DNA of 64,000 nt. Origin: Priestia megaterium. GTDB taxonomy: Bacteria > Bacillota > Bacilli > Bacillales > Bacillaceae_H. Made by a program: the position numbers and the translations under genes. The DNA lies in assembly GCF_023824195.1 (NCBI RefSeq), contig NZ_CP085442.1, positions 844,001 through 908,000 of the forward strand, in the 5' to 3' direction. Below, in pieces: positions 1 through 64,000 of this stretch. How positions within the stretch are numbered: the first letter of the stretch is position 1; each line of letters opens with the position of its first letter. The notes below the pieces were generated by a model. That model was not told where the DNA came from. It did not search any database and was given only the letters and a program-made list of their open reading frames with translations.

Positions 1-2
1 AA

Positions 3-908
3 GAAGGAATTATTGCTATTGATCATCAAGGCTTTATTACGATGATGAATACATCAGCTAAAAATATGCTGGGGTTACAGACGGAATATTTACATCATCA
101 TATCATTGAAGTATTTCCTTATACGAATATGATTGAAGTGCTAGATACGGGAATAGCCCGAAGCGACCAAGAGATTTTTCTAAATGAAAAAACGTTTATC
201 TTAAACTTAACACCTATTATCGAACATAAAAGAATTGTGGGAGTGGTCGCTAGTTTTCGTGATAAGACAGAATTAAAAAGCTTAATTAATACAATTTCAG
301 AGGTACGAAAGTATTCGGAGGATTTACGAGCGCAAACGCATGAGTTTACGAATAAGCTGTATGTTTTGTCAGGTTTGCTGCAGTTAGGGCAGTACAAAGA
401 TGCACTTGAGTTTATTCAAAAAGAATCAGCCGTACACCAAACTCAAAATCGTATTCTCTTTGATCAGATATTAGATTCTAAAGTCCAAGCAATATTGCTT
501 GGGAAGATTGGAAAAGCATCTGAAAAAAAAATTCACTTTTCGGTTGATTCGGAGAGTACGCTCGATACGCTTCCAGAACATATTGAAATTTCTCATCTCA
601 TTATCATTATTGGGAACTTAATTGATAATGCATTTGAAGCGGTGAGTCAGCAGTCTAAAAAAGAAGTGGCGTTTTTTATTACCGATCTTGGTCATGATTT
701 AATTATTGAAGTAATGGATAACGGACCAGGTATATCAGAAGAAGTACTAAATCAAATTTTCACAAAAGGTTTTTCAACCAAAGGTACAGATAGAGGGTAC
801 GGACTGGCAAATATAAAGAAAATGGTAGATGAACTTGGAGGATCTATTGAAGTGTATAACCAGCCGGAAGGAGGAGCCATTTTTTCAGTTTACCTTCCAA
901 AAAACTGA
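3..908 (+). CDS. citS: Sensor histidine kinase, CitA/DcuS family (5' truncated by window)
   Basis: Membrane sensor kinase for citrate or a related di/tricarboxylate. The frame is open from the first bases, so the sensor domain and membrane helices lie upstream of the window. What remains is the end of a PAS domain (reads EGIIAIDHQG), the phosphoacceptor helix with an H box around RAQTHEFTNKL near position 340, and a C-terminal HATPase domain with the N box (NLIDNAFEAV) and G boxes (DNGPGIS, GYGLANIKKM). The Spo0B-like H box is typical of CitA/DcuS kinases. The response regulator follows 27 bp later, and a TctC-type protein after that, the same order as citS-citT-yflP in B. subtilis. The ligand is inferred from that synteny. 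Confidence 0.85.
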   Translation, partial: EGIIAIDHQGFITMMNTSAKNMLGLQTEYLHHHIIEVFPYTNMIEVLDTGIARSDQEIFLNEKTFILNLTPIIEHKRIVGVVASFRDKTELKSLINTISEVRKYSEDLRAQTHEFTNKLYVLSGLLQLGQYKDALEFIQKESAVHQTQNRILFDQILDSKVQAILLGKIGKASEKKIHFSVDSESTLDTLPEHIEISHLIIIIGNLIDNAFEAVSQQSKKEVAFFITDLGHDLIIEVMDNGPGISEEVLNQIFTKGFSTKGTDRGYGLANIKKMVDELGGSIEVYNQPEGGAIFSVYLPKN

Positions 909-935
909 ATCACGAGAAGTAAGGGGAGAGTCGAA

Positions 936-1607
936 ATGTTACGAGTTGCAATTGCAGAAGACGATTTTCGAATTGCTCAAGTTCAAGAGCGGTTTTTATT
1001 AGAAGTAGATGGTGTAGAAGTTGTAGGCAAAGCTTTAAATGCAAAAGAGACGCTTAAAATGCTAAGGGAAAAGAAAGTTGATTTACTTCTTTTAGACATC
1101 TATATGCCAGATGAAATGGGAACGGATTTACTGCCAAAAATCAGAGCGCAGTTTCCGCATGTTGACGTTATCGTTGTAACGGCTGCAACAGAAAAAAATA
1201 TTGTAGAAATCTGTTTGAGAAACGGGGTCGTCAATTACTTGATTAAGCCGGTTATGATGGAATCCTTCATTAATGCTATTAAACAGTATCAAGAGAAAAA
1301 GGAACTGTTTAGTAGGCATGAAGAAGTTGATCAATCATTTATTGATGCATACTTTGGACATACTAGAACAAAGCCAAAAGCGGATAAATCTCTTCCTTCA
1401 GGTATTGATGGTATCACATTACAAAAATCAAAAGACATTTTAAAAAGCATTAAAGGAATTACGATCGAAGAGATGGGACAACACATGGGAGTATCTAGAA
1501 CGACCGCTAGACGATATTTAGAGTATTTAGTATCAACTGGTGAATGTCATGTTGAATATGATTATGGGATTATTGGACGGCCGGAGCGCAAGTACTATTT
1601 AGCGTAG
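936..1607 (+). CDS. citT: CitT/DcuR-family response regulator
   Basis: Transcriptional response regulator, 223 aa, partner of the upstream kinase. The N-terminal receiver domain has the acidic pair EDD near residue 9, the phosphoacceptor aspartate in LLLLDIYMP (about residue 54), a threonine in VVTAA and the conserved lysine in YLIKPV. The C-terminal half carries a helix-turn-helix (MGVSRTTARRYLEYL) ending in GIIGRPERKYYL, a signature of CitT/DcuR/CitB proteins. Known family members activate a citrate or dicarboxylate transporter gene when the kinase senses ligand. No such transporter gene is adjacent here, so the target is unknown. A GGGGAG ribosome site precedes the ATG. Confidence 0.85.
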   Translation: MLRVAIAEDDFRIAQVQERFLLEVDGVEVVGKALNAKETLKMLREKKVDLLLLDIYMPDEMGTDLLPKIRAQFPHVDVIVVTAATEKNIVEICLRNGVVNYLIKPVMMESFINAIKQYQEKKELFSRHEEVDQSFIDAYFGHTRTKPKADKSLPSGIDGITLQKSKDILKSIKGITIEEMGQHMGVSRTTARRYLEYLVSTGECHVEYDYGIIGRPERKYYLA

Positions 1608-1631
1608 CATTAGCCTTGAAGGATGGTATAT

Positions 1632-2600
1632 ATGATCAAAAAGCTCATGATAGTTTTTATAAGTGTAGTGCTTGTTAGCTGTTCTTCTCCTTCAAAAAAA
1701 GAACGTATTAATATGGAACAAATTGAAATTGTGGCAGCCGGTGCAAAAGGCGGAGGAGCAGACATAACAGTAAGAGCCATTCAACAAGTGCTAACGGAAA
1801 AGAAGATTGTGAAGGTGCCTGTTTCTGTTAGTAATAAAATAGGTGGTCAAGGTGAAGAAGGATGGAAATATATTAAACAGAGAAAAGAGGGGAGTGTTGT
1901 TTCCGGGAATTCTAGTTTGCTGATTACAAATAATTTGCTAGGGCAAAGTCAATTAACCTATAAAGACTTTACTCCGCTCGCTATTTTAACATCTGAATGG
2001 GAGGTCATCGTAGTCCCTGCTAACTCTCCTATATATAATTTAAAACAGCTCATACGCACGTTAAATCAAAGTGAATCCAGTATGAAAGTGGGAATATCAC
2101 CTCGCTTAGGAAACGACGATCATTTATCGTTCATGCAGCTAAATAAAAAAGCAGGCGTAGACTCTTCCAAGCTTGAGTTTTTCGTTTACAACAGCAGTCA
2201 TAAAGTGATCGATGCGCTCGTTCATCATCAGCTAGATGTAGCACCCATGTCATTATCAGAAGTAAAAAAGCAGTATGAACAAGGGCAGGTAAGAATACTC
2301 GCCGTTTCTTCTCCCAGCAGGCTAGAAGAGCTAAAAGAGATCCCAACGTGGAAAGAAGCGGGAATTGACGTAACATTTAGCCATTGGAGAGGTCTAATGG
2401 GACCGCCTAATATGACCAAAGAGCAGGTAGCATATTGGAATAAGACAGTGTATGAAATGGTTCATACAAAAGAATGGGAACAGCTGCTTAAAGATAACGA
2501 TTTAACCTCTTTTTATAAAAATAGCAGCGGTGCTAAGGTGTTTCTTGAGCAGCAAAGCAAGCTGTATTCAGACTTAATGGGCGGAACAAATGACGAGTAG
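1632..2600 (+). CDS. TctC/BugT-family tricarboxylate-binding lipoprotein (YflP-like)
   Basis: Extracytoplasmic solute-binding protein of the tripartite tricarboxylate receptor family, about 322 aa. The ATG at 1632 is preferred over 1623 because the GAAGGATGG ribosome site overlaps the earlier ATG. The N-terminus is a lipoprotein signal peptide ending in the lipobox LVSC. Family hallmarks include AAGAKGGGADITVRA near the mature N-terminus and the WRGLMGPPNM segment in the C-terminal half. No tctA or tctB permease gene is nearby, so it may serve as a ligand-presenting co-sensor for the kinase rather than as part of a transporter, as suggested for similar orphans. That role is inference. Confidence 0.8.
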   Translation: MIKKLMIVFISVVLVSCSSPSKKERINMEQIEIVAAGAKGGGADITVRAIQQVLTEKKIVKVPVSVSNKIGGQGEEGWKYIKQRKEGSVVSGNSSLLITNNLLGQSQLTYKDFTPLAILTSEWEVIVVPANSPIYNLKQLIRTLNQSESSMKVGISPRLGNDDHLSFMQLNKKAGVDSSKLEFFVYNSSHKVIDALVHHQLDVAPMSLSEVKKQYEQGQVRILAVSSPSRLEELKEIPTWKEAGIDVTFSHWRGLMGPPNMTKEQVAYWNKTVYEMVHTKEWEQLLKDNDLTSFYKNSSGAKVFLEQQSKLYSDLMGGTNDE

Positions 2601-2611
2601 ATATGATAAAG

Positions 2612-2944
2612 AAAAGGTTGAGACATGACGAAATGAATCTAATCTAAAGACGAACAAATGGGATATATGAGCTGAACTGCTTGAGACACCGCAGTTGATT
2701 TCCGTGCAAGACTTCGATTTCCGCGGGCGGCCGGTGAGCCTCCTCGTCGCTTACGCTCCTGCGGGGTCTCACCTGTTCCGCTTTTCCCGCAGGAGTCTTC
2801 GTCTTGCCCTCCAATCAACTGCTAGAAGGAACGAAACAGATGAAACCTATGTTCACTACAACAAAAAAATGAACCACTAATCAAACATTTTGATCAATGG
2901 TTCGTTTTTCATTTCGGCTAAACTACTTTTGTTTCAACCTCTTT
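2612..2944 (-). repeat. MITE-like repeat, copy 1 (minus orientation)
   Basis: About 333 bp intergenic element. It starts AAAAGGTTGAGACA and ends TGTTTCAACCTCTTT, which are imperfect terminal inverted repeats. The middle is GC-rich, and a hairpin with T/A tracts lies near the right end. The same sequence recurs at 21966-22295 (inverted) and 39386-39704, with a short derivative at 52403-52530. It fills the space between two convergent genes. The hairpin end stops 3 bp before the LysR stop codon, so it reads in the LysR direction. No transposase is encoded. Confidence 0.85.
2867..2907 (-). terminator. Terminator hairpin inside repeat copy 1
   Basis: Arms at roughly 2871-2885 and 2889-2903 (GAACCACTAATCAAA against TTTGATCAATGGTTC, minor mismatches) enclose a very short loop. 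An A tract lies on the left and a T tract on the right, so it can terminate transcription in both directions. It serves the convergent TctC-like and LysR genes. Confidence 0.75.
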
Positions 2945-2947
2945 CTA

Positions 2948-3820
2948 TCAGTGTACATCTTTTAAATCCAAGTTTTGAATAAACTCAATAAAAGCTTTTA
3001 CAATATTAATTTTTAAGGAATCCTCATGGTAAAACATCCATGTGCTGCGCGTTAAAGGCTGCTGGTCTTTTGTTTTTAACGTGTATCTGTAAATCTCTGC
3101 TGCGTCGTCAAGCAGCATACTCGGCAAAATCGCATAACCGAGTCCGTTTACAACCATCTTTTTGCACGTTTCTGCTTTATCCACTTCAATACTCACAAGG
3201 GGAGGCTGAGAGTAATTTTCAGCCCACCAGTTATCAACAGATGTTTTTAAAAAACGATCTTGATGATAGTCAATTCGAGGTATATTGGGAAGGTTGTTTA
3301 TGTCAACAGGCTGTGCGGACGCAATGCAAATCGTTTCTTTAAAAAGCAGCTCTTTCTGATCTTGCCAGTTATAATCACCTTTGACAAACGCAATATGAAC
3401 GTCGTGCTTATAAAGTAAGTGGGCCATGTCGCTGCTCCATCCGGTCGTGACTTTGAATTCAACGTCAGGAAATCGCTCTTTAAATAAGCGTAATAGTCCA
3501 GGGAGCTTGTAGTCAGTGAAAAAATTAGACACTCCTAGACGTAAAGTACCGGTTAATTGATCATCCATGTTTAACACATTTTCTTTTATTTTTTGAAGCG
3601 TGAGCAGCATTTCTTCTGCGCACTTGACTAAATATTCTCCCTGCGGTGTAAACTGAACTCCGCGGCGCCCTCTGTTCACGATCTGAACATGAAATTCCTT
3701 CTCCATCTGCTGCAGTCTATGCGTAAGCGCAGGCTGAGAGATAAACAGCTCCTTGGCTGCTTTTGTAATGTTTTTTTCTCGATACAACACTTGTAGAATA
3801 AGCCAATCTCGATCGTCCAT
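2948..3820 (-). CDS. LysR-family transcriptional regulator
   Basis: DNA-binding regulator of 290 aa. The N-terminal winged helix-turn-helix (residues about 1-60) contains ITKAAKELFISQPALTHRLQQMEKEF, the standard LysR recognition region, followed by a LysR_substrate effector-binding domain. It is transcribed away from the AbrB-type membrane protein gene at 3961 across a 140-bp gap, the usual arrangement when a LysR regulator controls its divergent neighbour. The effector cannot be read from sequence. A GGAGGG ribosome site precedes the ATG. Its terminator appears to be supplied by repeat copy 1. Confidence 0.85.
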   Translation of the reverse strand: MDDRDWLILQVLYREKNITKAAKELFISQPALTHRLQQMEKEFHVQIVNRGRRGVQFTPQGEYLVKCAEEMLLTLQKIKENVLNMDDQLTGTLRLGVSNFFTDYKLPGLLRLFKERFPDVEFKVTTGWSSDMAHLLYKHDVHIAFVKGDYNWQDQKELLFKETICIASAQPVDINNLPNIPRIDYHQDRFLKTSVDNWWAENYSQPPLVSIEVDKAETCKKMVVNGLGYAILPSMLLDDAAEIYRYTLKTKDQQPLTRSTWMFYHEDSLKINIVKAFIEFIQNLDLKDVH

Positions 3821-3855
3821 ACTATCCCTCCAGGAATAAAAAAAATGAATGGTTT

Positions 3856-3882
3856 ATAATAAAATTTCGATATTTTAATTAT
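3856..3882. promoter_or_regulatory. Candidate LysR-type operator
   Basis: An AT-rich interrupted palindrome (ATAATAAAAT, then ATTTTAATTAT) lies between the divergent LysR gene and the AbrB-type gene. Its position fits a LysR binding site, but AT-richness makes chance palindromes likely. Confidence 0.35.
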
Positions 3883-3960
3883 CTCTAAAATTATACTATA
3901 GTTAAGAAGAAGAATGTTCGGTGTAAGAAAGAAAAGCCTTGTAGAAGGAAGGAAGTAGAT

Positions 3961-5079
3961 ATGAACGCAAGAATTATTTTTTTACAATCTATATTTTTTA
4001 TTTTACTAACAAGCGTGGGAGGATTTCTTTTATCGTTAACAGGCTTATCCATTGGCTGGATGCTTGGGACCCTCATTTTAGCTGCTATTCTAGCTTTTCG
4101 AAAGCCGCGTTTTTTATCTCAAACAAGCAAAAAAGGTATTCCAAAATATTGGCTGTACGCAGGACAGTGTATTTTAGGGATTGAATTAGGTCAAAAAATT
4201 AACTTATCTGTGTTGACTACGTTTCAATCTCACTGGCCCACCATTACGATTATGCTTTTGCTGTCCGTTGTTTTTTCTCTTTTATCCGGTTATTTGCTAT
4301 GGAAGTTCAGTTCCACAGACTTATTAACAAGCTTTTTCGGCACGACTCCTGGTGGAATGAGCGCAATGCCAGGCATGGCTGAAGAAGTAGGAGCCAATAC
4401 GGCAGTTGTAAGCATTATTCAAACGATGCGCGTGTTTTTAGTTGTGCTTGCTGTTCCTTTATTTGTCGTCTATTGGGGAAGTAATACGGGACGGCATGCA
4501 GTGTCAGTTACTCCGAGTATTTTTCAATGGGAATCACTGTTATGGACAGGCGTTTTAATCGTTACAGCAGTAGTAGGCTATTATATAGGAAAAAAACTTA
4601 AATTTCCTGCTCCTTGGTTAGTAGGAGGAATGCTTACTGTTGCGATTGTTCAAACAGCAGCTTCATCGTACGTGGGCTATAATCTTCAAGCATACTGGCC
4701 TCATTCTGTGATGGTTTTATCGCAAATTTTTATCGCGTCAAGCATTGGTTCTCGCTTTCATAAAGAAATGTTTATTGGCGTAAAAAAAATTATAGTTGTG
4801 GCCCTTATTAATACAATCGGTTTAATCGCTGCTATGTTTGTCTGTGCACTAGCAGTCTCCAAAATAACTGGAATCGAGCTTATCACGTCTATTTTAGCGT
4901 TTGCTCCTGGAGGCATTGCAGAAATGGTAACAACATCAATTGTACTGCAAGCCGATTCGACGTTGGTAGTAGCGGTCCAAGTGCTTCGAATTTTAACCAT
5001 TTGGCTGCTTCTTCCTCCGCTGTTTCGCATGTTTCATCAGTGGGGAGAAAGAAAAAGAATACATTCACACGTTTCATAA
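3961..5079 (+). CDS. AbrB-family polytopic membrane protein
   Basis: Integral membrane protein of 372 aa made of two similar halves, each with about five hydrophobic segments. Both halves carry the proline/glycine motif typical of the AbrB (PF05145) duplication: GTTPGGMSAMPGMAEE in the first and AFAPGGIAEMVTTS in the second. Some databases mislabel the family 'ammonia monooxygenase'; its real substrate is not established, although a transport role is likely. It is divergent from the LysR gene at 2948-3820, which probably regulates it. The ATG follows a GGAAGGAAG ribosome site. This is not the AbrB transition-state regulator. Confidence 0.75.
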   Translation: MNARIIFLQSIFFILLTSVGGFLLSLTGLSIGWMLGTLILAAILAFRKPRFLSQTSKKGIPKYWLYAGQCILGIELGQKINLSVLTTFQSHWPTITIMLLLSVVFSLLSGYLLWKFSSTDLLTSFFGTTPGGMSAMPGMAEEVGANTAVVSIIQTMRVFLVVLAVPLFVVYWGSNTGRHAVSVTPSIFQWESLLWTGVLIVTAVVGYYIGKKLKFPAPWLVGGMLTVAIVQTAASSYVGYNLQAYWPHSVMVLSQIFIASSIGSRFHKEMFIGVKKIIVVALINTIGLIAAMFVCALAVSKITGIELITSILAFAPGGIAEMVTTSIVLQADSTLVVAVQVLRILTIWLLLPPLFRMFHQWGERKRIHSHVS

Positions 5080-5143
5080 TAAATATGTGAATGCACTAGG
5101 CAAAGTAAGAGAGAGTTTTAAAGAGGGAAATGGGGGAGAATAG

Positions 5144-5917
5144 ATGAGTAATAAAGAAATGGTTGTCAGTCAGTTCGGGGGGAATGCCGGAAAGTATGTC
5201 AAAAGTAAAGGTCATGCGAAAGGCAAAGATTTAGCTGTTTTAGCGGAAATTGCTGAAGAAAATAGAGGAGGAAGGCTGCTTGATGTAGCAACAGGAGGAG
5301 GACACGTAGCAAATAAGCTAGCACCTGTCTTTCAAGAAGTAACGGCTTTTGACTTAACTCCTCAAATGTTGCAAAGTGCTGAAGGCTTCATTAAAGAAAA
5401 TGGTCATGAAAATGTATCGTTTGTTCAAGGAGATGCTGAAGATATGCCATTTCAAGATGACGAGTTTGATACGGTAACGTGCAGAATTGCACCGCACCAT
5501 TTTCCTAATATTAAACAGTTCATCAAAGAGGTATACCGAGTGTTAAAGCCAGGGGGACAGTTCTTGCTTATTGATAATGTAGCACCGGAAGTGAATGCTT
5601 ATGACGAGTTTTATAATCGAGTTGAAAAGACAAGAGATCCAAGCCATTATCGTGCTTATAAAAAAACAGAGTGGCTTTCTATGCTTGAAATGCAAGGATT
5701 CCGTACGGAAGTGCTGACAACTTTTCCAAAGCGCTTTTTATTTGATGACTGGTGTGGGATGATGAATGTTCCTGAAGAGACAAAGCGTGAGCTTACTCAA
5801 TATATGCTGAATATACCAAGCGGATTTAAGCAGTTTTTCGAAATTAAAACGAATCAACAAGGAATTGAATCGTTTCAAGGAGAAGCAATCTTTGTAGCGT
5901 GTTACAAAAATAAATAA
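5144..5917 (+). CDS. Class I SAM-dependent methyltransferase (YcgJ/UbiE-like)
   Basis: Soluble methyltransferase of 257 aa. The Rossmann fold is visible from motif I (LLDVATGGGHVANKLA, about residues 45-60), the acidic loop (VTAFDLTPQML) and motif II/III (GDAEDMPFQDDEFDTVTCRIAPHHF). A post-motif VLKPGGQFLLIDNV segment follows. The substrate is not evident; relatives include YcgJ and menaquinone-type methyltransferases, but UbiE/MenG is normally elsewhere. A GGGGGAG ribosome site precedes the ATG, and a bidirectional terminator directly follows the stop. Confidence 0.75.
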   Translation: MSNKEMVVSQFGGNAGKYVKSKGHAKGKDLAVLAEIAEENRGGRLLDVATGGGHVANKLAPVFQEVTAFDLTPQMLQSAEGFIKENGHENVSFVQGDAEDMPFQDDEFDTVTCRIAPHHFPNIKQFIKEVYRVLKPGGQFLLIDNVAPEVNAYDEFYNRVEKTRDPSHYRAYKKTEWLSMLEMQGFRTEVLTTFPKRFLFDDWCGMMNVPEETKRELTQYMLNIPSGFKQFFEIKTNQQGIESFQGEAIFVACYKNK

Positions 5918-5953
5918 AAAGAGGCCAACTCACCGGAGTTGGTCTCTTTTTTA
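5915..5953. terminator. Bidirectional terminator
   Basis: Arms AAAAAGAGGCCAACTC and GGAGTTGGTCTCTTTTTT form a strong stem with a 3-nt loop. It lies between the convergent methyltransferase and opuAB genes. Confidence 0.9.
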
Positions 5954-5954
5954 C

Positions 5955-6800
5955 TTATGCTCGTTGGTTTGAACGATTTCCAAAATATTGAGTAATACGG
6001 TCTAAAATAATCGCTAAAATAACGATTGAAATTCCGGCTTCAAAGCCCGTGCCGACTTCAAGTCGAGAAACTGCACGATATACTTCCGCACCAAGTCCCG
6101 GAGCACCTACAAGAGAGGCGATAACAACCATTGAAAGGGATAGCATGATGCTTTGGTTAATTCCTGCCATGATTGTTTTTGTAGCTAATGGAAGCTGTAC
6201 TTTAAATAATTTTTGTTTTGTTGTTGAACCATACGCATTTGCTGCTTCTACTAAGTCAGCGGGTACTTCACGGATACCTAGGTTCGTTAAGCGAATTGTT
6301 GGAGGCATTGCAAAGATAACAGATGAGATAACACCTGGTACGACACCAATACCAAAGAAGAACAATGCTGGAATCAAATAAACAAATGCGGGCATTGTTT
6401 GCATAAAGTCTAAGATCGGCGTAATAATTCGAGTAACTTTCTCGCTTTGAGATGCCCAAATGCCTAGCGGGATTCCTACTATAATTGAAATCAGTACGCT
6501 TGTTAAAACGAGGGCTAGTGTATCCATGGTTTCTTGCCAGTAGTCAAGGTTAAGAATAAATAACAGGCCAATCATTGATAAAATAGTAAACGACCATTTT
6601 TTACTTGAAAACCAAGCAATGACTCCGACAATTAAGATTAAAATTAATGCTGGTGGAAAGGTTAGAACTAGTACAATAAAACTTACAATACCATCGACAA
6701 TCGCTGAAATAACATCAAAAAATCCTTTAATATTATCGTTTAAAAACGTGACAAAATGGTCAATCCAATTGCCAACGGGAATTTTAGGAATACTATTCAT
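5955..6800 (-). CDS. opuAB: Glycine betaine ABC transporter permease
   Basis: Membrane-spanning subunit (281 aa) of an osmoprotectant importer. The BPD_transp_1 domain shows the EAA loop region (RLTNLGIREVPADLVEAANAYGSTTKQKLFKVQLP), which docks to the ATPase. About seven hydrophobic segments fit the OpuAB/ProW topology. It is last in a three-gene minus-strand operon and overlaps opuAA by 8 nt, so the two are translationally coupled. Likely induced by high osmolarity with the operon. Confidence 0.9.
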   Translation of the reverse strand: MNSIPKIPVGNWIDHFVTFLNDNIKGFFDVISAIVDGIVSFIVLVLTFPPALILILIVGVIAWFSSKKWSFTILSMIGLLFILNLDYWQETMDTLALVLTSVLISIIVGIPLGIWASQSEKVTRIITPILDFMQTMPAFVYLIPALFFFGIGVVPGVISSVIFAMPPTIRLTNLGIREVPADLVEAANAYGSTTKQKLFKVQLPLATKTIMAGINQSIMLSLSMVVIASLVGAPGLGAEVYRAVSRLEVGTGFEAGISIVILAIILDRITQYFGNRSNQRA

Positions 6801-7998
6801 TTACGTTCACCTCATTACTATCAGTACCGGCGAGTGCTTCAATCACTCGTTCTTTTTTTATGATGCCGCGCAGACGATGGTTTTCATCTACAACCGGCAG
6901 TGGGAAACGACTGATAACCATTTTGTCGTACAGGTTTTCTAGTAGCGTATCCGTTGTAACAGTCGGAATATCCGTATCTAATACGTCTGCTGTCAGTTTA
7001 TCTTGTTTAATGGCGCGGCTAATATCATCTGCCGTTACAACTCCTAGAAGAGTTTTTTTCTTGTCTACGACGTAGATGCTTGAATAACCAGCTTCTTGCA
7101 TAATTTTAAGAGCCACGCGCGGACCTCGGTCTACGGTAATGGATTCGGCACGATTCATCACGCTTTCAGCTGTGTATACTTTAGCTACATTAACGTCTTC
7201 CACAAAGCGCTCTACATAATCATTGGCAGGGTTTGTCATAATTTCTTCAGGTGTTCCTACTTGAACAACACTGCCGTCTTTCATTAAAACGATGCGATCT
7301 CCGATTCGAAGAGCTTCATCAAGATCATGGGTAATAAAAATGATTGTGCGTTCCATTTTTTCTTGAAGCTCCAGTAAGAAATCTTGCATGTCTTTACGAA
7401 TAAGCGGATCTAGTGCACTGAATGCTTCATCCATTAATAAAATGTCAGGGTCATTAGCAAGTGCTCGGGCCAGCCCGACGCGCTGTTGCATACCGCCGCT
7501 CAGTTCACCGGGATATTGATTTTCGTACCCTTTCAAACCTACTAATTCAAGCGCTTCTTTTGCTTTCTTTTCACGTTCGGCTTTTGGTGTACCTTGAACT
7601 TCTAATCCGTATTCTGTGTTATCAAGAACCGTACGGTGAGGGAATAAGGCAAAGTTTTGAAAAACCATGCTCATTTTTTTTCGGCGCATGTCGCGAAGTT
7701 CTTCTTTGTTCATTTTTACTACATCGTCACCGTCTAAAATAAGGGATCCAGATGTTGGTTCCACAAGGCGGTTAAACATACGAACTAAAGTGGATTTACC
7801 GCTTCCAGACAGGCCCATAATGACGAAGATTTCACCGGATTTGATTTCGAAGTTTGCTTGATTAACCCCGATTGTCATTCCTGTTTCTTCTAGAATTTCT
7901 TTTTTTGTTTTTCCTTTTTGAAGTAAATCAATCGCTTTTGACGGATTCTTACCAAACACTTTGGTGATATTTTGTACTTTTAATTTTACGTGTTCCAT
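6793..7998 (-). CDS. opuAA: Glycine betaine ABC transporter ATPase with CBS domains
   Basis: Cytoplasmic ATPase subunit, 401 aa. Walker A is GLSGSGKST, the signature LSGGMQQRVGLARAL, Walker B DILLMDEAFSALDPLIR and the switch histidine is in FITHDLDEAL. Residues from about 275 form two CBS domains (AESVMNRAESITVDRGPRVALKIM and ADVLDTDIPTVTTDTLLENL), the ionic-strength or nucleotide sensor of OpuA/ProV proteins. It lies between the binding-protein and permease genes and overlaps the permease start. Confidence 0.93.
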   Translation of the reverse strand: MEHVKLKVQNITKVFGKNPSKAIDLLQKGKTKKEILEETGMTIGVNQANFEIKSGEIFVIMGLSGSGKSTLVRMFNRLVEPTSGSLILDGDDVVKMNKEELRDMRRKKMSMVFQNFALFPHRTVLDNTEYGLEVQGTPKAEREKKAKEALELVGLKGYENQYPGELSGGMQQRVGLARALANDPDILLMDEAFSALDPLIRKDMQDFLLELQEKMERTIIFITHDLDEALRIGDRIVLMKDGSVVQVGTPEEIMTNPANDYVERFVEDVNVAKVYTAESVMNRAESITVDRGPRVALKIMQEAGYSSIYVVDKKKTLLGVVTADDISRAIKQDKLTADVLDTDIPTVTTDTLLENLYDKMVISRFPLPVVDENHRLRGIIKKERVIEALAGTDSNEVNVNE

Positions 7999-8033
7999 AT
8001 GTCCACCTCAATTGTTGTTTTCTTTTACCTTCA

Positions 8034-8897
8034 TTACTCTTTTGTCCAACTGTCGATTAGCTTTTTATGTTTTTTTACCCATTCTTGCGCTGCTTCTTCA
8101 GGGTTTGAAGATTTTTCGACTTGTGACAGAAGAGGACTGATTAATTTATCATTCATCTGTGCATTATTCATCCATTTTATGACTTGAGGATTTGTCTTTT
8201 TAAATTCCTTGCTTGTCATTGTGTAAATATTGTCAGGGTCTCCAAACGAATTTTTAGGATCTTTTAAGTATTTGATATCAAAGTCTGCAAAAGCCCAGTG
8301 CGGATTCCACATGGTAACAACAATTGGTTTTTTGGCATCATAGGCTTTGCGCAGTTCACTGAGCATAGCTGCTTCAGAAGATTTTACAAGCGTGTAGCTT
8401 TTTAGGTTATAATCTTTTAACGCTTGTTCCGCTAATCCGTTAATACTGGAGCCTGGGTCGATCCCAATTACTTTGTTATCGACATCAGAAGCAACCTTAG
8501 CAAGGTCTTCCGTTGTGTTCACATCTTTCATGTAGCTGGGAACTGCAAATCCTAAGCGTGCGTTTTTAAGCCAAGGGTCTTCGATGTTTACTTGATCTTT
8601 ATACTTTTTGTAAAAAGGCGCATCTGTTGTAGGAAGCCATGGTGCAAACGAAATGTCAATGTCGTCATTAGCTGTTCCTACCCAAACACCAGCTTTCTCT
8701 AAGAAAACGGTTCTGACTTTGTAGCCTCGATCTTCTAAAATGTGTTTCCACACGTACGTGTAGGCAATGTTTTCAGTATAGTTATTCATGCCAATGGTAA
8801 TAGTTTTTTTATCTTTAAATGCGCCATTACCGTTGCCGCAAGCGGATGCAATAACTAGAAGAAAGCAAGTCATGCTGATTAACAATAGTTTCTTCAT
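8034..8897 (-). CDS. opuAC: Glycine betaine-binding lipoprotein
   Basis: Extracellular substrate-binding subunit (287 aa), tethered by a lipoprotein signal with lipobox IASAC. The OpuAC domain starts at TITIGMNNYTENIAYTYVW. Tryptophans in AGVWVG, SFAPWLP and MWNPHWAF fit the aromatic cage that binds quaternary amines. First gene of the operon, 35 bp before opuAA. This order (AC-AA-AB) differs from B. subtilis opuAA-AB-AC. An AAAGGAG ribosome site lies 8-9 nt before the ATG. It could also bind related osmoprotectants. Confidence 0.88.
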   Translation of the reverse strand: MKKLLLISMTCFLLVIASACGNGNGAFKDKKTITIGMNNYTENIAYTYVWKHILEDRGYKVRTVFLEKAGVWVGTANDDIDISFAPWLPTTDAPFYKKYKDQVNIEDPWLKNARLGFAVPSYMKDVNTTEDLAKVASDVDNKVIGIDPGSSINGLAEQALKDYNLKSYTLVKSSEAAMLSELRKAYDAKKPIVVTMWNPHWAFADFDIKYLKDPKNSFGDPDNIYTMTSKEFKKTNPQVIKWMNNAQMNDKLISPLLSQVEKSSNPEEAAQEWVKKHKKLIDSWTKE

Positions 8898-9443
8898 GAA
8901 ATATAACTCCTTTATAAAGTTTTAACTCAACTGATTAATATGTAAAACGGATACTAAACACAACGAGATGTATACCCGCTTTTTCAAATGATAAACCTAG
9001 AAAATTTAAAATGTGAAATAAACATAGTGGATGATTTTAGATGATGTAAAGTTATTTTTAACTAAAAATGTACATCGTAGTTAAGAGAAATTATGGGAAA
9101 TAAATGGATGAAATAAGTGACTGTTGAATCAGTTTTACATGTTACCACTCTTTTTTTTACTCCGTCAACTTCAAGTCAAGAGTAATTAAGCGATTAAGCT
9201 GTATAAATAAACGCAGAAAAGTATCTTTCTAATAAAGTTATTATTTCAGAAGATTGGGTGCTTAAAGTGCGTTGTATCAGCTTTTACTTTGGGGTATGAA
9301 AGGAAGAGAAATAGCAGTGAGACATATAAAAAGAGCGAGGGGAAATTGATAAAATAAAAAAATATTTTTGAAGCCGCCATACGGACAATTTTTTGATTAA
9401 ATTTAAAGATTCAGAAAATTTTTTCTTGCGTAATTCTGGTTGC
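8898..9443. other. Intergenic region between opuA operon and TetR gene
   Basis: AT-rich, with no convincing gene. It must hold the promoter of the leftward opuA operon near its left end; a weak TTGTGT/TATTAA pair can be seen on the minus strand about 35-65 bp upstream of opuAC. I see no RNA motif that I can name here. Confidence 0.5.
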
Positions 9444-9444
9444 T

Positions 9445-9476
9445 TATAGTAAAATGAATGAAAGTCATTCATTTTA
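9445..9476 (+). promoter_or_regulatory. TetR-type operator over the TetR gene promoter
   Basis: A perfect inverted repeat with 12-bp arms (TAAAATGAATGA, 450-461, and its complement, 465-476) and a 3-nt AAG spacer. It sits just after a TATAGT -10-like box (445-450) and ends before the GGTGGAGGG ribosome site at 9479. Nearly the same site occurs before puuP (14374-14416), and degenerate versions lie before the aldehyde dehydrogenase gene. This indicates autoregulation. Confidence 0.85.
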
Positions 9477-9493
9477 TAGGTGGAGGGAAAGTT

Positions 9494-10081
9494 TTGGTTA
9501 CAAGCACAAGTGAAAAATACGATAAAATTTTACAGGCAGCGATTGAAGTCATATCTGAAAAGGGACTTGATAAAACATCCATTTCAGACATTGTAAAGCG
9601 CGCAGGCGTAGCTCAAGGGACTTTTTATCTTTATTTCAGATCTAAAAATGCTCTCGTTCCTGCTATTGCAGAAAACTTACTTTCTTTGTCGCTTGAAAAA
9701 ATCAAAGAACGAGCTAAAACAGCAACGGATTTTTTAAGTACATTAGAGGTAATGATCGACGAAACGTATAAAACAACAGATGAGTATAGGGATGTTCTTG
9801 TTTTATGCTATTCAGGGCTCGCTTTTGACTATTCATTAGAAACATGGGAAGCTATTTACTTACCTTATTACAACTGGTTTGAAGAGGTATTAAATGAGGC
9901 TGTTAGAAAGGAAGAAGTCATCAAGCAGCTTAACGTTAAATGGACAGCTAAGACAATGATTAACTTGATTGAAAATGCTGCTGAACTTTTTTACATCGGG
10001 CGAGAGCAAGATGTCACACTTGAGCAATCAAAGGAAGAACTTTTTCAATTCTTAAAGCGTTCTCTTGTGCCGTCCGTGTAA
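9494..10081 (+). CDS. TetR-family regulator of the polyamine locus
   Basis: Repressor of 195 aa. The N-terminal helix-turn-helix (KILQAAIEVISEKG...TSISDIVKRAGVAQGTFYLYF) is typical of TetR; the C-terminal ligand domain has no obvious named relative. The TTG at 9494 is chosen because GGTGGAGGG lies 6-7 nt upstream; the in-frame ATG at 9458 lies inside the operator and has no ribosome site. It sits directly before the putrescine degradation genes, and palindromes like its own operator precede them and puuP. An inducer such as putrescine or a derivative is inferred. Confidence 0.85.
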   Translation: MVTSTSEKYDKILQAAIEVISEKGLDKTSISDIVKRAGVAQGTFYLYFRSKNALVPAIAENLLSLSLEKIKERAKTATDFLSTLEVMIDETYKTTDEYRDVLVLCYSGLAFDYSLETWEAIYLPYYNWFEEVLNEAVRKEEVIKQLNVKWTAKTMINLIENAAELFYIGREQDVTLEQSKEELFQFLKRSLVPSV

Positions 10082-10104
10082 TATTAGCAATGCTAATATT
10101 ACAC
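10076..10104 (+). terminator. Hairpin after TetR gene
   Basis: Perfect 13-bp arms (GTGTAATATTAGC and complement) separated by AAT overlap the TetR stop codon. There is no T tract, so it is a weak terminator, an mRNA-stabilising hairpin or a DNA site. Confidence 0.5.
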
Positions 10105-10109
10105 CTATT

Positions 10110-10198
10110 AAAATGACTGACATTCATTCAAATTATACAATTAATTATCAGAATTGTAAGTTTTTAAGAGTTTAAAATGACTGACAATCAGTCGTTAT
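10110..10198 (+). promoter_or_regulatory. Two degenerate TetR operators before the polyamine operon
   Basis: Site A at 10110-10134 has left arm AAAATGACTGA, spacer CAT and right arm TCATTCAAATT. Site B at 10174-10198 has left arm AAAATGACTGA, spacer CAA and right arm TCAGTCGTTAT. Both keep the 11-3-11 geometry of the perfect sites at 9450 and 14374. Site B ends 5 bp before the AAGGAGG ribosome site. Confidence 0.7.
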
Positions 10199-10216
10199 TT
10201 AATAAGGAGGTATCTT

Positions 10217-11704
10217 ATGGATCGTACAGCCGTTAAAACTTTAACTTTGAATATGTACATAAACGGAGAGTGGAAAAAAGCAGAGAAGCAGCGTCCTACT
10301 GTTAATCCAGCTACAGGTGAAGTGATTGGATATGCTGCAGAAGGCAGCATAGAAGATATGAAAACAGCGATTGGAGCAGCACGAGAAGCTTTTGACAGCG
10401 GAATTTGGTCTGAGACTTCTGCATCTGAAAGAGCAGCCATCTTGTTCAAAATTGCCGATAAGCTTGAGGAAGCGAAAGAAGAATTAGCAGCACTAGAAAC
10501 AATGGATAATGGAAAGCCATATCGCGAAGCTGAGGCCGATGTGGAAGATGCAGCTGCTTGTTTTAGATATTACGCTGGATTAATTACAAAGCCAGACGGT
10601 CAAACCTACAGTGTTCCTGCACCTATGCAAGCAATGGTTATAAAAGAACCAATCGGGGTGTGCGGATTGATTGTACCTTGGAATTATCCGCTGTTGATGA
10701 GCGTGTGGAAAATTGCACCTGCTTTAGCTGCAGGAAATACGATTGTATTTAAACCTTCTGAAGTAACACCGGTTACTCCTACAAAACTTTTTGAGATTTT
10801 AGAAAGCTTAGGATTGCCAAAAGGTGTCGCAAACCTTGTTATGGGAGCCGGAGATACTGTGGGAAATACGCTTATTCAAGATAAGCGTGTTGATAAAATT
10901 TCCTTTACAGGCGGAACGGTAACTGGAAAACACATTATGCGTCAAGCAGCAGAAAATGTAACAAAAGTCTCTTTAGAACTTGGAGGAAAGTCCCCGAACA
11001 TTATATTTGCTGACGCTGACTTTGAAACAGCCGTAGATTATGCATTATTTGGAATTTTTGCAGGAAGCGGCCAAATTTGCGCTGCAGGCTCTCGTATTTT
11101 AGTAGAAGAAAGCATTGCTGAGAAATTTATCGAACGTTTTGCAGAGCGTGCTCAAAAAATTAAAGTAGGCAATGGAATGGATCAAGAGATTGAAATGGGT
11201 CCTCTTGTAAGTGAAGAACATATGAAAAAAGTATTAAAGTACATCGAAATTGGAAAGCAAGAAGGCGCCCGTCTTGTATGCGGAGGCAATCGAATCACCA
11301 GCACTGGATTGGAAAAAGGTTTTTTTGTAGAGCCCACGGTTTTTAGTAACGTTACGTCAAATATGAAAATTGTGAGTGATGAAATCTTTGGACCCGTTGT
11401 CGTTATTCAAACGTTTAAGAACGAAAAAGAAGCTATTAAGCTTGCAAATGATACGGAATATGGTTTGGCAGGCAGTGTTTTTACAAACGACGGTGCAAAA
11501 GCTCTTCGGGTGATTAAAAAGCTGCGTGCAGGTATCACTTGGGTAAACACGTATCATTTTACGTTTAATGAAGCGCCTTGGGGCGGATATAAGCAGAGCG
11601 GAATTGGCCGAGGGCTAGGCACGTTTGGTTTGGAAGAATTTCAAGAAGTAAAACAAATTAACATTAACTTACAAGTAGAGCCAATCGGCTGGTTTAAAAA
11701 TTAA
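10217..11704 (+). CDS. Aldehyde dehydrogenase, probable gamma-aminobutyraldehyde dehydrogenase
   Basis: NAD(P)-dependent aldehyde dehydrogenase, 495 aa. The cofactor motif FTGGTVTGKHI, the general-base glutamate in LELGGKSPN and the catalytic cysteine in GSGQICAAGSR are all present. PWNYPLLM and the C-terminal EAPWGGYKQSGIGR segment are also normal. Next to putrescine aminotransferase, it most likely oxidises 4-aminobutanal to GABA (the PatD/PuuC step); sequence alone cannot exclude betaine aldehyde or other aldehydes. First gene of the operon, with TetR operators directly upstream. Confidence 0.82.
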   Translation: MDRTAVKTLTLNMYINGEWKKAEKQRPTVNPATGEVIGYAAEGSIEDMKTAIGAAREAFDSGIWSETSASERAAILFKIADKLEEAKEELAALETMDNGKPYREAEADVEDAAACFRYYAGLITKPDGQTYSVPAPMQAMVIKEPIGVCGLIVPWNYPLLMSVWKIAPALAAGNTIVFKPSEVTPVTPTKLFEILESLGLPKGVANLVMGAGDTVGNTLIQDKRVDKISFTGGTVTGKHIMRQAAENVTKVSLELGGKSPNIIFADADFETAVDYALFGIFAGSGQICAAGSRILVEESIAEKFIERFAERAQKIKVGNGMDQEIEMGPLVSEEHMKKVLKYIEIGKQEGARLVCGGNRITSTGLEKGFFVEPTVFSNVTSNMKIVSDEIFGPVVVIQTFKNEKEAIKLANDTEYGLAGSVFTNDGAKALRVIKKLRAGITWVNTYHFTFNEAPWGGYKQSGIGRGLGTFGLEEFQEVKQININLQVEPIGWFKN

Positions 11705-11711
11705 AAAGTAG

Positions 11712-13106
<1,395 letters not shown>

Positions 13107-13121
13107 ATGTAACAAGGAGCA

Positions 13122-13199
13122 ATGAATATGAGTCGGCAAACGTTTCTTATTCCCGTATTGCTTTCAATGATTTTAGTAGTGGAAATGCCTAGCGACTAA
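13122..13199 (+). CDS. Small hydrophobic ORF in the polyamine operon (25 aa)
   Basis: Begins ATGAATATG with an AAGGAG ribosome site 3-4 nt before the first ATG and about 9-10 nt before the second (13128). The product is a short peptide with one hydrophobic stretch (LIPVLLSMILVV) and an acidic tail, suggesting a membrane-associated microprotein. It fits the 122-bp gap between patA and the ureohydrolase gene, which has its own ribosome site. It could also be a leader peptide or the decayed start of a lost transporter gene. No homologue is recognised. Confidence 0.45.
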   Translation: MNMSRQTFLIPVLLSMILVVEMPSD

Positions 13200-13228
13200 C
13201 TGAAATCATTGAAACGGAGGAGTAAATT

Positions 13229-14185
13229 ATGAAATATCCATTGTCCCCAGATGTCAAACCAGAATTTTGTACAACGGGATCATTTATGAGGCTGCCAGCA
13301 GAAAGAGAAAATGCAAAAGTAGGGCTAGTAGGGATGCCGTTTGATACGGCAGCATCTTTCAGAGTAGGTGCGCGCTTTGCACCTCAGGCAATTCGGCAAG
13401 CTTCCATGACGCTGTTTCCTTATCACCCGGTACACGATGTATATCCATTCGATGATACAAATGCTATCGATATTGGTGATGTGCCTGTTATTCCGCATAA
13501 TATTCACAGAAGCTATGAATTAATGGAAGAAGCGGTAGGCACTCTTATGGATAGAGGAATTGTCCCAATTGGAATTGGAGGAGATCATTCAATTACTTTA
13601 GCAAGCCTACGCGCTGCTGCTAAAAGATATGGTCCGGTAGCTATGATTCATTTTGATTCCCATACAGATACGTGGGATACGTATTATGATGAAAAATATT
13701 GGCATGGATCTCCTTTTATACGCGCATATGAAGAAGGACTAGTGAATCCGAAGAAGGTCTTTCAAATTGGTATCCGCGGAACATTAAATCATCCGGGAGA
13801 TGTTCAAGAAAGCAAAAATCTCGGTTATCATGTAGTGACAGCAGGGGAGCTTGAACATAAGGGATTTTCAGTGATTCTAGAGCAAATGAAGAGAGCGATT
13901 GGAGATACACCGTGCTTTTTAACGTTTGATATTGATTTTGTTGATCCTTCTTGTGCACCAGGAACGGGAACGCTTGAAGTAGGCGGATTCAGCAGCAGAG
14001 AAACACTGAAAATGATCCGTTCTCTGACGGGATTTAACTATGTTGGATTTGACTTGGTAGAAGTGCTGCCTTCTTATGATCCAACTCAGATAACCTCTTT
14101 GCTTGCAGCTACAATCATTCATGATTTTGCTAGTTTAGTTGCAGTGAAAACGAAAAGAAAGTCATTGGATACGGTGATTGAATAA
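13229..14185 (+). CDS. Agmatinase-family ureohydrolase
   Basis: Arginase/agmatinase-fold manganese enzyme, 318 aa. Metal-binding motifs are GIGGDHSIT, HFDSHTDTWD and TFDIDFVDPSCAPGTGT. Agmatinases remove urea from agmatine to give putrescine, the substrate of the neighbouring PatA. The length fits agmatinase, but guanidinobutyrase or another guanidino hydrolase is possible. The GGAGGAG ribosome site is strong. The gene is in the polyamine operon and is probably not the biosynthetic speB, which in Bacillus usually lies next to speE. Confidence 0.8.
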   Translation: MKYPLSPDVKPEFCTTGSFMRLPAERENAKVGLVGMPFDTAASFRVGARFAPQAIRQASMTLFPYHPVHDVYPFDDTNAIDIGDVPVIPHNIHRSYELMEEAVGTLMDRGIVPIGIGGDHSITLASLRAAAKRYGPVAMIHFDSHTDTWDTYYDEKYWHGSPFIRAYEEGLVNPKKVFQIGIRGTLNHPGDVQESKNLGYHVVTAGELEHKGFSVILEQMKRAIGDTPCFLTFDIDFVDPSCAPGTGTLEVGGFSSRETLKMIRSLTGFNYVGFDLVEVLPSYDPTQITSLLAATIIHDFASLVAVKTKRKSLDTVIE

Positions 14186-14195
14186 CGGCTTGTAA

Positions 14196-14229
14196 GCAGA
14201 AATCCCTCTTATTCAGAGGGTATTTCTGC
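14196..14229 (+). terminator. Hairpin ending the polyamine operon
   Basis: Arms GCAGAAATCCCTC and GAGGGTATTTCTGC (one mismatch) lie 10 bp after the ureohydrolase stop. The T tract is poor, so termination may be partial. Confidence 0.55.
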
Positions 14230-14269
14230 GTTGATATAGCAGGAGATTAGGAATATATAGCTATTTAAA

Positions 14270-14283
14270 ATGAAGCGCTTTCA
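14270..14283 (-). promoter_or_regulatory. Candidate CcpA (cre) site upstream of puuP
   Basis: Read on the minus strand it is TGAAAGCGCTTCAT, 13 of 14 matches to TGWAARCGYTWNCW. It would allow carbon catabolite control of putrescine uptake. Confidence 0.5.
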
Positions 14284-14354
14284 TAATATGATAAAAGAAA
14301 AAGATAGTTTGTTAGCAACCCTTACCAACTTAAAGAAATAAATCATATATTTGC

Positions 14355-14416
14355 TATAGTAAATGTAACAAATCTTCGTATAAAAATGAATGAAAGTCAT
14401 TCATTTTTATACGAAG
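14355..14416 (+). promoter_or_regulatory. Extended palindromic operator before puuP
   Basis: A perfect inverted repeat with 20-bp arms (CTTCGTATAAAAATGAATGA at 374-393 of this kb, complement at 397-416) and spacer AAG. The inner 11-3-11 core matches the TetR-gene operator. A TATAGT -10-like box lies at 14355-14360. The longer arms could also form an RNA hairpin. Confidence 0.8.
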
Positions 14417-14484
14417 AAATTAAATACAGGTATTTATGGGTTTAATTGTCAGAATGTTCTTAATAAATCGAAGGGGGAAGATAA

Positions 14485-15864
14485 ATGAAACATGAAACAG
14501 TAACATTAAAAAGGTCGTTGAAATTATGGCAGATTGTATTAATGGGGATCGGGTATATGACTCCGATGGTAGTGTTTGATACGTTTGGGATTGCGTCTGA
14601 TATGACGAATGGACACGTTCCCACGTCTTATATCATAGCCCTTGTCGGGATGCTTCTCACGGCAGTAAGCTACAAAAAGATGATTCAAGTGTTTCCAAAT
14701 GCAGGGTCAGCTTATACATATACGCAAAAGACAATCAATCCACATTTAGGGTTCTTAGTTGGCTGGTCTGCACTAATGGATTATCTCTTTTTACCGATGG
14801 TTAACGCACTTATTTTTCAAATTTATTTATCATCTATTTTTCCTTCGGTACCATCGTGGATTTGGGTTGTCAGCTTCGTCATTATCGTTACGCTGCTAAA
14901 TTTACGAAGCGTTAATTTCACCGCCAATTTCAATACGTTTCTTGTTGTATTTCAAATGACGATTTTAGTATTGTTTGTTACTGTTTCAATCAAAGCCTTG
15001 CTAGGCGGAATGGGGGAAGGTACTCTTTTTTCTATGAAGCCTTTCTTTAATCAGAACATGACGTCATCAGGGCTAATAGCGGGAGCTACACTTATGTGTT
15101 TTTCCTATTTAGGATTTGATGCAGTGGCTATGTTATCAGAAGAAACGACTAATCCTAAAAAAACGATTCCGCGAGCTATTTTTTTAGTTGCGTTAATCGG
15201 AGGAGTCATGTTTACCGTGACATCTTATTTTATTCAAGCGGTTTTTCCGACGCTAGAAGGATTCAAGCATCCAGACGCTGCCGCTCCTGAAATTGCTATG
15301 TATGTGAGCGGTACGCTGTTTCAAATTGTCTTTTTAGCTGGAGGAATTGCAGGAACATTATCATCAGGCATGTCATCGCATGCAAGCGTTTCGCGTTTAT
15401 TGTACGTAATGGGACGCGATCGAATTTTACCTCAGTCATTTTTTGGTTATGTTCATCCTAAGCTGCGCACTCCCTCGCGAAATATTGTATTAGTCGGAGT
15501 TGTATCAGCAACTGCCATTTTCTTCAGTCTGGCAACGGCTACGTCATTTATTAATTTTGGAGCACTTATTGCGTTTTCTTTTGTTAATATTTCGGTTATT
15601 GCGCACTATGCTGTTCATCAAAAGCAGCACCGGTCGGCTAAGGGTTTTTGGTCATACATTATTATGCCACTATTAGGAGCAGCGGCGATTGGCGTTTTAT
15701 GGCTTAACTTGGAGCGCAATTCATTTTTACTTGGTATTGGCTGGGCGATTGCTGGTTTAGTTTATTTAGTGTATGCAACGAAAGGTTTTAGAAGGCAGCT
15801 GTCTTCCATTGAGTTTAAGGAAACAGAAGAAATGTCACCTTTGATGAAAGCCGGAGAAAAGTAA
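14485..15864 (+). CDS. puuP: Putrescine importer, APC superfamily (PuuP-like)
   Basis: Membrane permease of 459 aa with about 12 hydrophobic segments. It shares with E. coli PuuP, as I recall that protein, YMTPMVVFDTFGI, GHVPTSYI, FPNAGSAYTYTQK and INPHLGFLVGWSALMDYLFLP. The first-helix region and FSYLGFDAVAMLSEETTNPKKTIPRAI are standard APC elements. It would bring putrescine (possibly also other amines) to PatA. It has its own upstream region with a perfect TetR operator and a candidate cre site. Confidence 0.85.
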   Translation: MKHETVTLKRSLKLWQIVLMGIGYMTPMVVFDTFGIASDMTNGHVPTSYIIALVGMLLTAVSYKKMIQVFPNAGSAYTYTQKTINPHLGFLVGWSALMDYLFLPMVNALIFQIYLSSIFPSVPSWIWVVSFVIIVTLLNLRSVNFTANFNTFLVVFQMTILVLFVTVSIKALLGGMGEGTLFSMKPFFNQNMTSSGLIAGATLMCFSYLGFDAVAMLSEETTNPKKTIPRAIFLVALIGGVMFTVTSYFIQAVFPTLEGFKHPDAAAPEIAMYVSGTLFQIVFLAGGIAGTLSSGMSSHASVSRLLYVMGRDRILPQSFFGYVHPKLRTPSRNIVLVGVVSATAIFFSLATATSFINFGALIAFSFVNISVIAHYAVHQKQHRSAKGFWSYIIMPLLGAAAIGVLWLNLERNSFLLGIGWAIAGLVYLVYATKGFRRQLSSIEFKETEEMSPLMKAGEK

Positions 15865-15977
15865 GGATAGAAACTACCTGTTTAAGCCTATCTTATTAAG
15901 GAAGCCACATTTATGGATTACGTATTTTGAACGTGTTACTATGTAAGAACGATAAGATAGAAAAAGGTAGGTAAATT

Positions 15978-16637
15978 ATGATTAAAGCAGTTGTGTTTGA
16001 TTTTGATGGATTAATTATTGATACAGAATCTGTGTGGTACGAGGTGTACCGCGAAATGTTAGAAGACAGGGGAGTAGATCTACCGATTGCAACGTTTGCT
16101 TCTTATGTGGGAACGGATGCTACGGCACTTTACGATTACTTGCTTCAGCAGTTTAACAATGAGTTCACAAAAGAGGAACTGGCTCAAGAATCGTTAAGAC
16201 GTCATCAAGAAAAAATGAAATCATTAGTAGCTCGAGAAGGTGTAGCGGAGTATTTGGCAGAAGCAAAAGAACTTGGATTAAAAATTGGTTTAGCAAGCAG
16301 CTCATATCGCGACTGGGTAACAGCATTTTTAAAAGAGCTAGATTTGCTGCACTACTTTGAAGTCATTCAAACGCGCGATGATGTAGAAAAAGTGAAGCCA
16401 GATCCCGCTCTTTACCGAAATGCAATTGAAAAGCTAGGAGTAGAGCCCTCTGAAGCTTTAGCATTTGAAGATTCTTCTAATGGAGCAAAAGCTGCTATGG
16501 CAGCAGGCTTGCGCTGTGTGATTGTACCAAATCCGTTAACTAAACATCTGTCATTCGAAAGATATCACTTACACATCGAATCGATGAAAGAAAAAAGTTT
16601 AAAAGAAGTGATTCAGTATCTTTGTATTGAAGACTAA
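15978..16637 (+). CDS. HAD-superfamily hydrolase, beta-phosphoglucomutase-like (YhcW-like)
   Basis: Cytoplasmic HAD phosphatase or phosphomutase, 219 aa. Motif I is FDFDGLIIDTE (nucleophile and acid aspartates), motif II is GLASSS, motif III lysine is in VEKVKPDP and motif IV is AFEDSSNG. The cap between motifs I and II is helical (C1), as in beta-phosphoglucomutase and YhcW. The substrate cannot be told from sequence. It has its own GGTAGGT-like ribosome site and a strong terminator. Confidence 0.8.
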   Translation: MIKAVVFDFDGLIIDTESVWYEVYREMLEDRGVDLPIATFASYVGTDATALYDYLLQQFNNEFTKEELAQESLRRHQEKMKSLVAREGVAEYLAEAKELGLKIGLASSSYRDWVTAFLKELDLLHYFEVIQTRDDVEKVKPDPALYRNAIEKLGVEPSEALAFEDSSNGAKAAMAAGLRCVIVPNPLTKHLSFERYHLHIESMKEKSLKEVIQYLCIED

Positions 16638-16641
16638 CGCT

Positions 16642-16684
16642 AAAAGCGCCACATTTTTCAAAAGAAAATGTGACGCTTTTTTTA
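16642..16684 (+). terminator. Terminator after HAD gene
   Basis: Arms AAAAGCGCCACATTTT and AAAATGTGACGCTTTT with one mismatch, then a run of T. Confidence 0.9.
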
Positions 16685-16756
16685 TTGTTTTACTGCTTCT
16701 TCAGTCAAATCAAAAGGATTATCTACAGGGTTATAGACGCCGTCGTAGTGTTTTTT
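16682..16756 (-). pseudogene. Possible 3' remnant of a lost gene
   Basis: On the minus strand a short open stretch reads KKHYDGVYNPVDNPFDLT and ends in EEAVKQ and TAA. The composition is protein-like, but an in-frame stop lies just upstream and there is no start. It may be the tail of a deleted gene. The rest of the region to 16850 shows nothing I can name. Confidence 0.25.
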
Positions 16757-16853
16757 TAGTTATTGCAATAATAAGTCAATAACCTTTAAAGAAATCCTAA
16801 TTCAGCATTATTAATAGCTTCATTTACGTTTCATTATAAAGAGAGAAGTTTCA

Positions 16854-16883
16854 TTGACACTCTGGAAGAATATGTTTTAAGAT
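16854..16883 (+). promoter_or_regulatory. Promoter of the organosulfur operon
   Basis: Consensus -35 TTGACA (16854-16859), 18-bp spacer and a weak -10 TAAGAT (16878-16883). It lies about 60 bp before the first start codon. No S-box or other known riboswitch is apparent. Confidence 0.5.
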
Positions 16884-16944
16884 TACTTCCAAACAGTTTT
16901 AATTCTTAGTTAATTTATGTATTTAATTAGTCTTGGAGGTTTCT

Positions 16945-18330
16945 ATGGGGAAACATATTTATTTAAATGCGTTTGATATGAATTGTGTTGTACATCAGAC
17001 ACCTGGTTTGTGGACGTACCCAAGTGATGAGGCATCCGAATATAAGTCGCTAGATTACTGGGTGAAGTTAGCTAAGCTATTAGAAAAAGGAAAGTTTGAC
17101 GGTTTGTTTTTAGCCGATGTATTAGGTATTTATGACGTTTATAGGAAAAGTAATGAAGGAGCTCTTAAACAAGCTGCTCAGCTTCCGGTGAATGAACCAA
17201 CTGCGCTTATTTCCGCTATGGCGTATGCCACAAAGCATTTAGGGTTTGGGGTAACGGTGTCTACTACTTATGAGAAGCCTTATGCGTTTGCGCGAAAATT
17301 TTCGACGTTGGATCATTTAACAAATGGACGTATTGCATGGAATATTGTGACTTCATATCTTGAAAGCGGGTCAATTAATCTAGGATTAGAAGAACATTTT
17401 ACGCATGAAACCCGCTATGATATTGCCGATGAATTTTTAGAAGTTTGCTATAAATTATGGGAAGGAAGTTGGGAGGAAGGAGCTGTTGTAAAAGATAAAG
17501 AAAAAGGGATCTTTACACTTCCAGACCGGGTTCATCCGATTAATCATAAAGGGAAGTGGTTTAGTGTTCCAGGCGTACATTTATCAGAACCTTCCCCGCA
17601 GCGAACTCCAGTTTTATTCCAAGCAGGAGCTTCTGCCCCAGGAAGAGAATTTGCCGCCAAACACGCTGAGTGTATCTTTACAAGTTTTCCTACTAAAAAA
17701 GTAGCCGCAGATTATGTGGAAAAAATGCGCACTCAAATTGCTGCAGAAGGCAGAGACCCACAGAGCGTATTAATTTTTAATTTATTTACACCAATTGTTG
17801 GACGAACTGAAAAAGAGGCTGAGGAGAAGCTTGCTCAGTTTGAGAGCTATGTCAATTTCGAAGGAGCAGCCACGCTGTTTAGCGGCTGGACAGGAATTGA
17901 TGTTTCTGTCTATGAGCCAGAACAGCCTATTGAATTTATTGCAACAAACTCGGTTCGTTCCGCTTTAGAGAAATTTACAATAAGTGATCCCGATAGAAAG
18001 TGGACGGTAGAAGAGGTAGTGAAATTTGTCAGTATCGGAGGAATGGGACCGGTTACTGTGGGGAGTCCGGAACAAGTAGCTGATTTTATGGAAGAGTGGA
18101 TAGATGATACAGGCATGGATGGATTTAATATGGCTTATGTGACCACCCCGGGAACATTTGCTGATTTTATTGATTTAGTTATTCCTGTTTTGCAGAAAAG
18201 AGGCTTATTCAAAACGGATTACAATGAAGGAACATATAGAGAAAAGCTATTTAAAAAATCACATTTCTTGCCTGATGAACACTATGGTGCTCAGTATCGA
18301 AAGACGAGCCAAAAGGAGAGTTTAACATGA
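16945..18330 (+). CDS. FMN-dependent monooxygenase, NtaA/SnaA/DszA family
   Basis: Flavin monooxygenase of the bacterial luciferase fold, 461 aa. The ATG at 16945 follows TTGGAGGT. Family markers include FDGLFLADVLG, VSTTYEKPYAFARKFSTLDHLTNGRIAWNIV and VLFQAGASAPGREFAAKHAE. Members oxidise sulfones, nitrilotriacetate and similar compounds with reduced FMN supplied by a separate reductase. It is the first of four genes for carbon-sulfur bond cleavage and overlaps the next gene by 4 nt. A DszA-like or sulfone monooxygenase role is likely; the exact substrate is unknown. Confidence 0.82.
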   Translation: MGKHIYLNAFDMNCVVHQTPGLWTYPSDEASEYKSLDYWVKLAKLLEKGKFDGLFLADVLGIYDVYRKSNEGALKQAAQLPVNEPTALISAMAYATKHLGFGVTVSTTYEKPYAFARKFSTLDHLTNGRIAWNIVTSYLESGSINLGLEEHFTHETRYDIADEFLEVCYKLWEGSWEEGAVVKDKEKGIFTLPDRVHPINHKGKWFSVPGVHLSEPSPQRTPVLFQAGASAPGREFAAKHAECIFTSFPTKKVAADYVEKMRTQIAAEGRDPQSVLIFNLFTPIVGRTEKEAEEKLAQFESYVNFEGAATLFSGWTGIDVSVYEPEQPIEFIATNSVRSALEKFTISDPDRKWTVEEVVKFVSIGGMGPVTVGSPEQVADFMEEWIDDTGMDGFNMAYVTTPGTFADFIDLVIPVLQKRGLFKTDYNEGTYREKLFKKSHFLPDEHYGAQYRKTSQKESLT

Positions 18331-19508
18331 CTGCGACTACTGTAAAGGAAGAAATTTATCTTGATCAAGCAAAAAAGCTGTCCGTTTCTTTTGCAAAGGA
18401 TGCGGCACAAAGAGATAAAGAAGGCGGAACACCTAAACAGCAAAAAGATGCTATTCGCCAAAGCGGGCTGTTAAATTTATTAATTCCTCAAAAATATGGC
18501 GGAGAAGGCGCGAAATGGTCAACGGCGTTGGCTATTGTTCGGGAGTTGGCGAAAGGCGATGCAGCATTAGGTCACTTATATGGCTATCACTCCTTGTTTG
18601 TCTCAGATGTTCGAATCAAAGGTACAGAAGAACAGCAGGCCTATTTTTATCCTTTATCTGTTCAGCAGCAAGCTTTTTGGGGAAATGCCTCTAATCCTTT
18701 AGTAGAAAGCCTAAAAGGTGACAAGCAATCACAAGGTTATCTGTTAAATGGAACGAAAGCGTTCGGTTCTGGTTCACCTGATTCTCAGTACTTATGGCTA
18801 TCATTTAATGACAGAGAAACGGGGCAATATTTAAACGGCGTCGTGCCTACTGACAGAACAGGCATTACCGTCAAAGATGACTGGAATGCGATGGGACAGA
18901 GACAGACCGGAAGTGGAAATGTAGATTTTGAAAATGTACAAATAGAAGAACATGAAGTGATTCAAGATTTTGTTGAAAATCCTACTCCTTTTTCAACTAT
19001 TGGAGCCTCGCTGTCGCAAATTATTTTAACGAATGTCTTTATAGGAAGCGCTTTTGGAGCAATTGAAGAAGCACAAAACTACACGGCTTCTAAAACAAGG
19101 CCTTGGTTAACATCAGGAGTAGAAAAAGCTTCGGATGATCCGGGTATACTGCGAAAATACGGTGAACTCTGGATTCAAGCAAAAGCGGCCAGTGCACTTG
19201 CAGATGAAGCAGCTCTCATATTGGATGAAGCGTGGGAAAAAGGCAAAAAATTAACGGAAGAAGAACGTGGAAACCTAGCAGTTCACGTAGCGGCTGCCAA
19301 TGTTTTTGCTGGTAATGCCGCACTGGATATCACAAGCAAGATATTTGAAGTTATGGGAGCGCGATCGGTTCATGCTGAATACGGATACGACCGATTTTGG
19401 CGTAATGTAAGGACTCATACCCTTCATAATCCAGCTGAATACAAGCTTCGAACGGTTGGGAGTTGGGTGTTGAATCAGCAGTACCCTATACCTAATCCGT
19501 ATGCTTAA
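18327..19508 (+). CDS. Acyl-CoA dehydrogenase-fold monooxygenase, DszC/SfnB-like (first copy)
   Basis: Flavoprotein of 393 aa with the acyl-CoA dehydrogenase fold: an N-terminal helical domain (GGTPKQQKDAIRQSGLLNLLIPQKYGGEG), a central beta domain (GSGSPDSQYLWLS, DWNAMGQRQTGSGNVDFENV) and a C-terminal helical bundle ending HNPAEYKLRTVGSWVL. In the DszC/SfnB group the enzymes use reduced flavin to oxygenate sulfur compounds rather than dehydrogenate acyl-CoA. It is translationally coupled (ATGA overlap) to the preceding monooxygenase. A second copy lies at 20765. Its partner reductase is not in the window. Confidence 0.78.
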   Translation: MTATTVKEEIYLDQAKKLSVSFAKDAAQRDKEGGTPKQQKDAIRQSGLLNLLIPQKYGGEGAKWSTALAIVRELAKGDAALGHLYGYHSLFVSDVRIKGTEEQQAYFYPLSVQQQAFWGNASNPLVESLKGDKQSQGYLLNGTKAFGSGSPDSQYLWLSFNDRETGQYLNGVVPTDRTGITVKDDWNAMGQRQTGSGNVDFENVQIEEHEVIQDFVENPTPFSTIGASLSQIILTNVFIGSAFGAIEEAQNYTASKTRPWLTSGVEKASDDPGILRKYGELWIQAKAASALADEAALILDEAWEKGKKLTEEERGNLAVHVAAANVFAGNAALDITSKIFEVMGARSVHAEYGYDRFWRNVRTHTLHNPAEYKLRTVGSWVLNQQYPIPNPYA

Positions 19509-19548
19509 TCTAACAATAGAAAAAAATGAAGCTATCAGACAACTGAGG

Positions 19549-19588
19549 CTCCTTATTGAAGTTTATTTGTAATAACGGAGTTTTTTTA
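19549..19588 (+). terminator. Internal terminator/attenuator in the organosulfur operon
   Basis: Arms CTCCTTATT and AATAACGGAG with one bulge, followed by seven T. It lies between the first DszC-like gene and ssuD, so distal genes may be expressed at a lower level or separately. Confidence 0.65.
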
Positions 19589-19615
19589 TGTAGCTTTAAA
19601 AAGGGGCGAATATAA

Positions 19616-20749
19616 GTGGAGTTATTTTGGTTTATTCCAACGTATGGAGATGGACGTTATTTAGGAAGCCATGAAGGAGCCAGGGCTGCAAGCTATTCTT
19701 ATTGCAAACAAGTTGCACAAGCTGCGGATGAGCTAGGCTATAGCGGGGTCTTGCTTCCGACGGGAAAGTCATGCGAGGATGCGTGGATTGCTGCATCTAC
19801 TTTAGTGCCAGTCACTGAAAATCTGAAGTTTTTAGTAGCGGTACGCCCGGGTTTAATGTCGCCTACACAAGCCGCAAGAATGGCTGCAACATTTGACCGC
19901 TTTTCTAAAGGAAGGCTCCTTATTAATGTCGTAGCAGGAGGAGATCCCGTTGAGTTAGAAGGAGACGGAGTATTTTTAAACCATCATGATCGCTATGAGC
20001 TGACAGATGAATTTTTAACCATATGGAGAAGGGTATTAAATGAATCCGATGTTCACTTCGACGGAGACTACTTGAGTGTTAAAGGTGGAGACGTACTTTA
20101 TCCGCCAATCCAAAAACCGTATCCTCCGCTTTATTTTGGAGGTTCTTCTCTTGTAGCGATGGACGTTGCCTCAAGGCATATAGACGTCTATTTGACTTGG
20201 GGAGAGCCTCCTGCACAAGTAAAAGAAAAAATTGAACGAATGAAAGAAAAAGCAAAGCAGACAGGAAGAGAAATTCGATTTGGCATCAGGCTTCATGTCA
20301 TTGTTCGTGAAACGGAAGAAGAAGCCTGGAAAGCTGCAGATGAACTGATTCAACATGTAGATGAAGAAGCTGTTAAATCAGCTCAAAAAGTATTTGCTCG
20401 AATGGATTCAGAAGGTCAAAAACGTATGAATGCATTGCATCAAGGTAATCGTTCAAACTTAGAGGTAAGCCCTAATCTATGGGCTGGTGTAGGGTTGGTT
20501 CGAGGAGGAGCAGGTACTGCTTTAGTAGGAGATGCTGATACGGTGGCACAACGAATCAAAGAATATGCAGAGTTAGGTATCGAAACATTTATTTTATCTG
20601 GATATCCTCATTTAGAAGAAGCATATCGAACAGCAGAGCTTTTGTTTCCAAGGCTTCCAGTTAAGCGTAAGCAAGATGAGAATGACCGTACATTTATCAG
20701 TCCATTTGGTGAAGTGAAAGTGAATGATAAAGCACCCGCTAAAAGGTGA
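19616..20749 (+). CDS. ssuD: FMNH2-dependent alkanesulfonate monooxygenase
   Basis: Luciferase-fold enzyme of 377 aa that releases sulfite from alkanesulfonates. It begins with GTG after a GGGGCGA-type site and reads [17 protein letters not shown]. SsuD-like signatures include [46 protein letters not shown] and [20 protein letters not shown]. The length is as expected (about 375-380 aa). The SsuABC transporter and SsuE reductase are not in this cluster, so they must be elsewhere or replaced. It is flanked by two DszC/SfnB-like genes. Confidence 0.88.
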
Positions 20750-20764
20750 GAAAGGAGGGTAATC

Positions 20765-21955
20765 ATGAACAACACCCAAACGATTGCAGCGTCTCAAGAG
20801 AAGATCCTTGAATTGGCTAACCAGTTGGCTAAAGAGTTTTCCAAAACTGCTGTAAAAAGAGATAGAGAAGGTGGAACGCCTCTACATGAGCGTAATCTGC
20901 TTAGAAAAAGCGGTCTTTTAGCCCTCCCGATTCCTAAAGAATACGGAGGTTATGGAGCCGGCTGGCCGATTGTTTTTAAAGTCGTGAATATCATTGCGAA
21001 AGCGGATAGTTCACTTGCACACTTGTTGGGGTATCATTATTTGACGGTTTGTTCGACGTTTCTGTTTGGAAGTACTGAGCAGTACAAAACTTTTTACAAA
21101 GAAACAGCAGCTCACCAGCTATTTTGGGGCAATGCCTTTAATCCTAGAGATTCAGGACTAAAAGCAGTTCGAGAAAATGGACGATTAATGTTCAGCGGAA
21201 GCAAGAGTTTTTGTTCCGGGGCAACCGATTCAGACCGTTTGTTAGTATCGGCTCAAGAGGAGGGAAGCGGTGAGGTATTGCTATGTGTGCTTCCTACTCA
21301 TAGAGCCGGAATCGCTACTGAAGATAATTGGGACGGATTTGGACAGCGCCAAACGGACAGCGGAAGTGTAAAGTTTGAAGAAGTTATTGTTTATGAAGAA
21401 GAAATATTGTATCAAGCAGCTGAAGATCAAAAGGTTTTTCCTACGGTACGAACGCATTTGGCTCAGCTTATGCTCACTCACTTATTGTATGGTATTGCTC
21501 AAGGCGCTTTGGAGGAATCAAAAGCTTATGTGAAGGCTCATACAAAGCCGTGGTTAAGTTCAGATGTTGAAGCAGCGGAGCAAGACCCTTACATTATTCA
21601 GCAATACGGTGAAATGAGTTTAAATCTTCATGCTTGTTCAGTACTTATAGAAAAAGCTGTTACAGAATTTGATCATGCATGGAAAAAAGAAGATGCGCTA
21701 ACGAAACAGCAGCGGGGCGAGTGCGGAGTCGCCATTGCGATGGCTAAAACATTTACTGTCAAAACGGTCTTACATATTACTTCTACTATATTTGATGGGA
21801 TGGGAGCGAGAGCCACGTCTGATCAGTATAAATTTGATCGATACTGGCGCAACGCCCGAACAATTAGCTTACACGATCCTATTGCTTATAAGCTGCGTGA
21901 CATAGGTAAATGGTGTCTTAGCAGTGAACTGCCGCCTATTACACCATATTCATAG
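20765..21955 (+). CDS. Acyl-CoA dehydrogenase-fold monooxygenase, DszC/SfnB-like (second copy)
   Basis: Paralogue (396 aa) of the protein at 18327, aligned along its whole length: both have DREGGTP/DKEGGTP, an IPKEYGGYG/IPQKYGGEG turn, QRQTDSGSVKFEEV/QRQTGSGNVDFENV and a C-terminal MGARATSDQYKFDRYWRNARTIS-type segment. They are only moderately similar, so they probably act on different sulfur compounds or successive steps. The AAAGGAGGG ribosome site lies 15 bp after ssuD. Termination is provided by the hairpin of repeat copy 2. Confidence 0.78.
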   Translation: MNNTQTIAASQEKILELANQLAKEFSKTAVKRDREGGTPLHERNLLRKSGLLALPIPKEYGGYGAGWPIVFKVVNIIAKADSSLAHLLGYHYLTVCSTFLFGSTEQYKTFYKETAAHQLFWGNAFNPRDSGLKAVRENGRLMFSGSKSFCSGATDSDRLLVSAQEEGSGEVLLCVLPTHRAGIATEDNWDGFGQRQTDSGSVKFEEVIVYEEEILYQAAEDQKVFPTVRTHLAQLMLTHLLYGIAQGALEESKAYVKAHTKPWLSSDVEAAEQDPYIIQQYGEMSLNLHACSVLIEKAVTEFDHAWKKEDALTKQQRGECGVAIAMAKTFTVKTVLHITSTIFDGMGARATSDQYKFDRYWRNARTISLHDPIAYKLRDIGKWCLSSELPPITPYS

Positions 21956-21965
21956 AAAGTCTGCT

Positions 21966-22295
21966 AAAAAGAGGCTGGGAGAAAAGTAGTTTAGTTGAAG
22001 GAAGATCCGAACGATTCATCGTTCGGATTTTTTATTGGTAGAGTGAACGTAGGTTTCATATATTGAGTTGCTTCTAGCTGTTGATTGGAGGGCAAGACGA
22101 AGACTCCTGCGGGAAAAGCGGAATAGGTGAGACCCCGCAGGAGCGTAAGCGACGAGGAGGCTTATCGGCCGCCCGCGGAAAGCGAAGTCTTGCACGGAAA
22201 TCAACAGCGGTGGAACAAGTGATCCCTGCTAGCTGGTTTATCCCATTTGTTCGTCTTTAGATTGGAATGATGTAGTTATGTCTCAATCTCTTTTT
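21966..22295 (+). repeat. MITE-like repeat, copy 2 (plus orientation)
   Basis: About 330 bp, inverted relative to copies 1 and 3. The left terminal repeat is AAAAAGAGGCTGGGAGA and the right is TGTCTCAATCTCTTTTT. It begins 10 bp after the stop of the DszC-like gene. The GC-rich core matches copy 1 closely, including a reading frame of about 60 codons on the opposite strand that I do not regard as a gene. Confidence 0.85.
22005..22034 (+). terminator. Terminator hairpin inside repeat copy 2
   Basis: Perfect 10-bp arms ATCCGAACGA and TCGTTCGGAT with a 4-nt loop, then TTTTTT. It ends the organosulfur operon 50 bp after the last stop. The stem differs in sequence from those in the other copies. 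Confidence 0.85.
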
Positions 22296-22341
22296 TTGTA
22301 GAATAGATATAATTTTTTTAATTAAAAAATAACGAATTAGC

Positions 22342-22383
22342 TTGTTTAAATAGATAAAACTGATATAATGATAACGATTATCA
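22342..22383 (+). promoter_or_regulatory. Fur-controlled promoter of the siderophore uptake operon
   Basis: The -35 is TTGTTT (22342-22347) and the -10 is TATAAT (22364-22369), with a 16-bp spacer. A Fur box TGATAACGATTATCA (22369-22383; one mismatch to TGATAATNATTATCA) overlaps the -10, so iron-loaded Fur should block transcription. Confidence 0.88.
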
Positions 22384-22433
22384 GTTTCAAGAGTCGATTA
22401 TCTACATAAAGATACAAGCAGGAGGAATGACAT

Positions 22434-23378
22434 TTGAATAAGAAAAAAATAGGACTGCTGGCTTTTATTACAATGCTGGCAATCGGAATGCTTATCGGCT
22501 GCAGCAGCACGAATAAGGAAAATTCAGCTGATGAAAAAAGTGAAAAAACAAGAGTGGTCAAACATGAGCTTGGAGAGACAAAGGTAAAAGAAAATCCAAA
22601 GCGAGTAGTCGTATTAGAGTTAGGTTTTATTGATGAATTGTTAGATGCTGGTATCAAACCTGTAGGAGTAGCTGATGATGATAAAGCAGAACAGCTTATT
22701 GATAAAGATGTACTAAAAGAAATCAAAGGATACAAATCAGTTGGCACGCGAGCACAGCCAAGCTTGGAATCGATTAAACTGCTGAAGCCAGATTTGATTA
22801 TCGCTGATTCAGAACGTCATAAAAATGTATACAAAGAATTATCGAAAATTGCGCCAACGATTGAGTTAAAAAACTTAAATGCTAATTACGATGATTTACT
22901 AAATACAGAGTTAAAAGTAGGAGAAGCGGTTGGCAAGAAAGCAAAAGTTGAAAAAGTGGTAGAAGAGCATAAGCAAAAAATGAAGGATTTAAAAGCAAAA
23001 GCACCAAAAAATCCGGGCAATGTACTTGTTATCGCTGATGCAAATGGTAATATTAATGCTAGAACTTCAAATTTCTTTACAACGGGTGTTCTTGAGCAAT
23101 TAGGCTTCAAAAATGCATTAACAGATCCTACAAAAGAGTACAGTGTAAAAATGACAATGGAACAGCTCGTAAAAGCAGATCCGGACAAACTCATTGTTAT
23201 GCGAAATGAAAAAGGTCATACGCCTTTAGCAAAACAGCCATTATGGAAAGAGCTAAAAGCGGTTAAAAATAATCAAGTGTATGAAGTTGATGTATTTAAA
23301 TGGTCTCTTCGCCGAAGTGTACAAGGTGCAAATGGTATTGCAGATGAAGCAGAAAAGTTATTATTTGAAGGCAAATAA
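22434..23378 (+). CDS. yfiY: Iron-siderophore binding lipoprotein (YfiY-like)
   Basis: FecB/FhuD-type binding protein, 314 aa, with a TTG start after AGGAGGA. The lipobox is LIGCSS. Class III binding-protein features are ENPKRVVVLELGFIDELLDAGI, KPDLIIADSERHKNVYKEL and the helical linker in the middle. Gene order (binding protein, two permeases, no ATPase) matches B. subtilis yfiY-yfiZ-yfhA, which imports hydroxamates of the schizokinen/arthrobactin type using the shared ATPase YusV. P. megaterium is a known schizokinen producer. The ligand is inferred. Confidence 0.82.
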   Translation: MNKKKIGLLAFITMLAIGMLIGCSSTNKENSADEKSEKTRVVKHELGETKVKENPKRVVVLELGFIDELLDAGIKPVGVADDDKAEQLIDKDVLKEIKGYKSVGTRAQPSLESIKLLKPDLIIADSERHKNVYKELSKIAPTIELKNLNANYDDLLNTELKVGEAVGKKAKVEKVVEEHKQKMKDLKAKAPKNPGNVLVIADANGNINARTSNFFTTGVLEQLGFKNALTDPTKEYSVKMTMEQLVKADPDKLIVMRNEKGHTPLAKQPLWKELKAVKNNQVYEVDVFKWSLRRSVQGANGIADEAEKLLFEGK

Positions 23379-23391
23379 TAACGAAGAAAAG

Positions 23392-23416
23392 AACAATCCA
23401 GCGGGATTGTTTTTTT
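23392..23416 (+). terminator. Intra-operon attenuator after yfiY
   Basis: Arms AACAATCC and GGATTGTT, loop AGCG, then a T tract. It lies in the 79-bp gap between binding-protein and permease genes, probably to keep the lipoprotein in excess. Confidence 0.8.
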
Positions 23417-23457
23417 CTTTTTATTGAACTTTCAAATGAAAGGAGGCGCAGCCTACT

Positions 23458-24492
23458 ATGAAAGCTGTTCACGGTTTATCCGAAAGAAACAAATCGCCAC
23501 TTCGTATAATAGCTATTTTTCTTGCGGTTATTATTCTTTTACTGATTTCAATGTTTTTATCTATTTCCATCGGTTCTATACATATTTCTTTTGGAACGAT
23601 TAAGCAAGCTATACTAAATTTTGACGGATCAAAAGAACAATCTATTATTCAAACTGTCCGTCTGCCTCGCTTACTGGTAACGGCATTTGTTGGCGCTAAT
23701 TTGGCTGTCGCTGGAGCGTTGATGCAAGCATTAACTAGAAATCCATTAGCTTCTCCTGGTATTTTTGGTATTAATGCCGGGGCATCGGCGGCGATGGTAT
23801 TTTTAACGGTTTTAGTGCCGAGTGTAAGCATGATTGGCGGGGTATTTGGTGCGTTTTTAGGAGGCGCATTTGCTGCTGTTATTGTTTATGTCATGAGTTC
23901 GTTAATTAAAGGAGGCGACAGTGATGTAAAGCTTGCTTTAACAGGTGTTGCTATACAAGGTATGCTTATGTCTCTCACGCAAACGCTGCTGATTTTTAAT
24001 GAAAGCAAAACAGAAGGCGTTATGTTCTGGCTCACCGGTTCAGTTATTGGGCGAGATTGGGGGCATGTTCATGTATTGGTTCCTTTTAGCATCGTGGGTC
24101 TGCTTATTGCGTTTGGTCTGGGAAGAGCGTCTTCTTTGTTATCTTTAGGAGATGACGTAGCTAGAGGACTCGGGCAGCGCGTCTTTGCCATTAGAGCATT
24201 CACTGCAGTTGTTGTGATTGTATTAGCAGGTGTTTCAGTGGCAATTGCGGGTCCCATTGGCTTTGTAGGGCTTGTTGTTCCTCATATGGTACGCTATTTA
24301 ATAGGTGTAGATTACCGGATCGTTTTACCAATGAGCGCGCTGCTTGGTGCATCTTTATTGCTGTTAGCAGACGTATTGTCACGATTTATTACATACCCGT
24401 ATGAGACTCCTGTAGGTGCAGTAACAGCATTGCTCGGAACGCCGTACTTTATTTACTTAGCGAGACGCAAAAAAACAGAAAGGAAGGCATGA
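23458..24492 (+). CDS. yfiZ: Iron-siderophore ABC permease 1 (YfiZ-like)
   Basis: FecCD-family permease, 344 aa, about ten membrane helices. Typical motifs are VRLPRLLVTAFVGANLAVAGALMQALTRNPLASPGIFGINAGAS near the N-terminus and IAGPIGFVGLVVPHMVRYLIG before the ATPase-docking loop. It ends overlapping the next permease gene by 4 nt, and together they form the heterodimeric channel. The ribosome site AAAGGAGG is strong. Confidence 0.87.
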   Translation: MKAVHGLSERNKSPLRIIAIFLAVIILLLISMFLSISIGSIHISFGTIKQAILNFDGSKEQSIIQTVRLPRLLVTAFVGANLAVAGALMQALTRNPLASPGIFGINAGASAAMVFLTVLVPSVSMIGGVFGAFLGGAFAAVIVYVMSSLIKGGDSDVKLALTGVAIQGMLMSLTQTLLIFNESKTEGVMFWLTGSVIGRDWGHVHVLVPFSIVGLLIAFGLGRASSLLSLGDDVARGLGQRVFAIRAFTAVVVIVLAGVSVAIAGPIGFVGLVVPHMVRYLIGVDYRIVLPMSALLGASLLLLADVLSRFITYPYETPVGAVTALLGTPYFIYLARRKKTERKA

Positions 24493-25514
24493 GTTATATG
24501 CAGACTGTCAATAAAACAAAAAAGCAGCCATCTCGATTCAAGTCTGTCGGCCTGTTTATCATTCTTTCTGTCTTAATTATAGCGCTGAGTGTGATAAGCC
24601 TTAGCTTAGGAGACATTAACATACCTCCTCTAGACATTATTACGTCTTTTATTGGTATTGGCGATCCTGACTTGACGTCCATTTTAGTAGAATTTCGTCT
24701 GCCTCGTATTTTGCTGGCTATTTTAACGGGAGTCGGCCTAGCTGTGTCCGGAGTCGTCGTACAGTCCATTATGAGAAATCCGCTCGCTAGTCCAGATACA
24801 TTAGGTCTATCAAGCGGATCAGGATTAGCAGCTGTTGCAGTCACTATTTTACTGCCTTTAGCAAGCCCATCTGTTTTATCAGCCGCTGCGTTTGCAGGAG
24901 GCTCTCTTGTCTTTGTAATCGTCTATTTGCTTGCTTATAAAAAAGGAGTAGAACCTATTCGATTTGCATTAATAGGTGTAGCAGTCAGCGCTTTTTGTTC
25001 ATCCGGTATTCACTTGTTAATTTCAAAAGCGAATCCAAACGTAAATGCGGCACTGATTTGGCTGAGCGGCAGCTTATGGGGAAGGACATGGGATCAATTA
25101 ATTGGTTTACTTCCCTGGGTGGTTATATTATTACCGCTGATTTGGCTGTTAGCTGCCCGATTAGATTTAATTCATTTAGGTGATGAAGTGGCTCGAGGAC
25201 TAGGGGCTAGAGTAGAGTTAATTCGTCTAGTATTACTAGCAAGCGCAGTGGCAATGACAGCTGCCGTTGTATCGGTTGTTGGCACCATTGGCTTTGTAGG
25301 GCTTATTATTCCTCATGTGGCCAAAAGGTTAGTGGGACCGAGACATAAAAAACTAATTCCTACAGCCTCTTTGCTTGGAGCTTTGTTTGTACTAGCAGCA
25401 GATTTAATTGGGCGAGGAGTTGCTCCTCCGATTGAAATTCCGGCTGGATTAATCATTGGCATTATCGGCGCTCCGTATTTTCTTTATTTGCTGTGGAGAG
25501 AATCTAAAAAATAA
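24489..25514 (+). CDS. yfhA: Iron-siderophore ABC permease 2 (YfhA-like)
   Basis: Second FecCD permease, 341 aa, clearly paralogous to its neighbour. Motifs are FRLPRILLAILTGVGLAVSGVVVQSIMRNPLASPDTLGLSSGSG and VVGTIGFVGLIIPHVAKRLVGPRH. The start overlaps the yfiZ stop (ATGA), which couples translation. No ATP-binding gene follows, so energising must rely on an ATPase encoded elsewhere. A symmetrical terminator follows the stop. Confidence 0.87.
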   Translation: MSYMQTVNKTKKQPSRFKSVGLFIILSVLIIALSVISLSLGDINIPPLDIITSFIGIGDPDLTSILVEFRLPRILLAILTGVGLAVSGVVVQSIMRNPLASPDTLGLSSGSGLAAVAVTILLPLASPSVLSAAAFAGGSLVFVIVYLLAYKKGVEPIRFALIGVAVSAFCSSGIHLLISKANPNVNAALIWLSGSLWGRTWDQLIGLLPWVVILLPLIWLLAARLDLIHLGDEVARGLGARVELIRLVLLASAVAMTAAVVSVVGTIGFVGLIIPHVAKRLVGPRHKKLIPTASLLGALFVLAADLIGRGVAPPIEIPAGLIIGIIGAPYFLYLLWRESKK

Positions 25515-25542
25515 GCTTGCGCTTTAGCGCGAGCTTATTTTT
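25510..25542. terminator. Bidirectional terminator
   Basis: Arms AATAAGCTTGCGC and GCGCGAGCTTATT (one wobble pair) and a 4-nt loop, with T on the right. It separates convergent yfhA and the DUF3231 gene. Confidence 0.88.
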
Positions 25543-26542
25543 ATTCCAAATGAATTTTTGGGAATGGAATATGCGGAGGCTCTTCTAGCCATCCTTGTTC
25601 AATACTTATTCTTGATACTTCTTTGGCGTATTCCAAAATTTCATTCGTGAAGTTCGTATAGTTTAAAGCGAGATCTAAACGCGGGCTTGTTGACATTGCA
25701 AGCCCGTATCCACGTACATTTTCAGTAATCATCGCAGCTAGGTGAAACATCATGAGTTTTTCTGAAAATGGAGGAATGGAAGACTTTTCTGCTCCGTAAT
25801 CCCACTTCATTGTGACCGGTATGTTTTCTACCATTAGCGGTTGTGACAGGGATTCAATGTGCTGCTGTACCTGCTCTCTACCCTTTAACAAAAAAGCTTG
25901 AATGTCCTGAGAAGGAGCTGTTTGAGCAAACCCTAAAATTAAATCCTTTGCAATTAAGTTCGTCTGTATGCTTGACACGATATGAGAAATTTCAATGACG
26001 GTTAACGGCCGCTTTTCATCAAAATAGCTTCCCAAGAAGAGTTCTTTATCGTTCATATCAGACGCATCTGCAATAGGAATAGGAGGAAGCTCTATAAAAA
26101 TTTGTTTTTCTAACAACAAATCTGTAATCGTTTGGTTAAGTTTTTCTGCTTTTAATAGCAAGCTGCGAAAAAAAGATCGTACATCACTTCTTGCGGCAAC
26201 ATCGACGCCCGTAGTTGCTGATAGCAGAAGGACATTTGAAATATGCTTCAAATAAAGCAAATAAAAAGAATCTGAAAATAGTTTTGGAGCTTCAGTATCA
26301 AGGTCTTCTTCTCCGAAACCGAGCGGGATTGGCATATTTTCTTTTAAAAAGATAGCAGTGAGCGCATCACTGTTTTTTGTTGTGATGTGCAGTGTACCTT
26401 GAATCGCTTTTTGAATATTTAAATCGTCTACATGATACAGAAAATGTTTGAGCATACAAGAAATCGCTTTATCGTTCATATATTGCTTCCAAATAACAGC
26501 CATCTCGGCGGCTGATAGTGGAGAAAATGATTGATTATTCAT
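25541..26542 (-). CDS. DUF3231 family protein
   Basis: Protein of 333 aa built of two similar helical halves (about residues 1-165 and 170-333), as in DUF3231 proteins of spore-forming Bacilli. Each half opens with a pattern like SAAEMAVIWKQYMNDKAISCMLKHFLYHVDD or LTVIEISHIVSSIQTNLIAKDLILGFAQTA and has a methionine-rich end (TMKWDYGAEKSSIPPFSEKLMMFH). No signal peptide or membrane helix is evident. The function is unknown; the fold is predicted to be ferritin-like in several members, which I cannot verify here. Confidence 0.75.
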   Translation of the reverse strand: MNNQSFSPLSAAEMAVIWKQYMNDKAISCMLKHFLYHVDDLNIQKAIQGTLHITTKNSDALTAIFLKENMPIPLGFGEEDLDTEAPKLFSDSFYLLYLKHISNVLLLSATTGVDVAARSDVRSFFRSLLLKAEKLNQTITDLLLEKQIFIELPPIPIADASDMNDKELFLGSYFDEKRPLTVIEISHIVSSIQTNLIAKDLILGFAQTAPSQDIQAFLLKGREQVQQHIESLSQPLMVENIPVTMKWDYGAEKSSIPPFSEKLMMFHLAAMITENVRGYGLAMSTSPRLDLALNYTNFTNEILEYAKEVSRISIEQGWLEEPPHIPFPKIHLE

Positions 26543-26791
26543 AATAAACTCCTCATATATAGATAATTAACAAGTTTCTAAAAGGTTATCAACTAGTATA
26601 AGTCAAAGGAAGTAAGATAAACACTATAGAAAGTAAAAAAAGGTATCAACATTTTACTATAAGAGTAACCGTCATGCATAATTTAAAGGTTCTTTTAGGA
26701 AAAGAAGAGCGCAACCGCTTCTTTCTTGCAAAGCAGAAATAAAACCGAAATAATAAATGAAGAAAGTTAGGCAGGAAAGGAGTTTCATTAT

Positions 26792-27610
26792 ATGCCAGAA
26801 GGTCCAGAAATTAGACGAGCAGCCAATGAAGTGGAAAAAGCGATTATCAGTCTTCCCGTTAGAGAGATATGGTTTGCTTTTCCATCTTTACAGCATTACG
26901 AAGAAGTATTAACGGGTGCTCGTATTAAAAGGGTAGATACAAAAGGGAAGGCTATGCTTATTCGTTTTGACAACGGCTATACCATTTATTCACATAATCA
27001 GCTTTATGGAAAATGGTATGTACGTTCATCTTACAATTATCCATCTACAAACAGACAGCTGCGCCTTGCAATTCATAATGAAAAGAAATCAGCGCTTCTT
27101 TATAGCGCTTCTGATATTGAAGTATTGCGTGATGAAGAAGTTCCAGCCCATCCTTTTGTATCAAGGGTTGGCCCTGATATCTTAAGTGAAGAAGTAACGG
27201 CAGGTGAGCTTTTAGATCGTTTTTATTCTAAGCCATTTTACCGCAGAAAATGGGCGTCGCTGCTGCTAGACCAAAGCTTTATAGCGGGGATTGGAAATTA
27301 CTTGCGCAGTGAAATCCTATTCGTAGCGGGAATTAACCCTACAGCTCGTCCGGTAGACTGCACGGAAGAACAGCTTAAAAAGGCAGCGGAAGCAATCATT
27401 TCTCTTGTAAAACAGTCCTATGAAACAGGTGGCATTACAAATGATGTAAAGCTTGCTGAAACGTTAAAAAAGAAAGGCCAAAAGCGCTCTGAATACCGCC
27501 ACTGGGTTTTTAACCGTGAAGGAGAAGCTTGCCGAATTGACGGCACGCCTATCTTAAAAGTGCAAGCTGCTTCTAGAAGGCTTTATTACTGTCCTACTTG
27601 TCAAAAATAG
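26792..27610 (+). CDS. nei: Endonuclease VIII-like DNA glycosylase
   Basis: Base-excision repair glycosylase/AP lyase of the Fpg/Nei family, 272 aa. The N-terminal proline nucleophile and glutamate are in MPEGPEIRRA. A helix-two-turn-helix is in LLDQSFIAGIGNYLRSEILFVAGI. The C-terminal zinc-finger region reads EGEACRIDG then YYCPTCQK, with three of the usual four cysteines: the residue in the second position is aspartate. It acts on oxidised pyrimidines if E. coli Nei is a guide. It is monocistronic with its own terminator. Confidence 0.85.
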   Translation: MPEGPEIRRAANEVEKAIISLPVREIWFAFPSLQHYEEVLTGARIKRVDTKGKAMLIRFDNGYTIYSHNQLYGKWYVRSSYNYPSTNRQLRLAIHNEKKSALLYSASDIEVLRDEEVPAHPFVSRVGPDILSEEVTAGELLDRFYSKPFYRRKWASLLLDQSFIAGIGNYLRSEILFVAGINPTARPVDCTEEQLKKAAEAIISLVKQSYETGGITNDVKLAETLKKKGQKRSEYRHWVFNREGEACRIDGTPILKVQAASRRLYYCPTCQK

Positions 27611-27638
27611 CAGGATATATTTATTCTGCTATTTTTTT
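27604..27638 (+). terminator. Terminator of nei
   Basis: Arms AAAATAGCAG and CTGCTATTTT overlap the stop codon, followed by T residues. Confidence 0.85.
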
Positions 27639-27648
27639 GATGTGGAAA

Positions 27649-27666
27649 TGAATGACTGTTCATTTT
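27649..27666 (+). promoter_or_regulatory. Candidate FadR box
   Basis: TGAATGA, 4-nt spacer CTGT, TCATTTT. It matches the B. subtilis FadR consensus (TGAATGA, four bases, TCATTCA) except for two positions in the right arm. It lies 49 bp before the MaoC-like gene, with a TATAGT box at 27672-27677. Confidence 0.55.
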
Positions 27667-27714
27667 TGTGATATAGTTAAACAGTAAAGTCATAATCTTA
27701 AGGGGAGGGATAAG

Positions 27715-28092
27715 ATGGAATGTAAAGCAGGAGATACATTTACGTGGCAAAGAACGTTTCAAGAGAAAGAAATCATGCAGTTTGCGGAGATGACTGGAGA
27801 CCGGGGCAAACATCATATAGAACGTGACGAAAAAGGGCGGCTAATGGTGCATGGACTTATGACTGCTAGTATTGGGACAAAAATAGGAGGAGACTTAAAC
27901 TACATTGCAAGAGAAATGGTGAGTGAATTTCTTCGTCCAGTTTTTGCAGGAGATACGGTTACCTGTGAATGCGTATTAACTGAAGTAGAAAAAGCAGATG
28001 GTTTTCAAAAAGTGAAAATCAAATCGGTTTATCGAAATCAACAAGGTAAAGAAGTACTGATAGGGACAAGTAATGGAATTATTAGAGATTAA
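27715..28092 (+). CDS. MaoC-like hotdog dehydratase
   Basis: Small hotdog-fold protein, 125 aa, resembling MaoC/(R)-specific enoyl-CoA hydratases. The catalytic region appears as QFAEMTGDRGKHHIERDEKGRLMVHGLMTASIGTKIGG: the histidine and the MVHG turn are in place, but the usual D-x-N-P-x-H motif is altered to DRGKHH. FLRPVFAGDTV is a common MaoC segment. It probably hydrates short enoyl-CoAs. A candidate FadR operator upstream supports a fatty-acid link. Single gene with its own terminator. Confidence 0.72.
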   Translation: MECKAGDTFTWQRTFQEKEIMQFAEMTGDRGKHHIERDEKGRLMVHGLMTASIGTKIGGDLNYIAREMVSEFLRPVFAGDTVTCECVLTEVEKADGFQKVKIKSVYRNQQGKEVLIGTSNGIIRD

Positions 28093-28133
28093 AATGAAAG
28101 CGTAAACAAAATATAAGTTATGAATGTTGTTAG

Positions 28134-28160
28134 AAAAGTCACGGATTCGTGACTTTTTTT
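28134..28160 (+). terminator. Terminator of the MaoC-like gene
   Basis: Arms AAAAGTCACG and CGTGACTTTT with a GATT loop, then T. Confidence 0.9.
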
Positions 28161-28308
28161 ATTGTGCAATTTCCTTCTTTTGTTGGTTACCATTTAAATG
28201 TAAATATGGTAATTTAGTAAAGTTGAGTTTCGTAAATGGTAAAAATGTGTATTTACTAAGTACATAGATTCTTATTTTTGGAAAAATATTTAAAAAGGAG
28301 TTTCTTAC

Positions 28309-29688
28309 ATGAAAAAAATAATGAATACAGGCTTAGCACTATCATTCGCTCTATTGCTTTCGGCATGTGGGATGCCGTCTTCAGAGGAATTAACGGGTGA
28401 CGTGAAAGAAGCACAAGAAAAGGTGAAAAATGTTCAAGTGAAGGTCACTGGGAAAGAAGAAGGATCCTCTGATTACCAAGTAAACGGAGTACAAGAGTTT
28501 GATTTCAAAAATAAAGCAGGTTATGTAAACACAAAAATGGACGGCGAAGAATTGAAGATGTATCATGACGGTGATGAAACGTTAGCTGTGGCTGGAGAAG
28601 AAAGCACAAAAGTACAGGGAGAAGAAAAAAAGTACGTTACGGCTTTAATTAATAACGCCATGGAGCTTCAACAAAATCCAATACGCTACTATCAAAAATA
28701 TGATAAAAATCTTCCAAATGAATTTGAAGTCACCGAAAAAGACAAAGATTATGTATTAACGTTTAACGGAGACAAAGACAAAAAGCAAAAAATTGTAGCA
28801 GATGATGCCAAAGCTTATTATAAAATAATAAATCAAGGCAGCGATACTGCTGTAGACCTTGACCAAATTAAAGGAAAAGATTTTTCGCTTGTTGTGACAA
28901 TTGATAAAGAAACGAAGCAAGTAAAGAAAGTAGTAAAAAATCAGTCGTATTCAGTTAAAGTAGACGGAAAAACAGAAAACTCAAAATCTAAGCAAACGTA
29001 TACGTATACATATAACCAATTAGACAATGTAACAAAACCAAAAGTGGAAGCAAAAGCCGCTGCTGCTTCTAAAGATAGCGGCACCGAAACGCCAAGTAAA
29101 GAAAAGCAAGCTGCCTATGCCAAGGAAGCGGGACAATACGTGGATGCTTTAATTCAAGCAACTGTTTATCAAAATACAGATCAATTTGTTGCTAAACATC
29201 CGAATCAGGAAGATAAGAAACAGGTAAAAGAAAAAGGGGAGTTCCAAAAGAGTTCGTTTGTAGAGTTTTTTGAAACGAATTTTAAAGGTGCTTTATCATC
29301 AGTGAGCTCAAATATAACCGATGAGCAGTTAAACGAAGTAAGCAGCGCTTTTCTAAAAGCTCTTTCATCTACAAAATATAAAATTAAGGATGCAGCGTAT
29401 AGTGCTGAAGATGATGCGTACGTCGTACAAGTCGAAATTCAAGGATTTAACGATGCAAGTGTATTAGCGGAAGTCATGACACCACTTGCAGAAAAATATC
29501 AGGCGGGTGAGTTGAGTAACGAGCAGTTAGTAAACGAACTTATTGACGGAGTAGCAAAACGCTATCGTGAGCCAGTTGAATTACTTCCGGCAAAAACAGT
29601 CCCTGTACACGTCGTAAGAAATGGTGAAAAAGATTACGAAGTTTTAATGCAAGATGAGTATCTGTTAACATTTGCTCAACAATCATAA
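28309..29688 (+). CDS. DUF6612-type lipoprotein
   Basis: Secreted lipoprotein of 459 aa with lipobox LLSACG. Residues about 25-240 look like a DUF6612/LppX-type beta domain that often binds lipids (repeated TVDGEE-, KYVTALINNAM- and DFSLVVTIDKETKQVKK-like strands). A charged linker around residue 250-270 (AAAASKDSGTETPSKEKQ) leads to a C-terminal helical domain like DUF5105 (ITDEQLNEVSSAFLKALSSTKYKIKDA). Its role is unknown; cell-envelope or lipid handling is a guess. It has its own ribosome site AAAAAGGAG. Confidence 0.72.
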   Translation: MKKIMNTGLALSFALLLSACGMPSSEELTGDVKEAQEKVKNVQVKVTGKEEGSSDYQVNGVQEFDFKNKAGYVNTKMDGEELKMYHDGDETLAVAGEESTKVQGEEKKYVTALINNAMELQQNPIRYYQKYDKNLPNEFEVTEKDKDYVLTFNGDKDKKQKIVADDAKAYYKIINQGSDTAVDLDQIKGKDFSLVVTIDKETKQVKKVVKNQSYSVKVDGKTENSKSKQTYTYTYNQLDNVTKPKVEAKAAAASKDSGTETPSKEKQAAYAKEAGQYVDALIQATVYQNTDQFVAKHPNQEDKKQVKEKGEFQKSSFVEFFETNFKGALSSVSSNITDEQLNEVSSAFLKALSSTKYKIKDAAYSAEDDAYVVQVEIQGFNDASVLAEVMTPLAEKYQAGELSNEQLVNELIDGVAKRYREPVELLPAKTVPVHVVRNGEKDYEVLMQDEYLLTFAQQS

Positions 29689-29696
29689 ATAGATAT

Positions 29697-29734
29697 AAAA
29701 AAAGATTTCAGCTATATGCCTGAAGTCTTTTTTT
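29697..29734 (+). terminator. Terminator of the lipoprotein gene
   Basis: Arms AAAAAAGATTTCAG and CTGAAGTCTTTTTTT with one wobble pair. Confidence 0.88.
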
Positions 29735-29741
29735 ATATTCA

Positions 29742-29804
29742 TTTGAAATATAATTTTAAAAAATAAAATAAATTATTGAAATTATATTTCAAACGAATTA
29801 TAAT
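29742..29804 (+). promoter_or_regulatory. murQ promoter with paired MurR boxes
   Basis: The -35 TTGAAA (29776-29781) and -10 TATAAT (29799-29804) are 17 bp apart. Inverted arms TTTGAAATATAATTT (29742-29756) and AAATTATATTTCAAA (29779-29793) are perfectly complementary. Each arm lies within a near-palindrome; TGAAATTATATTTCA (29777-29791) is a perfect one and covers the -35. These are probable operators for the RpiR-type regulator MurR. Confidence 0.8.
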
Positions 29805-29844
29805 AACCATAACTTCACTACATGATGAAAAAGGAGCCCAAAAG

Positions 29845-30750
29845 ATGAATGAACAGCTTACGTTATTAACAACAGAGTCCCAAAACGAACAGACAATGAA
29901 GATAGATACAGCTAGTACAAAAGAAATTTTAAACATAATGAATAAAGAAGATCAAAAAGTGGCGCTGGCTGTACAAAAAGTACTTCCAGACGTAGAGGTG
30001 GCAGTTGAATTTGTAAGTGAATCGTTTCAAAAGGAAGGTCGCCTTATTTATGTCGGAGCAGGAACAAGCGGAAGGCTGGGAGTATTGGATGCTGTTGAAT
30101 GCCCGCCTACTTTCAGTACCAATCCCGATCAGGTACAGGGATTGATGGCTGGAGGAGAAAAAGCATTCGTTAAAGCAGTTGAAGGTGCTGAAGATAAAGA
30201 AGAATTGGGAGCAGCAGATTTACAAAAAATTTATTTGAATGAACGAGACACAGTCATTGGAATTGCTGCAAGCGGACGCACTCCTTATGTGATTGGTGCA
30301 TTAAGATATGCAAAATCTGTAAAAGCTAAAACGGTGGCGCTGTCTTGCAATGGTAATTCTCTTATTGGAAAAGAAGCGGACCATAGTATTGAGGTAGTAG
30401 TAGGTCCGGAAGTGCTAACAGGTTCCACAAGGTTAAAAGCAGCAAGCGCTCATAAAATGATTCTCAACATGATTTCTACAGCGGCTATGATTAAAGTAGG
30501 AAAAGCGTATGAAAACTTAATGATAGATGTTCATGTGAGTAATGAAAAGCTTAAAGAACGAGCGATAGGTATTATTTGTAAAATTACAGGTGTTTCTTAT
30601 GAACAAGCAAGTCAAACGCTTGAAGAAGCAAATAATGAGGTAAAAACAGCAGTGGTTATGATCAAAACAAATGAAAATTACGACACCGCGAAGATGTTAC
30701 TGAATGATGCGGGCGGTTATGTGAGAAAAGCGATTGAACATTACGTATAA
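29845..30750 (+). CDS. murQ: N-acetylmuramic acid 6-phosphate etherase
   Basis: Cytoplasmic etherase (301 aa) that removes lactate from MurNAc-6-phosphate to give GlcNAc-6-phosphate. SIS-domain features: [52 protein letters not shown] and [22 protein letters not shown]. The ATG at 29845 is chosen for AAAGGAG upstream; an earlier in-frame ATG at 29776 lies in the promoter. It begins the murQ-murR-murP-mupG operon. Confidence 0.93.
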
Positions 30751-30762
30751 AGGAGAGAAACG

Positions 30763-31617
30763 ATGTCAACAGGCGGATTAACAATGATTAAAAACACGGT
30801 GGCTAAGCTTCCTGATTCGGAGAGGAAAATTGCTGAATATATTTTAAATAATCCGCATACTGTGGTAAACAGTACGGCTGGGGAATTAGGTAGACTAGCG
30901 AATGCTAGCAGTGCTGCTGTTATTCGTTTGTGTAAATCTATCGGGGTTAGCGGGTTTCAAGAATTAAAAGTAAGAGTAGCCGGAGATTTAGCTAGAGATA
31001 CGGAGCAAGGATACCGCGATATTGAAACAAATGAAACGATTCAATCTATTGTCAAAAAAACGGTAAGCAACAGCATTCAAAGTCTAAGTGATACGGCCGA
31101 GCTTGTGAATTATAAAGAAGCAGAGCGGGCTGTTTTGGCACTGATTGAAGCCAAAAATATTCATTTTTTTGGAATCGGTGCTTCACATATTATTGCTATA
31201 GATGCACAGCAAAAATTTCTTCGAATTAATAAAAATGCTACGGCTTTTGCAGATAGCCATCTAGCAGCTACACTCATCGCAAATGCAAGTAAAGACGATG
31301 TAGTTGTGGGTATCTCTTTTTCAGGGGAGACTCCTGAAGTAAGCAATGTCTTATCTTTAGCTAAAAATCGCGGAGTAAAGACGATTAGCTTAACCAAGTA
31401 TGGACAGTCTACCGTTTCGTCTTTAGCTGATATTTGTTTGTATACGTCTTATTCTCAAGAAGCGCCGTTTCGAAGCGCAGCTACATCGTCTCGTTTAGCC
31501 CAGCTTTATGTGATTGATGTGTTATTTTTAAGTATTGCAGCGCAGCAGTATGACCAGACGATTGAGTATATTGATAAAACAAGGGATGCCATTCAGTTTT
31601 TGAAAACTAAGAAATAA
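30763..31617 (+). CDS. murR: RpiR-family regulator of MurNAc catabolism
   Basis: Transcription factor of 284 aa with an N-terminal RpiR helix-turn-helix (NSTAGELGRLANASSAAVIRLCKSIGVSGFQELKVRV) and a C-terminal SIS sugar-phosphate domain (FFGIGASHIIAIDAQQKFLRI, GISFSGETPEVSNVL). The likely ligand is MurNAc-6-phosphate, the MurQ substrate. The gene follows murQ by 12 bp. Paired palindromes at the murQ promoter are its probable operators. Confidence 0.9.
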   Translation: MSTGGLTMIKNTVAKLPDSERKIAEYILNNPHTVVNSTAGELGRLANASSAAVIRLCKSIGVSGFQELKVRVAGDLARDTEQGYRDIETNETIQSIVKKTVSNSIQSLSDTAELVNYKEAERAVLALIEAKNIHFFGIGASHIIAIDAQQKFLRINKNATAFADSHLAATLIANASKDDVVVGISFSGETPEVSNVLSLAKNRGVKTISLTKYGQSTVSSLADICLYTSYSQEAPFRSAATSSRLAQLYVIDVLFLSIAAQQYDQTIEYIDKTRDAIQFLKTKK

Positions 31618-31621
31618 AAAA

Positions 31622-31635
31622 AGAAAGCGATTACA
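31622..31635 (+). promoter_or_regulatory. Candidate cre site between murR and murP
   Basis: AGAAAGCGATTACA matches the CcpA consensus TGWAARCGYTWNCW at 12 of 14 positions. It lies 72 bp before the murP start. Confidence 0.35.
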
Positions 31636-31706
31636 AAAAGGGGATTTTGTGGTCTGTTTCCTCAGTACCGTATCCATCTAAGAGGAAAATACAAAGGGGG
31701 ATTAAC

Positions 31707-33068
31707 ATGTCTTTAGATAATCATCAATTAGCAAAGGTTATTTTGGAGATGCTTGGGGAAGCATCGAATATTGAAGCGTATACGCATTGTATGACTCGGC
31801 TGCGCGTGACTGTAAAAGATGATTCAATTGTAAAAAAGGCAGATATACGAAAGCTTGAAGGCGTGCTCGGATTAGTTGAAGAAGAAACGCTGCAAATCAT
31901 TATTGGTCCTGGAAAAGTAAACAAAGTAACAGAGGAATTTGGAAAGTTAATTGATGAATCCGGCGGTATTAATTTAGAAAATCGTGCGGCTCAGCGGAAA
32001 TCGGAGCTGAAAGAAAAAAATGCAACTCCGTTTAAGCTCTTGCTTCGCCGAATTTCGAGTATTTTTATTCCGTTAATACCTGCTCTTGTAGCATCCGGAC
32101 TTATCACCGGAGTGACAAAAGCAGCTGTTCAAGCGAAGTGGCTTCCGGCAGATTCACAGATTGCTATTCTTTTAACCGTTATCGGAAGCGGCTTATTTGC
32201 TTATCTTGGTATTTTAGTAGGTATTAATGCCGCAAAAGAATTTGGTGGTTCGCCGGCTCTAGGAGGCTTAGCTGGTATTTTAGTCATTAATCCTGCCGTA
32301 GCTGATATTAAACTTTTTGGTGAAGCACTTTTGCCGGGGCGGGGCGGCTTAATAGGCGTGTTGCTTGCAGCAATCTTCATGGCCGTAGTGGAAAAACGAG
32401 TGCGTAAATTTGTCCCTCAGTCACTGGATATTATTATTACACCGACCGTTACGGTATTAATTACAGGCATTATTACGTATGTAGTCTTTATGCCACTCGG
32501 TGGCTTGATTTCAGACGGAATCACAAAAGGCCTTTTAGGAATTTTAGAGGTTGGAGGAGTTGTAGCAGGCTTTGTTTTAGGAGCAACGTTCTTGCCGCTC
32601 GTCATTACAGGACTGCATCAAGGTCTTACTCCTGTTCATTTAGAGCTTATCAATTCAATTGGAGATGATCCGCTTCTTCCTATACTAGCAATGGGCGGAG
32701 CCGGTCAGGTAGGTGCCGCTTTTGCTATTTATATCAAAACAAAGAAAAAACGTTTAAAGCGAGCAATTGGAGGCGCTCTTCCTTCAGGGCTGCTCGGAAT
32801 CGGAGAGCCGCTTATTTTTGGAGTCACACTTCCTTTAGGGCGTCCATTCTTAACCGCTTGTCTCGGAGCTGGAATCGGCGGAGCGTTTCAGGCGCACTTT
32901 CATATTGCAACTGTAGCAGTGGGAGTATCAGGTTTGCCGCTTACGTTTTTAGTTCATGCGCATCAAATTCTTCTTTATTTACTTGGATTAGTTATTGCTT
33001 ACGCAGCAGGCTTTATTTGTACCTATTTCTTTGGATTTAACGATGAAATGGCGAGGGAGTTTGAATGA
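31707..33068 (+). CDS. murP: PTS MurNAc-specific EIIBC component
   Basis: Membrane phosphotransferase permease, 453 aa from the ATG at 31707 (ribosome site AAAGGGGG). The EIIB domain has the phosphocysteine in YTHCMTRLRVTV (about residue 28), and the EIIC domain carries about ten hydrophobic segments with GLHQGLTPVHLELI and GEPLIFGVTLPLGRPFLTA. It imports MurNAc or MurNAc-GlcNAc as the 6-phosphate. No EIIA domain is fused, so a shared EIIA-Glc must act. It overlaps mupG by 4 nt. Confidence 0.9.
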   Translation: MSLDNHQLAKVILEMLGEASNIEAYTHCMTRLRVTVKDDSIVKKADIRKLEGVLGLVEEETLQIIIGPGKVNKVTEEFGKLIDESGGINLENRAAQRKSELKEKNATPFKLLLRRISSIFIPLIPALVASGLITGVTKAAVQAKWLPADSQIAILLTVIGSGLFAYLGILVGINAAKEFGGSPALGGLAGILVINPAVADIKLFGEALLPGRGGLIGVLLAAIFMAVVEKRVRKFVPQSLDIIITPTVTVLITGIITYVVFMPLGGLISDGITKGLLGILEVGGVVAGFVLGATFLPLVITGLHQGLTPVHLELINSIGDDPLLPILAMGGAGQVGAAFAIYIKTKKKRLKRAIGGALPSGLLGIGEPLIFGVTLPLGRPFLTACLGAGIGGAFQAHFHIATVAVGVSGLPLTFLVHAHQILLYLLGLVIAYAAGFICTYFFGFNDEMAREFE

Positions 33069-34075
33069 TCGGTATTTCGTTTTATTTAAATGATAGTGAT
33101 GCCAAAAAAAGATTAATAGAAGCGAGTGAGTGCGGAGTTACACGTGCATTCACTTCGCTTCACCTTCCAGAAGAAAAAGGAGATTTGGCTGAACGGGCAA
33201 AAGAGTTGCTTCATGCGGCTAGAGATTGTGGAATAAGCGTGTATGCAGACGTATCCAAGCATACGCCGGTTCATTTAGGTATTGAAAGCCTTATGACGCT
33301 ATCTTCACTTGGCGTATCGGGTATTAGACTAGACGATGGCTTTAGTGTAGAAGAAACTCTTTCGCTTGCGAATGAATTTTATATTGCTGTTAATGCAAGT
33401 ACGTTATCCAAACAAGAAATAGAATCGCTGTTATCTGCAGGCCTTCATCATCATCAGCTGCTTGCATGGCATAATTTTTATCCGCGGCCTGAAACAGGAC
33501 TTGAAGAAACGTTTTTTCAACAGCAGACAGATTTATTTAATGAACTTCGTATTCCAGTCTGCGCTTATATTCCTGGAGAAGGCGAAAAAAGAGGCCCTTT
33601 TTATCAAGGTCTTCCTACTAGAGAAAAAGACCGTAATAGATGTCCTTTTACCTCTGCAGTAGATTTATACGGATGCGGAGTAACGGAGGTTTATATTGGA
33701 GATCCATACGCCGGTTCAAGTTTATTAAAGCGTTTAGTTCGATATCAAGAAAACCGCATTCTTCCGCTACGCATTCGTTCACTTCATATAGAGGGAACGT
33801 ACAGCGTGCGTCCGGATGTATCAAGAGACGTTCTGCGTTTGGTTGATACTCGATCTGTAAAACCAGTGCCGCCATTTCATACAGTAGAACGCAGAATCGG
33901 AGCAATTACAATGGACAATGATGGCTACGGACGCTACAGAGGAGAGGTTCAAATAGCTAAAACGAATTTGCCTGCAAATGCTAATGTGAACGTGATTGGG
34001 TATGTAATAGAAGAAGATCATGAGCTGCTTTCATTAGTGAGACCGGGGCAAAAACTTGAGCTTGTCACTGTCTAA
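33065..34075 (+). CDS. mupG: 6-phospho-N-acetylmuramidase (DUF871)
   Basis: Cytoplasmic glycosidase, 336 aa, of the DUF871 family, whose S. aureus member MupG cleaves MurNAc-6P-GlcNAc into MurNAc-6P and GlcNAc. An N-terminal TIM-barrel (GISFYLNDSDAKKRLIEA, HNFYPRPETGLEETFF, YQGLPTREKDRN) is followed from about residue 230 by a small beta domain (RIGAITMDNDGYGRYRGEVQI). Translational coupling to murP, whose product delivers its phosphorylated disaccharide, strongly supports the role. Confidence 0.87.
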   Translation: MIGISFYLNDSDAKKRLIEASECGVTRAFTSLHLPEEKGDLAERAKELLHAARDCGISVYADVSKHTPVHLGIESLMTLSSLGVSGIRLDDGFSVEETLSLANEFYIAVNASTLSKQEIESLLSAGLHHHQLLAWHNFYPRPETGLEETFFQQQTDLFNELRIPVCAYIPGEGEKRGPFYQGLPTREKDRNRCPFTSAVDLYGCGVTEVYIGDPYAGSSLLKRLVRYQENRILPLRIRSLHIEGTYSVRPDVSRDVLRLVDTRSVKPVPPFHTVERRIGAITMDNDGYGRYRGEVQIAKTNLPANANVNVIGYVIEEDHELLSLVRPGQKLELVTV

Positions 34076-34135
34076 ATGGAAAAATCGCGTATTTTTAAAG
34101 AAGCCGATAGCTAACTAGTAATCTTATAAAAGTAA

Positions 34136-34172
34136 AGAGCACACACTGCTTGAAAAAGATGTGTGCTTTTTA
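34136..34172 (+). terminator. Terminator of the mur operon
   Basis: Arms AGCACACA and TGTGTGCT with a 14-nt loop, then TTTTATTTT. Confidence 0.8.
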
Positions 34173-34292
34173 TTTTACTAAAAAGGAAACTATTTTCATT
34201 GCTGAATCATGAACCTTTCTATTGAATAAAACGCTTTACTATGATAAAACTATTAAAGGTAAACATATGATAATAGTTTAATTTCATAGAGA

Positions 34293-34390
34293 TACAACAC
34301 CACTAGGGGTGCTTTCGAAGCTGAGAGAGACGAGAAGTCTTAACCCTTATAACCTGAACTAGGTAATACTAGCGTAGGAAAGAGGTATTG
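34293..34390 (+). ncRNA. TPP (THI-box) riboswitch aptamer
   Basis: All conserved blocks are present in order: CACTAGGGGTGC, CTGAGAGAG, ACCCTTATAACCTGAA, GGTAATACTAGCGTAGGAA. It precedes the thiamine salvage operon by 120 bp, with a terminator between. Binding of thiamine pyrophosphate should switch transcription off. Confidence 0.97.
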
Positions 34391-34452
34391 TAATGGATGT
34401 TTTGTATGGGATTTCCTTACGAACTCGTTATAATAATTTTGTGTATATAAAC

Positions 34453-34488
34453 AAAAACACTTCTTTCCTGCGAAAGAAGTGTTTTTTT
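34453..34488 (+). terminator. Riboswitch-controlled terminator
   Basis: Perfect arms AAACACTTCTTTC and GAAAGAAGTGTTT, loop CTGC, then seven T. The left arm and loop can instead pair with the 3' edge of the aptamer (CGTAGGAAAGA), which would form the antiterminator. Confidence 0.93.
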
Positions 34489-34511
34489 ATGCGTAAAGGA
34501 AGGTGTCATAC

Positions 34512-35798
34512 ATGGAAGAAACAATTGATTTGCTTGTCAAACAGGTAGAGGAGCGCAAAGGGGAGCTAATCCAGTTATTAACAACGCTTGTTTCATATAA
34601 AACGCCGGCGCCTCCTGCACGAAATTCCCATGAAGCGCAGCTGTACGTAGCGGATTTCCTTAAAAACTGCGGTTTTTCCATCGATATGTGGGACTTATAT
34701 TCCAACGACCCCATCGTAGTGGGTACGTTAAAAGGACAAAAATCAGCTGACTATCAAAGCTTAATTATTAACGGGCATATGGATGTTGCTGAGGTACAAG
34801 AAAATGAAAAGTGGGAGACAAATCCGTTTGAAGCTGTGGTAAAAGACAATATGATAATCGGACGCGGAGTTGCTGATATGAAAGGCGGCTTGGCAGGAGC
34901 ATTATTTGCAGTGCAGCTTTTAACGGAAGCAGGAATTGAACTGCCGGGAGACTTGATTTTTGAATCCGTTGTAGGAGAAGAAGTGGGAGAAGCAGGTACG
35001 CTGCAATGCTGTCAGAAAGGATATACAGCTGACTTTGCGCTTGTAGCAGATACGAGTGATTTACATATTCAAGGTCAAGGCGGAGTTATCACAGGATGGA
35101 TTACGATAAAAAGCAGCAAAACCTATCATGACGGTACACGCCGAAGTATGATTCATGCTGGAGGAGGGCTGTTAGCTGCGAGCGCTATCGAAAAGATGGC
35201 AAAAGTGATCGGAGGGCTGCAAGAATTGGAGCGCCACTGGGCTGTTACAAAGAGCTATCCAGGATTTTTGCCAGGAACAAACACGATTAACCCAGCAGTA
35301 ATCGAAGGCGGAAGGCATGCTGCGTTTATTGCAGATGAATGCAGGCTATGGATCACCGTTCACTATTATCCTAATGAATCATACGACCAAGTATCAAAAG
35401 AAGTGGAAGAATACATTTTAGCTATTGCAAAAGCAGATCCATGGTTAAAAGATAATCTGCCAACCTTTGAATGGGGAGGCACATCAATGATTGAAGACAG
35501 AGGAGAAATCTTTCCGTCATTAGAAATTGATCAAGGTCATGCAGGAGTGCAGCTGCTTGCACATACTCACGAACAAATTGAAGGGAAAAAGCCTCCAATT
35601 GATGTGTCAACTAGCGTAACAGATGGCGGTTGGCTAGCTGATGCGGGTATCCCAGCAGCTATTTACGGTCCGGGGAATTTAGCAAATGCACATGCTGTGA
35701 ATGAACAATTAGATGTGAATCAGCTTGTTCAATATACAAAAGTGATGGTGCAGTTCATTTACACATGGCTGCATACGCATAAGGAGTGGTCATCATGA
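34512..35798 (+). CDS. ylmB: Formylaminopyrimidine deformylase (YlmB), M20 family
   Basis: Zinc amidohydrolase, 428 aa, in base-degraded thiamine salvage: it deformylates N-formyl-4-amino-5-aminomethyl-2-methylpyrimidine. M20 metal motifs are INGHMDVAEV, GRGVADMKGG (bridging aspartate) and SVVGEEVGEAGT (catalytic glutamates), with a late histidine in NLANAHAVNE. The ATG at 34512 has AAAGGAAGG 8 nt upstream. It lies directly behind a TPP riboswitch and overlaps tenA by 4 nt. Generic annotation would be ArgE/DapE deacetylase; context favours YlmB. Confidence 0.88.
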   Translation: MEETIDLLVKQVEERKGELIQLLTTLVSYKTPAPPARNSHEAQLYVADFLKNCGFSIDMWDLYSNDPIVVGTLKGQKSADYQSLIINGHMDVAEVQENEKWETNPFEAVVKDNMIIGRGVADMKGGLAGALFAVQLLTEAGIELPGDLIFESVVGEEVGEAGTLQCCQKGYTADFALVADTSDLHIQGQGGVITGWITIKSSKTYHDGTRRSMIHAGGGLLAASAIEKMAKVIGGLQELERHWAVTKSYPGFLPGTNTINPAVIEGGRHAAFIADECRLWITVHYYPNESYDQVSKEVEEYILAIAKADPWLKDNLPTFEWGGTSMIEDRGEIFPSLEIDQGHAGVQLLAHTHEQIEGKKPPIDVSTSVTDGGWLADAGIPAAIYGPGNLANAHAVNEQLDVNQLVQYTKVMVQFIYTWLHTHKEWSS

Positions 35799-36466
35799 AA
35801 TTTAGTGAACGATTATATGAAAAGCTTCAGCCGATTTGGCGTCAAAATCATAATCATCCCTTTGTACAGGGAATGGGAGACGGGACGCTTGAAAAGGAGA
35901 AGTTTCGCTTTTATATGATTCAAGATTACCTTTACCTAATTGATTATGCCAAATTATTTGCGATTGGAGCCATGAAAGCTACCGATGTTCAAACGATGGG
36001 GAAATTTGCTGCACTTTTAGATTCTACATTAAACGAAGAAATGAGTTTGCACCGTGAGTATGCCAAGAAATTTCAAATCAGCGAAAAAGAATTAGAAAAA
36101 GCGCAGTCATCTCCTACAACATTGGCATACACGCACTATATGCTGCACGTTGGTCAAAGCGGAACATTAGCTGAATTAGTGGCGGCTCTTTTACCCTGCA
36201 TGTGGAGTTACTGGGAAATAGGAAAAGAGCTCAGTGAAAAGCCTGGAGCTAACAATGAGTTTTATCGTGAGTGGATTGAAATGTACAGCTCAGAAGAATT
36301 TGGGGAACTAGCGACATGGTGCATTAATTTATTCGACTCACTTACTGAAGACAAATCAGAAGCGGAATTAGAAAAACTCGAAGAAATTTTCTTAAATACA
36401 ACGCGTTTTGAGTATATGTTCTGGGATATGGCTTATAACGAAGCGATGTGGCCGATCCATGAATAA
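35795..36466 (+). CDS. tenA: Aminopyrimidine aminohydrolase / thiaminase II
   Basis: Helical-bundle enzyme of 223 aa that converts aminomethylpyrimidine, the YlmB product, to HMP. Active-site elements are the acidic HPFVQGMGDGTL region, the DSTLNEEMSLHREY segment, the cysteine in LLPCMWSYWEIG and the C-terminal glutamate region TTRFEYMFWDMAY. The ATG at 35795 follows AAGGAG and overlaps the ylmB stop. The tail overlaps thiZ by 8 nt, so translation is coupled through the operon. Confidence 0.93.
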   Translation: MKFSERLYEKLQPIWRQNHNHPFVQGMGDGTLEKEKFRFYMIQDYLYLIDYAKLFAIGAMKATDVQTMGKFAALLDSTLNEEMSLHREYAKKFQISEKELEKAQSSPTTLAYTHYMLHVGQSGTLAELVAALLPCMWSYWEIGKELSEKPGANNEFYREWIEMYSSEEFGELATWCINLFDSLTEDKSEAELEKLEEIFLNTTRFEYMFWDMAYNEAMWPIHE

Positions 36467-37223
36467 GTCTGTGTTATCTTTTCAAAACGTCAGTTTTACG
36501 TATAAAAACGGTGATCAAGCGATTTTAAAATCATTAAATTTAGACGTGAAAGAAGGCGAGTTTGTCAGTATCGTTGGAGCAAGCGGATCTGGAAAAAGTA
36601 CGTTGTTTCGTCTCATTACAGGTCTTGAACAGCAGAGTGAAGGTGATATCCTTATTAACGGACAGTCTTATGAAAAACGTCTTGGAAAAGTAGGCTACAT
36701 GCCGCAGCAAGATTTGCTTCTTCCGTGGCGCACGATTCTAGACAATGCAGCACTGCCTCTTGAGCTTCACAATGTGTCAAAAGCAAGTGCTCATAGGAAA
36801 GTATCTCAGCTGCTCGAAGAGTTTGGGTTAAAAGGGTATGAAAACCGTTTTCCAAGTGATTTATCCGGAGGGATGAAGCAGCGCGTTTCTTTTCTGCGGA
36901 CGGTATTAAGCGGTTCTAACGTGCTGCTTTTAGATGAGCCTTTCAGTGCGCTTGATGCCATTACGCGTTTAGCAATGCAGGAATGGCTGCTTGAACAATG
37001 GCAAAAGCGTAAACATAGCATCTTATTTATCACTCATGACGTAAACGAAGCGCTTTTTTTGTCAGATCGTATTTTTATCTTTTCAGACAAGCCGGTAAGT
37101 CATCTTGAAGAGATTCAAGTGCCGCTTAGCAGGCCTCGAACGCAAAAAGATTTGAATCAACAGCGTGTGCTTGACGTGAAAGATTATTTAATTGAACAGC
37201 TCAGATCGAAGGTGAACACATGA
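36459..37223 (+). CDS. thiZ: ABC transporter ATPase for thiamine pyrimidine precursor
   Basis: ATPase subunit, 254 aa. Walker A is GASGSGKST, signature LSGGMKQRVSFLRTV, Walker B NVLLLDEPFSALDAITR and switch FITHDVNEAL, like the nitrate/taurine/ThiZ class. The start ATG lies within the end of tenA. With ThiX and ThiY it imports formylaminopyrimidine for YlmB and TenA, as in B. halodurans. Controlled by the TPP riboswitch at the head of the operon. Confidence 0.9.
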   Translation: MNKSVLSFQNVSFTYKNGDQAILKSLNLDVKEGEFVSIVGASGSGKSTLFRLITGLEQQSEGDILINGQSYEKRLGKVGYMPQQDLLLPWRTILDNAALPLELHNVSKASAHRKVSQLLEEFGLKGYENRFPSDLSGGMKQRVSFLRTVLSGSNVLLLDEPFSALDAITRLAMQEWLLEQWQKRKHSILFITHDVNEALFLSDRIFIFSDKPVSHLEEIQVPLSRPRTQKDLNQQRVLDVKDYLIEQLRSKVNT

Positions 37224-37963
37224 AAAAGTACGGAGCTTCAGTGATTTTAGTAGTCATTTTGCTGGCTGCTTGGGAAATTGGAGCACGCATTGTAAACTAT
37301 CCGTTTATTTTACCAACGCCCACTGGTATTTTAACGAAGCTTTGGGAGCTGCGAATGGATTTATTGTTTAAGCATTTACCAGCTACGTTATCTATTGTTG
37401 TAATTGGGCTGGTTATATCCGTTGTGCTAGGAGTTATGCTGGCTGTATGGATGAATTGGAGTCCGCTTATTGAGCGTGCTTTCTATCCGCTTATTATTGC
37501 GTCGCAAATGATTCCGACCATTGCCATAGCTCCTGTATTTGTTCTGTGGTTTGGCTACTCTATTTGGAGCAAAGTGATTGTGACCGTATTAATTACTTTT
37601 TTTCCTATTACGGTTAGCACATTCGACGGGCTTCGTTCCACAAACAAAGAGTTAAAAGAACTCATGCTAACGATGGGAGCAACAAAAAAAGATATTTTCT
37701 TTAAGTTGAACATTCCTTCTGCACTGCCTCATTTTTATTCAGGGCTCAAAGTAGCGGTTACCTTTAGTATAATAGGTGCTGCCATCGGCGAATGGTTAGG
37801 TGCACAAGCAGGCTTAGGATATTTCAGTCGTCGCATGATGACACAGTTTGATGCAGCTGGTGTATTTGCACCAATTGTGATTTTATCCGCGCTTGGTATT
37901 TTATTCTTTATTATTGTAGTAGGTTTCGAAAAACGTTCATTAAAGTGGAGGAAAACAGAATGA
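37220..37963 (+). CDS. thiX: ABC transporter permease for thiamine pyrimidine precursor
   Basis: Membrane subunit, 247 aa, about six helices of the SsuC/TauC/ThiX type. The docking loop is in TKKDIFFKLNIPSALPHFYSGLKVAVTFSIIGAAIGEW. Both ends overlap neighbours by 4 nt (thiZ and thiY), so the three transporter genes are translated in a chain. HMP or related pyrimidines are alternative substrates. Confidence 0.9.
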   Translation: MKKYGASVILVVILLAAWEIGARIVNYPFILPTPTGILTKLWELRMDLLFKHLPATLSIVVIGLVISVVLGVMLAVWMNWSPLIERAFYPLIIASQMIPTIAIAPVFVLWFGYSIWSKVIVTVLITFFPITVSTFDGLRSTNKELKELMLTMGATKKDIFFKLNIPSALPHFYSGLKVAVTFSIIGAAIGEWLGAQAGLGYFSRRMMTQFDAAGVFAPIVILSALGILFFIIVVGFEKRSLKWRKTE

Positions 37964-38970
37964 AAAAATGGTTTGTAATTGGCTTAAGCCTGGTGCTTGT
38001 TTTGATGCTCGCTGCTTGCGGTCAGGACAAGGAAAATAAAGCTGGTGACAGTAAAAAATTAAAAGACGTTACAATTATGCTTGATTGGTACCCAAATGCA
38101 GTGCACAGCTTCATTTACGCTGCACAAGAAAAAGGATATTTTAAAAAAGAAGGGCTGAATGTAAAGGTACAGTTTCCTGCTAATCCAACAGACTCGCTTA
38201 ATTTAGCAGCTGCGGGGAAAGTTACGCTCGGCCTTTACTATCAGCCTGATGTAGCAATGGCACGAGCAAATGAAGATGTGCCGGTAAAGTCGGTAGGAGC
38301 GATTGTAAGGTCTCCGTTAAACCGAGTTGTGGCGCTGAAGGATAGCGGTATTACGCGTCCTAAAGATTTAGAAGGAAAAGTAGTAGGCTACAGTGGAACA
38401 CCATTAAGCGAGTCTGTTCTAAAGAAAATGGTAAAAAGCGATGGAGGAGATCCTAATAAAGTAAAACTAGTAGACGTAGGATTTGAGTTGAATTCATCGC
38501 TGATTAGTAAAAAAGTAGATGCCGTAATAGGTGCGTATATTAACCACGAAGTACCATTGCTTCATAAAAAAGGATATAAAACGGTCGACATTGATCCTTC
38601 AGATTACGGTGTACCATCTTATTATGAGCTAGTGGCAGTTACTGGGGATCAAACGTGGGCAAAAGATTCTGATACGATTAAAGCGTTTTGGCGTGCTGCG
38701 ACAAAAGGGTATGAGTACACAGAGAAGCATCCAAAGGAATCACTTCAAATTTTGTTAGATAACCAAGATAAATCAAACTTCCCGCTTGAAAAAGACGTGG
38801 AAACAAAAAGTTTGAATATTTTACTTCCGAAAATGAAGTCTGAACACGGATTTGGCAGTCAAACGAAAGAATCATGGCAGTCAAATGTGGACTGGTTAAA
38901 AGAGTCGGGATTAATTAAGAAAAAGCCAAATGTAGATGAAATGTTTGAGAATATCGGAGAATCCAAGTAA
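37960..38970 (+). CDS. thiY: Pyrimidine precursor-binding lipoprotein
   Basis: Extracellular binding protein (NMT1/THI5-like fold), 336 aa, with lipobox LAAC. The ligand site region reads VTIMLDWYPNAVHSFIYAAQEKGYFKKEGLNV, the canonical opening of ThiY/THI5 proteins; GYSGTPLSESVLKKM and VGAYINHEVPLL are also typical. The ATG at 37960 is chosen for GGAGG 8 nt upstream. Last gene of the riboswitch-controlled operon. Confidence 0.9.
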   Translation: MKKWFVIGLSLVLVLMLAACGQDKENKAGDSKKLKDVTIMLDWYPNAVHSFIYAAQEKGYFKKEGLNVKVQFPANPTDSLNLAAAGKVTLGLYYQPDVAMARANEDVPVKSVGAIVRSPLNRVVALKDSGITRPKDLEGKVVGYSGTPLSESVLKKMVKSDGGDPNKVKLVDVGFELNSSLISKKVDAVIGAYINHEVPLLHKKGYKTVDIDPSDYGVPSYYELVAVTGDQTWAKDSDTIKAFWRAATKGYEYTEKHPKESLQILLDNQDKSNFPLEKDVETKSLNILLPKMKSEHGFGSQTKESWQSNVDWLKESGLIKKKPNVDEMFENIGESK

Positions 38971-39035
38971 ATAATTTAAAACAAATTTTAAAAAACCTTC
39001 TTATACTGAACGTAACTTTCTGAACGAGAAAGTGA

Positions 39036-39302
<267 letters not shown>

Positions 39303-39385
39303 AGTTTTTGAAAAAAGGTAACGATAAAGTACATTTAGTTATGACATAAGTCAATATTTAGTTATATAGAAAGTGCCAAAACAAG

Positions 39386-39704
39386 AAGAGGGTTGAGACA
39401 TAACCAAATGAATTCAACCTAAAGACGAACAAATGGGATACATGAGCTGAACCGCTTATTACACCGCAGTTGATTTCCGTGCAAGGCTTCGCTTTCCGCG
39501 GGCGGCCGCTGAGCCTCCTCTGCGGGGTCTCATCTGTTCCGCTTTTCCCGCAGGAGTCTTCACCTTGCCCTCCAATCAACTGCTAGAAGAAACGAAACAG
39601 ATGAAACTATATTCAACATAACAAAAAAAACGAACCACGAATCAAACATTTTGATTAATGGTTCGTTTTTCACTTGGGCTAAAATACTTTTTTTAGCCTC
39701 TTTT
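39386..39704 (-). repeat. MITE-like repeat, copy 3 (minus orientation)
   Basis: About 319 bp, same orientation as copy 1. The left end is AAGAGGGTTGAGACA; the right end TTTAGCCTCTTTT abuts the hxlB stop codon. Relative to copies 1 and 2 it lacks 14 bp of the GC-rich core (between CTCCTC and TGCGGGG), which would shift any reading frame. It lies between convergent fer and hxlB. Confidence 0.85.
39630..39672 (-). terminator. Terminator hairpin inside repeat copy 3
   Basis: Arms CGAACCACGAATCAAA and TTTGATTAATGGTTCG (two mismatches) around a very short loop, with A residues on the left and T on the right; active for hxlB and possibly also for fer. Confidence 0.75.
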
Positions 39705-40262
39705 TTATTCTAAATTTGCATGCTTTCCGTACATTGTATGGGTATCAAGTTCTTTTTTCTCCATGAAGCGAAGAATCAGCGCATCGTAAAAGAGAAGAAG
39801 CGTTTGTTCAAACAGTGACGCCATAGGCTGCACTGTTTGATAACTGCTTTGTTCTTGATCCTTCGGAGCACCGGGCAGCTTCACAATAAAGTCAGCCAGC
39901 TTGCCAAGCATGGAGTCGGGAGAAATTGTGACTACTCCAACTTTTCCCCCAAGTTCTTTTGCTTTTTGAGCGATGGGAATCAAGCTCTTCGTCTCGCCAG
40001 AACCTGATCCGATGATTAATAAATCATCCTGCGTGAAAGTGGAAGTTACGGTTTCTCCAATGACATAAGCATCAATGCCCATATGCATCATACGCATAGC
40101 AAACGACTTGCCCATAAGACCTGAACGGCCTGCTCCTGTGACAAACACTTTTTTAGATGAGATGATGCCATTTACAAGCTGTTCAGCTTCATCGTCAGCG
40201 ATTAGAGCCGTTGTTTGTAAAAGTTCATTCATAACCGTTTTTAAATGTTCGTTCGTCTGCAT
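39705..40262 (-). CDS. hxlB: 6-phospho-3-hexuloisomerase
   Basis: SIS-domain isomerase, 185 aa, converting hexulose-6-phosphate to fructose-6-phosphate in the ribulose monophosphate (RuMP) pathway of formaldehyde fixation. The motif series FVTGAGRSGLMGKSFAMRMMHMG, IGETVTSTFTQDDLLIIGSGSGETKSL and the tail TMYGKHANLE are characteristic of HxlB. It lies 10 bp after hxlA. Its stop codon touches repeat copy 3. Confidence 0.93.
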   Translation of the reverse strand: MQTNEHLKTVMNELLQTTALIADDEAEQLVNGIISSKKVFVTGAGRSGLMGKSFAMRMMHMGIDAYVIGETVTSTFTQDDLLIIGSGSGETKSLIPIAQKAKELGGKVGVVTISPDSMLGKLADFIVKLPGAPKDQEQSSYQTVQPMASLFEQTLLLFYDALILRFMEKKELDTHTMYGKHANLE

Positions 40263-40272
40263 AGAAAGCTCC

Positions 40273-40902
40273 TTAATTTGTAATAAGCTCTTTCATTTGA
40301 GAAGCAACTGATTTTTTATCGTCTTGGCTCGTGATTCCTCCGCCAACGATAACAAGATCAGGCTGTGCTTTTACTACTTCAGGTAAAGATTCTAATTTAA
40401 TGCCGCCAGCAACGGCTGTTTTTGCATTTTTTACAACGCTTTTGATTGTTACTAAATCTTCAAAAGAGTTTTGGCCAACTGCTTGAAGATCGTATCCTGT
40501 GTGTACACAGATATAGTCAACGCCAAATTCGTCTAGCTCTTTTGCGCGTCCTTTAATATCTTTTACACCAATCATATCGACTAGAATTTTTTTACCTTGT
40601 TTTTTAGCTTCTTCAACTGCACCTTTGATTGACATATCTTCAGCAACACCTAAGATAGTAATGATGTCTGCTCCAGCTTGAGAAGCTTGCTGTACTTCAT
40701 AGCCAGCTGCATCCATAATTTTTAGGTCAGCTAATACTTTTAAGTTAGGAAATGCTTCTTTAATTTCTTTAACGGCGCGAAGCCCTTCATTGATTACAAC
40801 AGGCGTACCGATTTCCACGATATCAATATGTTCTTCAACTTCTTTTACTACCTCTTTTGCTTGAGCGATATTAACAAGATCTAATGCTAATTGTAATTCC
40901 AT
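40273..40902 (-). CDS. hxlA: 3-hexulose-6-phosphate synthase
   Basis: TIM-barrel aldolase, 209 aa, that condenses formaldehyde with ribulose-5-phosphate. OMP-decarboxylase-superfamily motifs are LALDLVN, EIGTPVVINEG, LADLKIMDAAGYE and VAGGIKLESL. The ATG at 40902 follows GGAGTGGAG; a longer upstream frame has no ribosome site. It is first in hxlAB, which detoxifies formaldehyde, and is induced by HxlR in B. subtilis. Confidence 0.93.
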   Translation of the reverse strand: MELQLALDLVNIAQAKEVVKEVEEHIDIVEIGTPVVINEGLRAVKEIKEAFPNLKVLADLKIMDAAGYEVQQASQAGADIITILGVAEDMSIKGAVEEAKKQGKKILVDMIGVKDIKGRAKELDEFGVDYICVHTGYDLQAVGQNSFEDLVTIKSVVKNAKTAVAGGIKLESLPEVVKAQPDLVIVGGGITSQDDKKSVASQMKELITN

Positions 40903-41038
40903 TCTACTCCACTCCTTACAGAAATCTATAAATACCTTTTGTGCTTTTTTACATAAAAAGCAGCTGGTGTAGTTATTGTACCCGCAGTTTGAGCTTCTTA
41001 AAAGTACGCACTTTTCCCACAAATAGTGTGGGGAATGA

Positions 41039-41058
41039 TAGTATACAGAAGTATACTA
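41039..41058. promoter_or_regulatory. Candidate HxlR-type operator upstream of hxlA
   Basis: Perfect inverted repeat TAGTATAC, AGAA, GTATACTA. Two further short inverted repeats lie towards hxlA: CCCACA/TGTGGG near 41017-41034 and AAAAGT/ACTTTT near 41000-41015. Their relation to HxlR is inferred from position. Confidence 0.45.
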
Positions 41059-41094
41059 ATGGACATATCAGTCTTGTAACCGCTTAATTTTCAT

Positions 41095-41131
41095 TAAAAA
41101 TGCGGATGATATTGAGTAACATCATCCGCAT
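41095..41131 (-). terminator. Terminator of hxlR
   Basis: Arms ATGCGGATGAT and ATCATCCGCAT with A residues on the left, giving a U tract on the minus strand. It isolates hxlR from hxlAB. Confidence 0.87.
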
Positions 41132-41170
41132 AAAAAAATAAAAACTATGGAATAGAAGGAGTAGTTTCCA

Positions 41171-41536
41171 TCATTTAATTAACGTTTCCGCCGTTTGTTC
41201 TTGATTGATCAGCACTGTATCACGGTAATTTTTACCCCAATCATACATGGCCGTCAAAATGGGCATTAAACTTTCTCCTTCTTTTGTAAGTGAGTATTCG
41301 ACTTTAGGTGGTACGACAGGATAAACTTTACGGTTAACAATTAGATCTTCTTCCAGTTCCCGTAGCTGGTTAACCAGCATGCGCGGCGTAATATCAGGAA
41401 TAAGCGATTTTAGTTCCCCGAACCGTTTTGTTCCTTCGCGTCCTAAGTGCCATAGTATCAGCATCTTCCACTTTCCACCGATAATAGCAAGCGTTAATTC
41501 TTTTTCACAGTTAAATTCCTTATTAAGCTGGCTCAA
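41171..41536 (-). CDS. hxlR: HxlR-family activator
   Basis: Winged-helix regulator, 121 aa. The TTG at 41536 is chosen because AGGGGTGA lies 7-8 nt upstream and the resulting N-terminus ([16 protein letters not shown]) matches B. subtilis HxlR. The core [16 protein letters not shown], with the conserved cysteine in FNCEKE, and [11 protein letters not shown] are typical DUF24 features. It is transcribed towards hxlAB on the same strand. In B. subtilis HxlR activates hxlAB in response to formaldehyde. Confidence 0.88.
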
Positions 41537-41587
41537 TTGCTTCACCCCTATGACCAATAGTATAAAATTTCTTTTAAAGTACTTCTT

Positions 41588-41617
41588 ATTATACCGGTGC
41601 TGACAATCCTTTTACAA
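41588..41617 (-). promoter_or_regulatory. hxlR promoter
   Basis: On the minus strand, -35 TTGTAA, 18-bp spacer and -10 TATAAT, ending about 50 bp before the TTG start. Confidence 0.6.
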
Positions 41618-41738
41618 AAATCCGGCTTGTATCTTTCCATTAAAAAAGTTCAGCTTTTCTTACTATATAGTTATTCTTGACTAGTAAGGTATAAAAGGTG
41701 GCCTTTAGTCATGTTTTTTATTTTTAAGGAATTCAATT

Positions 41739-41764
41739 GTTTAAATATAAAAAAAGATGGGAAA
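41739..41764 (+). promoter_or_regulatory. Sigma-B promoter
   Basis: GTTTAA (41739-41744), 14-bp spacer and GGGAAA (41759-41764) match the sigma-B consensus at every position. It lies 34 bp before the start of the YtxH-like gene. Confidence 0.85.
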
Positions 41765-41798
41765 TCACTCAATAACAATGCTAAAGGAGGCAGTAAAA

Positions 41799-42380
41799 AT
41801 GGAAAGAAGCCGATCTGAATTACAAAACCCTGCTTTAAGCAACAGCGCAGGCATTAATAACGATGTAGGAATCAATAACAATCCACAGACAGCTAATAGC
41901 ACTACTGCTGTTAGCACTGGAAAAAGCTGCAGCAGCAAGCTAGTAAAAGGTGTTGTTGTCGGGGCAGTTGTGGGTGGATGTATAACATTACTTGATAATA
42001 AAACTCGCTCATCTGTTAAAAGAAGAGCCGTTACATTAAAGGACTCTTCTGCAAACATGATTAATCAAGTAAAAGAGAACCCTCAAGAAACAAAAGAAAA
42101 AATGGTGCAACAAATGAAAAACGCATCGAATCTTTTAAAAGATGCAATTAATGATGCCAAACATTTGTACGAGCGTGTAAATGAAGATTTCTTTAAGCAA
42201 GCAGAAGATGTGAAAAGCGTTACGCATGATGCAAAATCGACGGTAGAAGATGCTAAAAGTGATTTACAGCAAATTGGTGAAAAAGTGAAAGATGCAACTT
42301 CTGAAATAAGTAAGGAAAAGATGACGCCAGACGAAAAACCAGAAGCTGAGCGTGAAAGAACATACCAATCTATTCACTAA
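41799..42380 (+). CDS. YtxH-like general stress protein
   Basis: Protein of 193 aa, ATG at 41799 after AAAGGAGG. A polar N-terminus rich in asparagine and serine leads to a glycine-zipper hydrophobic stretch (VVVGAVVGGCITLL, about residues 50-65). A long charged helix follows (KENPQETKEKMVQQMKNAS, DAINDAKHLYERV, SVTHDAKSTVEDAKSDL) with LEA-like repeats. This fits YtxH/general stress families. The perfect sigma-B promoter supports a stress role. It is followed 16 bp later by a DUF3243 gene. Confidence 0.72.
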   Translation: MERSRSELQNPALSNSAGINNDVGINNNPQTANSTTAVSTGKSCSSKLVKGVVVGAVVGGCITLLDNKTRSSVKRRAVTLKDSSANMINQVKENPQETKEKMVQQMKNASNLLKDAINDAKHLYERVNEDFFKQAEDVKSVTHDAKSTVEDAKSDLQQIGEKVKDATSEISKEKMTPDEKPEAERERTYQSIH

Positions 42381-42396
42381 AAAGGAGATATTAACT

Positions 42397-42720
42397 GTGA
42401 GTCAAATGAATGAAGGAACTACAAAAGACATGAATAAAATTGAAGAAACGGTAGATAATTTAGGGACGGAGAAAAAAGAAGCAATTTTGCAGAATTTTGA
42501 TACGTTTACTGATTATTTAAGTCAAAAAGTCCATGTCGGTAAAAAGCTCGGGTTAAATGAGGAACAATTAGCAGTTGCTACAAAAAAAGTGGCTAGCTAT
42601 TTAGCCAAAAATGAGGAGCCTCGAAACCGAGAAGAAAAAGTCCTTCATGAATTATGGAAAGTCAGCAGTGAAGAGGAAAAGGAAGTCCTTTCTCATCTCA
42701 TTTTAAAACTAGTTGCGTAA
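42397..42720 (+). CDS. DUF3243 family protein
   Basis: Helical protein of 107 aa, GTG start after AAAGGAGA. The core QNFDTFTDYLSQKVHVGKKLGLNEEQLAVATKKVASYLAKNEEPRNREEKVLHELW is the DUF3243 domain (as in YmfJ of B. subtilis, which is about 85 aa). No function is known. It probably shares the sigma-B transcript with the preceding gene and ends at a strong bidirectional terminator. Confidence 0.8.
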   Translation: MSQMNEGTTKDMNKIEETVDNLGTEKKEAILQNFDTFTDYLSQKVHVGKKLGLNEEQLAVATKKVASYLAKNEEPRNREEKVLHELWKVSSEEEKEVLSHLILKLVA

Positions 42721-42761
42721 CATTAAAAAAGCATCCCATCTATCAGGATGCTTTTTTAATG
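42721..42761. terminator. Bidirectional terminator
   Basis: Perfect 16-bp arms CATTAAAAAAGCATCC and complement with a 9-nt loop, between the convergent DUF3243 and feo genes. Confidence 0.93.
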
Positions 42762-42763
42762 TA

Positions 42764-42949
42764 TTAAGATGATTGATTTTGAGCTTCTTGAATCGTTTTA
42801 TCCCAGTCAATACCGCAATCATCCGTTGCACAAGAAGATTGCTGTGCGCAGCTTGCACATTTTCCCTGAGTACTCTTGCGGAAGAATTTTGTCATATGAT
42901 AAAGGGCATATCCAAATATCAAAACCCCAATTAAAATGTTAATAATCAA
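42764..42949 (-). CDS. FeoB-associated Cys-rich membrane protein
   Basis: Small protein of 61 aa with one N-terminal membrane helix (IINILIGVLIFGYALYHM) followed by a cysteine cluster (CASCAQQSSCATDDCG). This layout defines the FeoB-associated Cys-rich family, which takes the place of FeoC in many Firmicutes. It lies 15 bp after feoB in the Fur-controlled operon. It may handle Fe(II) or modulate the channel; neither is shown here. Confidence 0.85.
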   Translation of the reverse strand: MIINILIGVLIFGYALYHMTKFFRKSTQGKCASCAQQSSCATDDCGIDWDKTIQEAQNQSS

Positions 42950-42964
42950 TATTATTCACTCCTT

Positions 42965-44935
42965 TTAAGAAAAACCAAGTACTTTTCCAATAGTGTGTAC
43001 AAGCAAAGCTACGAGATAAGCGACAACCAAAGGGTAGGCTACAGCAAATGCTGTCCATTTCAATGAGCCGGTTTCTCGTCGAATAACAGCGACGGTTGCT
43101 AGACACGGAACATAAAGAAGAACAAACACCATAAACGTATAGGCTGTTAGCGGTGTAAAGAATGTCTTCATTGTGTCGCCAAGCTGTCCTTCTTGTACTT
43201 TATAAATGATGCTCATAGTCGAAACAACCACTTCTTTCGCTAGGAAGCCTGTAATCAGTGATGCTACAGCTTGCCATGTCGCAAAACCTAAAGGGATAAA
43301 TAGAGGAGCGATAGCACCTCCAATAATAGCCATAAAGCTATTTTCCATATCTACTCCAAAACCGCCAGGGCCAGCGTAAGATGATAGCCAGATAAATACA
43401 GAACCAGCTAAAATAACCGTGCCTGCTTTTCGGACGAAATTTCGGCCTTTTTCCCACGTGCTTCTCCAAAGAGTCTTGGCTTGAGGTACGCGGTAAGGAG
43501 GAAGTTCAACAATAAAAGTTGATTGTTCGTCTTTAAGAAGCGTTACTGATAAAATTTTCGTTACAACAAGTGCTAAAATAATGCCAAGCAAGTACATAGA
43601 AAACACCACAGTTGCTCCGTTTTGCACAAAAAACGCACCTACAAACAAAGCGTATACAGGAAGGCGTGCTGAGCAGCTCATAAATGGATTTACTAAAATG
43701 GTCATAAGGCGCTCTTTTCGCTGTTCAATTGTACGCGCGGCCATGATCCCCGGTACGTTACATCCAAAGCTAATAATCATCGGAATAAATGCTTTTCCGT
43801 TCAAACCGAAAAATTCCATGATACGATCCATTACTACAGCAATTCGAGCCATGTATCCTGAATCTTCAAGCAGTGAAATGAAAAAGAACAGGACAAAAAT
43901 TTGTGGTACAAATACTAGTACGCCGCCTACGCCTGCGATGATGCCGTCCACAATTAAATCATGAATAAATGGAGCAGCACCAGCTGCATTTAGAAGAGAA
44001 TCAGCGCCTTTACTGAGCGTTCCGCCAAAAAAACCGTCCAGTTTATCAGAAAGAGGAACGCCAATCCAAGTAAACGTAATATTAAAAATCAAATACATTA
44101 AGCTAAGAAAAATAGGGAGACCGAGCCACTTATGCGTCACAATTCGATCGATTCGATCTGTGAAGGTTAGAGGTGTTTCGCTGCCCTTTACGATACACTC
44201 GCTGGAAATGCGCTCAATAAATGCTGTACGCACGTCGAAGAAATGCTCGCTAAGCGGCTTGTTTAATTTTTGTGCAGCCGCTTTTCGAAGCTCAAGCAGC
44301 TCTGAGTAACTCGTTTTTTCTTTTAATGTTGATTCGATTACGCTATTTTCCGCTAAAAATTGAATGGCAATCCATCTGCTGACATCCGCTTTTGTTTGAA
44401 TCATATGAATTGCTTGTTCAGCGGTTTCCCCGTAATTTAATTGAAATAACGGGGCTTTTAAATCTTGCTTTAAAGTGGAGAGAAGCTCATTAATTCCTTT
44501 TCCATTGCGGGCAATAATTGCAGAAACCGGAATATGTAATGATTTGCTAAGCTTCTCCAAATTAAAAGTCAATCCGCGTTTTTCTGCTACATCAATCATA
44601 TTTAAGCCGATAACTAATGGCTTTCCATATTCCAATGCTTGAATAGTGAGATGCATGCTTCTTTCAAACTGAGAAGCGTCTACAATATTCAGCATACTGT
44701 TAAATTCTCCGGTTAACAAAAAGTTAGTTACCACTGCTTCATCTGAAGAAAGAGGAGTAAAATCATACACACCCGGCAAATCAACCAGCTGGCTGTTTTG
44801 CTTTTTAATAGACCCAACTTTCTTTTCAACGGTTACACCGCTCCAGTTTCCTACGTATTCATAGGAATCTGTTAATATATTGAATAAAGAAGTTTTTCCT
44901 GTGTTTGGATTTCCTAAAAGTGCAATTGTACTCAT
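42965..44935 (-). CDS. feoB: Ferrous iron transporter B
   Basis: Fe(II) membrane transporter, 656 aa. The N-terminal GTPase has G1 GNPNTGKTSL, G3 VDLPGVYDF and G4 GLNMIDVA, then a helical GDI-like region. The membrane part holds two Gate motifs with conserved cysteines (SFGCNVPGIMAARTIE and the later VPCLATVAVIRRE). It overlaps feoA by 4 nt. Expression should be derepressed by iron limitation through the Fur box at 45179. Confidence 0.95.
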   Translation of the reverse strand: MSTIALLGNPNTGKTSLFNILTDSYEYVGNWSGVTVEKKVGSIKKQNSQLVDLPGVYDFTPLSSDEAVVTNFLLTGEFNSMLNIVDASQFERSMHLTIQALEYGKPLVIGLNMIDVAEKRGLTFNLEKLSKSLHIPVSAIIARNGKGINELLSTLKQDLKAPLFQLNYGETAEQAIHMIQTKADVSRWIAIQFLAENSVIESTLKEKTSYSELLELRKAAAQKLNKPLSEHFFDVRTAFIERISSECIVKGSETPLTFTDRIDRIVTHKWLGLPIFLSLMYLIFNITFTWIGVPLSDKLDGFFGGTLSKGADSLLNAAGAAPFIHDLIVDGIIAGVGGVLVFVPQIFVLFFFISLLEDSGYMARIAVVMDRIMEFFGLNGKAFIPMIISFGCNVPGIMAARTIEQRKERLMTILVNPFMSCSARLPVYALFVGAFFVQNGATVVFSMYLLGIILALVVTKILSVTLLKDEQSTFIVELPPYRVPQAKTLWRSTWEKGRNFVRKAGTVILAGSVFIWLSSYAGPGGFGVDMENSFMAIIGGAIAPLFIPLGFATWQAVASLITGFLAKEVVVSTMSIIYKVQEGQLGDTMKTFFTPLTAYTFMVFVLLYVPCLATVAVIRRETGSLKWTAFAVAYPLVVAYLVALLVHTIGKVLGFS

Positions 44936-45162
44936 GCTGTCTCAACCTCAATTTTAGCCGCATCGCGTTTTCGGATGCTAATCATTTGACCTTGACATTC
45001 AATAATACAAGGTCCTCCTAGGATGGTTTTTTGCTTCATGCATAGTTCGCAGCCTTTTTTTACTCCAAAAGAAAGCAGGCGGCGTTCTAATGATCTATCT
45101 AAAAATTCAATGTTTTTAACTTTTACTTTGTCGCCAATACTCACGGTAGTTAAATTCATCAT
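44932..45162 (-). CDS. feoA: Ferrous iron transport protein A
   Basis: SH3-like cytoplasmic partner of FeoB, 76 aa (TTVSIGDKVKVKNIEFLD...RRLLSFGVKKGCEL...GGPCIIECQGQMISIRKRDA). An AGGAGT ribosome site precedes two tandem ATG codons, so the start could be 45162 or 45159. First gene of feoA-feoB-associated protein. Confidence 0.92.
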   Translation of the reverse strand: MMNLTTVSIGDKVKVKNIEFLDRSLERRLLSFGVKKGCELCMKQKTILGGPCIIECQGQMISIRKRDAAKIEVETA

Positions 45163-45178
45163 TCAGCACTCCTGTTAA

Positions 45179-45238
45179 TGATAATCATTTTCAATTTGTA
45201 TCTATCTCGATTATACATAAGGTTCTAAAATCAATCAA
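45179..45238 (-). promoter_or_regulatory. Fur-controlled feo promoter
   Basis: On the minus strand: -35 TTGATT (45233-45238), 17-bp spacer, -10 TATAAT (45210-45215). A Fur box TGATAATCATTTTCA (45179-45193, read on plus, one mismatch) lies just downstream of the expected start site. Confidence 0.9.
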
Positions 45239-45337
45239 TGCTTCTAGAGCGTTACAATTAAAAATATATATTTATAACTATATTTTTCAGGTGAAATTAT
45301 GTACGATTTTAGCAGCAAATTGTCAGGAGGGGTGTGA

Positions 45338-45823
45338 GTGGAGGTAATCATTCGTAAAATGAGAAAAGAAGATATTACGTCTGTTCAATACGTCGCAAAG
45401 ATGAGCTGGTATGATACATATGAAGGAATTATTCCTAGAAGCGTTCAGAATCGGTTTCTTTCAGAAGCATACTCCAATAAAAGGCTGCTGTGGCGCTTGC
45501 GCAATTCGTTCATTTATGTAGCAACTATTGATGAGAAAATCGTAGGATACGCTAACTTTTTTCGACTACAAAACAGAGGGGAAATAGAACTAGGATCTAT
45601 CTATATACTGCCTGCTTATCAAGGGAAAGGAATCGGTTCGCAATTGTTAGAAAAAGGAATGAAGCGCTCGAAGGAATTAAAAATCGTTTACATTAACGTA
45701 GAAAGGGAAAACGGAATAGGCCGTGCTTTTTATCAATCAAAAGGTTTCCAGCTCGTGGATGAATTTGATGATGAATTTGAAGGGCATTTGTTAAAAACGA
45801 TGCGGATGAAGTTAATGATTTAA
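45338..45823 (+). CDS. GNAT-family N-acetyltransferase
   Basis: Acetyl-CoA-dependent acetyltransferase, 161 aa, with GTG start after AGGAGG. Motif A is visible as IELGSIYILPAYQGKGIGSQLLEKGM (acetyl-CoA pyrophosphate loop QGKGIG), and motif B ends with NGIGRAFYQSKGFQLVDE. The substrate is unknown. It is a single gene ending at a strong hairpin. Confidence 0.82.
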   Translation: MEVIIRKMRKEDITSVQYVAKMSWYDTYEGIIPRSVQNRFLSEAYSNKRLLWRLRNSFIYVATIDEKIVGYANFFRLQNRGEIELGSIYILPAYQGKGIGSQLLEKGMKRSKELKIVYINVERENGIGRAFYQSKGFQLVDEFDDEFEGHLLKTMRMKLMI

Positions 45824-45848
45824 GCCTATAGCATGAACGTTATCTTAA

Positions 45849-45890
45849 AAAAGCTGATTTTAAACTTTCTGCTAAAATCAGCTTTTAATT
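45849..45890 (+). terminator. Terminator of the acetyltransferase gene
   Basis: Perfect arms AAAAGCTGATTTTA and TAAAATCAGCTTTT, short T end. Confidence 0.85.
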
Positions 45891-45946
45891 ACAGAATAAC
45901 GATTGACCTTATTCTTGTGAATATGGTAACATTAATCAGAACTTAA

Positions 45947-45969
45947 TGACCGAAAATGTTTTTCGGTCA
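45947..45969 (+). promoter_or_regulatory. Perfect palindromic operator before yhgE
   Basis: Arms TGACCGAAAA and TTTTCGGTCA separated by TGT, 42 bp before the start codon. The 10-3-10 form suggests a TetR-family site. No TetR gene is adjacent, unlike B. subtilis, where yhgD lies beside yhgE. Confidence 0.75.
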
Positions 45970-46010
45970 AACAGTCAGGCAGAAGTAAGGATTATTGGAG
46001 GCTAAAAAAC

Positions 46011-48344
46011 ATGAATATGATTAAAGGAGAATGGAAAAAAATCTTTTCCAAACCAATGACTATTGTTGTGATTTGCGGATTGTTATTTGTTCCATTACTT
46101 TATAATGTCATCTTTTTATCTGCTTACTGGGATCCATATGGAAAAACAGATCAAATTCCAGTTGCAGTGGTAAATGAAGATAAAGGTGCTACGTTAGATG
46201 GAAAGAAATTGAATGTTGGTCGTGATTTTGTTGATGATTTAAAGAAAAACGATAAATTTGACTGGAAATTTACGAACAAAGAAAAAGCGTTAGAAGGCTT
46301 AAAAAATGAGGATTACTATTTAGTTTTAGAAATTCCAAAGAATTTCTCCAAAAATGCAACAACATTAATGGATAAAGATCCTAAAAAAATGAAATTTATC
46401 TATCATACAAATGCCGGAAAGAACTATTCAGGCGCTCAAATTAGCTCAAATGCAGTGGCTAAAATCAATGATCAGATTAAAGAAGCAGTCACAAAGCAGT
46501 ATGCTGAAACGGTATTTGACAGCTTTAAACAAGTAGCGGACGGTCTTCAAAAAGCAAGTGACGGTGCAGGAGAACTCGAAAACGGCTCGAAAACGCTGCG
46601 AGATAACATGAAGAAATTAGCAGACAGCACGGTTACATTCGAAGACGGTACAGCTAAATTAGCAAGTGGGTTAACGGATGCACGAAAAGGAGCAACAGAT
46701 TTAAATGCAGGTGCCGCTAAGCTACTAAACGGTGCGGACACAATTAATGAAAACTTAGGCAGCCTAAACAGCGGTTTAGGGAAGTTAGAAAGTGGAAGCA
46801 GTCAATTATATAGCGCTTCTAGTCAATTAGAAACTGGAGCTGTTGGTGTTCGAGATGGATTGTCAAAGTTACAAAGTGCAACCAAACAACTTAATGATGG
46901 AACGCAGACACTTCAAGGAAAGCTTCCGCAGTTCACGAGCGGCTTAAACCAAGTGGACGCTGAAGTGAGCAGCGTTACGCAGCAAATTAATCAAGCGGAA
47001 CAGGAAATTACGCAGATTAAACAGCAGGTCGATTCAAAAAAAGCAGAGTTTGAACAGCAGCAGCAAGCTCTCATTGACAGTATTAACAGCAATGAGTCCA
47101 TTCCTGATGAGCAAAAACAAACGCTGATTGCAGGAATTAAAAAACTCACGTCTCAGCAGTTTATGGATGAACAGCAGCAAAAAGCAGAGCAGCTAAAAGC
47201 AAAAGTAGATAAAGTGCAAGAGTTATCTGCGGCGCTGCAAAAGCTTTCTAAAGGCGGAGAAGATATTCAAAGCGCTATTAATAAAATTGCTGATGGACAA
47301 AGTCAGCTGTACGATGGACAAACGAAAGTATATAACGGTGCTGTTAAATTAGCGGACGGAGAAAAGCAGTTCAACAGCAAATTTGCAGAGCTAAACAGCG
47401 GTATAGCTGACGCTCATACAGGAGCTGGAAAGCTTGCTGACGGGCAGCAGCAAATTGTGGATGGACTTAAGAAGTCTGAACAAGGAAGCGCAGCGCTAGC
47501 AAATGGTTTAACACAGCTAGAAAACGGGGCAACCAAATTAGCAAATGGTTCTAAAGAGTTAACAAATGGTTCGTCCAAACTATATGATGGTTCATCTAAA
47601 TTATCAGATGGAACAAGCGAGCTTCATTCATCTTTAGCAGATGGTGCAAAAGATGCAAAAGATGTTAAAGCGGATGATAAAACATATAGCATGTTTTCAA
47701 ATCCAACGGATTTAAAATCAGATAAACAAAACAACGTAGATAAGTACGGTGTCGGATTAGCTCCATACATCTTGTGTATTGGCTTGTTTGCGGGAACGTT
47801 AATGTTTTCGGCAGTATATCCAATGAAAGAGCCATCAATTCGACCGACATCAGGCATTTCGTGGTTCTTAAGTAAGTTTAGTGTCATTACTATTGTAGGT
47901 ATGCTGCAGGCAGCGATTGCTGTTACAGCTCTTCTATGGGGCTTGCATTTAAACGTAACAAGCATTTGGCACTTCTATATCTTTACCATGATTACAGGTG
48001 TGACGTTCTTTACACTTATCTTGTTCTTAACAACAGGGTTAGGAAAAGTAGGGCAGTATTTAGCCTTTATTATTCTGCTGCTTCAAATTGGCGGCAGTGC
48101 AGGTACATTCCCTAAAGCACTTGTGCCGGAATTCTTCCAGGCAATCAATCCATACTTGCCTATGACCTATGCAATTCGCGGTTTCCGTGAAATCATTTCA
48201 ATTGGTGATGATTTCGGCTATGTATGGCATCAGGCTGGCGTACTTGGAATCTTTGCAGCAATCTTCATCACTCTTTCATTGATAATGTTTTATATCAATG
48301 CCAGAAAAGAGAAGCATCACACAGAGGAAGAGGCAGCAGCATAA
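46011..48344 (+). CDS. yhgE: YhgE/Pip family membrane protein
   Basis: Large protein of 777 aa. One N-terminal membrane helix (PMTIVVICGLLFVPLLYNVIFL) is followed by an extracytoplasmic region. From about residue 180 to 560 this consists of repeated short units such as ADGLQKASDGAGELENGSKTL and coiled coil, and a C-terminal block of about five membrane helices (from VGLAPYILCIGLFAGTLMF) resembles ABC-2 permeases. Relatives include Lactococcus Pip (phage infection protein) and EsaA-like proteins. Its transport role is not known. An upstream palindrome suggests control by an unlinked regulator. Confidence 0.85.
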   Translation: MNMIKGEWKKIFSKPMTIVVICGLLFVPLLYNVIFLSAYWDPYGKTDQIPVAVVNEDKGATLDGKKLNVGRDFVDDLKKNDKFDWKFTNKEKALEGLKNEDYYLVLEIPKNFSKNATTLMDKDPKKMKFIYHTNAGKNYSGAQISSNAVAKINDQIKEAVTKQYAETVFDSFKQVADGLQKASDGAGELENGSKTLRDNMKKLADSTVTFEDGTAKLASGLTDARKGATDLNAGAAKLLNGADTINENLGSLNSGLGKLESGSSQLYSASSQLETGAVGVRDGLSKLQSATKQLNDGTQTLQGKLPQFTSGLNQVDAEVSSVTQQINQAEQEITQIKQQVDSKKAEFEQQQQALIDSINSNESIPDEQKQTLIAGIKKLTSQQFMDEQQQKAEQLKAKVDKVQELSAALQKLSKGGEDIQSAINKIADGQSQLYDGQTKVYNGAVKLADGEKQFNSKFAELNSGIADAHTGAGKLADGQQQIVDGLKKSEQGSAALANGLTQLENGATKLANGSKELTNGSSKLYDGSSKLSDGTSELHSSLADGAKDAKDVKADDKTYSMFSNPTDLKSDKQNNVDKYGVGLAPYILCIGLFAGTLMFSAVYPMKEPSIRPTSGISWFLSKFSVITIVGMLQAAIAVTALLWGLHLNVTSIWHFYIFTMITGVTFFTLILFLTTGLGKVGQYLAFIILLLQIGGSAGTFPKALVPEFFQAINPYLPMTYAIRGFREIISIGDDFGYVWHQAGVLGIFAAIFITLSLIMFYINARKEKHHTEEEAAA

Positions 48345-48355
48345 TTTAATTAATA

Positions 48356-48396
48356 GAAAAAGAGAGTTCCAGTTTAAAAAGGAATTCTCTTTTTCT
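48356..48396 (+). terminator. Terminator of yhgE
   Basis: Arms AAAAAGAGAGTTCC and GGAATTCTCTTTTT with one wobble pair. Confidence 0.87.
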
Positions 48397-48441
48397 TTAT
48401 GATAGTATAGGTTTACGTATAAAAGAGGGGAACGTGAATGC

Positions 48442-49293
48442 ATGCAGCTTATAAAATTTTCGGTATATGAAAGTGATCGTGTGAAAAAGTGGCAGGAAGG
48501 GCTGAAAGAATGGGACGGTTCAATATCGGAACGGATGATAAATGACCGAGCTGAAGATGAATTTTGGCAGCGGTATATAGAAAAAATGTCTTTTAATTCA
48601 GAAAATGACTCTGTAGTCAAACAGCTTCAACAAGAACTTCTTGCTTTTTTGAATCCAAATGACTCTGTTATGGAAATTGGCCCTGGCTGGGGGAATTATA
48701 CGTTTTCGATTGCTGATTATGTAAAAGAACTTACGTGTATGGATTGTTCGCCAAGCATTATTCGCTACTTACAAACGCAATCGGATGCCCGCTCTAATCT
48801 AAAGTTCATAGAAGGTAAATGGGAGTATAAGCGTCTAACAGATAACTATGATGCCGTAGTAGGAATAAATTGTTTTTACCGTATGCATAATATTGTCGAT
48901 GGTCTCTTAAATATGAATGATTCGGCTAATCGTTTGGCGGTTATTGGCATGTCAGCGGGTCCAGAAAAGCCTCATTACGTAGAGTTACATAGAAAACTTG
49001 GGTACGAGATTAAATGGCGCCGTAAGGAATATATTGACTTACTAAATATTTTATATGAACTGGGCATTTATGCAGATTGTAAGCTGGTTCCTATAACCAA
49101 AACGGTAACCTATGAGACATACGAAGATCTCATCAAGAAGAACTCGACAAAGGTGCTTTCTAAAGATATTGACAAGTTAGAAACTGAGAAGATTATTTTA
49201 CAGCATGTAAAGAAAATAAATGGCACATATGAGTATACGTATCAATATCATATGGCTTTTATTTATTGGAAACCGATAAAAAGAACCCGTTGA
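48442..49293 (+). CDS. SAM-dependent methyltransferase, substrate unknown
   Basis: Class I methyltransferase, 283 aa. Motif I is SVMEIGPGWGNYTFSI, followed by the acidic loop LTCMDCSPSIIRYL, and the post-I segment is NYDAVVGINCFYRMHNIVDGLLNM. An N-terminal helical extension of about 70 aa (WQEGLKEWDGSISERM) precedes the fold. Substrate and pathway cannot be deduced from the neighbours. The stop codon is inside the terminator stem. The ribosome site GAGGGGAAC is rather far (12 nt) from the ATG. Confidence 0.65.
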   Translation: MQLIKFSVYESDRVKKWQEGLKEWDGSISERMINDRAEDEFWQRYIEKMSFNSENDSVVKQLQQELLAFLNPNDSVMEIGPGWGNYTFSIADYVKELTCMDCSPSIIRYLQTQSDARSNLKFIEGKWEYKRLTDNYDAVVGINCFYRMHNIVDGLLNMNDSANRLAVIGMSAGPEKPHYVELHRKLGYEIKWRRKEYIDLLNILYELGIYADCKLVPITKTVTYETYEDLIKKNSTKVLSKDIDKLETEKIILQHVKKINGTYEYTYQYHMAFIYWKPIKRTR

Positions 49294-49315
49294 GTAAAAT
49301 CAACGGGTTCTTTTT
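49278..49315. terminator. Bidirectional terminator overlapping the methyltransferase stop
   Basis: Perfect arms AAAAAGAACCCGTTGA and TCAACGGGTTCTTTTT; the TGA stop lies in the left arm. It separates this gene from convergent rpoN. Confidence 0.92.
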
Positions 49316-49350
49316 AGTAGTGGTAAAGCTGTAATTTAGAATAAGCAATA

Positions 49351-50688
49351 TTAAAATCGTCGCCGCTTAGAAGAACTTTCAATTCCTGCTTCTTCACGGT
49401 ATTTAGCTACTGTTCTTCTTGAAATTTGAATTCCTTCGCTGGAAAGAAGAGACATGAGCTTTTGATCTGAAAGAGGTTTTAATTTATTTTCTTCGGCAAT
49501 TAATGTTTTAATTTTTTCTTTTATAAAGGCAGTAGAATTGCTTTGTTCGCCATCAGTTCGCTCTAAAGAATTGGTGAAAAAGTATTTTAACTCAAACAGC
49601 CCGCGTGGCGTTTGAATATACTTTCCGTTAGTCGCACGGCTTACCGTTGATTCGTGACAGTCTACTTTTTGAGCAATATCTTTTAAGGTAAGCGGCTTTA
49701 GCCCCGAAATACCCATTTCGAAAAAATCTTGCTGATGTTCCACAATGGCTTTGGACACGTTGTAAATCGTCGCATTACGCTGCTCAATACTATTGATTAG
49801 CCAAGTAGCTTCATGCATTTTTTCCTGCACGTATCGATCCGTCGTTACGCATGCGGAACGATGAACCAGCTTTTGATAGGTGCTGTTAATCTCGATGGGC
49901 GGAAGCAGCTCGCTATGAAGAATGACATGATAGCGGCCATCAATTTTTTGGACCGTTACATCAGGTGAAATATACTTCGTAAGCGGGACGTGGAAATCTC
50001 CTGCCGGACGAGGATTTAATGTCCGGAGACAGTCTACAATTTCTTGTACTTCACGCATCGAAATAGAATATTTTTTTGAAATGTTCCGATATTTTTTGTT
50101 AGCAATATCTTCAATATCATGTTTTACCACATCGTATAAAAAGGGAGGCTTCGACTTTTTGGCCTTAATTTGAATAAGCAGTGAATCAACAAAATTTTGA
50201 GCGCCTACTCCAATTGGATCAAAGCTTTGTAAAACGTGAATCATATCGTTGACTTCGTTAATTGAAACATTCAGCAGTTCGGCTGCCAATTTTGGCTCAA
50301 TTGCTAAAAAGCCGTTTTTATTTAAGTTTCCAATTAGAAATTGAACGATGTGTTTTTGGTGTGAGTGTAAATGATTTAGCATAGACAGCTGCTCTAATAA
50401 ATGACTCTCTAATGTCACAGTTTGATCAGATATATAATTAAACGGATTATACTCGTCATCGGTATAACCTTTTGAATATGAACGCTGTTCTCGAGTATCA
50501 AATGAATCTTTTTGCTGAGAGTCGCCAGCAGACAGTTTAATTACAGGATTTTCATTGACTTGCTGATGAAGATAATGAACTAAATCGGCCGTAGAATAAT
50601 TTAAAATGTTGATAGACTGACGTAATTCAGGTGTCATGGCCAATTTTAATAGTTGTTTTTGGGATAAATCTAAACCTAATTGCATCAT
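49351..50688 (-). CDS. rpoN: RNA polymerase sigma-54 factor
   Basis: SigL/RpoN, 445 aa from ATG 50688, near AGGTGA; the next codon is also ATG. The N-terminal activator-interacting region is glutamine/leucine-rich (MQLGLDLSQKQLLKLAMTPELRQSINIL). The core-binding domain includes FDPIGVGAQNFVDSLLIQ. A helix-turn-helix reads VDCHESTVSRATNGKYIQTPRG, and the C-terminal RpoN box is ISRRTVAKYREEAGI. Known regulons in Bacilli include amino acid and branched-chain catabolism. I found no -24/-12 promoter in this window. Confidence 0.95.
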   Translation of the reverse strand: MMQLGLDLSQKQLLKLAMTPELRQSINILNYSTADLVHYLHQQVNENPVIKLSAGDSQQKDSFDTREQRSYSKGYTDDEYNPFNYISDQTVTLESHLLEQLSMLNHLHSHQKHIVQFLIGNLNKNGFLAIEPKLAAELLNVSINEVNDMIHVLQSFDPIGVGAQNFVDSLLIQIKAKKSKPPFLYDVVKHDIEDIANKKYRNISKKYSISMREVQEIVDCLRTLNPRPAGDFHVPLTKYISPDVTVQKIDGRYHVILHSELLPPIEINSTYQKLVHRSACVTTDRYVQEKMHEATWLINSIEQRNATIYNVSKAIVEHQQDFFEMGISGLKPLTLKDIAQKVDCHESTVSRATNGKYIQTPRGLFELKYFFTNSLERTDGEQSNSTAFIKEKIKTLIAEENKLKPLSDQKLMSLLSSEGIQISRRTVAKYREEAGIESSSKRRRF

Positions 50689-50900
50689 TGAATCACCTAT
50701 CATTCTTGAGTTTTATTTCGACAATTCTGGCTGCATCGTTCGACATCATCATAGCTGAAAATGCGAAAGAATTCTATAGTGTTGTCAGATGTTCTTACAC
50801 AGGGGCGAATCGCAAGAAAGAGTAGGAGAATAGATAAAACAAAAACGAATAGTTCCTGACAACAGCTATTCGTTTGTTTTAACAGAGCCGCTAGGAGAAC

Positions 50901-51230
50901 TTAGCTGCAATTTGGGGTGTTTCCCATTCTTCTATCTCCCCATGCGCACATCATATTTAAAATTTCTCGTAAGGTTTCGCCTTCTTCACTGAGTGAGTAC
51001 TCTACTTTAGGAGGAACTTCATTGTATACTTTTCTATTAACCACACCGTCTTTTTCTAATTCTTTTAGCTGTTGAGACAGCATTTTTTTGGTAATAGCAG
51101 GCATAGCTCGCTGAAGTTCACTAAAACGTTTTTCGCCTTCTTTTAATAGGCATAAAATAACGACTTTCCATTTCCCGCCGATTACTTCAAGCGTTGCTTC
51201 AACAGGTACATTATAGTGGGGTGCTTTCAC
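50901..51230 (-). CDS. HxlR/DUF24-family regulator
   Basis: Winged-helix regulator of 109 aa, GTG start 6 nt after GGAGGA. The core LEVIGGKWKVVILCLLKEGEKRFSELQRAMPAITKKMLSQQLKELEKDG and [18 protein letters not shown] identifies the family. It lacks the N-terminal cysteine of hxlR at the usual place but has one in VVILCLL. It is divergent from a zinc-type/quinone oxidoreductase-like gene, resembling the YodB/CatR/HypR arrangement in which redox or electrophile stress is sensed. It probably represses its divergent neighbour. Confidence 0.82.
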   Translation of the reverse strand: MKAPHYNVPVEATLEVIGGKWKVVILCLLKEGEKRFSELQRAMPAITKKMLSQQLKELEKDGVVNRKVYNEVPPKVEYSLSEEGETLREILNMMCAWGDRRMGNTPNCS

Positions 51231-51290
51231 CGTTAATCCTCCATTCATAAACAGATATGAAATATGGATATAATAATTTAATATCCATAG

Positions 51291-51320
51291 ACCTAGGTTA
51301 CCGGGAAGGTACCTGGTTAC
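51291..51320. promoter_or_regulatory. Candidate operator in the HxlR/oxidoreductase divergent gap
   Basis: Two perfect palindromes, ACCTAGGT (51291-51298) and AGGTACCT (51307-51314), are spaced 16 bp centre to centre, with related GGTTAC elements at 51296 and 51315. The spacing fits binding on one DNA face. No matching consensus is known to me. Confidence 0.5.
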
Positions 51321-51411
51321 ATGAAAGTGCCGTCTTTTGTAAACAACATGTATTTATTATACTGAAAAAGAACTTTTAATTGAAGGAAGAAATGTAAAAG
51401 GGGAGATCTTG

Positions 51412-52395
51412 ATGAAAGCTTTACTGCTAGAAGGCAAAGGGAAAGTAAGTGAGATGAAAGTCGGAGATATCCAAAAGCCGCATCCAGCTAAAGGTGAAAT
51501 TTTAGTTAAAATTAAAGCTACTGCCCTGAACCCTGTAGATTATAAAACAGGAAACGGCGGTAATCCTAGTTGGACATATCCTCACGTATTAGGACTTGAT
51601 TCAGCTGGCGTTGTCGAAGAAGTGGGAGAAGAAGTCACAACTGTCAAAGTCGGAGACCGCGTTGTATATCATAGCGATTTATCAAAAAAAGGCGGGTTTG
51701 CACAATACGGAGTGACAACAGCTCACACAGTTTCTCTTATTCCGCAAGGAGTTTCATTTGAAGACGCTGCGGCTATTCCATGTGCGGGGTATACAGCATA
51801 TCAAGCATTGTTTCACAAAATGAACGCTTCAAAAGGACAAACGATTTTAATTCACGCAGGTGCTGGAGGGGTTGGAGGGTTTGGCATTCAGCTTGCCAAA
51901 AATGCAGGCCTTACAGTGCTCACAACCGCATCTTCTGCCAATCATAAGTTTGTGAAAAGTTTAGGTGCTGATTATGTAATCGACTACCGTAAAGAAGACT
52001 TTGTGAAAAAAGTGCTGGAGCTTACCGATGGAATCGGTGTAGATTTAGTCTTGGATACCGTTGGGCGTGACAATGCAGACGAGTCGGTGAAGGCTCTTGC
52101 TTTTAATGGTCAAATTGCATTCATCGCAGGACCGCCTAATGTAAACGATGCGATTTCGTTTGCGCACCCACTATCGTTTCATCAAGTTGCATTAGGAAGT
52201 GTACATCAGTCTAATAACGTAAAAGAACAGCGAAAACTTGCTGACATGGGAAATAGAATGCTTTTGCTTTTACAAGAAAATAAGCTAAATGCACTCGTGG
52301 AAAAAGTCATTTCACTAGACGAAGTGTCAGCAGCATTAGATGAACTGGCGGCTCGTCGAGTAAAAGGGAAAATTGTAGCTGTAATAGATAAATGA
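51412..52395 (+). CDS. Medium-chain oxidoreductase, quinone reductase-like
   Basis: NADPH-dependent MDR protein, 327 aa. The GroES-like half includes KATALNPVDYKTGNGG and LGLDSAGVVEEVG; the Rossmann half has ILIHAGAGGVGGFGIQLAKNAGLTVLTTAS. Zinc-binding residues of true alcohol dehydrogenases are missing, which points to a quinone or alkenal reductase. It is divergent from an HxlR-type regulator that may respond to electrophiles. The ATG at 51412 follows GGGGAG. Confidence 0.82.
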   Translation: MKALLLEGKGKVSEMKVGDIQKPHPAKGEILVKIKATALNPVDYKTGNGGNPSWTYPHVLGLDSAGVVEEVGEEVTTVKVGDRVVYHSDLSKKGGFAQYGVTTAHTVSLIPQGVSFEDAAAIPCAGYTAYQALFHKMNASKGQTILIHAGAGGVGGFGIQLAKNAGLTVLTTASSANHKFVKSLGADYVIDYRKEDFVKKVLELTDGIGVDLVLDTVGRDNADESVKALAFNGQIAFIAGPPNVNDAISFAHPLSFHQVALGSVHQSNNVKEQRKLADMGNRMLLLLQENKLNALVEKVISLDEVSAALDELAARRVKGKIVAVIDK

Positions 52396-52402
52396 TAGAA
52401 CG

Positions 52403-52530
52403 AAAAAGAGATTGAGACAAAAGTATTTTAGTTGAAGTAAAAAACGAACTATTGATTAATAGTTCGTTTTTTTTTGTTATTATGATGAATATAGGTTTCA
52501 TGTATTTAGTTGTGTTCCAGCCTCTTTTAA
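52403..52530 (+). repeat. MITE-like repeat, copy 4 (short derivative, plus orientation)
   Basis: About 128 bp. The left end AAAAAGAGATTGAGACA and right end CCAGCCTCTTTTA match the termini of the longer copies, and the first 120 bp follow copy 2 (AAAGTATTTTAGTTGAAG, hairpin, ATAGGTTTCATGTATT). The GC-rich core of roughly 190 bp is absent. It begins 8 bp after the oxidoreductase stop and its right end overlaps the stop codon of the convergent ABC gene. Confidence 0.8.
52442..52475 (+). terminator. Terminator hairpin inside repeat copy 4
   Basis: Perfect 12-bp arms AAACGAACTATT and AATAGTTCGTTT, loop GATT, then nine T. It can act on both strands between convergent genes. Confidence 0.9.
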
Positions 52531-54335
52531 ATCGTAAACTGCTGCGTATAGAGCTTGTGGTAAAAACCTTGTTTCTCTAGCAGCTCGCGATGATTTCCTT
52601 CTTCAATAATTTGTCCGTCTTTTAAGACAAGAATTTGATCTGCATTTTCAATCGTTTTAAGGCGGTGGGCAATCACAAAGCTTGTTTTTCCTTTTAATAG
52701 ATTACTCATTCCTTTTTGAATATCAATTTCTGTTTTTGTATCAATATTGGAAGTAGCTTCGTCTAAAATTAAAATATCACAGTCAGAGAGCATGGCTCGA
52801 GCAATCGATAAAAGCTGCTTTTGACCTTCACTTAAATTTCCTCCACCAGCTGAAATCACGGTATCGTATTGCTGCGGCAGGTGCTTGATAAAAGAATGAG
52901 CATTGGCCATCTTTGCTGCGCTTTTAACTTCTTCATCGCTGGCATCTAGCCTGCCAAATCGAATGTTATCCGCAATCGTACCGGAAAATAAATAGGTATC
53001 TTGAAGAACAATGCCGATTCGGTTTCGTAAATCATGGATGTTATAGTCACTGATGGAGCGGCCGTCAATTTTAATTTCTCCGTTTGCGATGTCATAAAAT
53101 CGTGTGAGCAAGTTAATGATTGTTGTTTTACCAGAACCTGTCGGACCGACCAAAGCAACCATTTCACCTTTTTTTGCTGTAAGTGTAACATTTTTTAAAA
53201 TCATTTTTTCGTCAGTATAGCCAAATGATACGTTCTCAAAAGCAACGTCTCCTGCAAATTTTGTAACAGAAAGAGCGTTTGGCTTGTTTGTGACGTCCGG
53301 CTGCTCATCCATAATCGCAAACACGCGCTCTGCGCCGGCAATAGCCGAAAGAATGGTGTTTACTAAGTTTGCCATTTGACTAATTGGGCGAGAGAACTGA
53401 CGTGAGTAGTTAACAAATGAAGCGATCATCCCAACTGTAACGCTACCTTGAACAGCCATAAATGCTCCCGCTCCAATCACTAGTGCTAAGCCTAAGTTGT
53501 TAATAAAGTTTGTGACAGGACCTAAAAAGCCTGAAAATGTTTCCGCTTTTGTTGCTGAACTTCTCAGCTGTTCATTTCGTTCATTAAAAACAGTTAAAAA
53601 GTCTTTTTCCTTACTAAAAAGCGTAACAACTTCTCCTCCAGAGATTGCTTCTTCTACAAAGCCGTTTAGCTCACCTAAGTCTTTTTGGCGTTTGACAAAA
53701 TTTTCACTGCTTCGTTTTAATATTTGTCGAACGATTATAACCATTAATGGAATGACAATCAGCGTGATAATGGCAAGAATCCAGTTGAGCGAGAACATCG
53801 CAATAGTAATGCCGACTAAAGACAAAATAGAGGACAGAGCCTGAATAACGCTTTGACTCAGAGCGTTGTTTAGATTATCAATATCATTTGTGACTCTGCT
53901 CATTAACTCTCCGTGAGCTCGCTTGTCAAAAAAGCGAAGAGAGAGAGTCTGAAGCTTTGCAAATAAATCTTGTCGAAGCATTCCAATAGTCGTAAACGAA
54001 ACGTTCACCATTAAATAGGTTTGCAGCCATGTTAACAAAGATGTCGTAATATAAATTCCTGCAAGAATAAGTGACATTCGTATCGTTCCGCTGATATCTT
54101 TGGGGATAATATGCTCATCAATAATAACCCCAATTAAATAAGGACCTAATAAATTAAGCAGGGAAGTCACAATAACTAAGATTATCGCAGCCGCAAGCGG
54201 AGATTTTCGTTTCCCCATATATGACCAGATTCTGTGCAGTGTTTTTTTCGCATGCTTTGGCTTAACTACAGGGCCTTTCATCATTCCTCTAGGGCCGCGA
54301 ATAGAGCTCATTTGATTTTTACCTTGATTATTCAC
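52527..54335 (-). CDS. Heterodimeric ABC exporter subunit 2 (YfiC-like)
   Basis: Half-transporter of 602 aa: membrane domain of about six helices (residues 55-330), then an ATPase domain. The GTG at 54335 lies within the end of the partner gene, near GAGGTG. Walker A is GPTGSGKTT, Walker B ILILDEATSNIDTKTE with the catalytic glutamate, and the switch histidine is in VIAHRLKTIENAD. Its signature reads LSEGQ rather than LSGGQ. It pairs with the upstream subunit to form an exporter. B. subtilis YfiBC have comparable lengths. The substrate is unknown. Confidence 0.85.
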   Translation of the reverse strand: MNNQGKNQMSSIRGPRGMMKGPVVKPKHAKKTLHRIWSYMGKRKSPLAAAIILVIVTSLLNLLGPYLIGVIIDEHIIPKDISGTIRMSLILAGIYITTSLLTWLQTYLMVNVSFTTIGMLRQDLFAKLQTLSLRFFDKRAHGELMSRVTNDIDNLNNALSQSVIQALSSILSLVGITIAMFSLNWILAIITLIVIPLMVIIVRQILKRSSENFVKRQKDLGELNGFVEEAISGGEVVTLFSKEKDFLTVFNERNEQLRSSATKAETFSGFLGPVTNFINNLGLALVIGAGAFMAVQGSVTVGMIASFVNYSRQFSRPISQMANLVNTILSAIAGAERVFAIMDEQPDVTNKPNALSVTKFAGDVAFENVSFGYTDEKMILKNVTLTAKKGEMVALVGPTGSGKTTIINLLTRFYDIANGEIKIDGRSISDYNIHDLRNRIGIVLQDTYLFSGTIADNIRFGRLDASDEEVKSAAKMANAHSFIKHLPQQYDTVISAGGGNLSEGQKQLLSIARAMLSDCDILILDEATSNIDTKTEIDIQKGMSNLLKGKTSFVIAHRLKTIENADQILVLKDGQIIEEGNHRELLEKQGFYHKLYTQQFTI

Positions 54336-56070
54336 TAGGCAACACCTCTTTTCCGCCTTGTGCAAGATAAATGTCGTAATAAAGAGAGCGATAACGAAGC
54401 AATTCTTCATGAGTCCCTTGTTCAGCAATTTTGCCTTCATCCATGACGATAATATGATCAGCGTGGAGAAGAGACGAAATTTTAGAAGCAATAATGATAA
54501 CGGTCGCATCAGCAAACTCTTCTTTTAAATGTTTTAGTACCTGCGCTTCTGAGACAGCGTCTAATGCCGAAGTTGCATCATCGATGACCAGGATAGCGGG
54601 CTTTCTAACAAATGCACGCGCGATTGAAACACGCTGCTTTTGCCCTCCTGATAAATTGGTTGCTCCCCGCGTTAAAGGATACTCATATCTTTCTGGGAGT
54701 TTTTCAATAAACTCCGTTGCGCATGCAAAATCTGCAGCATCTTCAATTTCTGAGGAAGAAGCATGATCTTTTCCCATTCGAATATTCATATCAATCGTGC
54801 CGGTAAACAGCGTAGCTTTTTGAGGAATAAACCCAATGGATGAGCGAAGCACTTTTACGTCATAGTCCGTAAGATTTTTTCCATCCACGAAGATTTCGCC
54901 GTCATCAGGATCATATAAGCGGGAAATAAGTTTTGCAAGCGTCGACTTTCCGCTTCCAGTAGAGCCGATAATGCCAATGGTTTCCCCGTGTTTAGCAGTA
55001 AATGAAATATCTTTTAATACGTTTTCGCCATTTTTACTATAGCTGTATGTAACGTTTTGAAACGATAAATCGCCTTTAAGTCTGTTGATTTGAGCAGCAG
55101 AGTTTGCTGGAGGAATATCTATTTTTGTTTTTAAAACAGAATCGATTCGTTCAGCTGAAGGGAATGCGCGTGTAATTTGCATCAGCACCATGCTGCTTGA
55201 CATAAGTCCGTTTAAAATAATCGTTAAGTAATTAATAAAAGCTAAAATCACACCTGCTTCAATTTTTCCTGCTTCGACTTGAAGTCCTCCCAGCCATAGA
55301 GTAGCTACCATTCCGATATTTACTACAAATAAAATAACGGGCATTAAAAGCGAAATAAGCTGAACAGCACTCATATTAGCGCGCGTCAAGGAGCTGTTTG
55401 CTTCTTTAAACTGATTGATTTCATATGATTCTCTTACATACGCTTTTACTACACGCATCCCTGATAAATTTTCTTGGACTTTTGTGTTTACACGATCAAC
55501 GCTTTGCTGAACTTTTTTAAAAAGTTTTCCAGCTTTCGTGATCACAAACCAAATGCATAAAAATAAAATAGGGACGACCACGACGATAATAGGAAACAAA
55601 GAACGAGCGGTTAATAACACGATCACAATACTTCCTGCAAAGAGTAAAGGACCTCTAACTAATACTTTTAGCGTCATATTCAATGCGTTTTGAACACTCG
55701 TTACATCATTTGTCATGACGGTAATTAAGTGACCAGTCCCTAGTTTGTCTCTGTTGCTGTTTGAGAGGTTTTCAATCTTTTCAAAAAGTGATTTCCGAAT
55801 ATCGGTAGAAAAATTCACTGCCGCTTTTGTGCTAAGGATGGCGCAGACGATACCGGCAGCTAAGCCAATGATTGCTAACATGAGCATAAGGATACTTCGG
55901 GTGATAACATATGTTTGATTGTTGTTTGCAATGCCATAATCAATGATATGCTGCATAATAGTAGGCTGAAGAAGGTCAGCTAACACTTCAATTACCATCA
56001 ATAGCGGGGCAAACAGCGCGAGCCATTTGTAAGGTTTTAAGTAAGGGTACAAAGATTTAATTGTATTCAC
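54328..56070 (-). CDS. Heterodimeric ABC exporter subunit 1 (YfiB-like)
   Basis: Half-transporter of 580 aa from GTG 56070, preceded by AAAGGAG about 11 nt away. Six membrane helices come first, then the ATPase: Walker A GSTGSGKSTL, signature LSGGQKQRVSIARAF. Walker B is VIDDATSALD with aspartate in place of the catalytic glutamate, and the switch region is IIASKISSLLHAD with serine in place of histidine. These changes make one of the two ATP sites degenerate, as in BmrC/TM287-type proteins. Translationally coupled to subunit 2. Confidence 0.85.
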   Translation of the reverse strand: MNTIKSLYPYLKPYKWLALFAPLLMVIEVLADLLQPTIMQHIIDYGIANNNQTYVITRSILMLMLAIIGLAAGIVCAILSTKAAVNFSTDIRKSLFEKIENLSNSNRDKLGTGHLITVMTNDVTSVQNALNMTLKVLVRGPLLFAGSIVIVLLTARSLFPIIVVVVPILFLCIWFVITKAGKLFKKVQQSVDRVNTKVQENLSGMRVVKAYVRESYEINQFKEANSSLTRANMSAVQLISLLMPVILFVVNIGMVATLWLGGLQVEAGKIEAGVILAFINYLTIILNGLMSSSMVLMQITRAFPSAERIDSVLKTKIDIPPANSAAQINRLKGDLSFQNVTYSYSKNGENVLKDISFTAKHGETIGIIGSTGSGKSTLAKLISRLYDPDDGEIFVDGKNLTDYDVKVLRSSIGFIPQKATLFTGTIDMNIRMGKDHASSSEIEDAADFACATEFIEKLPERYEYPLTRGATNLSGGQKQRVSIARAFVRKPAILVIDDATSALDAVSEAQVLKHLKEEFADATVIIIASKISSLLHADHIIVMDEGKIAEQGTHEELLRYRSLYYDIYLAQGGKEVLPSE

Positions 56071-56196
56071 ACATTGTGGCACTCCTTTCTGTAAAAAATA
56101 TGGTAACATAGAATAAGTTTAGAAGTTTGTTTCAAGCACCATTTATTATACGCCAATGCAAGCAGAAATCCACTTTTTGAGAGGGTCAGGTATGCA

Positions 56197-56682
56197 ATGA
56201 ATCAAACATTACGAGTACATCATCCACTTTTTGGATCTTTGTTATATGACTCGGCCTGGGTTGGAGAAAAACAGGTCACTTTCTTTGGACAAAAACAACA
56301 CGTGTTGCTGACAATTGATGGAGATAAAGAGAAGCCATTTCAAAAACGCCAAGAAGAGGCCTTTCAAGCATTTTGGCTTCAAGGTGAATTATTGTTAAAG
56401 AGGACGGAAAAAGCTCTTTTTGATTATTATCAACAGGTGCGAGATGAATACAGAACTCAAGTTGAAAAAGACGTGGTAGACTTATTAGTTCCGAATGTAA
56501 AAAAGCGAAAAGACATCGGTTTTTTAGTTGAGTGTATTCAAATCTTTGTCCCTGAAGCACCTCATGATACAAGAGAACTTGGTTTGTTTTTTGAATGTAC
56601 GTGGGAAGAAGAGCATATGTTAGCTGTAAAGTTTAGAAATGAACAAATTGCCGCTATTGGTTTACAAGAAGATTTATTCTAG
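56197..56682 (+). CDS. Uncharacterised cytoplasmic protein
   Basis: Soluble protein of 161 aa with no signal peptide or membrane helix. It begins RVHHPLFGSLLYDSAWVGEKQVTFFGQKQHVLLTIDG and has a second beta-rich part near the end (LGLFFECTWEEEHMLAVKFRNEQIAAIGLQEDLF). It recalls DUF2004/DUF6985-type proteins often linked to toxin immunity, but I am not sure. It is divergent from the ABC exporter and ends at a strong terminator. A GAGAGGGTCAGG site lies before the ATG. Confidence 0.6.
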   Translation: MNQTLRVHHPLFGSLLYDSAWVGEKQVTFFGQKQHVLLTIDGDKEKPFQKRQEEAFQAFWLQGELLLKRTEKALFDYYQQVRDEYRTQVEKDVVDLLVPNVKKRKDIGFLVECIQIFVPEAPHDTRELGLFFECTWEEEHMLAVKFRNEQIAAIGLQEDLF

Positions 56683-56683
56683 T

Positions 56684-56718
56684 AAAAAGCCTTGAAGCAA
56701 ACTGCTTCAAGGCTTTTT
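56684..56718. terminator. Bidirectional terminator
   Basis: Perfect 16-bp arms AAAAAGCCTTGAAGCA and complement, 3-nt loop, A and T tracts on either side, between convergent genes. Confidence 0.95.
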
Positions 56719-56722
56719 GGCA

Positions 56723-58273
56723 TTAGTGTTTGACAGGCTCTTCGATTCCCATACCTGTATTTGCTTTTACTAAAATCTCATCAAATTTCTTTTCGTCTGC
56801 TTTTTTAGACGAAAGAAGTGTTCCTATAAAAGCAGCTAAGAAGCCTAGAGGAATAGAGATAATACCAGGGTTTGTTAGCGTGATGAGCGGTTCACCTACA
56901 AAGATAGCAGCTCCCGGCTCAGGTGCCCACACGTTTGGACTAATGGCAACTAAAAACAGCGAGCTGAATAGTCCAACCAGCATGCCAGTGACTGCTCCTG
57001 CTGTATTGAAACGTTTCCAAAAAATAGTGAGAAGAATAATTGGCAAGTTAGCGCTCGCTGCTACGGCAAAGGCAAGTGCCACTAAAAATGCCACGTTCAT
57101 GTTTTGAGCAAATAATGCAAGAATAATAGATAGAATGGATACCCCAATAGAAGCCCATCGTGCAGCTACTACCTGTTCTTTTTCAGTAGCAGCTCCTTTA
57201 CGGAGAATATGACTATAGAAGTCGTGCGCGAATGCTGAAGCTGCTGAGAGCACCAGTCCAGCTACAACAGCTAAAATTGTAGCAAAAGCTACAGCTGAGA
57301 CAAACGCAAAGAGAAAGTCTCCGCCAAGAACTTGAGCGAGCAGGGGAGCTGCCATGTTTCCTGCTGCGTTTGCTTTGATAATATCATCGTATCCTACAAA
57401 TGCAGCAGCACCGAATCCTAAAAAGATTGTCATAATGTAAAAAACGCCAATGATCCACGTTGCATAAATAACAGACTTTCGTGCGGTGATGGCATCTTTT
57501 ACTGTAAAGAAACGAATAAGGATATGAGGCAGGCCTGCTGTACCAAGAACAAGAGCTAAATTCAACGAAATCATGTCCAGCGGATTTTTGAATTTATTTC
57601 CTGGATTTAAAAAGCCGTCACCAAGAGGAGTTGCGGTTTTCATCTCAGAAAACATTTTAGCTAAGCTAAAATCAAATTTTGAAAATACGATAATGGAAAT
57701 AATGAACGTACCAATCATCAGAAGCAAGGCTTTGACAATCTGCACCCAGCTAGTGGCTGTCATTCCTCCAAATACAACGTAAACCGTCATCAAGACGCCG
57801 ACAATCAAGACAGAGTACACGTAATCTAGACCAAGTAATAAATGAATTAATGCTCCTGCTCCAACAAGCTGCGCAATCATATAAAAAATGGAAATAGTGA
57901 TCGTGTTTAACGCAGCAACTCCCCGCACTTTCTTTTCGTTAAAACGAGCTGCTATCATATCTGCCATTGTGTACTTTCCTAAGTTGCGAAGTGGTTCAGC
58001 TACAATGTATAACACAACGAGGTAGGCAACTAAAAAGCCGATGCTGTAAAAAAAACCGTCAAATCCAGAAAGCGCTACCATTCCAGCTATACCTAAAAAT
58101 GATGCAGCAGACATATAATCTCCAGCAATCGCCATACCGTTTTGCCAGCCGGTTAAACTTCCATCTGCTGTATAAAAGTCACTGGTCGTTTTTGTCCGCT
58201 TGGATGCCGCATACGTAATGATTAGCGTAAGACCTACAATGGCTAAAAAAAGTGAAAAAGCTAGTACGTTCAT
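56723..58273 (-). CDS. actP: Cation/acetate symporter (ActP/YwcA-like)
   Basis: Sodium:solute symporter family protein, 516 aa, about 13 membrane segments. Diagnostic stretches are SDFYTADGSLTGWQNGMAIAGDYMSAASFLGIAG, VVFGGMTATSWVQIVKALLL and the sodium-site region LSAASAFAHDFYSHI. The upstream DUF485 gene is the usual partner of ActP (yjcH in E. coli). It takes up acetate, pyruvate or other short carboxylates. Confidence 0.88.
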   Translation of the reverse strand: MNVLAFSLFLAIVGLTLIITYAASKRTKTTSDFYTADGSLTGWQNGMAIAGDYMSAASFLGIAGMVALSGFDGFFYSIGFLVAYLVVLYIVAEPLRNLGKYTMADMIAARFNEKKVRGVAALNTITISIFYMIAQLVGAGALIHLLLGLDYVYSVLIVGVLMTVYVVFGGMTATSWVQIVKALLLMIGTFIISIIVFSKFDFSLAKMFSEMKTATPLGDGFLNPGNKFKNPLDMISLNLALVLGTAGLPHILIRFFTVKDAITARKSVIYATWIIGVFYIMTIFLGFGAAAFVGYDDIIKANAAGNMAAPLLAQVLGGDFLFAFVSAVAFATILAVVAGLVLSAASAFAHDFYSHILRKGAATEKEQVVAARWASIGVSILSIILALFAQNMNVAFLVALAFAVAASANLPIILLTIFWKRFNTAGAVTGMLVGLFSSLFLVAISPNVWAPEPGAAIFVGEPLITLTNPGIISIPLGFLAAFIGTLLSSKKADEKKFDEILVKANTGMGIEEPVKH

Positions 58274-58289
58274 TCATTTAACCCCCTAT

Positions 58290-58631
58290 TCAATTTGCAG
58301 CTTCTTTTTTAATCGTGTCAACAAGTTCATCAAATTTCGAGGCTCTTTTTGTGTATAGAATGCATAGGGTCCAGGTCATCACAAACTGTGCAAAAGCAAA
58401 TACCCACGCCCAAGTCATAGAAGCAAAAGCTGGTTTGTTTAAGACGGTTGTGTAAGCCGTTAAGATAGGCAAGGTAAAATAAAAAGCAAGAAAAAACAGA
58501 GAGAGCGGTAAAATAAAATTGCGTTTTTGTTTCAAAAGCTTTTGAAATGAAGCAGACTGTACAATTTCTGTGTAATCAGGAGAGGAAGAAGCATTGTTTA
58601 CCTTCTTTAAAGAATTTTCATTCATCGCCAA
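58290..58631 (-). CDS. DUF485 membrane protein, ActP partner (YjcH-like)
   Basis: Small membrane protein of 113 aa with two hydrophobic segments (ILPLSLFFLAFYFTLPILTAYTTV and FASMTWAWVFAFAQFVMTWTLCILYT) and the DUF485 opening VQSASFQKLLKQKRNFI. The TTG start at 58631 is supported by AAAGGGGG 8 nt upstream; the ATG at 58625 would be 14 nt away. It is co-transcribed with the symporter, 16 bp downstream. Confidence 0.85.
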   Translation of the reverse strand: MAMNENSLKKVNNASSSPDYTEIVQSASFQKLLKQKRNFILPLSLFFLAFYFTLPILTAYTTVLNKPAFASMTWAWVFAFAQFVMTWTLCILYTKRASKFDELVDTIKKEAAN

Positions 58632-59122
58632 GCGGAATTCCCCCTTTGATAATAAATAGATGAAGCAAAAAGCTTCATATCACTTGAATTATATTATTTT
58701 CGGAATAAAAAGTAAATTCTGTCTTTTTGTGAGAATGGTAACTATGGAAGTTTTTTAATATACTAAAGGTTCAAACTAAATGCATACTGCCATAATAAAA
58801 ACGAACAACATTCAATACAAAGGAAAAATCATTCGCAAAAGAAATGTTGAAATTAATCCTTAGTTTCTTTTACATATAAGGCTTTTCTTTATTATTTAAA
58901 CGTTATTTTTTTGTTTGATCTTTTGAAAAGTAAAAGAAGATGATGATAAAATCATAAGCACACAATAATACTTAGATAGGAAACAGATTGAGAAAGTACG
59001 CTATTATTTAGAGATGGTTATAAATAGACAAGATATTATGAAAGATTTCTATATGAATGATATTTTTTCTTTATAGTAAACAAATCATGTGACTACTTAT
59101 ATAAAAGAGAAAAGGTGAAATA
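58632..59122. other. Intergenic region with leftward yjcH-actP promoter
   Basis: On the minus strand -35 TTTACT (58711-58716), 17-bp spacer and -10 TATAAT (58688-58693) are followed by an inverted repeat ATGAAGC, 5 nt, GCTTCAT (58660-58678) in the leader. The remaining 400 bp are AT-rich without a gene or RNA that I can name; they must also hold the promoter of the next rightward gene. Confidence 0.6.
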
Positions 59123-59431
59123 ATGGCATTTGGAATCAAACGCCCGGAACTAAACGTATGGAAAGCAGCTGTTAAGCGAGGAGAGATCGCCTTTTTAACT
59201 CATTACTGGCTTGATGAGCGTTTTCCAAATGCAACTACCGTAACAAAAGTAGGTTGCAGTGACTTAAATAAGCTGATTAAGTGGGGAGAAAAGTATGGTA
59301 TTCCCGCTAAGTATATTGATAATCGATCCGGCTATCCTCATTTCGATTTACTAGGCGAGCGTCAGAAAGAAATTATGAAAAAGGAAAATCAGCTGGAGCA
59401 GCTGAAGCGATTTGAAGAAGTTAACGAGTGA
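59123..59431 (+). CDS. Conserved Bacillus protein of unknown function (YneQ-like)
   Basis: Basic cytoplasmic protein of 102 aa (MAFGIKRPELNVWKAAVKRGEIAFLTHYWLDERFP ... YIDNRSGYPHFDLLGERQKEI). I recognise the pattern from Bacillus hypothetical proteins such as YneQ, which have no known function. The charged C-terminus (KKENQLEQLKRFEEVNE) is likely helical. A single gene between two long AT-rich gaps, with an AAAAGGTGA ribosome site. Confidence 0.7.
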   Translation: MAFGIKRPELNVWKAAVKRGEIAFLTHYWLDERFPNATTVTKVGCSDLNKLIKWGEKYGIPAKYIDNRSGYPHFDLLGERQKEIMKKENQLEQLKRFEEVNE

Positions 59432-59646
59432 AAAGCAAAACTAATTTAAAAAACTGTAAAAAAATTCTATTGTTAAGGCTTTTTTTATGTTTAAATAGAA
59501 AAAACAGTGGAATAGATTAAGAAGAACAATTATGTCATACATTCTCTCATATAGGGAAAAATCTTAGGTGAGTTTCCTTATTTGATACGATAAAGAGCTT
59601 TGTTTTATAATAAAATTGTTGTTCGGATAAAAGGAGGAAGAAGGGC

Positions 59647-60402
59647 ATGTCCGAGGTTGGAACTTTAAAAAAAGGATTAGATATCTTCTCTTTGCTTTTA
59701 AACCGTCCGAATATGACTATTCCAGAAATGATGGAAGCGCTCGGTTTTAATAAGAGTACGATGTATCGTCTTGTGAGCACGCTTGAACAAAACGGATTTA
59801 TTGTAAGAAACCCGTCTAACCGCTATACGGTTTCACCACAGCTGGTGCTGGCACTCGTGCAAAATACGATGCATACGAACTATGAAATGAATTGGCTCTC
59901 TGTTCCTGCTATGCAAAAGCTGAGTGAAGAGACCAATGAGACCATTTACGCGGGAATTCTCCATCATAAACAAATGGTTACAACTCAGGTGGTGAACGGG
60001 CAATATAGCACTCGTACGCATTCCGAAGTAGGAAATAAAAAGCCGCTTCATGCAAATGCTATTGGGAAGTGTATTCTTGCTTATCAAGAGGACAGCGTGC
60101 AAAAATCTATTCTTCACGAACTTTCGCTTGAAGCTTATACAGATCGAACGATCACCGAGCTGGACGAGCTTGAAGCTGATTTGGCTTTAAGTAAGGAAAG
60201 AGGATATGCTGTCGATGATGAAGAACGGGAGCCTGGCGTTCGCTGTATTGCAGCCCCTATTTTCAGAAAAGGAAAAATAATGGCGGCTATTGCTTTATCA
60301 GGTCCATCCGTTCGTATTTCACAAGAGAAAGACGAAGAACATGCTGCGCTTGTTAAACAGTGCGCAGAACAAATTTCACAAGCAATTACTCTTTACGAAT
60401 AA
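59647..60402 (+). CDS. IclR-family transcriptional regulator
   Basis: Regulator of 251 aa with an N-terminal winged helix (LKKGLDIFSLLLNRPNMTIPEMMEALGFNKSTMYRLVSTLEQNGFIVRN) and the C-terminal IclR effector domain (HANAIGKCILAYQ, GYAVDDEEREPGVRCIAAPIF). The strong AAAAGGAGGAAG site precedes the ATG. It is followed 31 bp later by an aldo-keto reductase gene, which may be co-transcribed. The effector is unknown. Confidence 0.85.
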   Translation: MSEVGTLKKGLDIFSLLLNRPNMTIPEMMEALGFNKSTMYRLVSTLEQNGFIVRNPSNRYTVSPQLVLALVQNTMHTNYEMNWLSVPAMQKLSEETNETIYAGILHHKQMVTTQVVNGQYSTRTHSEVGNKKPLHANAIGKCILAYQEDSVQKSILHELSLEAYTDRTITELDELEADLALSKERGYAVDDEEREPGVRCIAAPIFRKGKIMAAIALSGPSVRISQEKDEEHAALVKQCAEQISQAITLYE

Positions 60403-60433
60403 TTCAACAGTAAAAAAGGGGATGAACAGCAAC

Positions 60434-61261
60434 ATGGAAAACTTACAGTCAACGACGACCTTAGCAAACGGCGTTAAAATGCCTTGGTTAGGTTTAGGTG
60501 TTTATAAAGTAGAAGATGGTCAAGAAGTTGTAGATTCAGTTAAATATGCAATCAAAGCTGGATATAAAAGCATTGATACGGCTAAAATTTATGAAAATGA
60601 AGAAGGCGTTGGACAAGCGATCAAAGAATCAGGTGTTTCTCGCGAAGAACTATTTGTTACATCAAAAGTGTGGAATGCAGATCAAGGATATGACACAACT
60701 CTTCAAGCATTTGAAACAAGCTTAAACAAGCTAGGTCTTGAATATTTAGATTTATACTTAATTCACTGGCCAGTTGAAGGTAAGTATAAAGATACGTGGA
60801 AAGCACTTGAAAAGCTTTATAAAGACGGGAAAATTCGTGTAATCGGCGTATCGAATTTCCAAGTTCATCATTTAGAAGACTTAATTGCAGATGCAGAAGT
60901 TAAGCCGATGGTAAACCAAATCGAATTTCATCCACTTTTAACACAAACAGAAGTGCGTGAATACTGCAAAAAACAAGGAATCCAGGTGGAAGCATGGTCA
61001 CCGCTTGCACAAGGTGAGCTGCTTGATAACGAAGTGTTAACTCAAATTGCTGAAAAGTACGGAAAATCAACTGCTCAAGTTATCTTACGTTGGGACTTAC
61101 AAAACGAAGTAGTAACTATTCCTAAGTCAACAAAAGAACATCGTATTATCCAAAATGCAGACGTATTTGATTTTGAATTAAATGCAGAAGAAGTTGAAAA
61201 AATTAACGCATTAAATCAAAATCATCGCGTAGGTCCAGATCCGGATAACTTTGACTTTTAA
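60434..61261 (+). CDS. Aldo-keto reductase, YvgN-like
   Basis: NADPH-dependent aldo-keto reductase (AKR5 type), 275 aa from the ATG at 60434; the ATG at 60422 is too close to AAAGGGG. The catalytic tetrad is seen in DTAKIYENEEG (D, Y), TSKVW (K) and LIHWPV (H). The cofactor region is IPKSTKEHRIIQN. Long stretches match B. subtilis YvgN as I recall it, which reduces methylglyoxal and other aldehydes. The likely role is detoxification. It ends at a symmetrical terminator. Confidence 0.88.
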   Translation: MENLQSTTTLANGVKMPWLGLGVYKVEDGQEVVDSVKYAIKAGYKSIDTAKIYENEEGVGQAIKESGVSREELFVTSKVWNADQGYDTTLQAFETSLNKLGLEYLDLYLIHWPVEGKYKDTWKALEKLYKDGKIRVIGVSNFQVHHLEDLIADAEVKPMVNQIEFHPLLTQTEVREYCKKQGIQVEAWSPLAQGELLDNEVLTQIAEKYGKSTAQVILRWDLQNEVVTIPKSTKEHRIIQNADVFDFELNAEEVEKINALNQNHRVGPDPDNFDF

Positions 61262-61297
61262 TTTTAAAGCAAGACTAAAACGTCTTGTAAGATAAAT

Positions 61298-61345
61298 AAT
61301 AAACAAAGCGCTATTGTCATTCATGCAGTAGCGCTTTGTTTATTA
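61298..61345 (+). terminator. Terminator of the AKR gene
   Basis: Perfect 16-bp arms AATAAACAAAGCGCTA and complement, 15-nt loop; T-rich end. Confidence 0.82.
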
Positions 61346-61382
61346 AAAAATAAATGTGATGGTTGAACGAGGAGGAAAAGTA

Positions 61383-62144
61383 ATGAAAATGTCAGGAAAC
61401 ACTATTTTAATTACGGGCGGAGCGTCCGGAATTGGGTTGGCGCTTGCAGAACGTTTTTTAAATGAAGGAAATGAAGTCATTATTTGTGGAAGAAGGGAAT
61501 CAAAGCTGCAAGAAGCAAAAGAAAGATTCCCTTCGTTACATACAAAAGTGTGCGACGTATCAATAGAAGAAAGCAGAGTAGAGCTAGTAAAATGGGCGAC
61601 TGAAAGGTTCACAAAATTAAATGTTATTGTGAATAATGCAGGCATTCAGCAGCGCGTAAATCTTTTACACATGCACGAAGAGTGGCAGTATTACGAAAAA
61701 GAAATAATGAGTAATGTAAGTGCTCCTATTCATTTAACTTCGTTATTGATTCCTCATTTCGTTCAACAAGAACGAGCTGCGGTTATTAACGTAACGTCCG
61801 GGCTGTCTTTAACACCTGGAGCATGGGTGCCAATCTACAGCGCAACAAAAGCGGCGTTAAGGTCGTTTACGATTAGTTTAAGACATCAAGTAGAAGAAAC
61901 AAATACCGAAGTGATAGAAATTCTTCCTCCAGCCGTGAACACGGATTTAGGAGGACCGGGACTTCATACATTTGGAGCATCGCTTGATGACTTTACTGAT
62001 TCAATATTTGAAGAATTGAAAAAAGGTAAAATCGAAATTGGCTATGGAGATAGCGCTAAGAGGCTTCATGCTTCCAAAGAAGAAATTGAAAAAGCTACAG
62101 CACAGGCTTGGAATGGATTTTTGAAAAATAATCCTGAATTTTAA
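61383..62144 (+). CDS. Short-chain dehydrogenase/reductase (DltE-like)
   Basis: Classical SDR, 253 aa, ATG 61383 after GAGGAGG. The cofactor motif is TGGASGIGLALAERFL, NNAG is present, the catalytic serine is in VTSGLSL and the YxxxK motif is YSATK. IICGRRESKL suggests an NADPH-preferring arginine. It resembles DltE/YusR-type oxidoreductases; the substrate is unknown. Single gene ending at a bidirectional hairpin. Confidence 0.85.
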   Translation: MKMSGNTILITGGASGIGLALAERFLNEGNEVIICGRRESKLQEAKERFPSLHTKVCDVSIEESRVELVKWATERFTKLNVIVNNAGIQQRVNLLHMHEEWQYYEKEIMSNVSAPIHLTSLLIPHFVQQERAAVINVTSGLSLTPGAWVPIYSATKAALRSFTISLRHQVEETNTEVIEILPPAVNTDLGGPGLHTFGASLDDFTDSIFEELKKGKIEIGYGDSAKRLHASKEEIEKATAQAWNGFLKNNPEF

Positions 62145-62192
62145 AGGCAGCAAACAAAAAGCTTCCTAAACTCGTCAGTAGTAGCGGGTCAT

Positions 62193-62235
62193 AAAAAGCG
62201 TGTGTCCATAAAATAAATGAACACACGCTTTTTTG
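62193..62235. terminator. Bidirectional terminator
   Basis: Arms AAAAAGCGTGTGT and ACACACGCTTTTT with a 15-nt loop between the convergent SDR and MarR genes. Confidence 0.92.
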
Positions 62236-62237
62236 CA

Positions 62238-62693
62238 TTAACGATCCACAGTTTGTCTAATTCGTTTTTCCATTTTTTCAAGCATGCGGAGGTACTCATC
62301 CTGTTCTTCAGGAGTTAGAGCAAAAAGCATGTCTTGCCAAAATAAATTTCGCTGCTCAATTACATAGTTCACTAATGTTTCGCCAGCCTCTGTTAAGGAT
62401 ATCCATACAATTCGGCGGTCTTTTTGGTCACGTACGCGCTTAATGAGTGCATCATCTTCTAATTGATTTAATAAAATGGTAGTAGCCCCGGAGGTTAGCT
62501 TTAGATTTGAAGAAATTTCGGCTACCATACGTTTAGAGCTGACTCCAATGAATTTTAGAATTAAAAATTTCGTAATGGTCAAATTATAGGGCTGCTCACT
62601 GATTTTATCTTCCAAGAGCTTTCGCTTGAGTTCAAATAATGAGGTTTTGACTTGGTCAAGTTTTTCTAGTTTATCTATTAACTGCTGATCCAT
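62238..62693 (-). CDS. MarR-family regulator of the efflux locus
   Basis: Winged-helix repressor, 151 aa, from the ATG at 62693 (AAAGGTGAT upstream). The DNA-binding part is MVAEISSNLKLTSGATTILLNQLEDDALIKRVRDQKDRRIVWISLTEAG, with the wing DQKDRR. It is divergent from an efflux adaptor and transporter pair, the standard arrangement for MarR control of drug efflux. The inducer is unknown. Confidence 0.87.
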   Translation of the reverse strand: MDQQLIDKLEKLDQVKTSLFELKRKLLEDKISEQPYNLTITKFLILKFIGVSSKRMVAEISSNLKLTSGATTILLNQLEDDALIKRVRDQKDRRIVWISLTEAGETLVNYVIEQRNLFWQDMLFALTPEEQDEYLRMLEKMEKRIRQTVDR

Positions 62694-62732
62694 TATAATC
62701 ACCTTTTCTTTATCATTATAGGTGTTAAACAA

Positions 62733-63045
62733 TTGCTGCTAGTTACCTATTGTGGTTTATGTATATAGGGAGTTTGTTCCAAAAAAAGGAGCTGTTTTTG
62801 TGTATAACCCTATGCTTATATATCTAACTTTAAAGTAAAGTAAAGTACTTGTAAAGAAACCAAAACTTTTAAGTTGTATTTCAGTTAAAGATGTAGTAAA
62901 GTATTCAGTCGGGAAAACTTTATGAAACATAAATGTTTAGTTTTAAAAATAAATTAAAATCAAAGTTATTTACAACTAAATATCTTTGTGATAAAGTTAT
63001 CTAGCGTAATACTTAACTGAATGAAATATTAAGGAGGTAAAATAA
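62733..63045. other. Divergent control region between MarR and efflux genes
   Basis: AT-rich, 313 bp, without a gene. It contains a run of TAAAG/TAAAG-like repeats near 62828-62855 and short palindromes such as CTTTAAAG (62829-62836). A MarR operator is expected here, but I cannot pick one site with confidence. Confidence 0.4.
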
Positions 63046-63684
63046 ATGTCAAGAGGGCGTTTAATTTTAATGAACTTTATCGGAATTATTGTAGTATTAG
63101 CTTTAATTATTGGTGGGGGATACTATTATATTCAAAAATCTAATTATGTATCCACAGACAATGCAAAAGTGTCCGGCGACCTTTATACAGTAGTAGCGCC
63201 AGCGGCAGGTAAAGTAGCAAGCTGGAACATTGAAGAAGGTAAAGATGTTTCAAAAGATGATGAGGTAGCTAAAATCCAATCAGAAGATGGAGAAAAAACA
63301 GTTACAGTACCAGAAGATGGTAAAATCATCAAAACACAGGTAAAAGAAAATCAAATGGTTCAAGCTGGTCAACAAATTGCTAGCGAAGTAGATATGAATA
63401 ACTTATTTATCATTGCAAACATTAAAGAAGACAAATTAAAAGATATTGAAGCTGGCGATGACGTTGATGTAACAGTTGACGGAGATACTAAAACAACAAT
63501 CGATGGAAAAGTAGAAGAAATCGGTTATGCAACAAACTCAATTTTCTCATTAATGCCAAGCTCTAATTCAGACGGTAACTATACTAAAGTATCACAAACA
63601 GTTCCTGTTAAAATCTCTATTTCTAACTACTCTGAAAACGTACTACCAGGTATGAACGCAGAAGTTAAAATCTCTAAAAACTAA
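63046..63684 (+). CDS. HlyD/EmrA-type efflux adaptor (short form)
   Basis: Membrane-anchored adaptor of 212 aa with one N-terminal helix (FIGIIVVLALIIGGGYYYI) and a split biotinyl-lipoyl domain (STDNAKVSGDLYTVVAPAAGKVASWNIEEG and VPEDGKIIKTQVKENQMVQAGQQI), then a beta barrel ending PGMNAEVKISKN. It lacks the long coiled-coil hairpin of Gram-negative EmrA (about 390 aa), as expected for a cell with one membrane. Works with the DHA2 transporter that follows. Confidence 0.85.
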   Translation: MSRGRLILMNFIGIIVVLALIIGGGYYYIQKSNYVSTDNAKVSGDLYTVVAPAAGKVASWNIEEGKDVSKDDEVAKIQSEDGEKTVTVPEDGKIIKTQVKENQMVQAGQQIASEVDMNNLFIIANIKEDKLKDIEAGDDVDVTVDGDTKTTIDGKVEEIGYATNSIFSLMPSSNSDGNYTKVSQTVPVKISISNYSENVLPGMNAEVKISKN

Positions 63685-63726
63685 GAACGTACATGATTAA
63701 GAAGAGAAGAAAGGAGGAAGGAACTG

Positions 63727-64000
63727 ATGTCAGCAAACACGATACAACCAGAGGAAAGCTCAGTTAAAAAGCATATCCCGCTGCTAGTCGTACTTATGCT
63801 TGGATTATTCTTAGCAATTTTAAACCAAACGCTGCTAAATGTTGCGATTCCGCATCTGATTACAGAGTTTGGCGTTACGGCTAATACCGCACAGTGGTTG
63901 CTTACAGGATATATGCTTGTAAATGGTGCACTTATTCCATTATCAGCCTATTTAATTGAACGTTTTGGAGTTCGTCGCTTATTCTTATTTGCAATGGCCT
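63727..64000 (+). CDS. DHA2-family MFS drug transporter (3' truncated by window)
   Basis: Start of an EmrB/QacA-type 14-helix transporter. The ATG follows AAAGGAGGAAGG. The 91 visible codons include a first helix (LLVVLMLGLFLAILNQTLLNVAIPHL) with the NVAIP motif of the DHA2 family, then TAQWLLTGYMLVNGALIPLSAYLIERFGVRRLF, the conserved loop 2-3 motif. The rest lies beyond the window. It is 42 bp after the adaptor gene, and both are probably repressed by the divergent MarR protein. Confidence 0.87.
   Translation, partial: MSANTIQPEESSVKKHIPLLVVLMLGLFLAILNQTLLNVAIPHLITEFGVTANTAQWLLTGYMLVNGALIPLSAYLIERFGVRRLFLFAMA

What the first reader, a model, noticed from the sequence alone, without database searches (positions are those of the whole stretch)
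2612..52530. Four-copy repeat family whose hairpin end always sits right behind a stop codon in the same orientation
Copies at 2612-2944 (-), 21966-22295 (+), 39386-39704 (-) and 52403-52530 (+) share terminal inverted repeats (AAAGAGGTTGAGACA-like) and a hairpin with a T tract near one end. The hairpin end lies 3, 10, 0 and 8 bp from the stop of the LysR, DszC-like, hxlB and oxidoreductase genes, each time reading in the gene's direction. Three of four copies fill gaps between convergent genes. This looks like a non-autonomous element that either targets 3' ends or survives only where it acts as a terminator.
Basis: seen in the sequence. Interest (0 to 1): 0.78.

Follow-up and report, generated by a model that had tools for sequence, protein, structure and literature searches.

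The report
Mobile element that swaps gene terminators
A short mobile DNA element, present in well over a hundred copies in this bacterium, lands on the hairpin at the end of a gene, removes it and puts a hairpin of its own in its place, so it seems to spread by exchanging one transcription stop signal for another.

Summary
The genome has 140 left ends of the element (0 for the reversed control). Of 111 copies examined, 109 have a callable upstream gene: on the hairpin's strand in 103, with its stop within 17 bp in 76 (2.5% expected for random intergenic placement).

Close relatives explain why. At 20 of 20 distinct loci where this genome or relative G008 has the element and relative G003 is scored empty, G003 has a hairpin of intrinsic-terminator type, mostly unrelated in sequence from site to site. 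The element sits exactly there and the native stem-loop is gone. All four window copies are among the 20. No target-site duplication was found.

This matches the stem-loop-replacing transposition published for IS1272 (IS1182 family), here by a non-autonomous element of about 320 bp that brings its own hairpin. That hairpin shows compensatory changes (11 of 20 pairs in one alignment); orientation follows the upstream gene 67:3 in tandem gaps. Three IS1182 insertion sequences elsewhere share its ends and also have hairpins just inside them.

I read it as a terminator-exchanging MITE, a new variant of a known kind. Termination in the cell and the mobilising transposase are inferred.

The parts
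2612..2944 (-). Copy 1 of the element, between a (+) gene ending at 2600 and the LysR gene ending at 2948 (-)
   Evidence: empty site in G003 is a native hairpin; G001, G007 and G008 carry an element here in the opposite orientation
2864..2910 (-). Carried terminator-like hairpin of copy 1
   Evidence: fold -20.4 kcal/mol, z -5.3
2694..2819 (-). GC-rich palindromic core of copy 1
   Evidence: shared repeat blocks D1/D2
21966..22295 (+). Copy 2 of the element, behind the DszC-like acyl-CoA dehydrogenase gene (20765-21955)
   Evidence: native hairpin with a 23-bp stem at this site in G003
22000..22033 (+). Carried terminator-like hairpin of copy 2
   Evidence: fold -19.1 kcal/mol, z -4.5
22080..22205 (+). 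GC-rich palindromic core of copy 2
   Evidence: fold of 22080-22216 -54.1 kcal/mol, z -3.6
39386..39704 (-). Copy 3 of the element, behind the hxlB-like SIS-domain gene (39705-40262, -); left end diverged
   Evidence: essentially the same native hairpin with a 14-bp stem stands here in both G003 and G008, so this insertion is derived
39625..39671 (-). Carried terminator-like hairpin of copy 3
   Evidence: fold -22.5 kcal/mol, z -6.1 (extent from the centroid structure)
39469..39580 (-). GC-rich core of copy 3 (shortened by an internal deletion)
52403..52530 (+). Copy 4 of the element (short form, no GC core), behind the oxidoreductase gene (51409-52395) and facing the (-) gene that ends at 52527
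   Evidence: native hairpin with one mismatch at this site in G003; a short form also in G008
52439..52472 (+). Carried terminator-like hairpin of copy 4
   Evidence: fold -14.7 kcal/mol, z -5.1

Best explanation
The repeat is a non-autonomous, MITE-like derivative of an IS1182-family insertion sequence that transposes by replacing stem-loops. Its target is a hairpin of intrinsic-terminator type. The native stem-loop is removed and the element takes its place, usually leaving the A-rich and T-rich feet of the old hairpin as its flanks. About 30 bp inside its left end the element carries its own hairpin with a T tract, so the gene that lost its terminator receives another when the element lies the right way round. 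Shown here: exact replacement of hairpins, no sign of target-site duplication, the 3'-end and orientation bias, covariation of the carried hairpin, and IS1182 insertion sequences elsewhere with the same terminal repeats and hairpins inside them. Inferred: that an IS1182-type transposase mobilised it in trans, that insertion orientation is initially random and then filtered by selection, and that the native and carried hairpins terminate transcription in the cell.
For: Empty sites: of 16 own loci alignable on both sides in G003, 14 are empty and all 14 hold a native hairpin with a 10-23-bp stem. Of 26 G008 pattern hits, 16 have an empty G003 site, each a hairpin (site 187304 has a mismatch and is scored). 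The two sets make 20 distinct loci, 20 of 20. At 883695 and 1045089 G003 and G008 share essentially the same hairpin and only this genome has the element, which fixes the direction of change. Position: 76 of 109 within 17 bp of a same-strand stop. Orientation 67:3 in tandem gaps, p 1e-16, and it follows the gene also against replication (8 of the 67 on the lagging strand). Covariation: 11 of 20 pairs changed on both sides, 94.6% of cells paired, 0 of 500 shuffles as high; 6 of 24 pairs and 97.0% in a second class, 0-1 of 500. Flanks: direct repeats at the shuffled level (138 of 300), inverted match above it (2 of 300). IS1182 link: 3 of 79 fetched IS1182-type loci (L204, L206, L239) have the 11-base core end, at most one mismatch, on both sides of the transposase, with hairpins of 17-19 bp at about +30 to +75 in 5 of 6 ends. 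Precedent: IS1272/TnSha1 (PMC5678879, PMC4923244).
Against: No intact IS1182 transposase was found in this genome (one marginal match each, none), so the mobilising enzyme is not identified. Own, G003 and G008 are nearly equidistant (0.047, 0.047, 0.054), so the direction of change is fixed directly at only two loci, plus copy 1 by more distant relatives. No expression or transposition data. The shuffle controls for covariation do not remove shared descent, and structure-templated DNA repair could also make paired changes. Only 3 of the 6 IS1182 end-hairpins are followed by 5 or more T. Hairpin class shows no link to gap type (Fisher p 0.64). At one locus G008 has an element facing the wrong way in a tandem gap. 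The published IS1272 work also reports targets that are not inverted repeats and one in a coding region.
Confidence: 0.87

Rival explanations
1. An element with no target preference inserts at random and is kept only behind genes, where its terminator does no harm.
For: The orientation bias and covariation suggest that selection acts on the hairpin.
Against: It predicts insertion beside, not instead of, the native terminator and a broad spread of distances. At all 20 loci the native hairpin is gone. Of G003 3' ends with a gap of at least 60 bp only 78 of 160 have a stem of 10 bp or more in the first 90 bp, by a somewhat stricter rule than that used for the empty sites.
Confidence: 0.04
2. Not transposition but ectopic gene conversion or recombination between terminators through their A and T tracts.
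For: The flanks shared with the native hairpins are mostly A- and T-rich.
Against: Only a few A/T bases are shared, the replaced hairpins are mostly unrelated in sequence, the insert of about 320 bp has precise ends, and those ends match transposase-bearing IS1182 elements.
Confidence: 0.05
3. The element is the ancestral state and G003 reverted to simple hairpins.
For: Own, G003 and G008 are nearly equidistant.
Against: The hairpins differ from locus to locus and do not look derived from the element's ends. Two loci share one hairpin between G003 and G008. The more distant G002, G004 and G009 have hairpins and no element at the copy-1 locus (read by eye).
Confidence: 0.03
4. A side question, compatible with the best explanation: opposite orientations at one locus (copy 1) come from inversion of one element in place rather than from repeated insertion.
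For: The inverted G008 copy ranks own copy 1 first among own copies (90.5% against 89.0% for the best paralogue).
Against: The margin is small. At G003 323970 / G008 342457 the opposite-facing copies belong to different hairpin classes, which points to repeated insertion into one terminator.
Confidence: 0.4

Closest known systems
IS1272 and TnSha1 of staphylococci (IS1182 family; stem-loop-replacing transposition)
   Same: Target is a stem-loop, often a transcription terminator, with little primary-sequence conservation; the stem-loop or part of it is lost; no target-site duplication; both orientations at one terminator reported (PMC5678879: abstract, the section on targets, part 1 of 2 of the Discussion; PMC4923244: passages and part 1 of 2 of the Discussion).
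   Different: Here the mover is a non-autonomous element of about 320 bp with 140 left ends that carries its own hairpin and shows a strong orientation bias. PMC5678879 gives 13 shared IS1272 copies in its strains, and also reports some non-inverted-repeat targets.
   Same: AGRCTGGGACA-type terminal repeats at both ends; hairpins of 17-19 bp about 30-75 bp inside 5 of 6 ends, where the element has its own.
   Different: They carry a transposase; the element has none and keeps a hairpin near one end only. Only 3 of the 6 end-hairpins are followed by 5 or more T.
SPRITE, RUP and BOX repeats of Streptococcus pneumoniae
   Same: Small interspersed elements, SPRITE with a rho-independent-terminator-like sequence (passages of the review PMC10969869).
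   Different: No replacement of native terminators is described in the passages I saw; ends and family not compared here.
bcr1 repeats of the Bacillus cereus group
   Same: Interspersed non-coding repeats of Bacillaceae (recalled; search listing only).
   Different: Not compared in sequence here; I recall no terminator replacement for them.

Membership tests
MITE (non-autonomous element with terminal inverted repeats) | Terminal inverted repeats, short, no transposase gene, many copies | tested here: met
   TIR consensus AAAAAGAGGCTGGGACA / AAAAAGAGATTGAGACA in 99 of 111 copies with a recognisable right end; median 322 bp, longest internal ORF 92 aa; 140 left ends
MITE (non-autonomous element with terminal inverted repeats) | Target-site duplication | tested here: not met
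   Direct flank repeats no better than shuffled (138 of 300 shuffles at least as high); absence is expected for stem-loop replacers, so this lowers 'classical MITE', not 'MITE of an IS1182-type element'
IS1182-family derivative | Ends shared with an IS1182 insertion sequence | tested here: met
   3 of 79 fetched IS1182-type loci (lists were capped, some loci overlap) have the 11-base core end on both sides of the transposase, at most one mismatch; beyond the core only a few more bases agree
IS1182-family derivative | Mobilised by an IS1182 transposase | not testable with these tools
   Only marginal matches in the own genome; needs a transposition assay
Stem-loop (IR)-replacing transposition as in IS1272 | Target is an inverted repeat that is lost on insertion | tested here: met
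   20 of 20 loci scored empty
Stem-loop (IR)-replacing transposition as in IS1272 | No target-site duplication | tested here: met
Intrinsic terminator | Stable hairpin followed by a T tract, kept by compensatory change | tested here: met
   In one search, 105 of 111 pass a lenient automatic fold test; 4 of the 6 failures were cut short by my T-run rule and show full hairpins, 2 have a hairpin with a broken T tract. One copy that passed (2883631) has lost its 5' arm by eye. A strict ungapped rule is met by 88 of 111.
Intrinsic terminator | RNA 3' ends map to it | not testable with these tools
   no RNA data at hand
Known RNA family (Rfam) | Match above gathering score | tested here: not met
   the only match in the window is a TPP riboswitch elsewhere

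The most novel reading that the evidence does not exclude
Terminator exchange is a general life style: IS1182-type insertion sequences of Bacillales and their MITEs carry a transcription terminator just inside their ends, so that when they destroy a host terminator by stem-loop replacement they supply another. This would make terminators a nearly cost-free landing site and let one element family take over a large share of a genome's terminators.
Probability: 0.5. Interest if true: 0.8.

Novelty: new variant of a known kind. Interest (0 to 1): 0.7.

Why it matters
It would explain how a repeat can exceed a hundred copies in a compact genome: by replacing the one kind of sequence it can itself supply. 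It gives a natural series of terminator swaps behind orthologous genes (20 loci compared here between close relatives) with which terminator strength, directionality and read-through could be measured, and it extends stem-loop-replacing transposition from a staphylococcal insertion sequence to a large non-autonomous family with relatives in at least eleven genera of the order. None of the listings of my ten searches of the open-access library showed such an element in this genus; the last, 'megaterium' with 'miniature inverted-repeat', found no paper. Most subscription papers are not in that library.

Tried and rejected
Rfam match for the element: none in the window. G006 L161/L168 as the parent insertion sequence: rejected after reading the sequence; an IS1182-type insertion sequence with other ends seems to lie inside a diverged copy of the element at the place of its hairpin (by eye). 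L251 (a 2.16-kb element in Rummeliibacillus) as an autonomous copy: its ORFs look like an IS110-type transposase (by eye, no profile run), so probably a nested insertion. The 2-kb span in L259 holds ORFs that do not look like a transposase (by eye). Hairpin class against gap type: no association (Fisher p 0.64). Orthologues as each other's closest copies: only 7 of 17 rank first, by my reading mostly because of internal deletions. In-place inversion at copy 1: left open. Phages: no match.

Corrections to my notes: entry 2 gave 93 copies within 79 bp, the listing gives 94; entry 4 called L161 a parent; entry 5 took the copy-1 inversion as shown; entry 6 gave 17 empty G008 sites, the rows give 16.
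Full report
OBSERVATION. The hairpin lies near the left end in each and folds well below shuffled sequence (z -4.5 to -6.1). Gaps to the upstream stop are 3, 10, 0 and 7 bp by my gene calls. The terminal-repeat pattern with up to 3 mismatches occurs 10 times in the window against 2.6 expected.

GENOME-WIDE. The window lies at 844001-908000 of contig 1 of a 5.98-Mb genome. A 23-base left-end pattern finds 140 places with up to 3 mismatches and none for the reversed control. I fetched the surroundings of the 100 listed places and some others, plus twenty evenly spaced 20-kb stretches as background, and called genes with a simple phase-specific Markov score of my own. A pattern at up to 4 mismatches gives 111 distinct copies in these stretches; at least 29 of the 140 were not examined, and window copy 3, whose left end has diverged, is not among the 111. 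The upstream gene can be called for 109. It is on the hairpin's strand in 103, with its stop within 17 bp in 76 and within 79 bp in 94. Random intergenic placement gives 0.445, 0.025 and 0.099. Of 15 outliers (opposite strand or more than 79 bp), 13 have some ORF of at least 30 aa ending within 60 bp, which my gene finder may have missed. Gap types: 67 tandem with the hairpin serving the upstream gene, 34 convergent, 3 divergent, 3 tandem the other way, 4 not classifiable. The orientation follows the gene rather than the replication fork: 8 of the 67 lie on the lagging strand as estimated from gene strands.

EMPTY SITES. Copy 1 was compared first. Relative G003, with flanks 97% and 94% identical, has a plain hairpin at the site. 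I then took 400 kb each of G003 and G008. Of 16 own loci alignable on both sides in G003, 14 are empty, one has an element only 69% like ours (probably a separate insertion), and one has a 1.9-kb difference that I did not resolve. All 14 empty sites hold a hairpin with a 10-23-bp stem and a T-rich 3' foot. Of 18 own loci alignable in G008, 16 are filled and 2 empty. The two empty ones (883695, which is window copy 3, and 1045089) carry essentially the same hairpin as G003, so the element is derived there. Of 26 G008 pattern hits, 16 have an empty G003 site, each a hairpin (187304 has a mismatch and is scored); 3 have no orthologue in the stretch and 7 were not scored as empty (filled, or right end not found). 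Ten of the 16 are loci already among the 14, so the union is 20 distinct loci, 20 of 20. As controls, 78 of 160 G003 3' ends with a gap of at least 60 bp have a stem of at least 10 bp, and 1 of 27 divergent gaps does (this rule allows no mismatch and asks for 3 G-C pairs, so it is stricter than that). The native stem-loop is absent where the element is present, so this is replacement, not insertion beside.

BOUNDARIES. Direct repeats at the flanks are at the shuffled level, while flanks match as inverted repeats more than shuffled (position -2 also). This is what would remain when a palindrome's feet are left on both sides.

THE CARRIED HAIRPIN. There are 103 distinct best ungapped hairpins among 111 copies. 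A strict ungapped rule (stem of at least 7, T run of at least 4 at the foot) is met by 88 of 111, a lenient fold-based rule by 105 of 111. In an alignment of 25 copies chosen for similar geometry, 94.6% of cells pair and 11 of 20 pairs have changes on both sides, with 0 of 500 shuffles as high on any of the five measures and slid controls far lower. In a second class of 14 copies it is 97.0% and 6 of 24, with 0-1 of 500 shuffles as high. I chose these 39 rows by class and geometry out of the 111, so they are not a random sample. At two sites G008 keeps only remnants that still contain the hairpin.

RELATIVES AND FAMILY. In 61 genomes searched, own included, 15 have the left end at up to 2 mismatches: 106 copies here; 67, 41, 68, 74, 16 and 1 in six of nine same-genus relatives, none in the other three; and 1-23 copies in 8 genomes of other families of the order. 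Exact matches in named genomes (34 stretches) lie in Priestia aryabhattai, Pseudalkalibacillus, Metabacillus, Sutcliffiella, Niallia, Domibacillus, Rummeliibacillus, Lysinibacillus, Ornithinibacillus, Terribacillus and Halobacillus; 7 of the 34 have a right end at 159-161 bp and no GC core by pattern. Four plasmid records, all Priestia megaterium, hold at least 80% of the element at one place. IS1182 transposase matches are common in the order (197 of 299 genomes at E <= 0.001, 94 over the cut-off), but this genome has only one marginal match and G001, G003, G007 and G008 none. Among 79 fetched IS1182-type loci (lists capped, some overlapping) three, L204, L206 and L239, have the element's 11-base core end, with at most one mismatch, on both sides of the transposase. 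In L206 the transposase frame runs out through its own terminal repeat into the flank. Inside those ends lie hairpins of 17-19 bp at about +30 to +75 in 5 of 6 cases and one of 11 bp; stems in interior windows are 5-12 bp; 3 of the 6 are followed by 5 or more T. The element's hairpin has its 5' foot at a median of +30.

INTERPRETATION. Wan et al. 2017 (PMC5678879; abstract, the section on targets, and part 1 of 2 of the Discussion seen) describe IS1272 replacing inverted repeats without duplication; their older copies had inverted-repeat or other targets. Furi et al. 2016 (PMC4923244; passages and part 1 of 2 of the Discussion seen) describe IS1272 and TnSha1 landing in hairpins, several of them terminators by RNA-seq and one in a coding region, with loss of the hairpin or part of it and in both orientations. 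The present element behaves the same way but is small, non-autonomous and numerous, and it brings a hairpin of its own. I conclude that it is a terminator-exchanging MITE of IS1182 type. That transposition is by an IS1182 enzyme, that orientation is filtered by selection, and that the hairpins terminate transcription are inferences. For orientation: a palindromic target gives no direction, TnSha1 is reported in both orientations at one terminator, and one G008 element faces the other way from its G003 counterpart in a tandem gap.

LIMITS. Empty sites were compared in one syntenic stretch of 400 kb only. Direction of change is fixed directly at two loci and supported at copy 1 by more distant relatives.

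Noticed in passing
window 34295-34397 (+): TPP riboswitch aptamer, the only Rfam match in the window at gathering scores.
   Followed up: no
window 22080-22205 and the cores of copies 1 and 3: The GC-rich palindromic core also occurs without the element's ends: in G005 at a place with no terminal repeat found (L117) and, as part matches, on plasmids of several Bacillales genera. It may be a repeat of its own.
   Followed up: partly
L161 660-2290 and L168 1313-1970 (G006): An IS1182-type insertion sequence with other ends appears, by eye, to sit inside a diverged copy of the element at the place of its hairpin: a terminator swapper swapped in turn.
   Followed up: partly
L245 near 7799 (Priestia aryabhattai): A remnant of about 40 bp in which the two terminal repeats alone can form a hairpin with A and T tracts: after internal deletion the ends themselves look like a terminator (by eye).
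   Followed up: no
G003 C3:323970 and G008 C1 near 1042457: Different hairpin classes in opposite orientation at the same site, which points to independent insertions into one terminator.
   Followed up: yes
L206 1378-3099 (-), unnamed G095: The IS1182 transposase frame (574 codons) has no stop before the end of the insertion sequence and runs into the flank.
   Followed up: no
L251 1679-3840 (Rummeliibacillus suwonensis): Element of 2.16 kb with two ORFs that look like a broken IS110-type transposase, probably nested in the element (by eye).
   Followed up: partly
G000:C1 2883631 and 1430204: Copies with a decayed hairpin (5' arm lost) or a broken T tract; candidates for natural loss of the carried terminator.
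   Followed up: no
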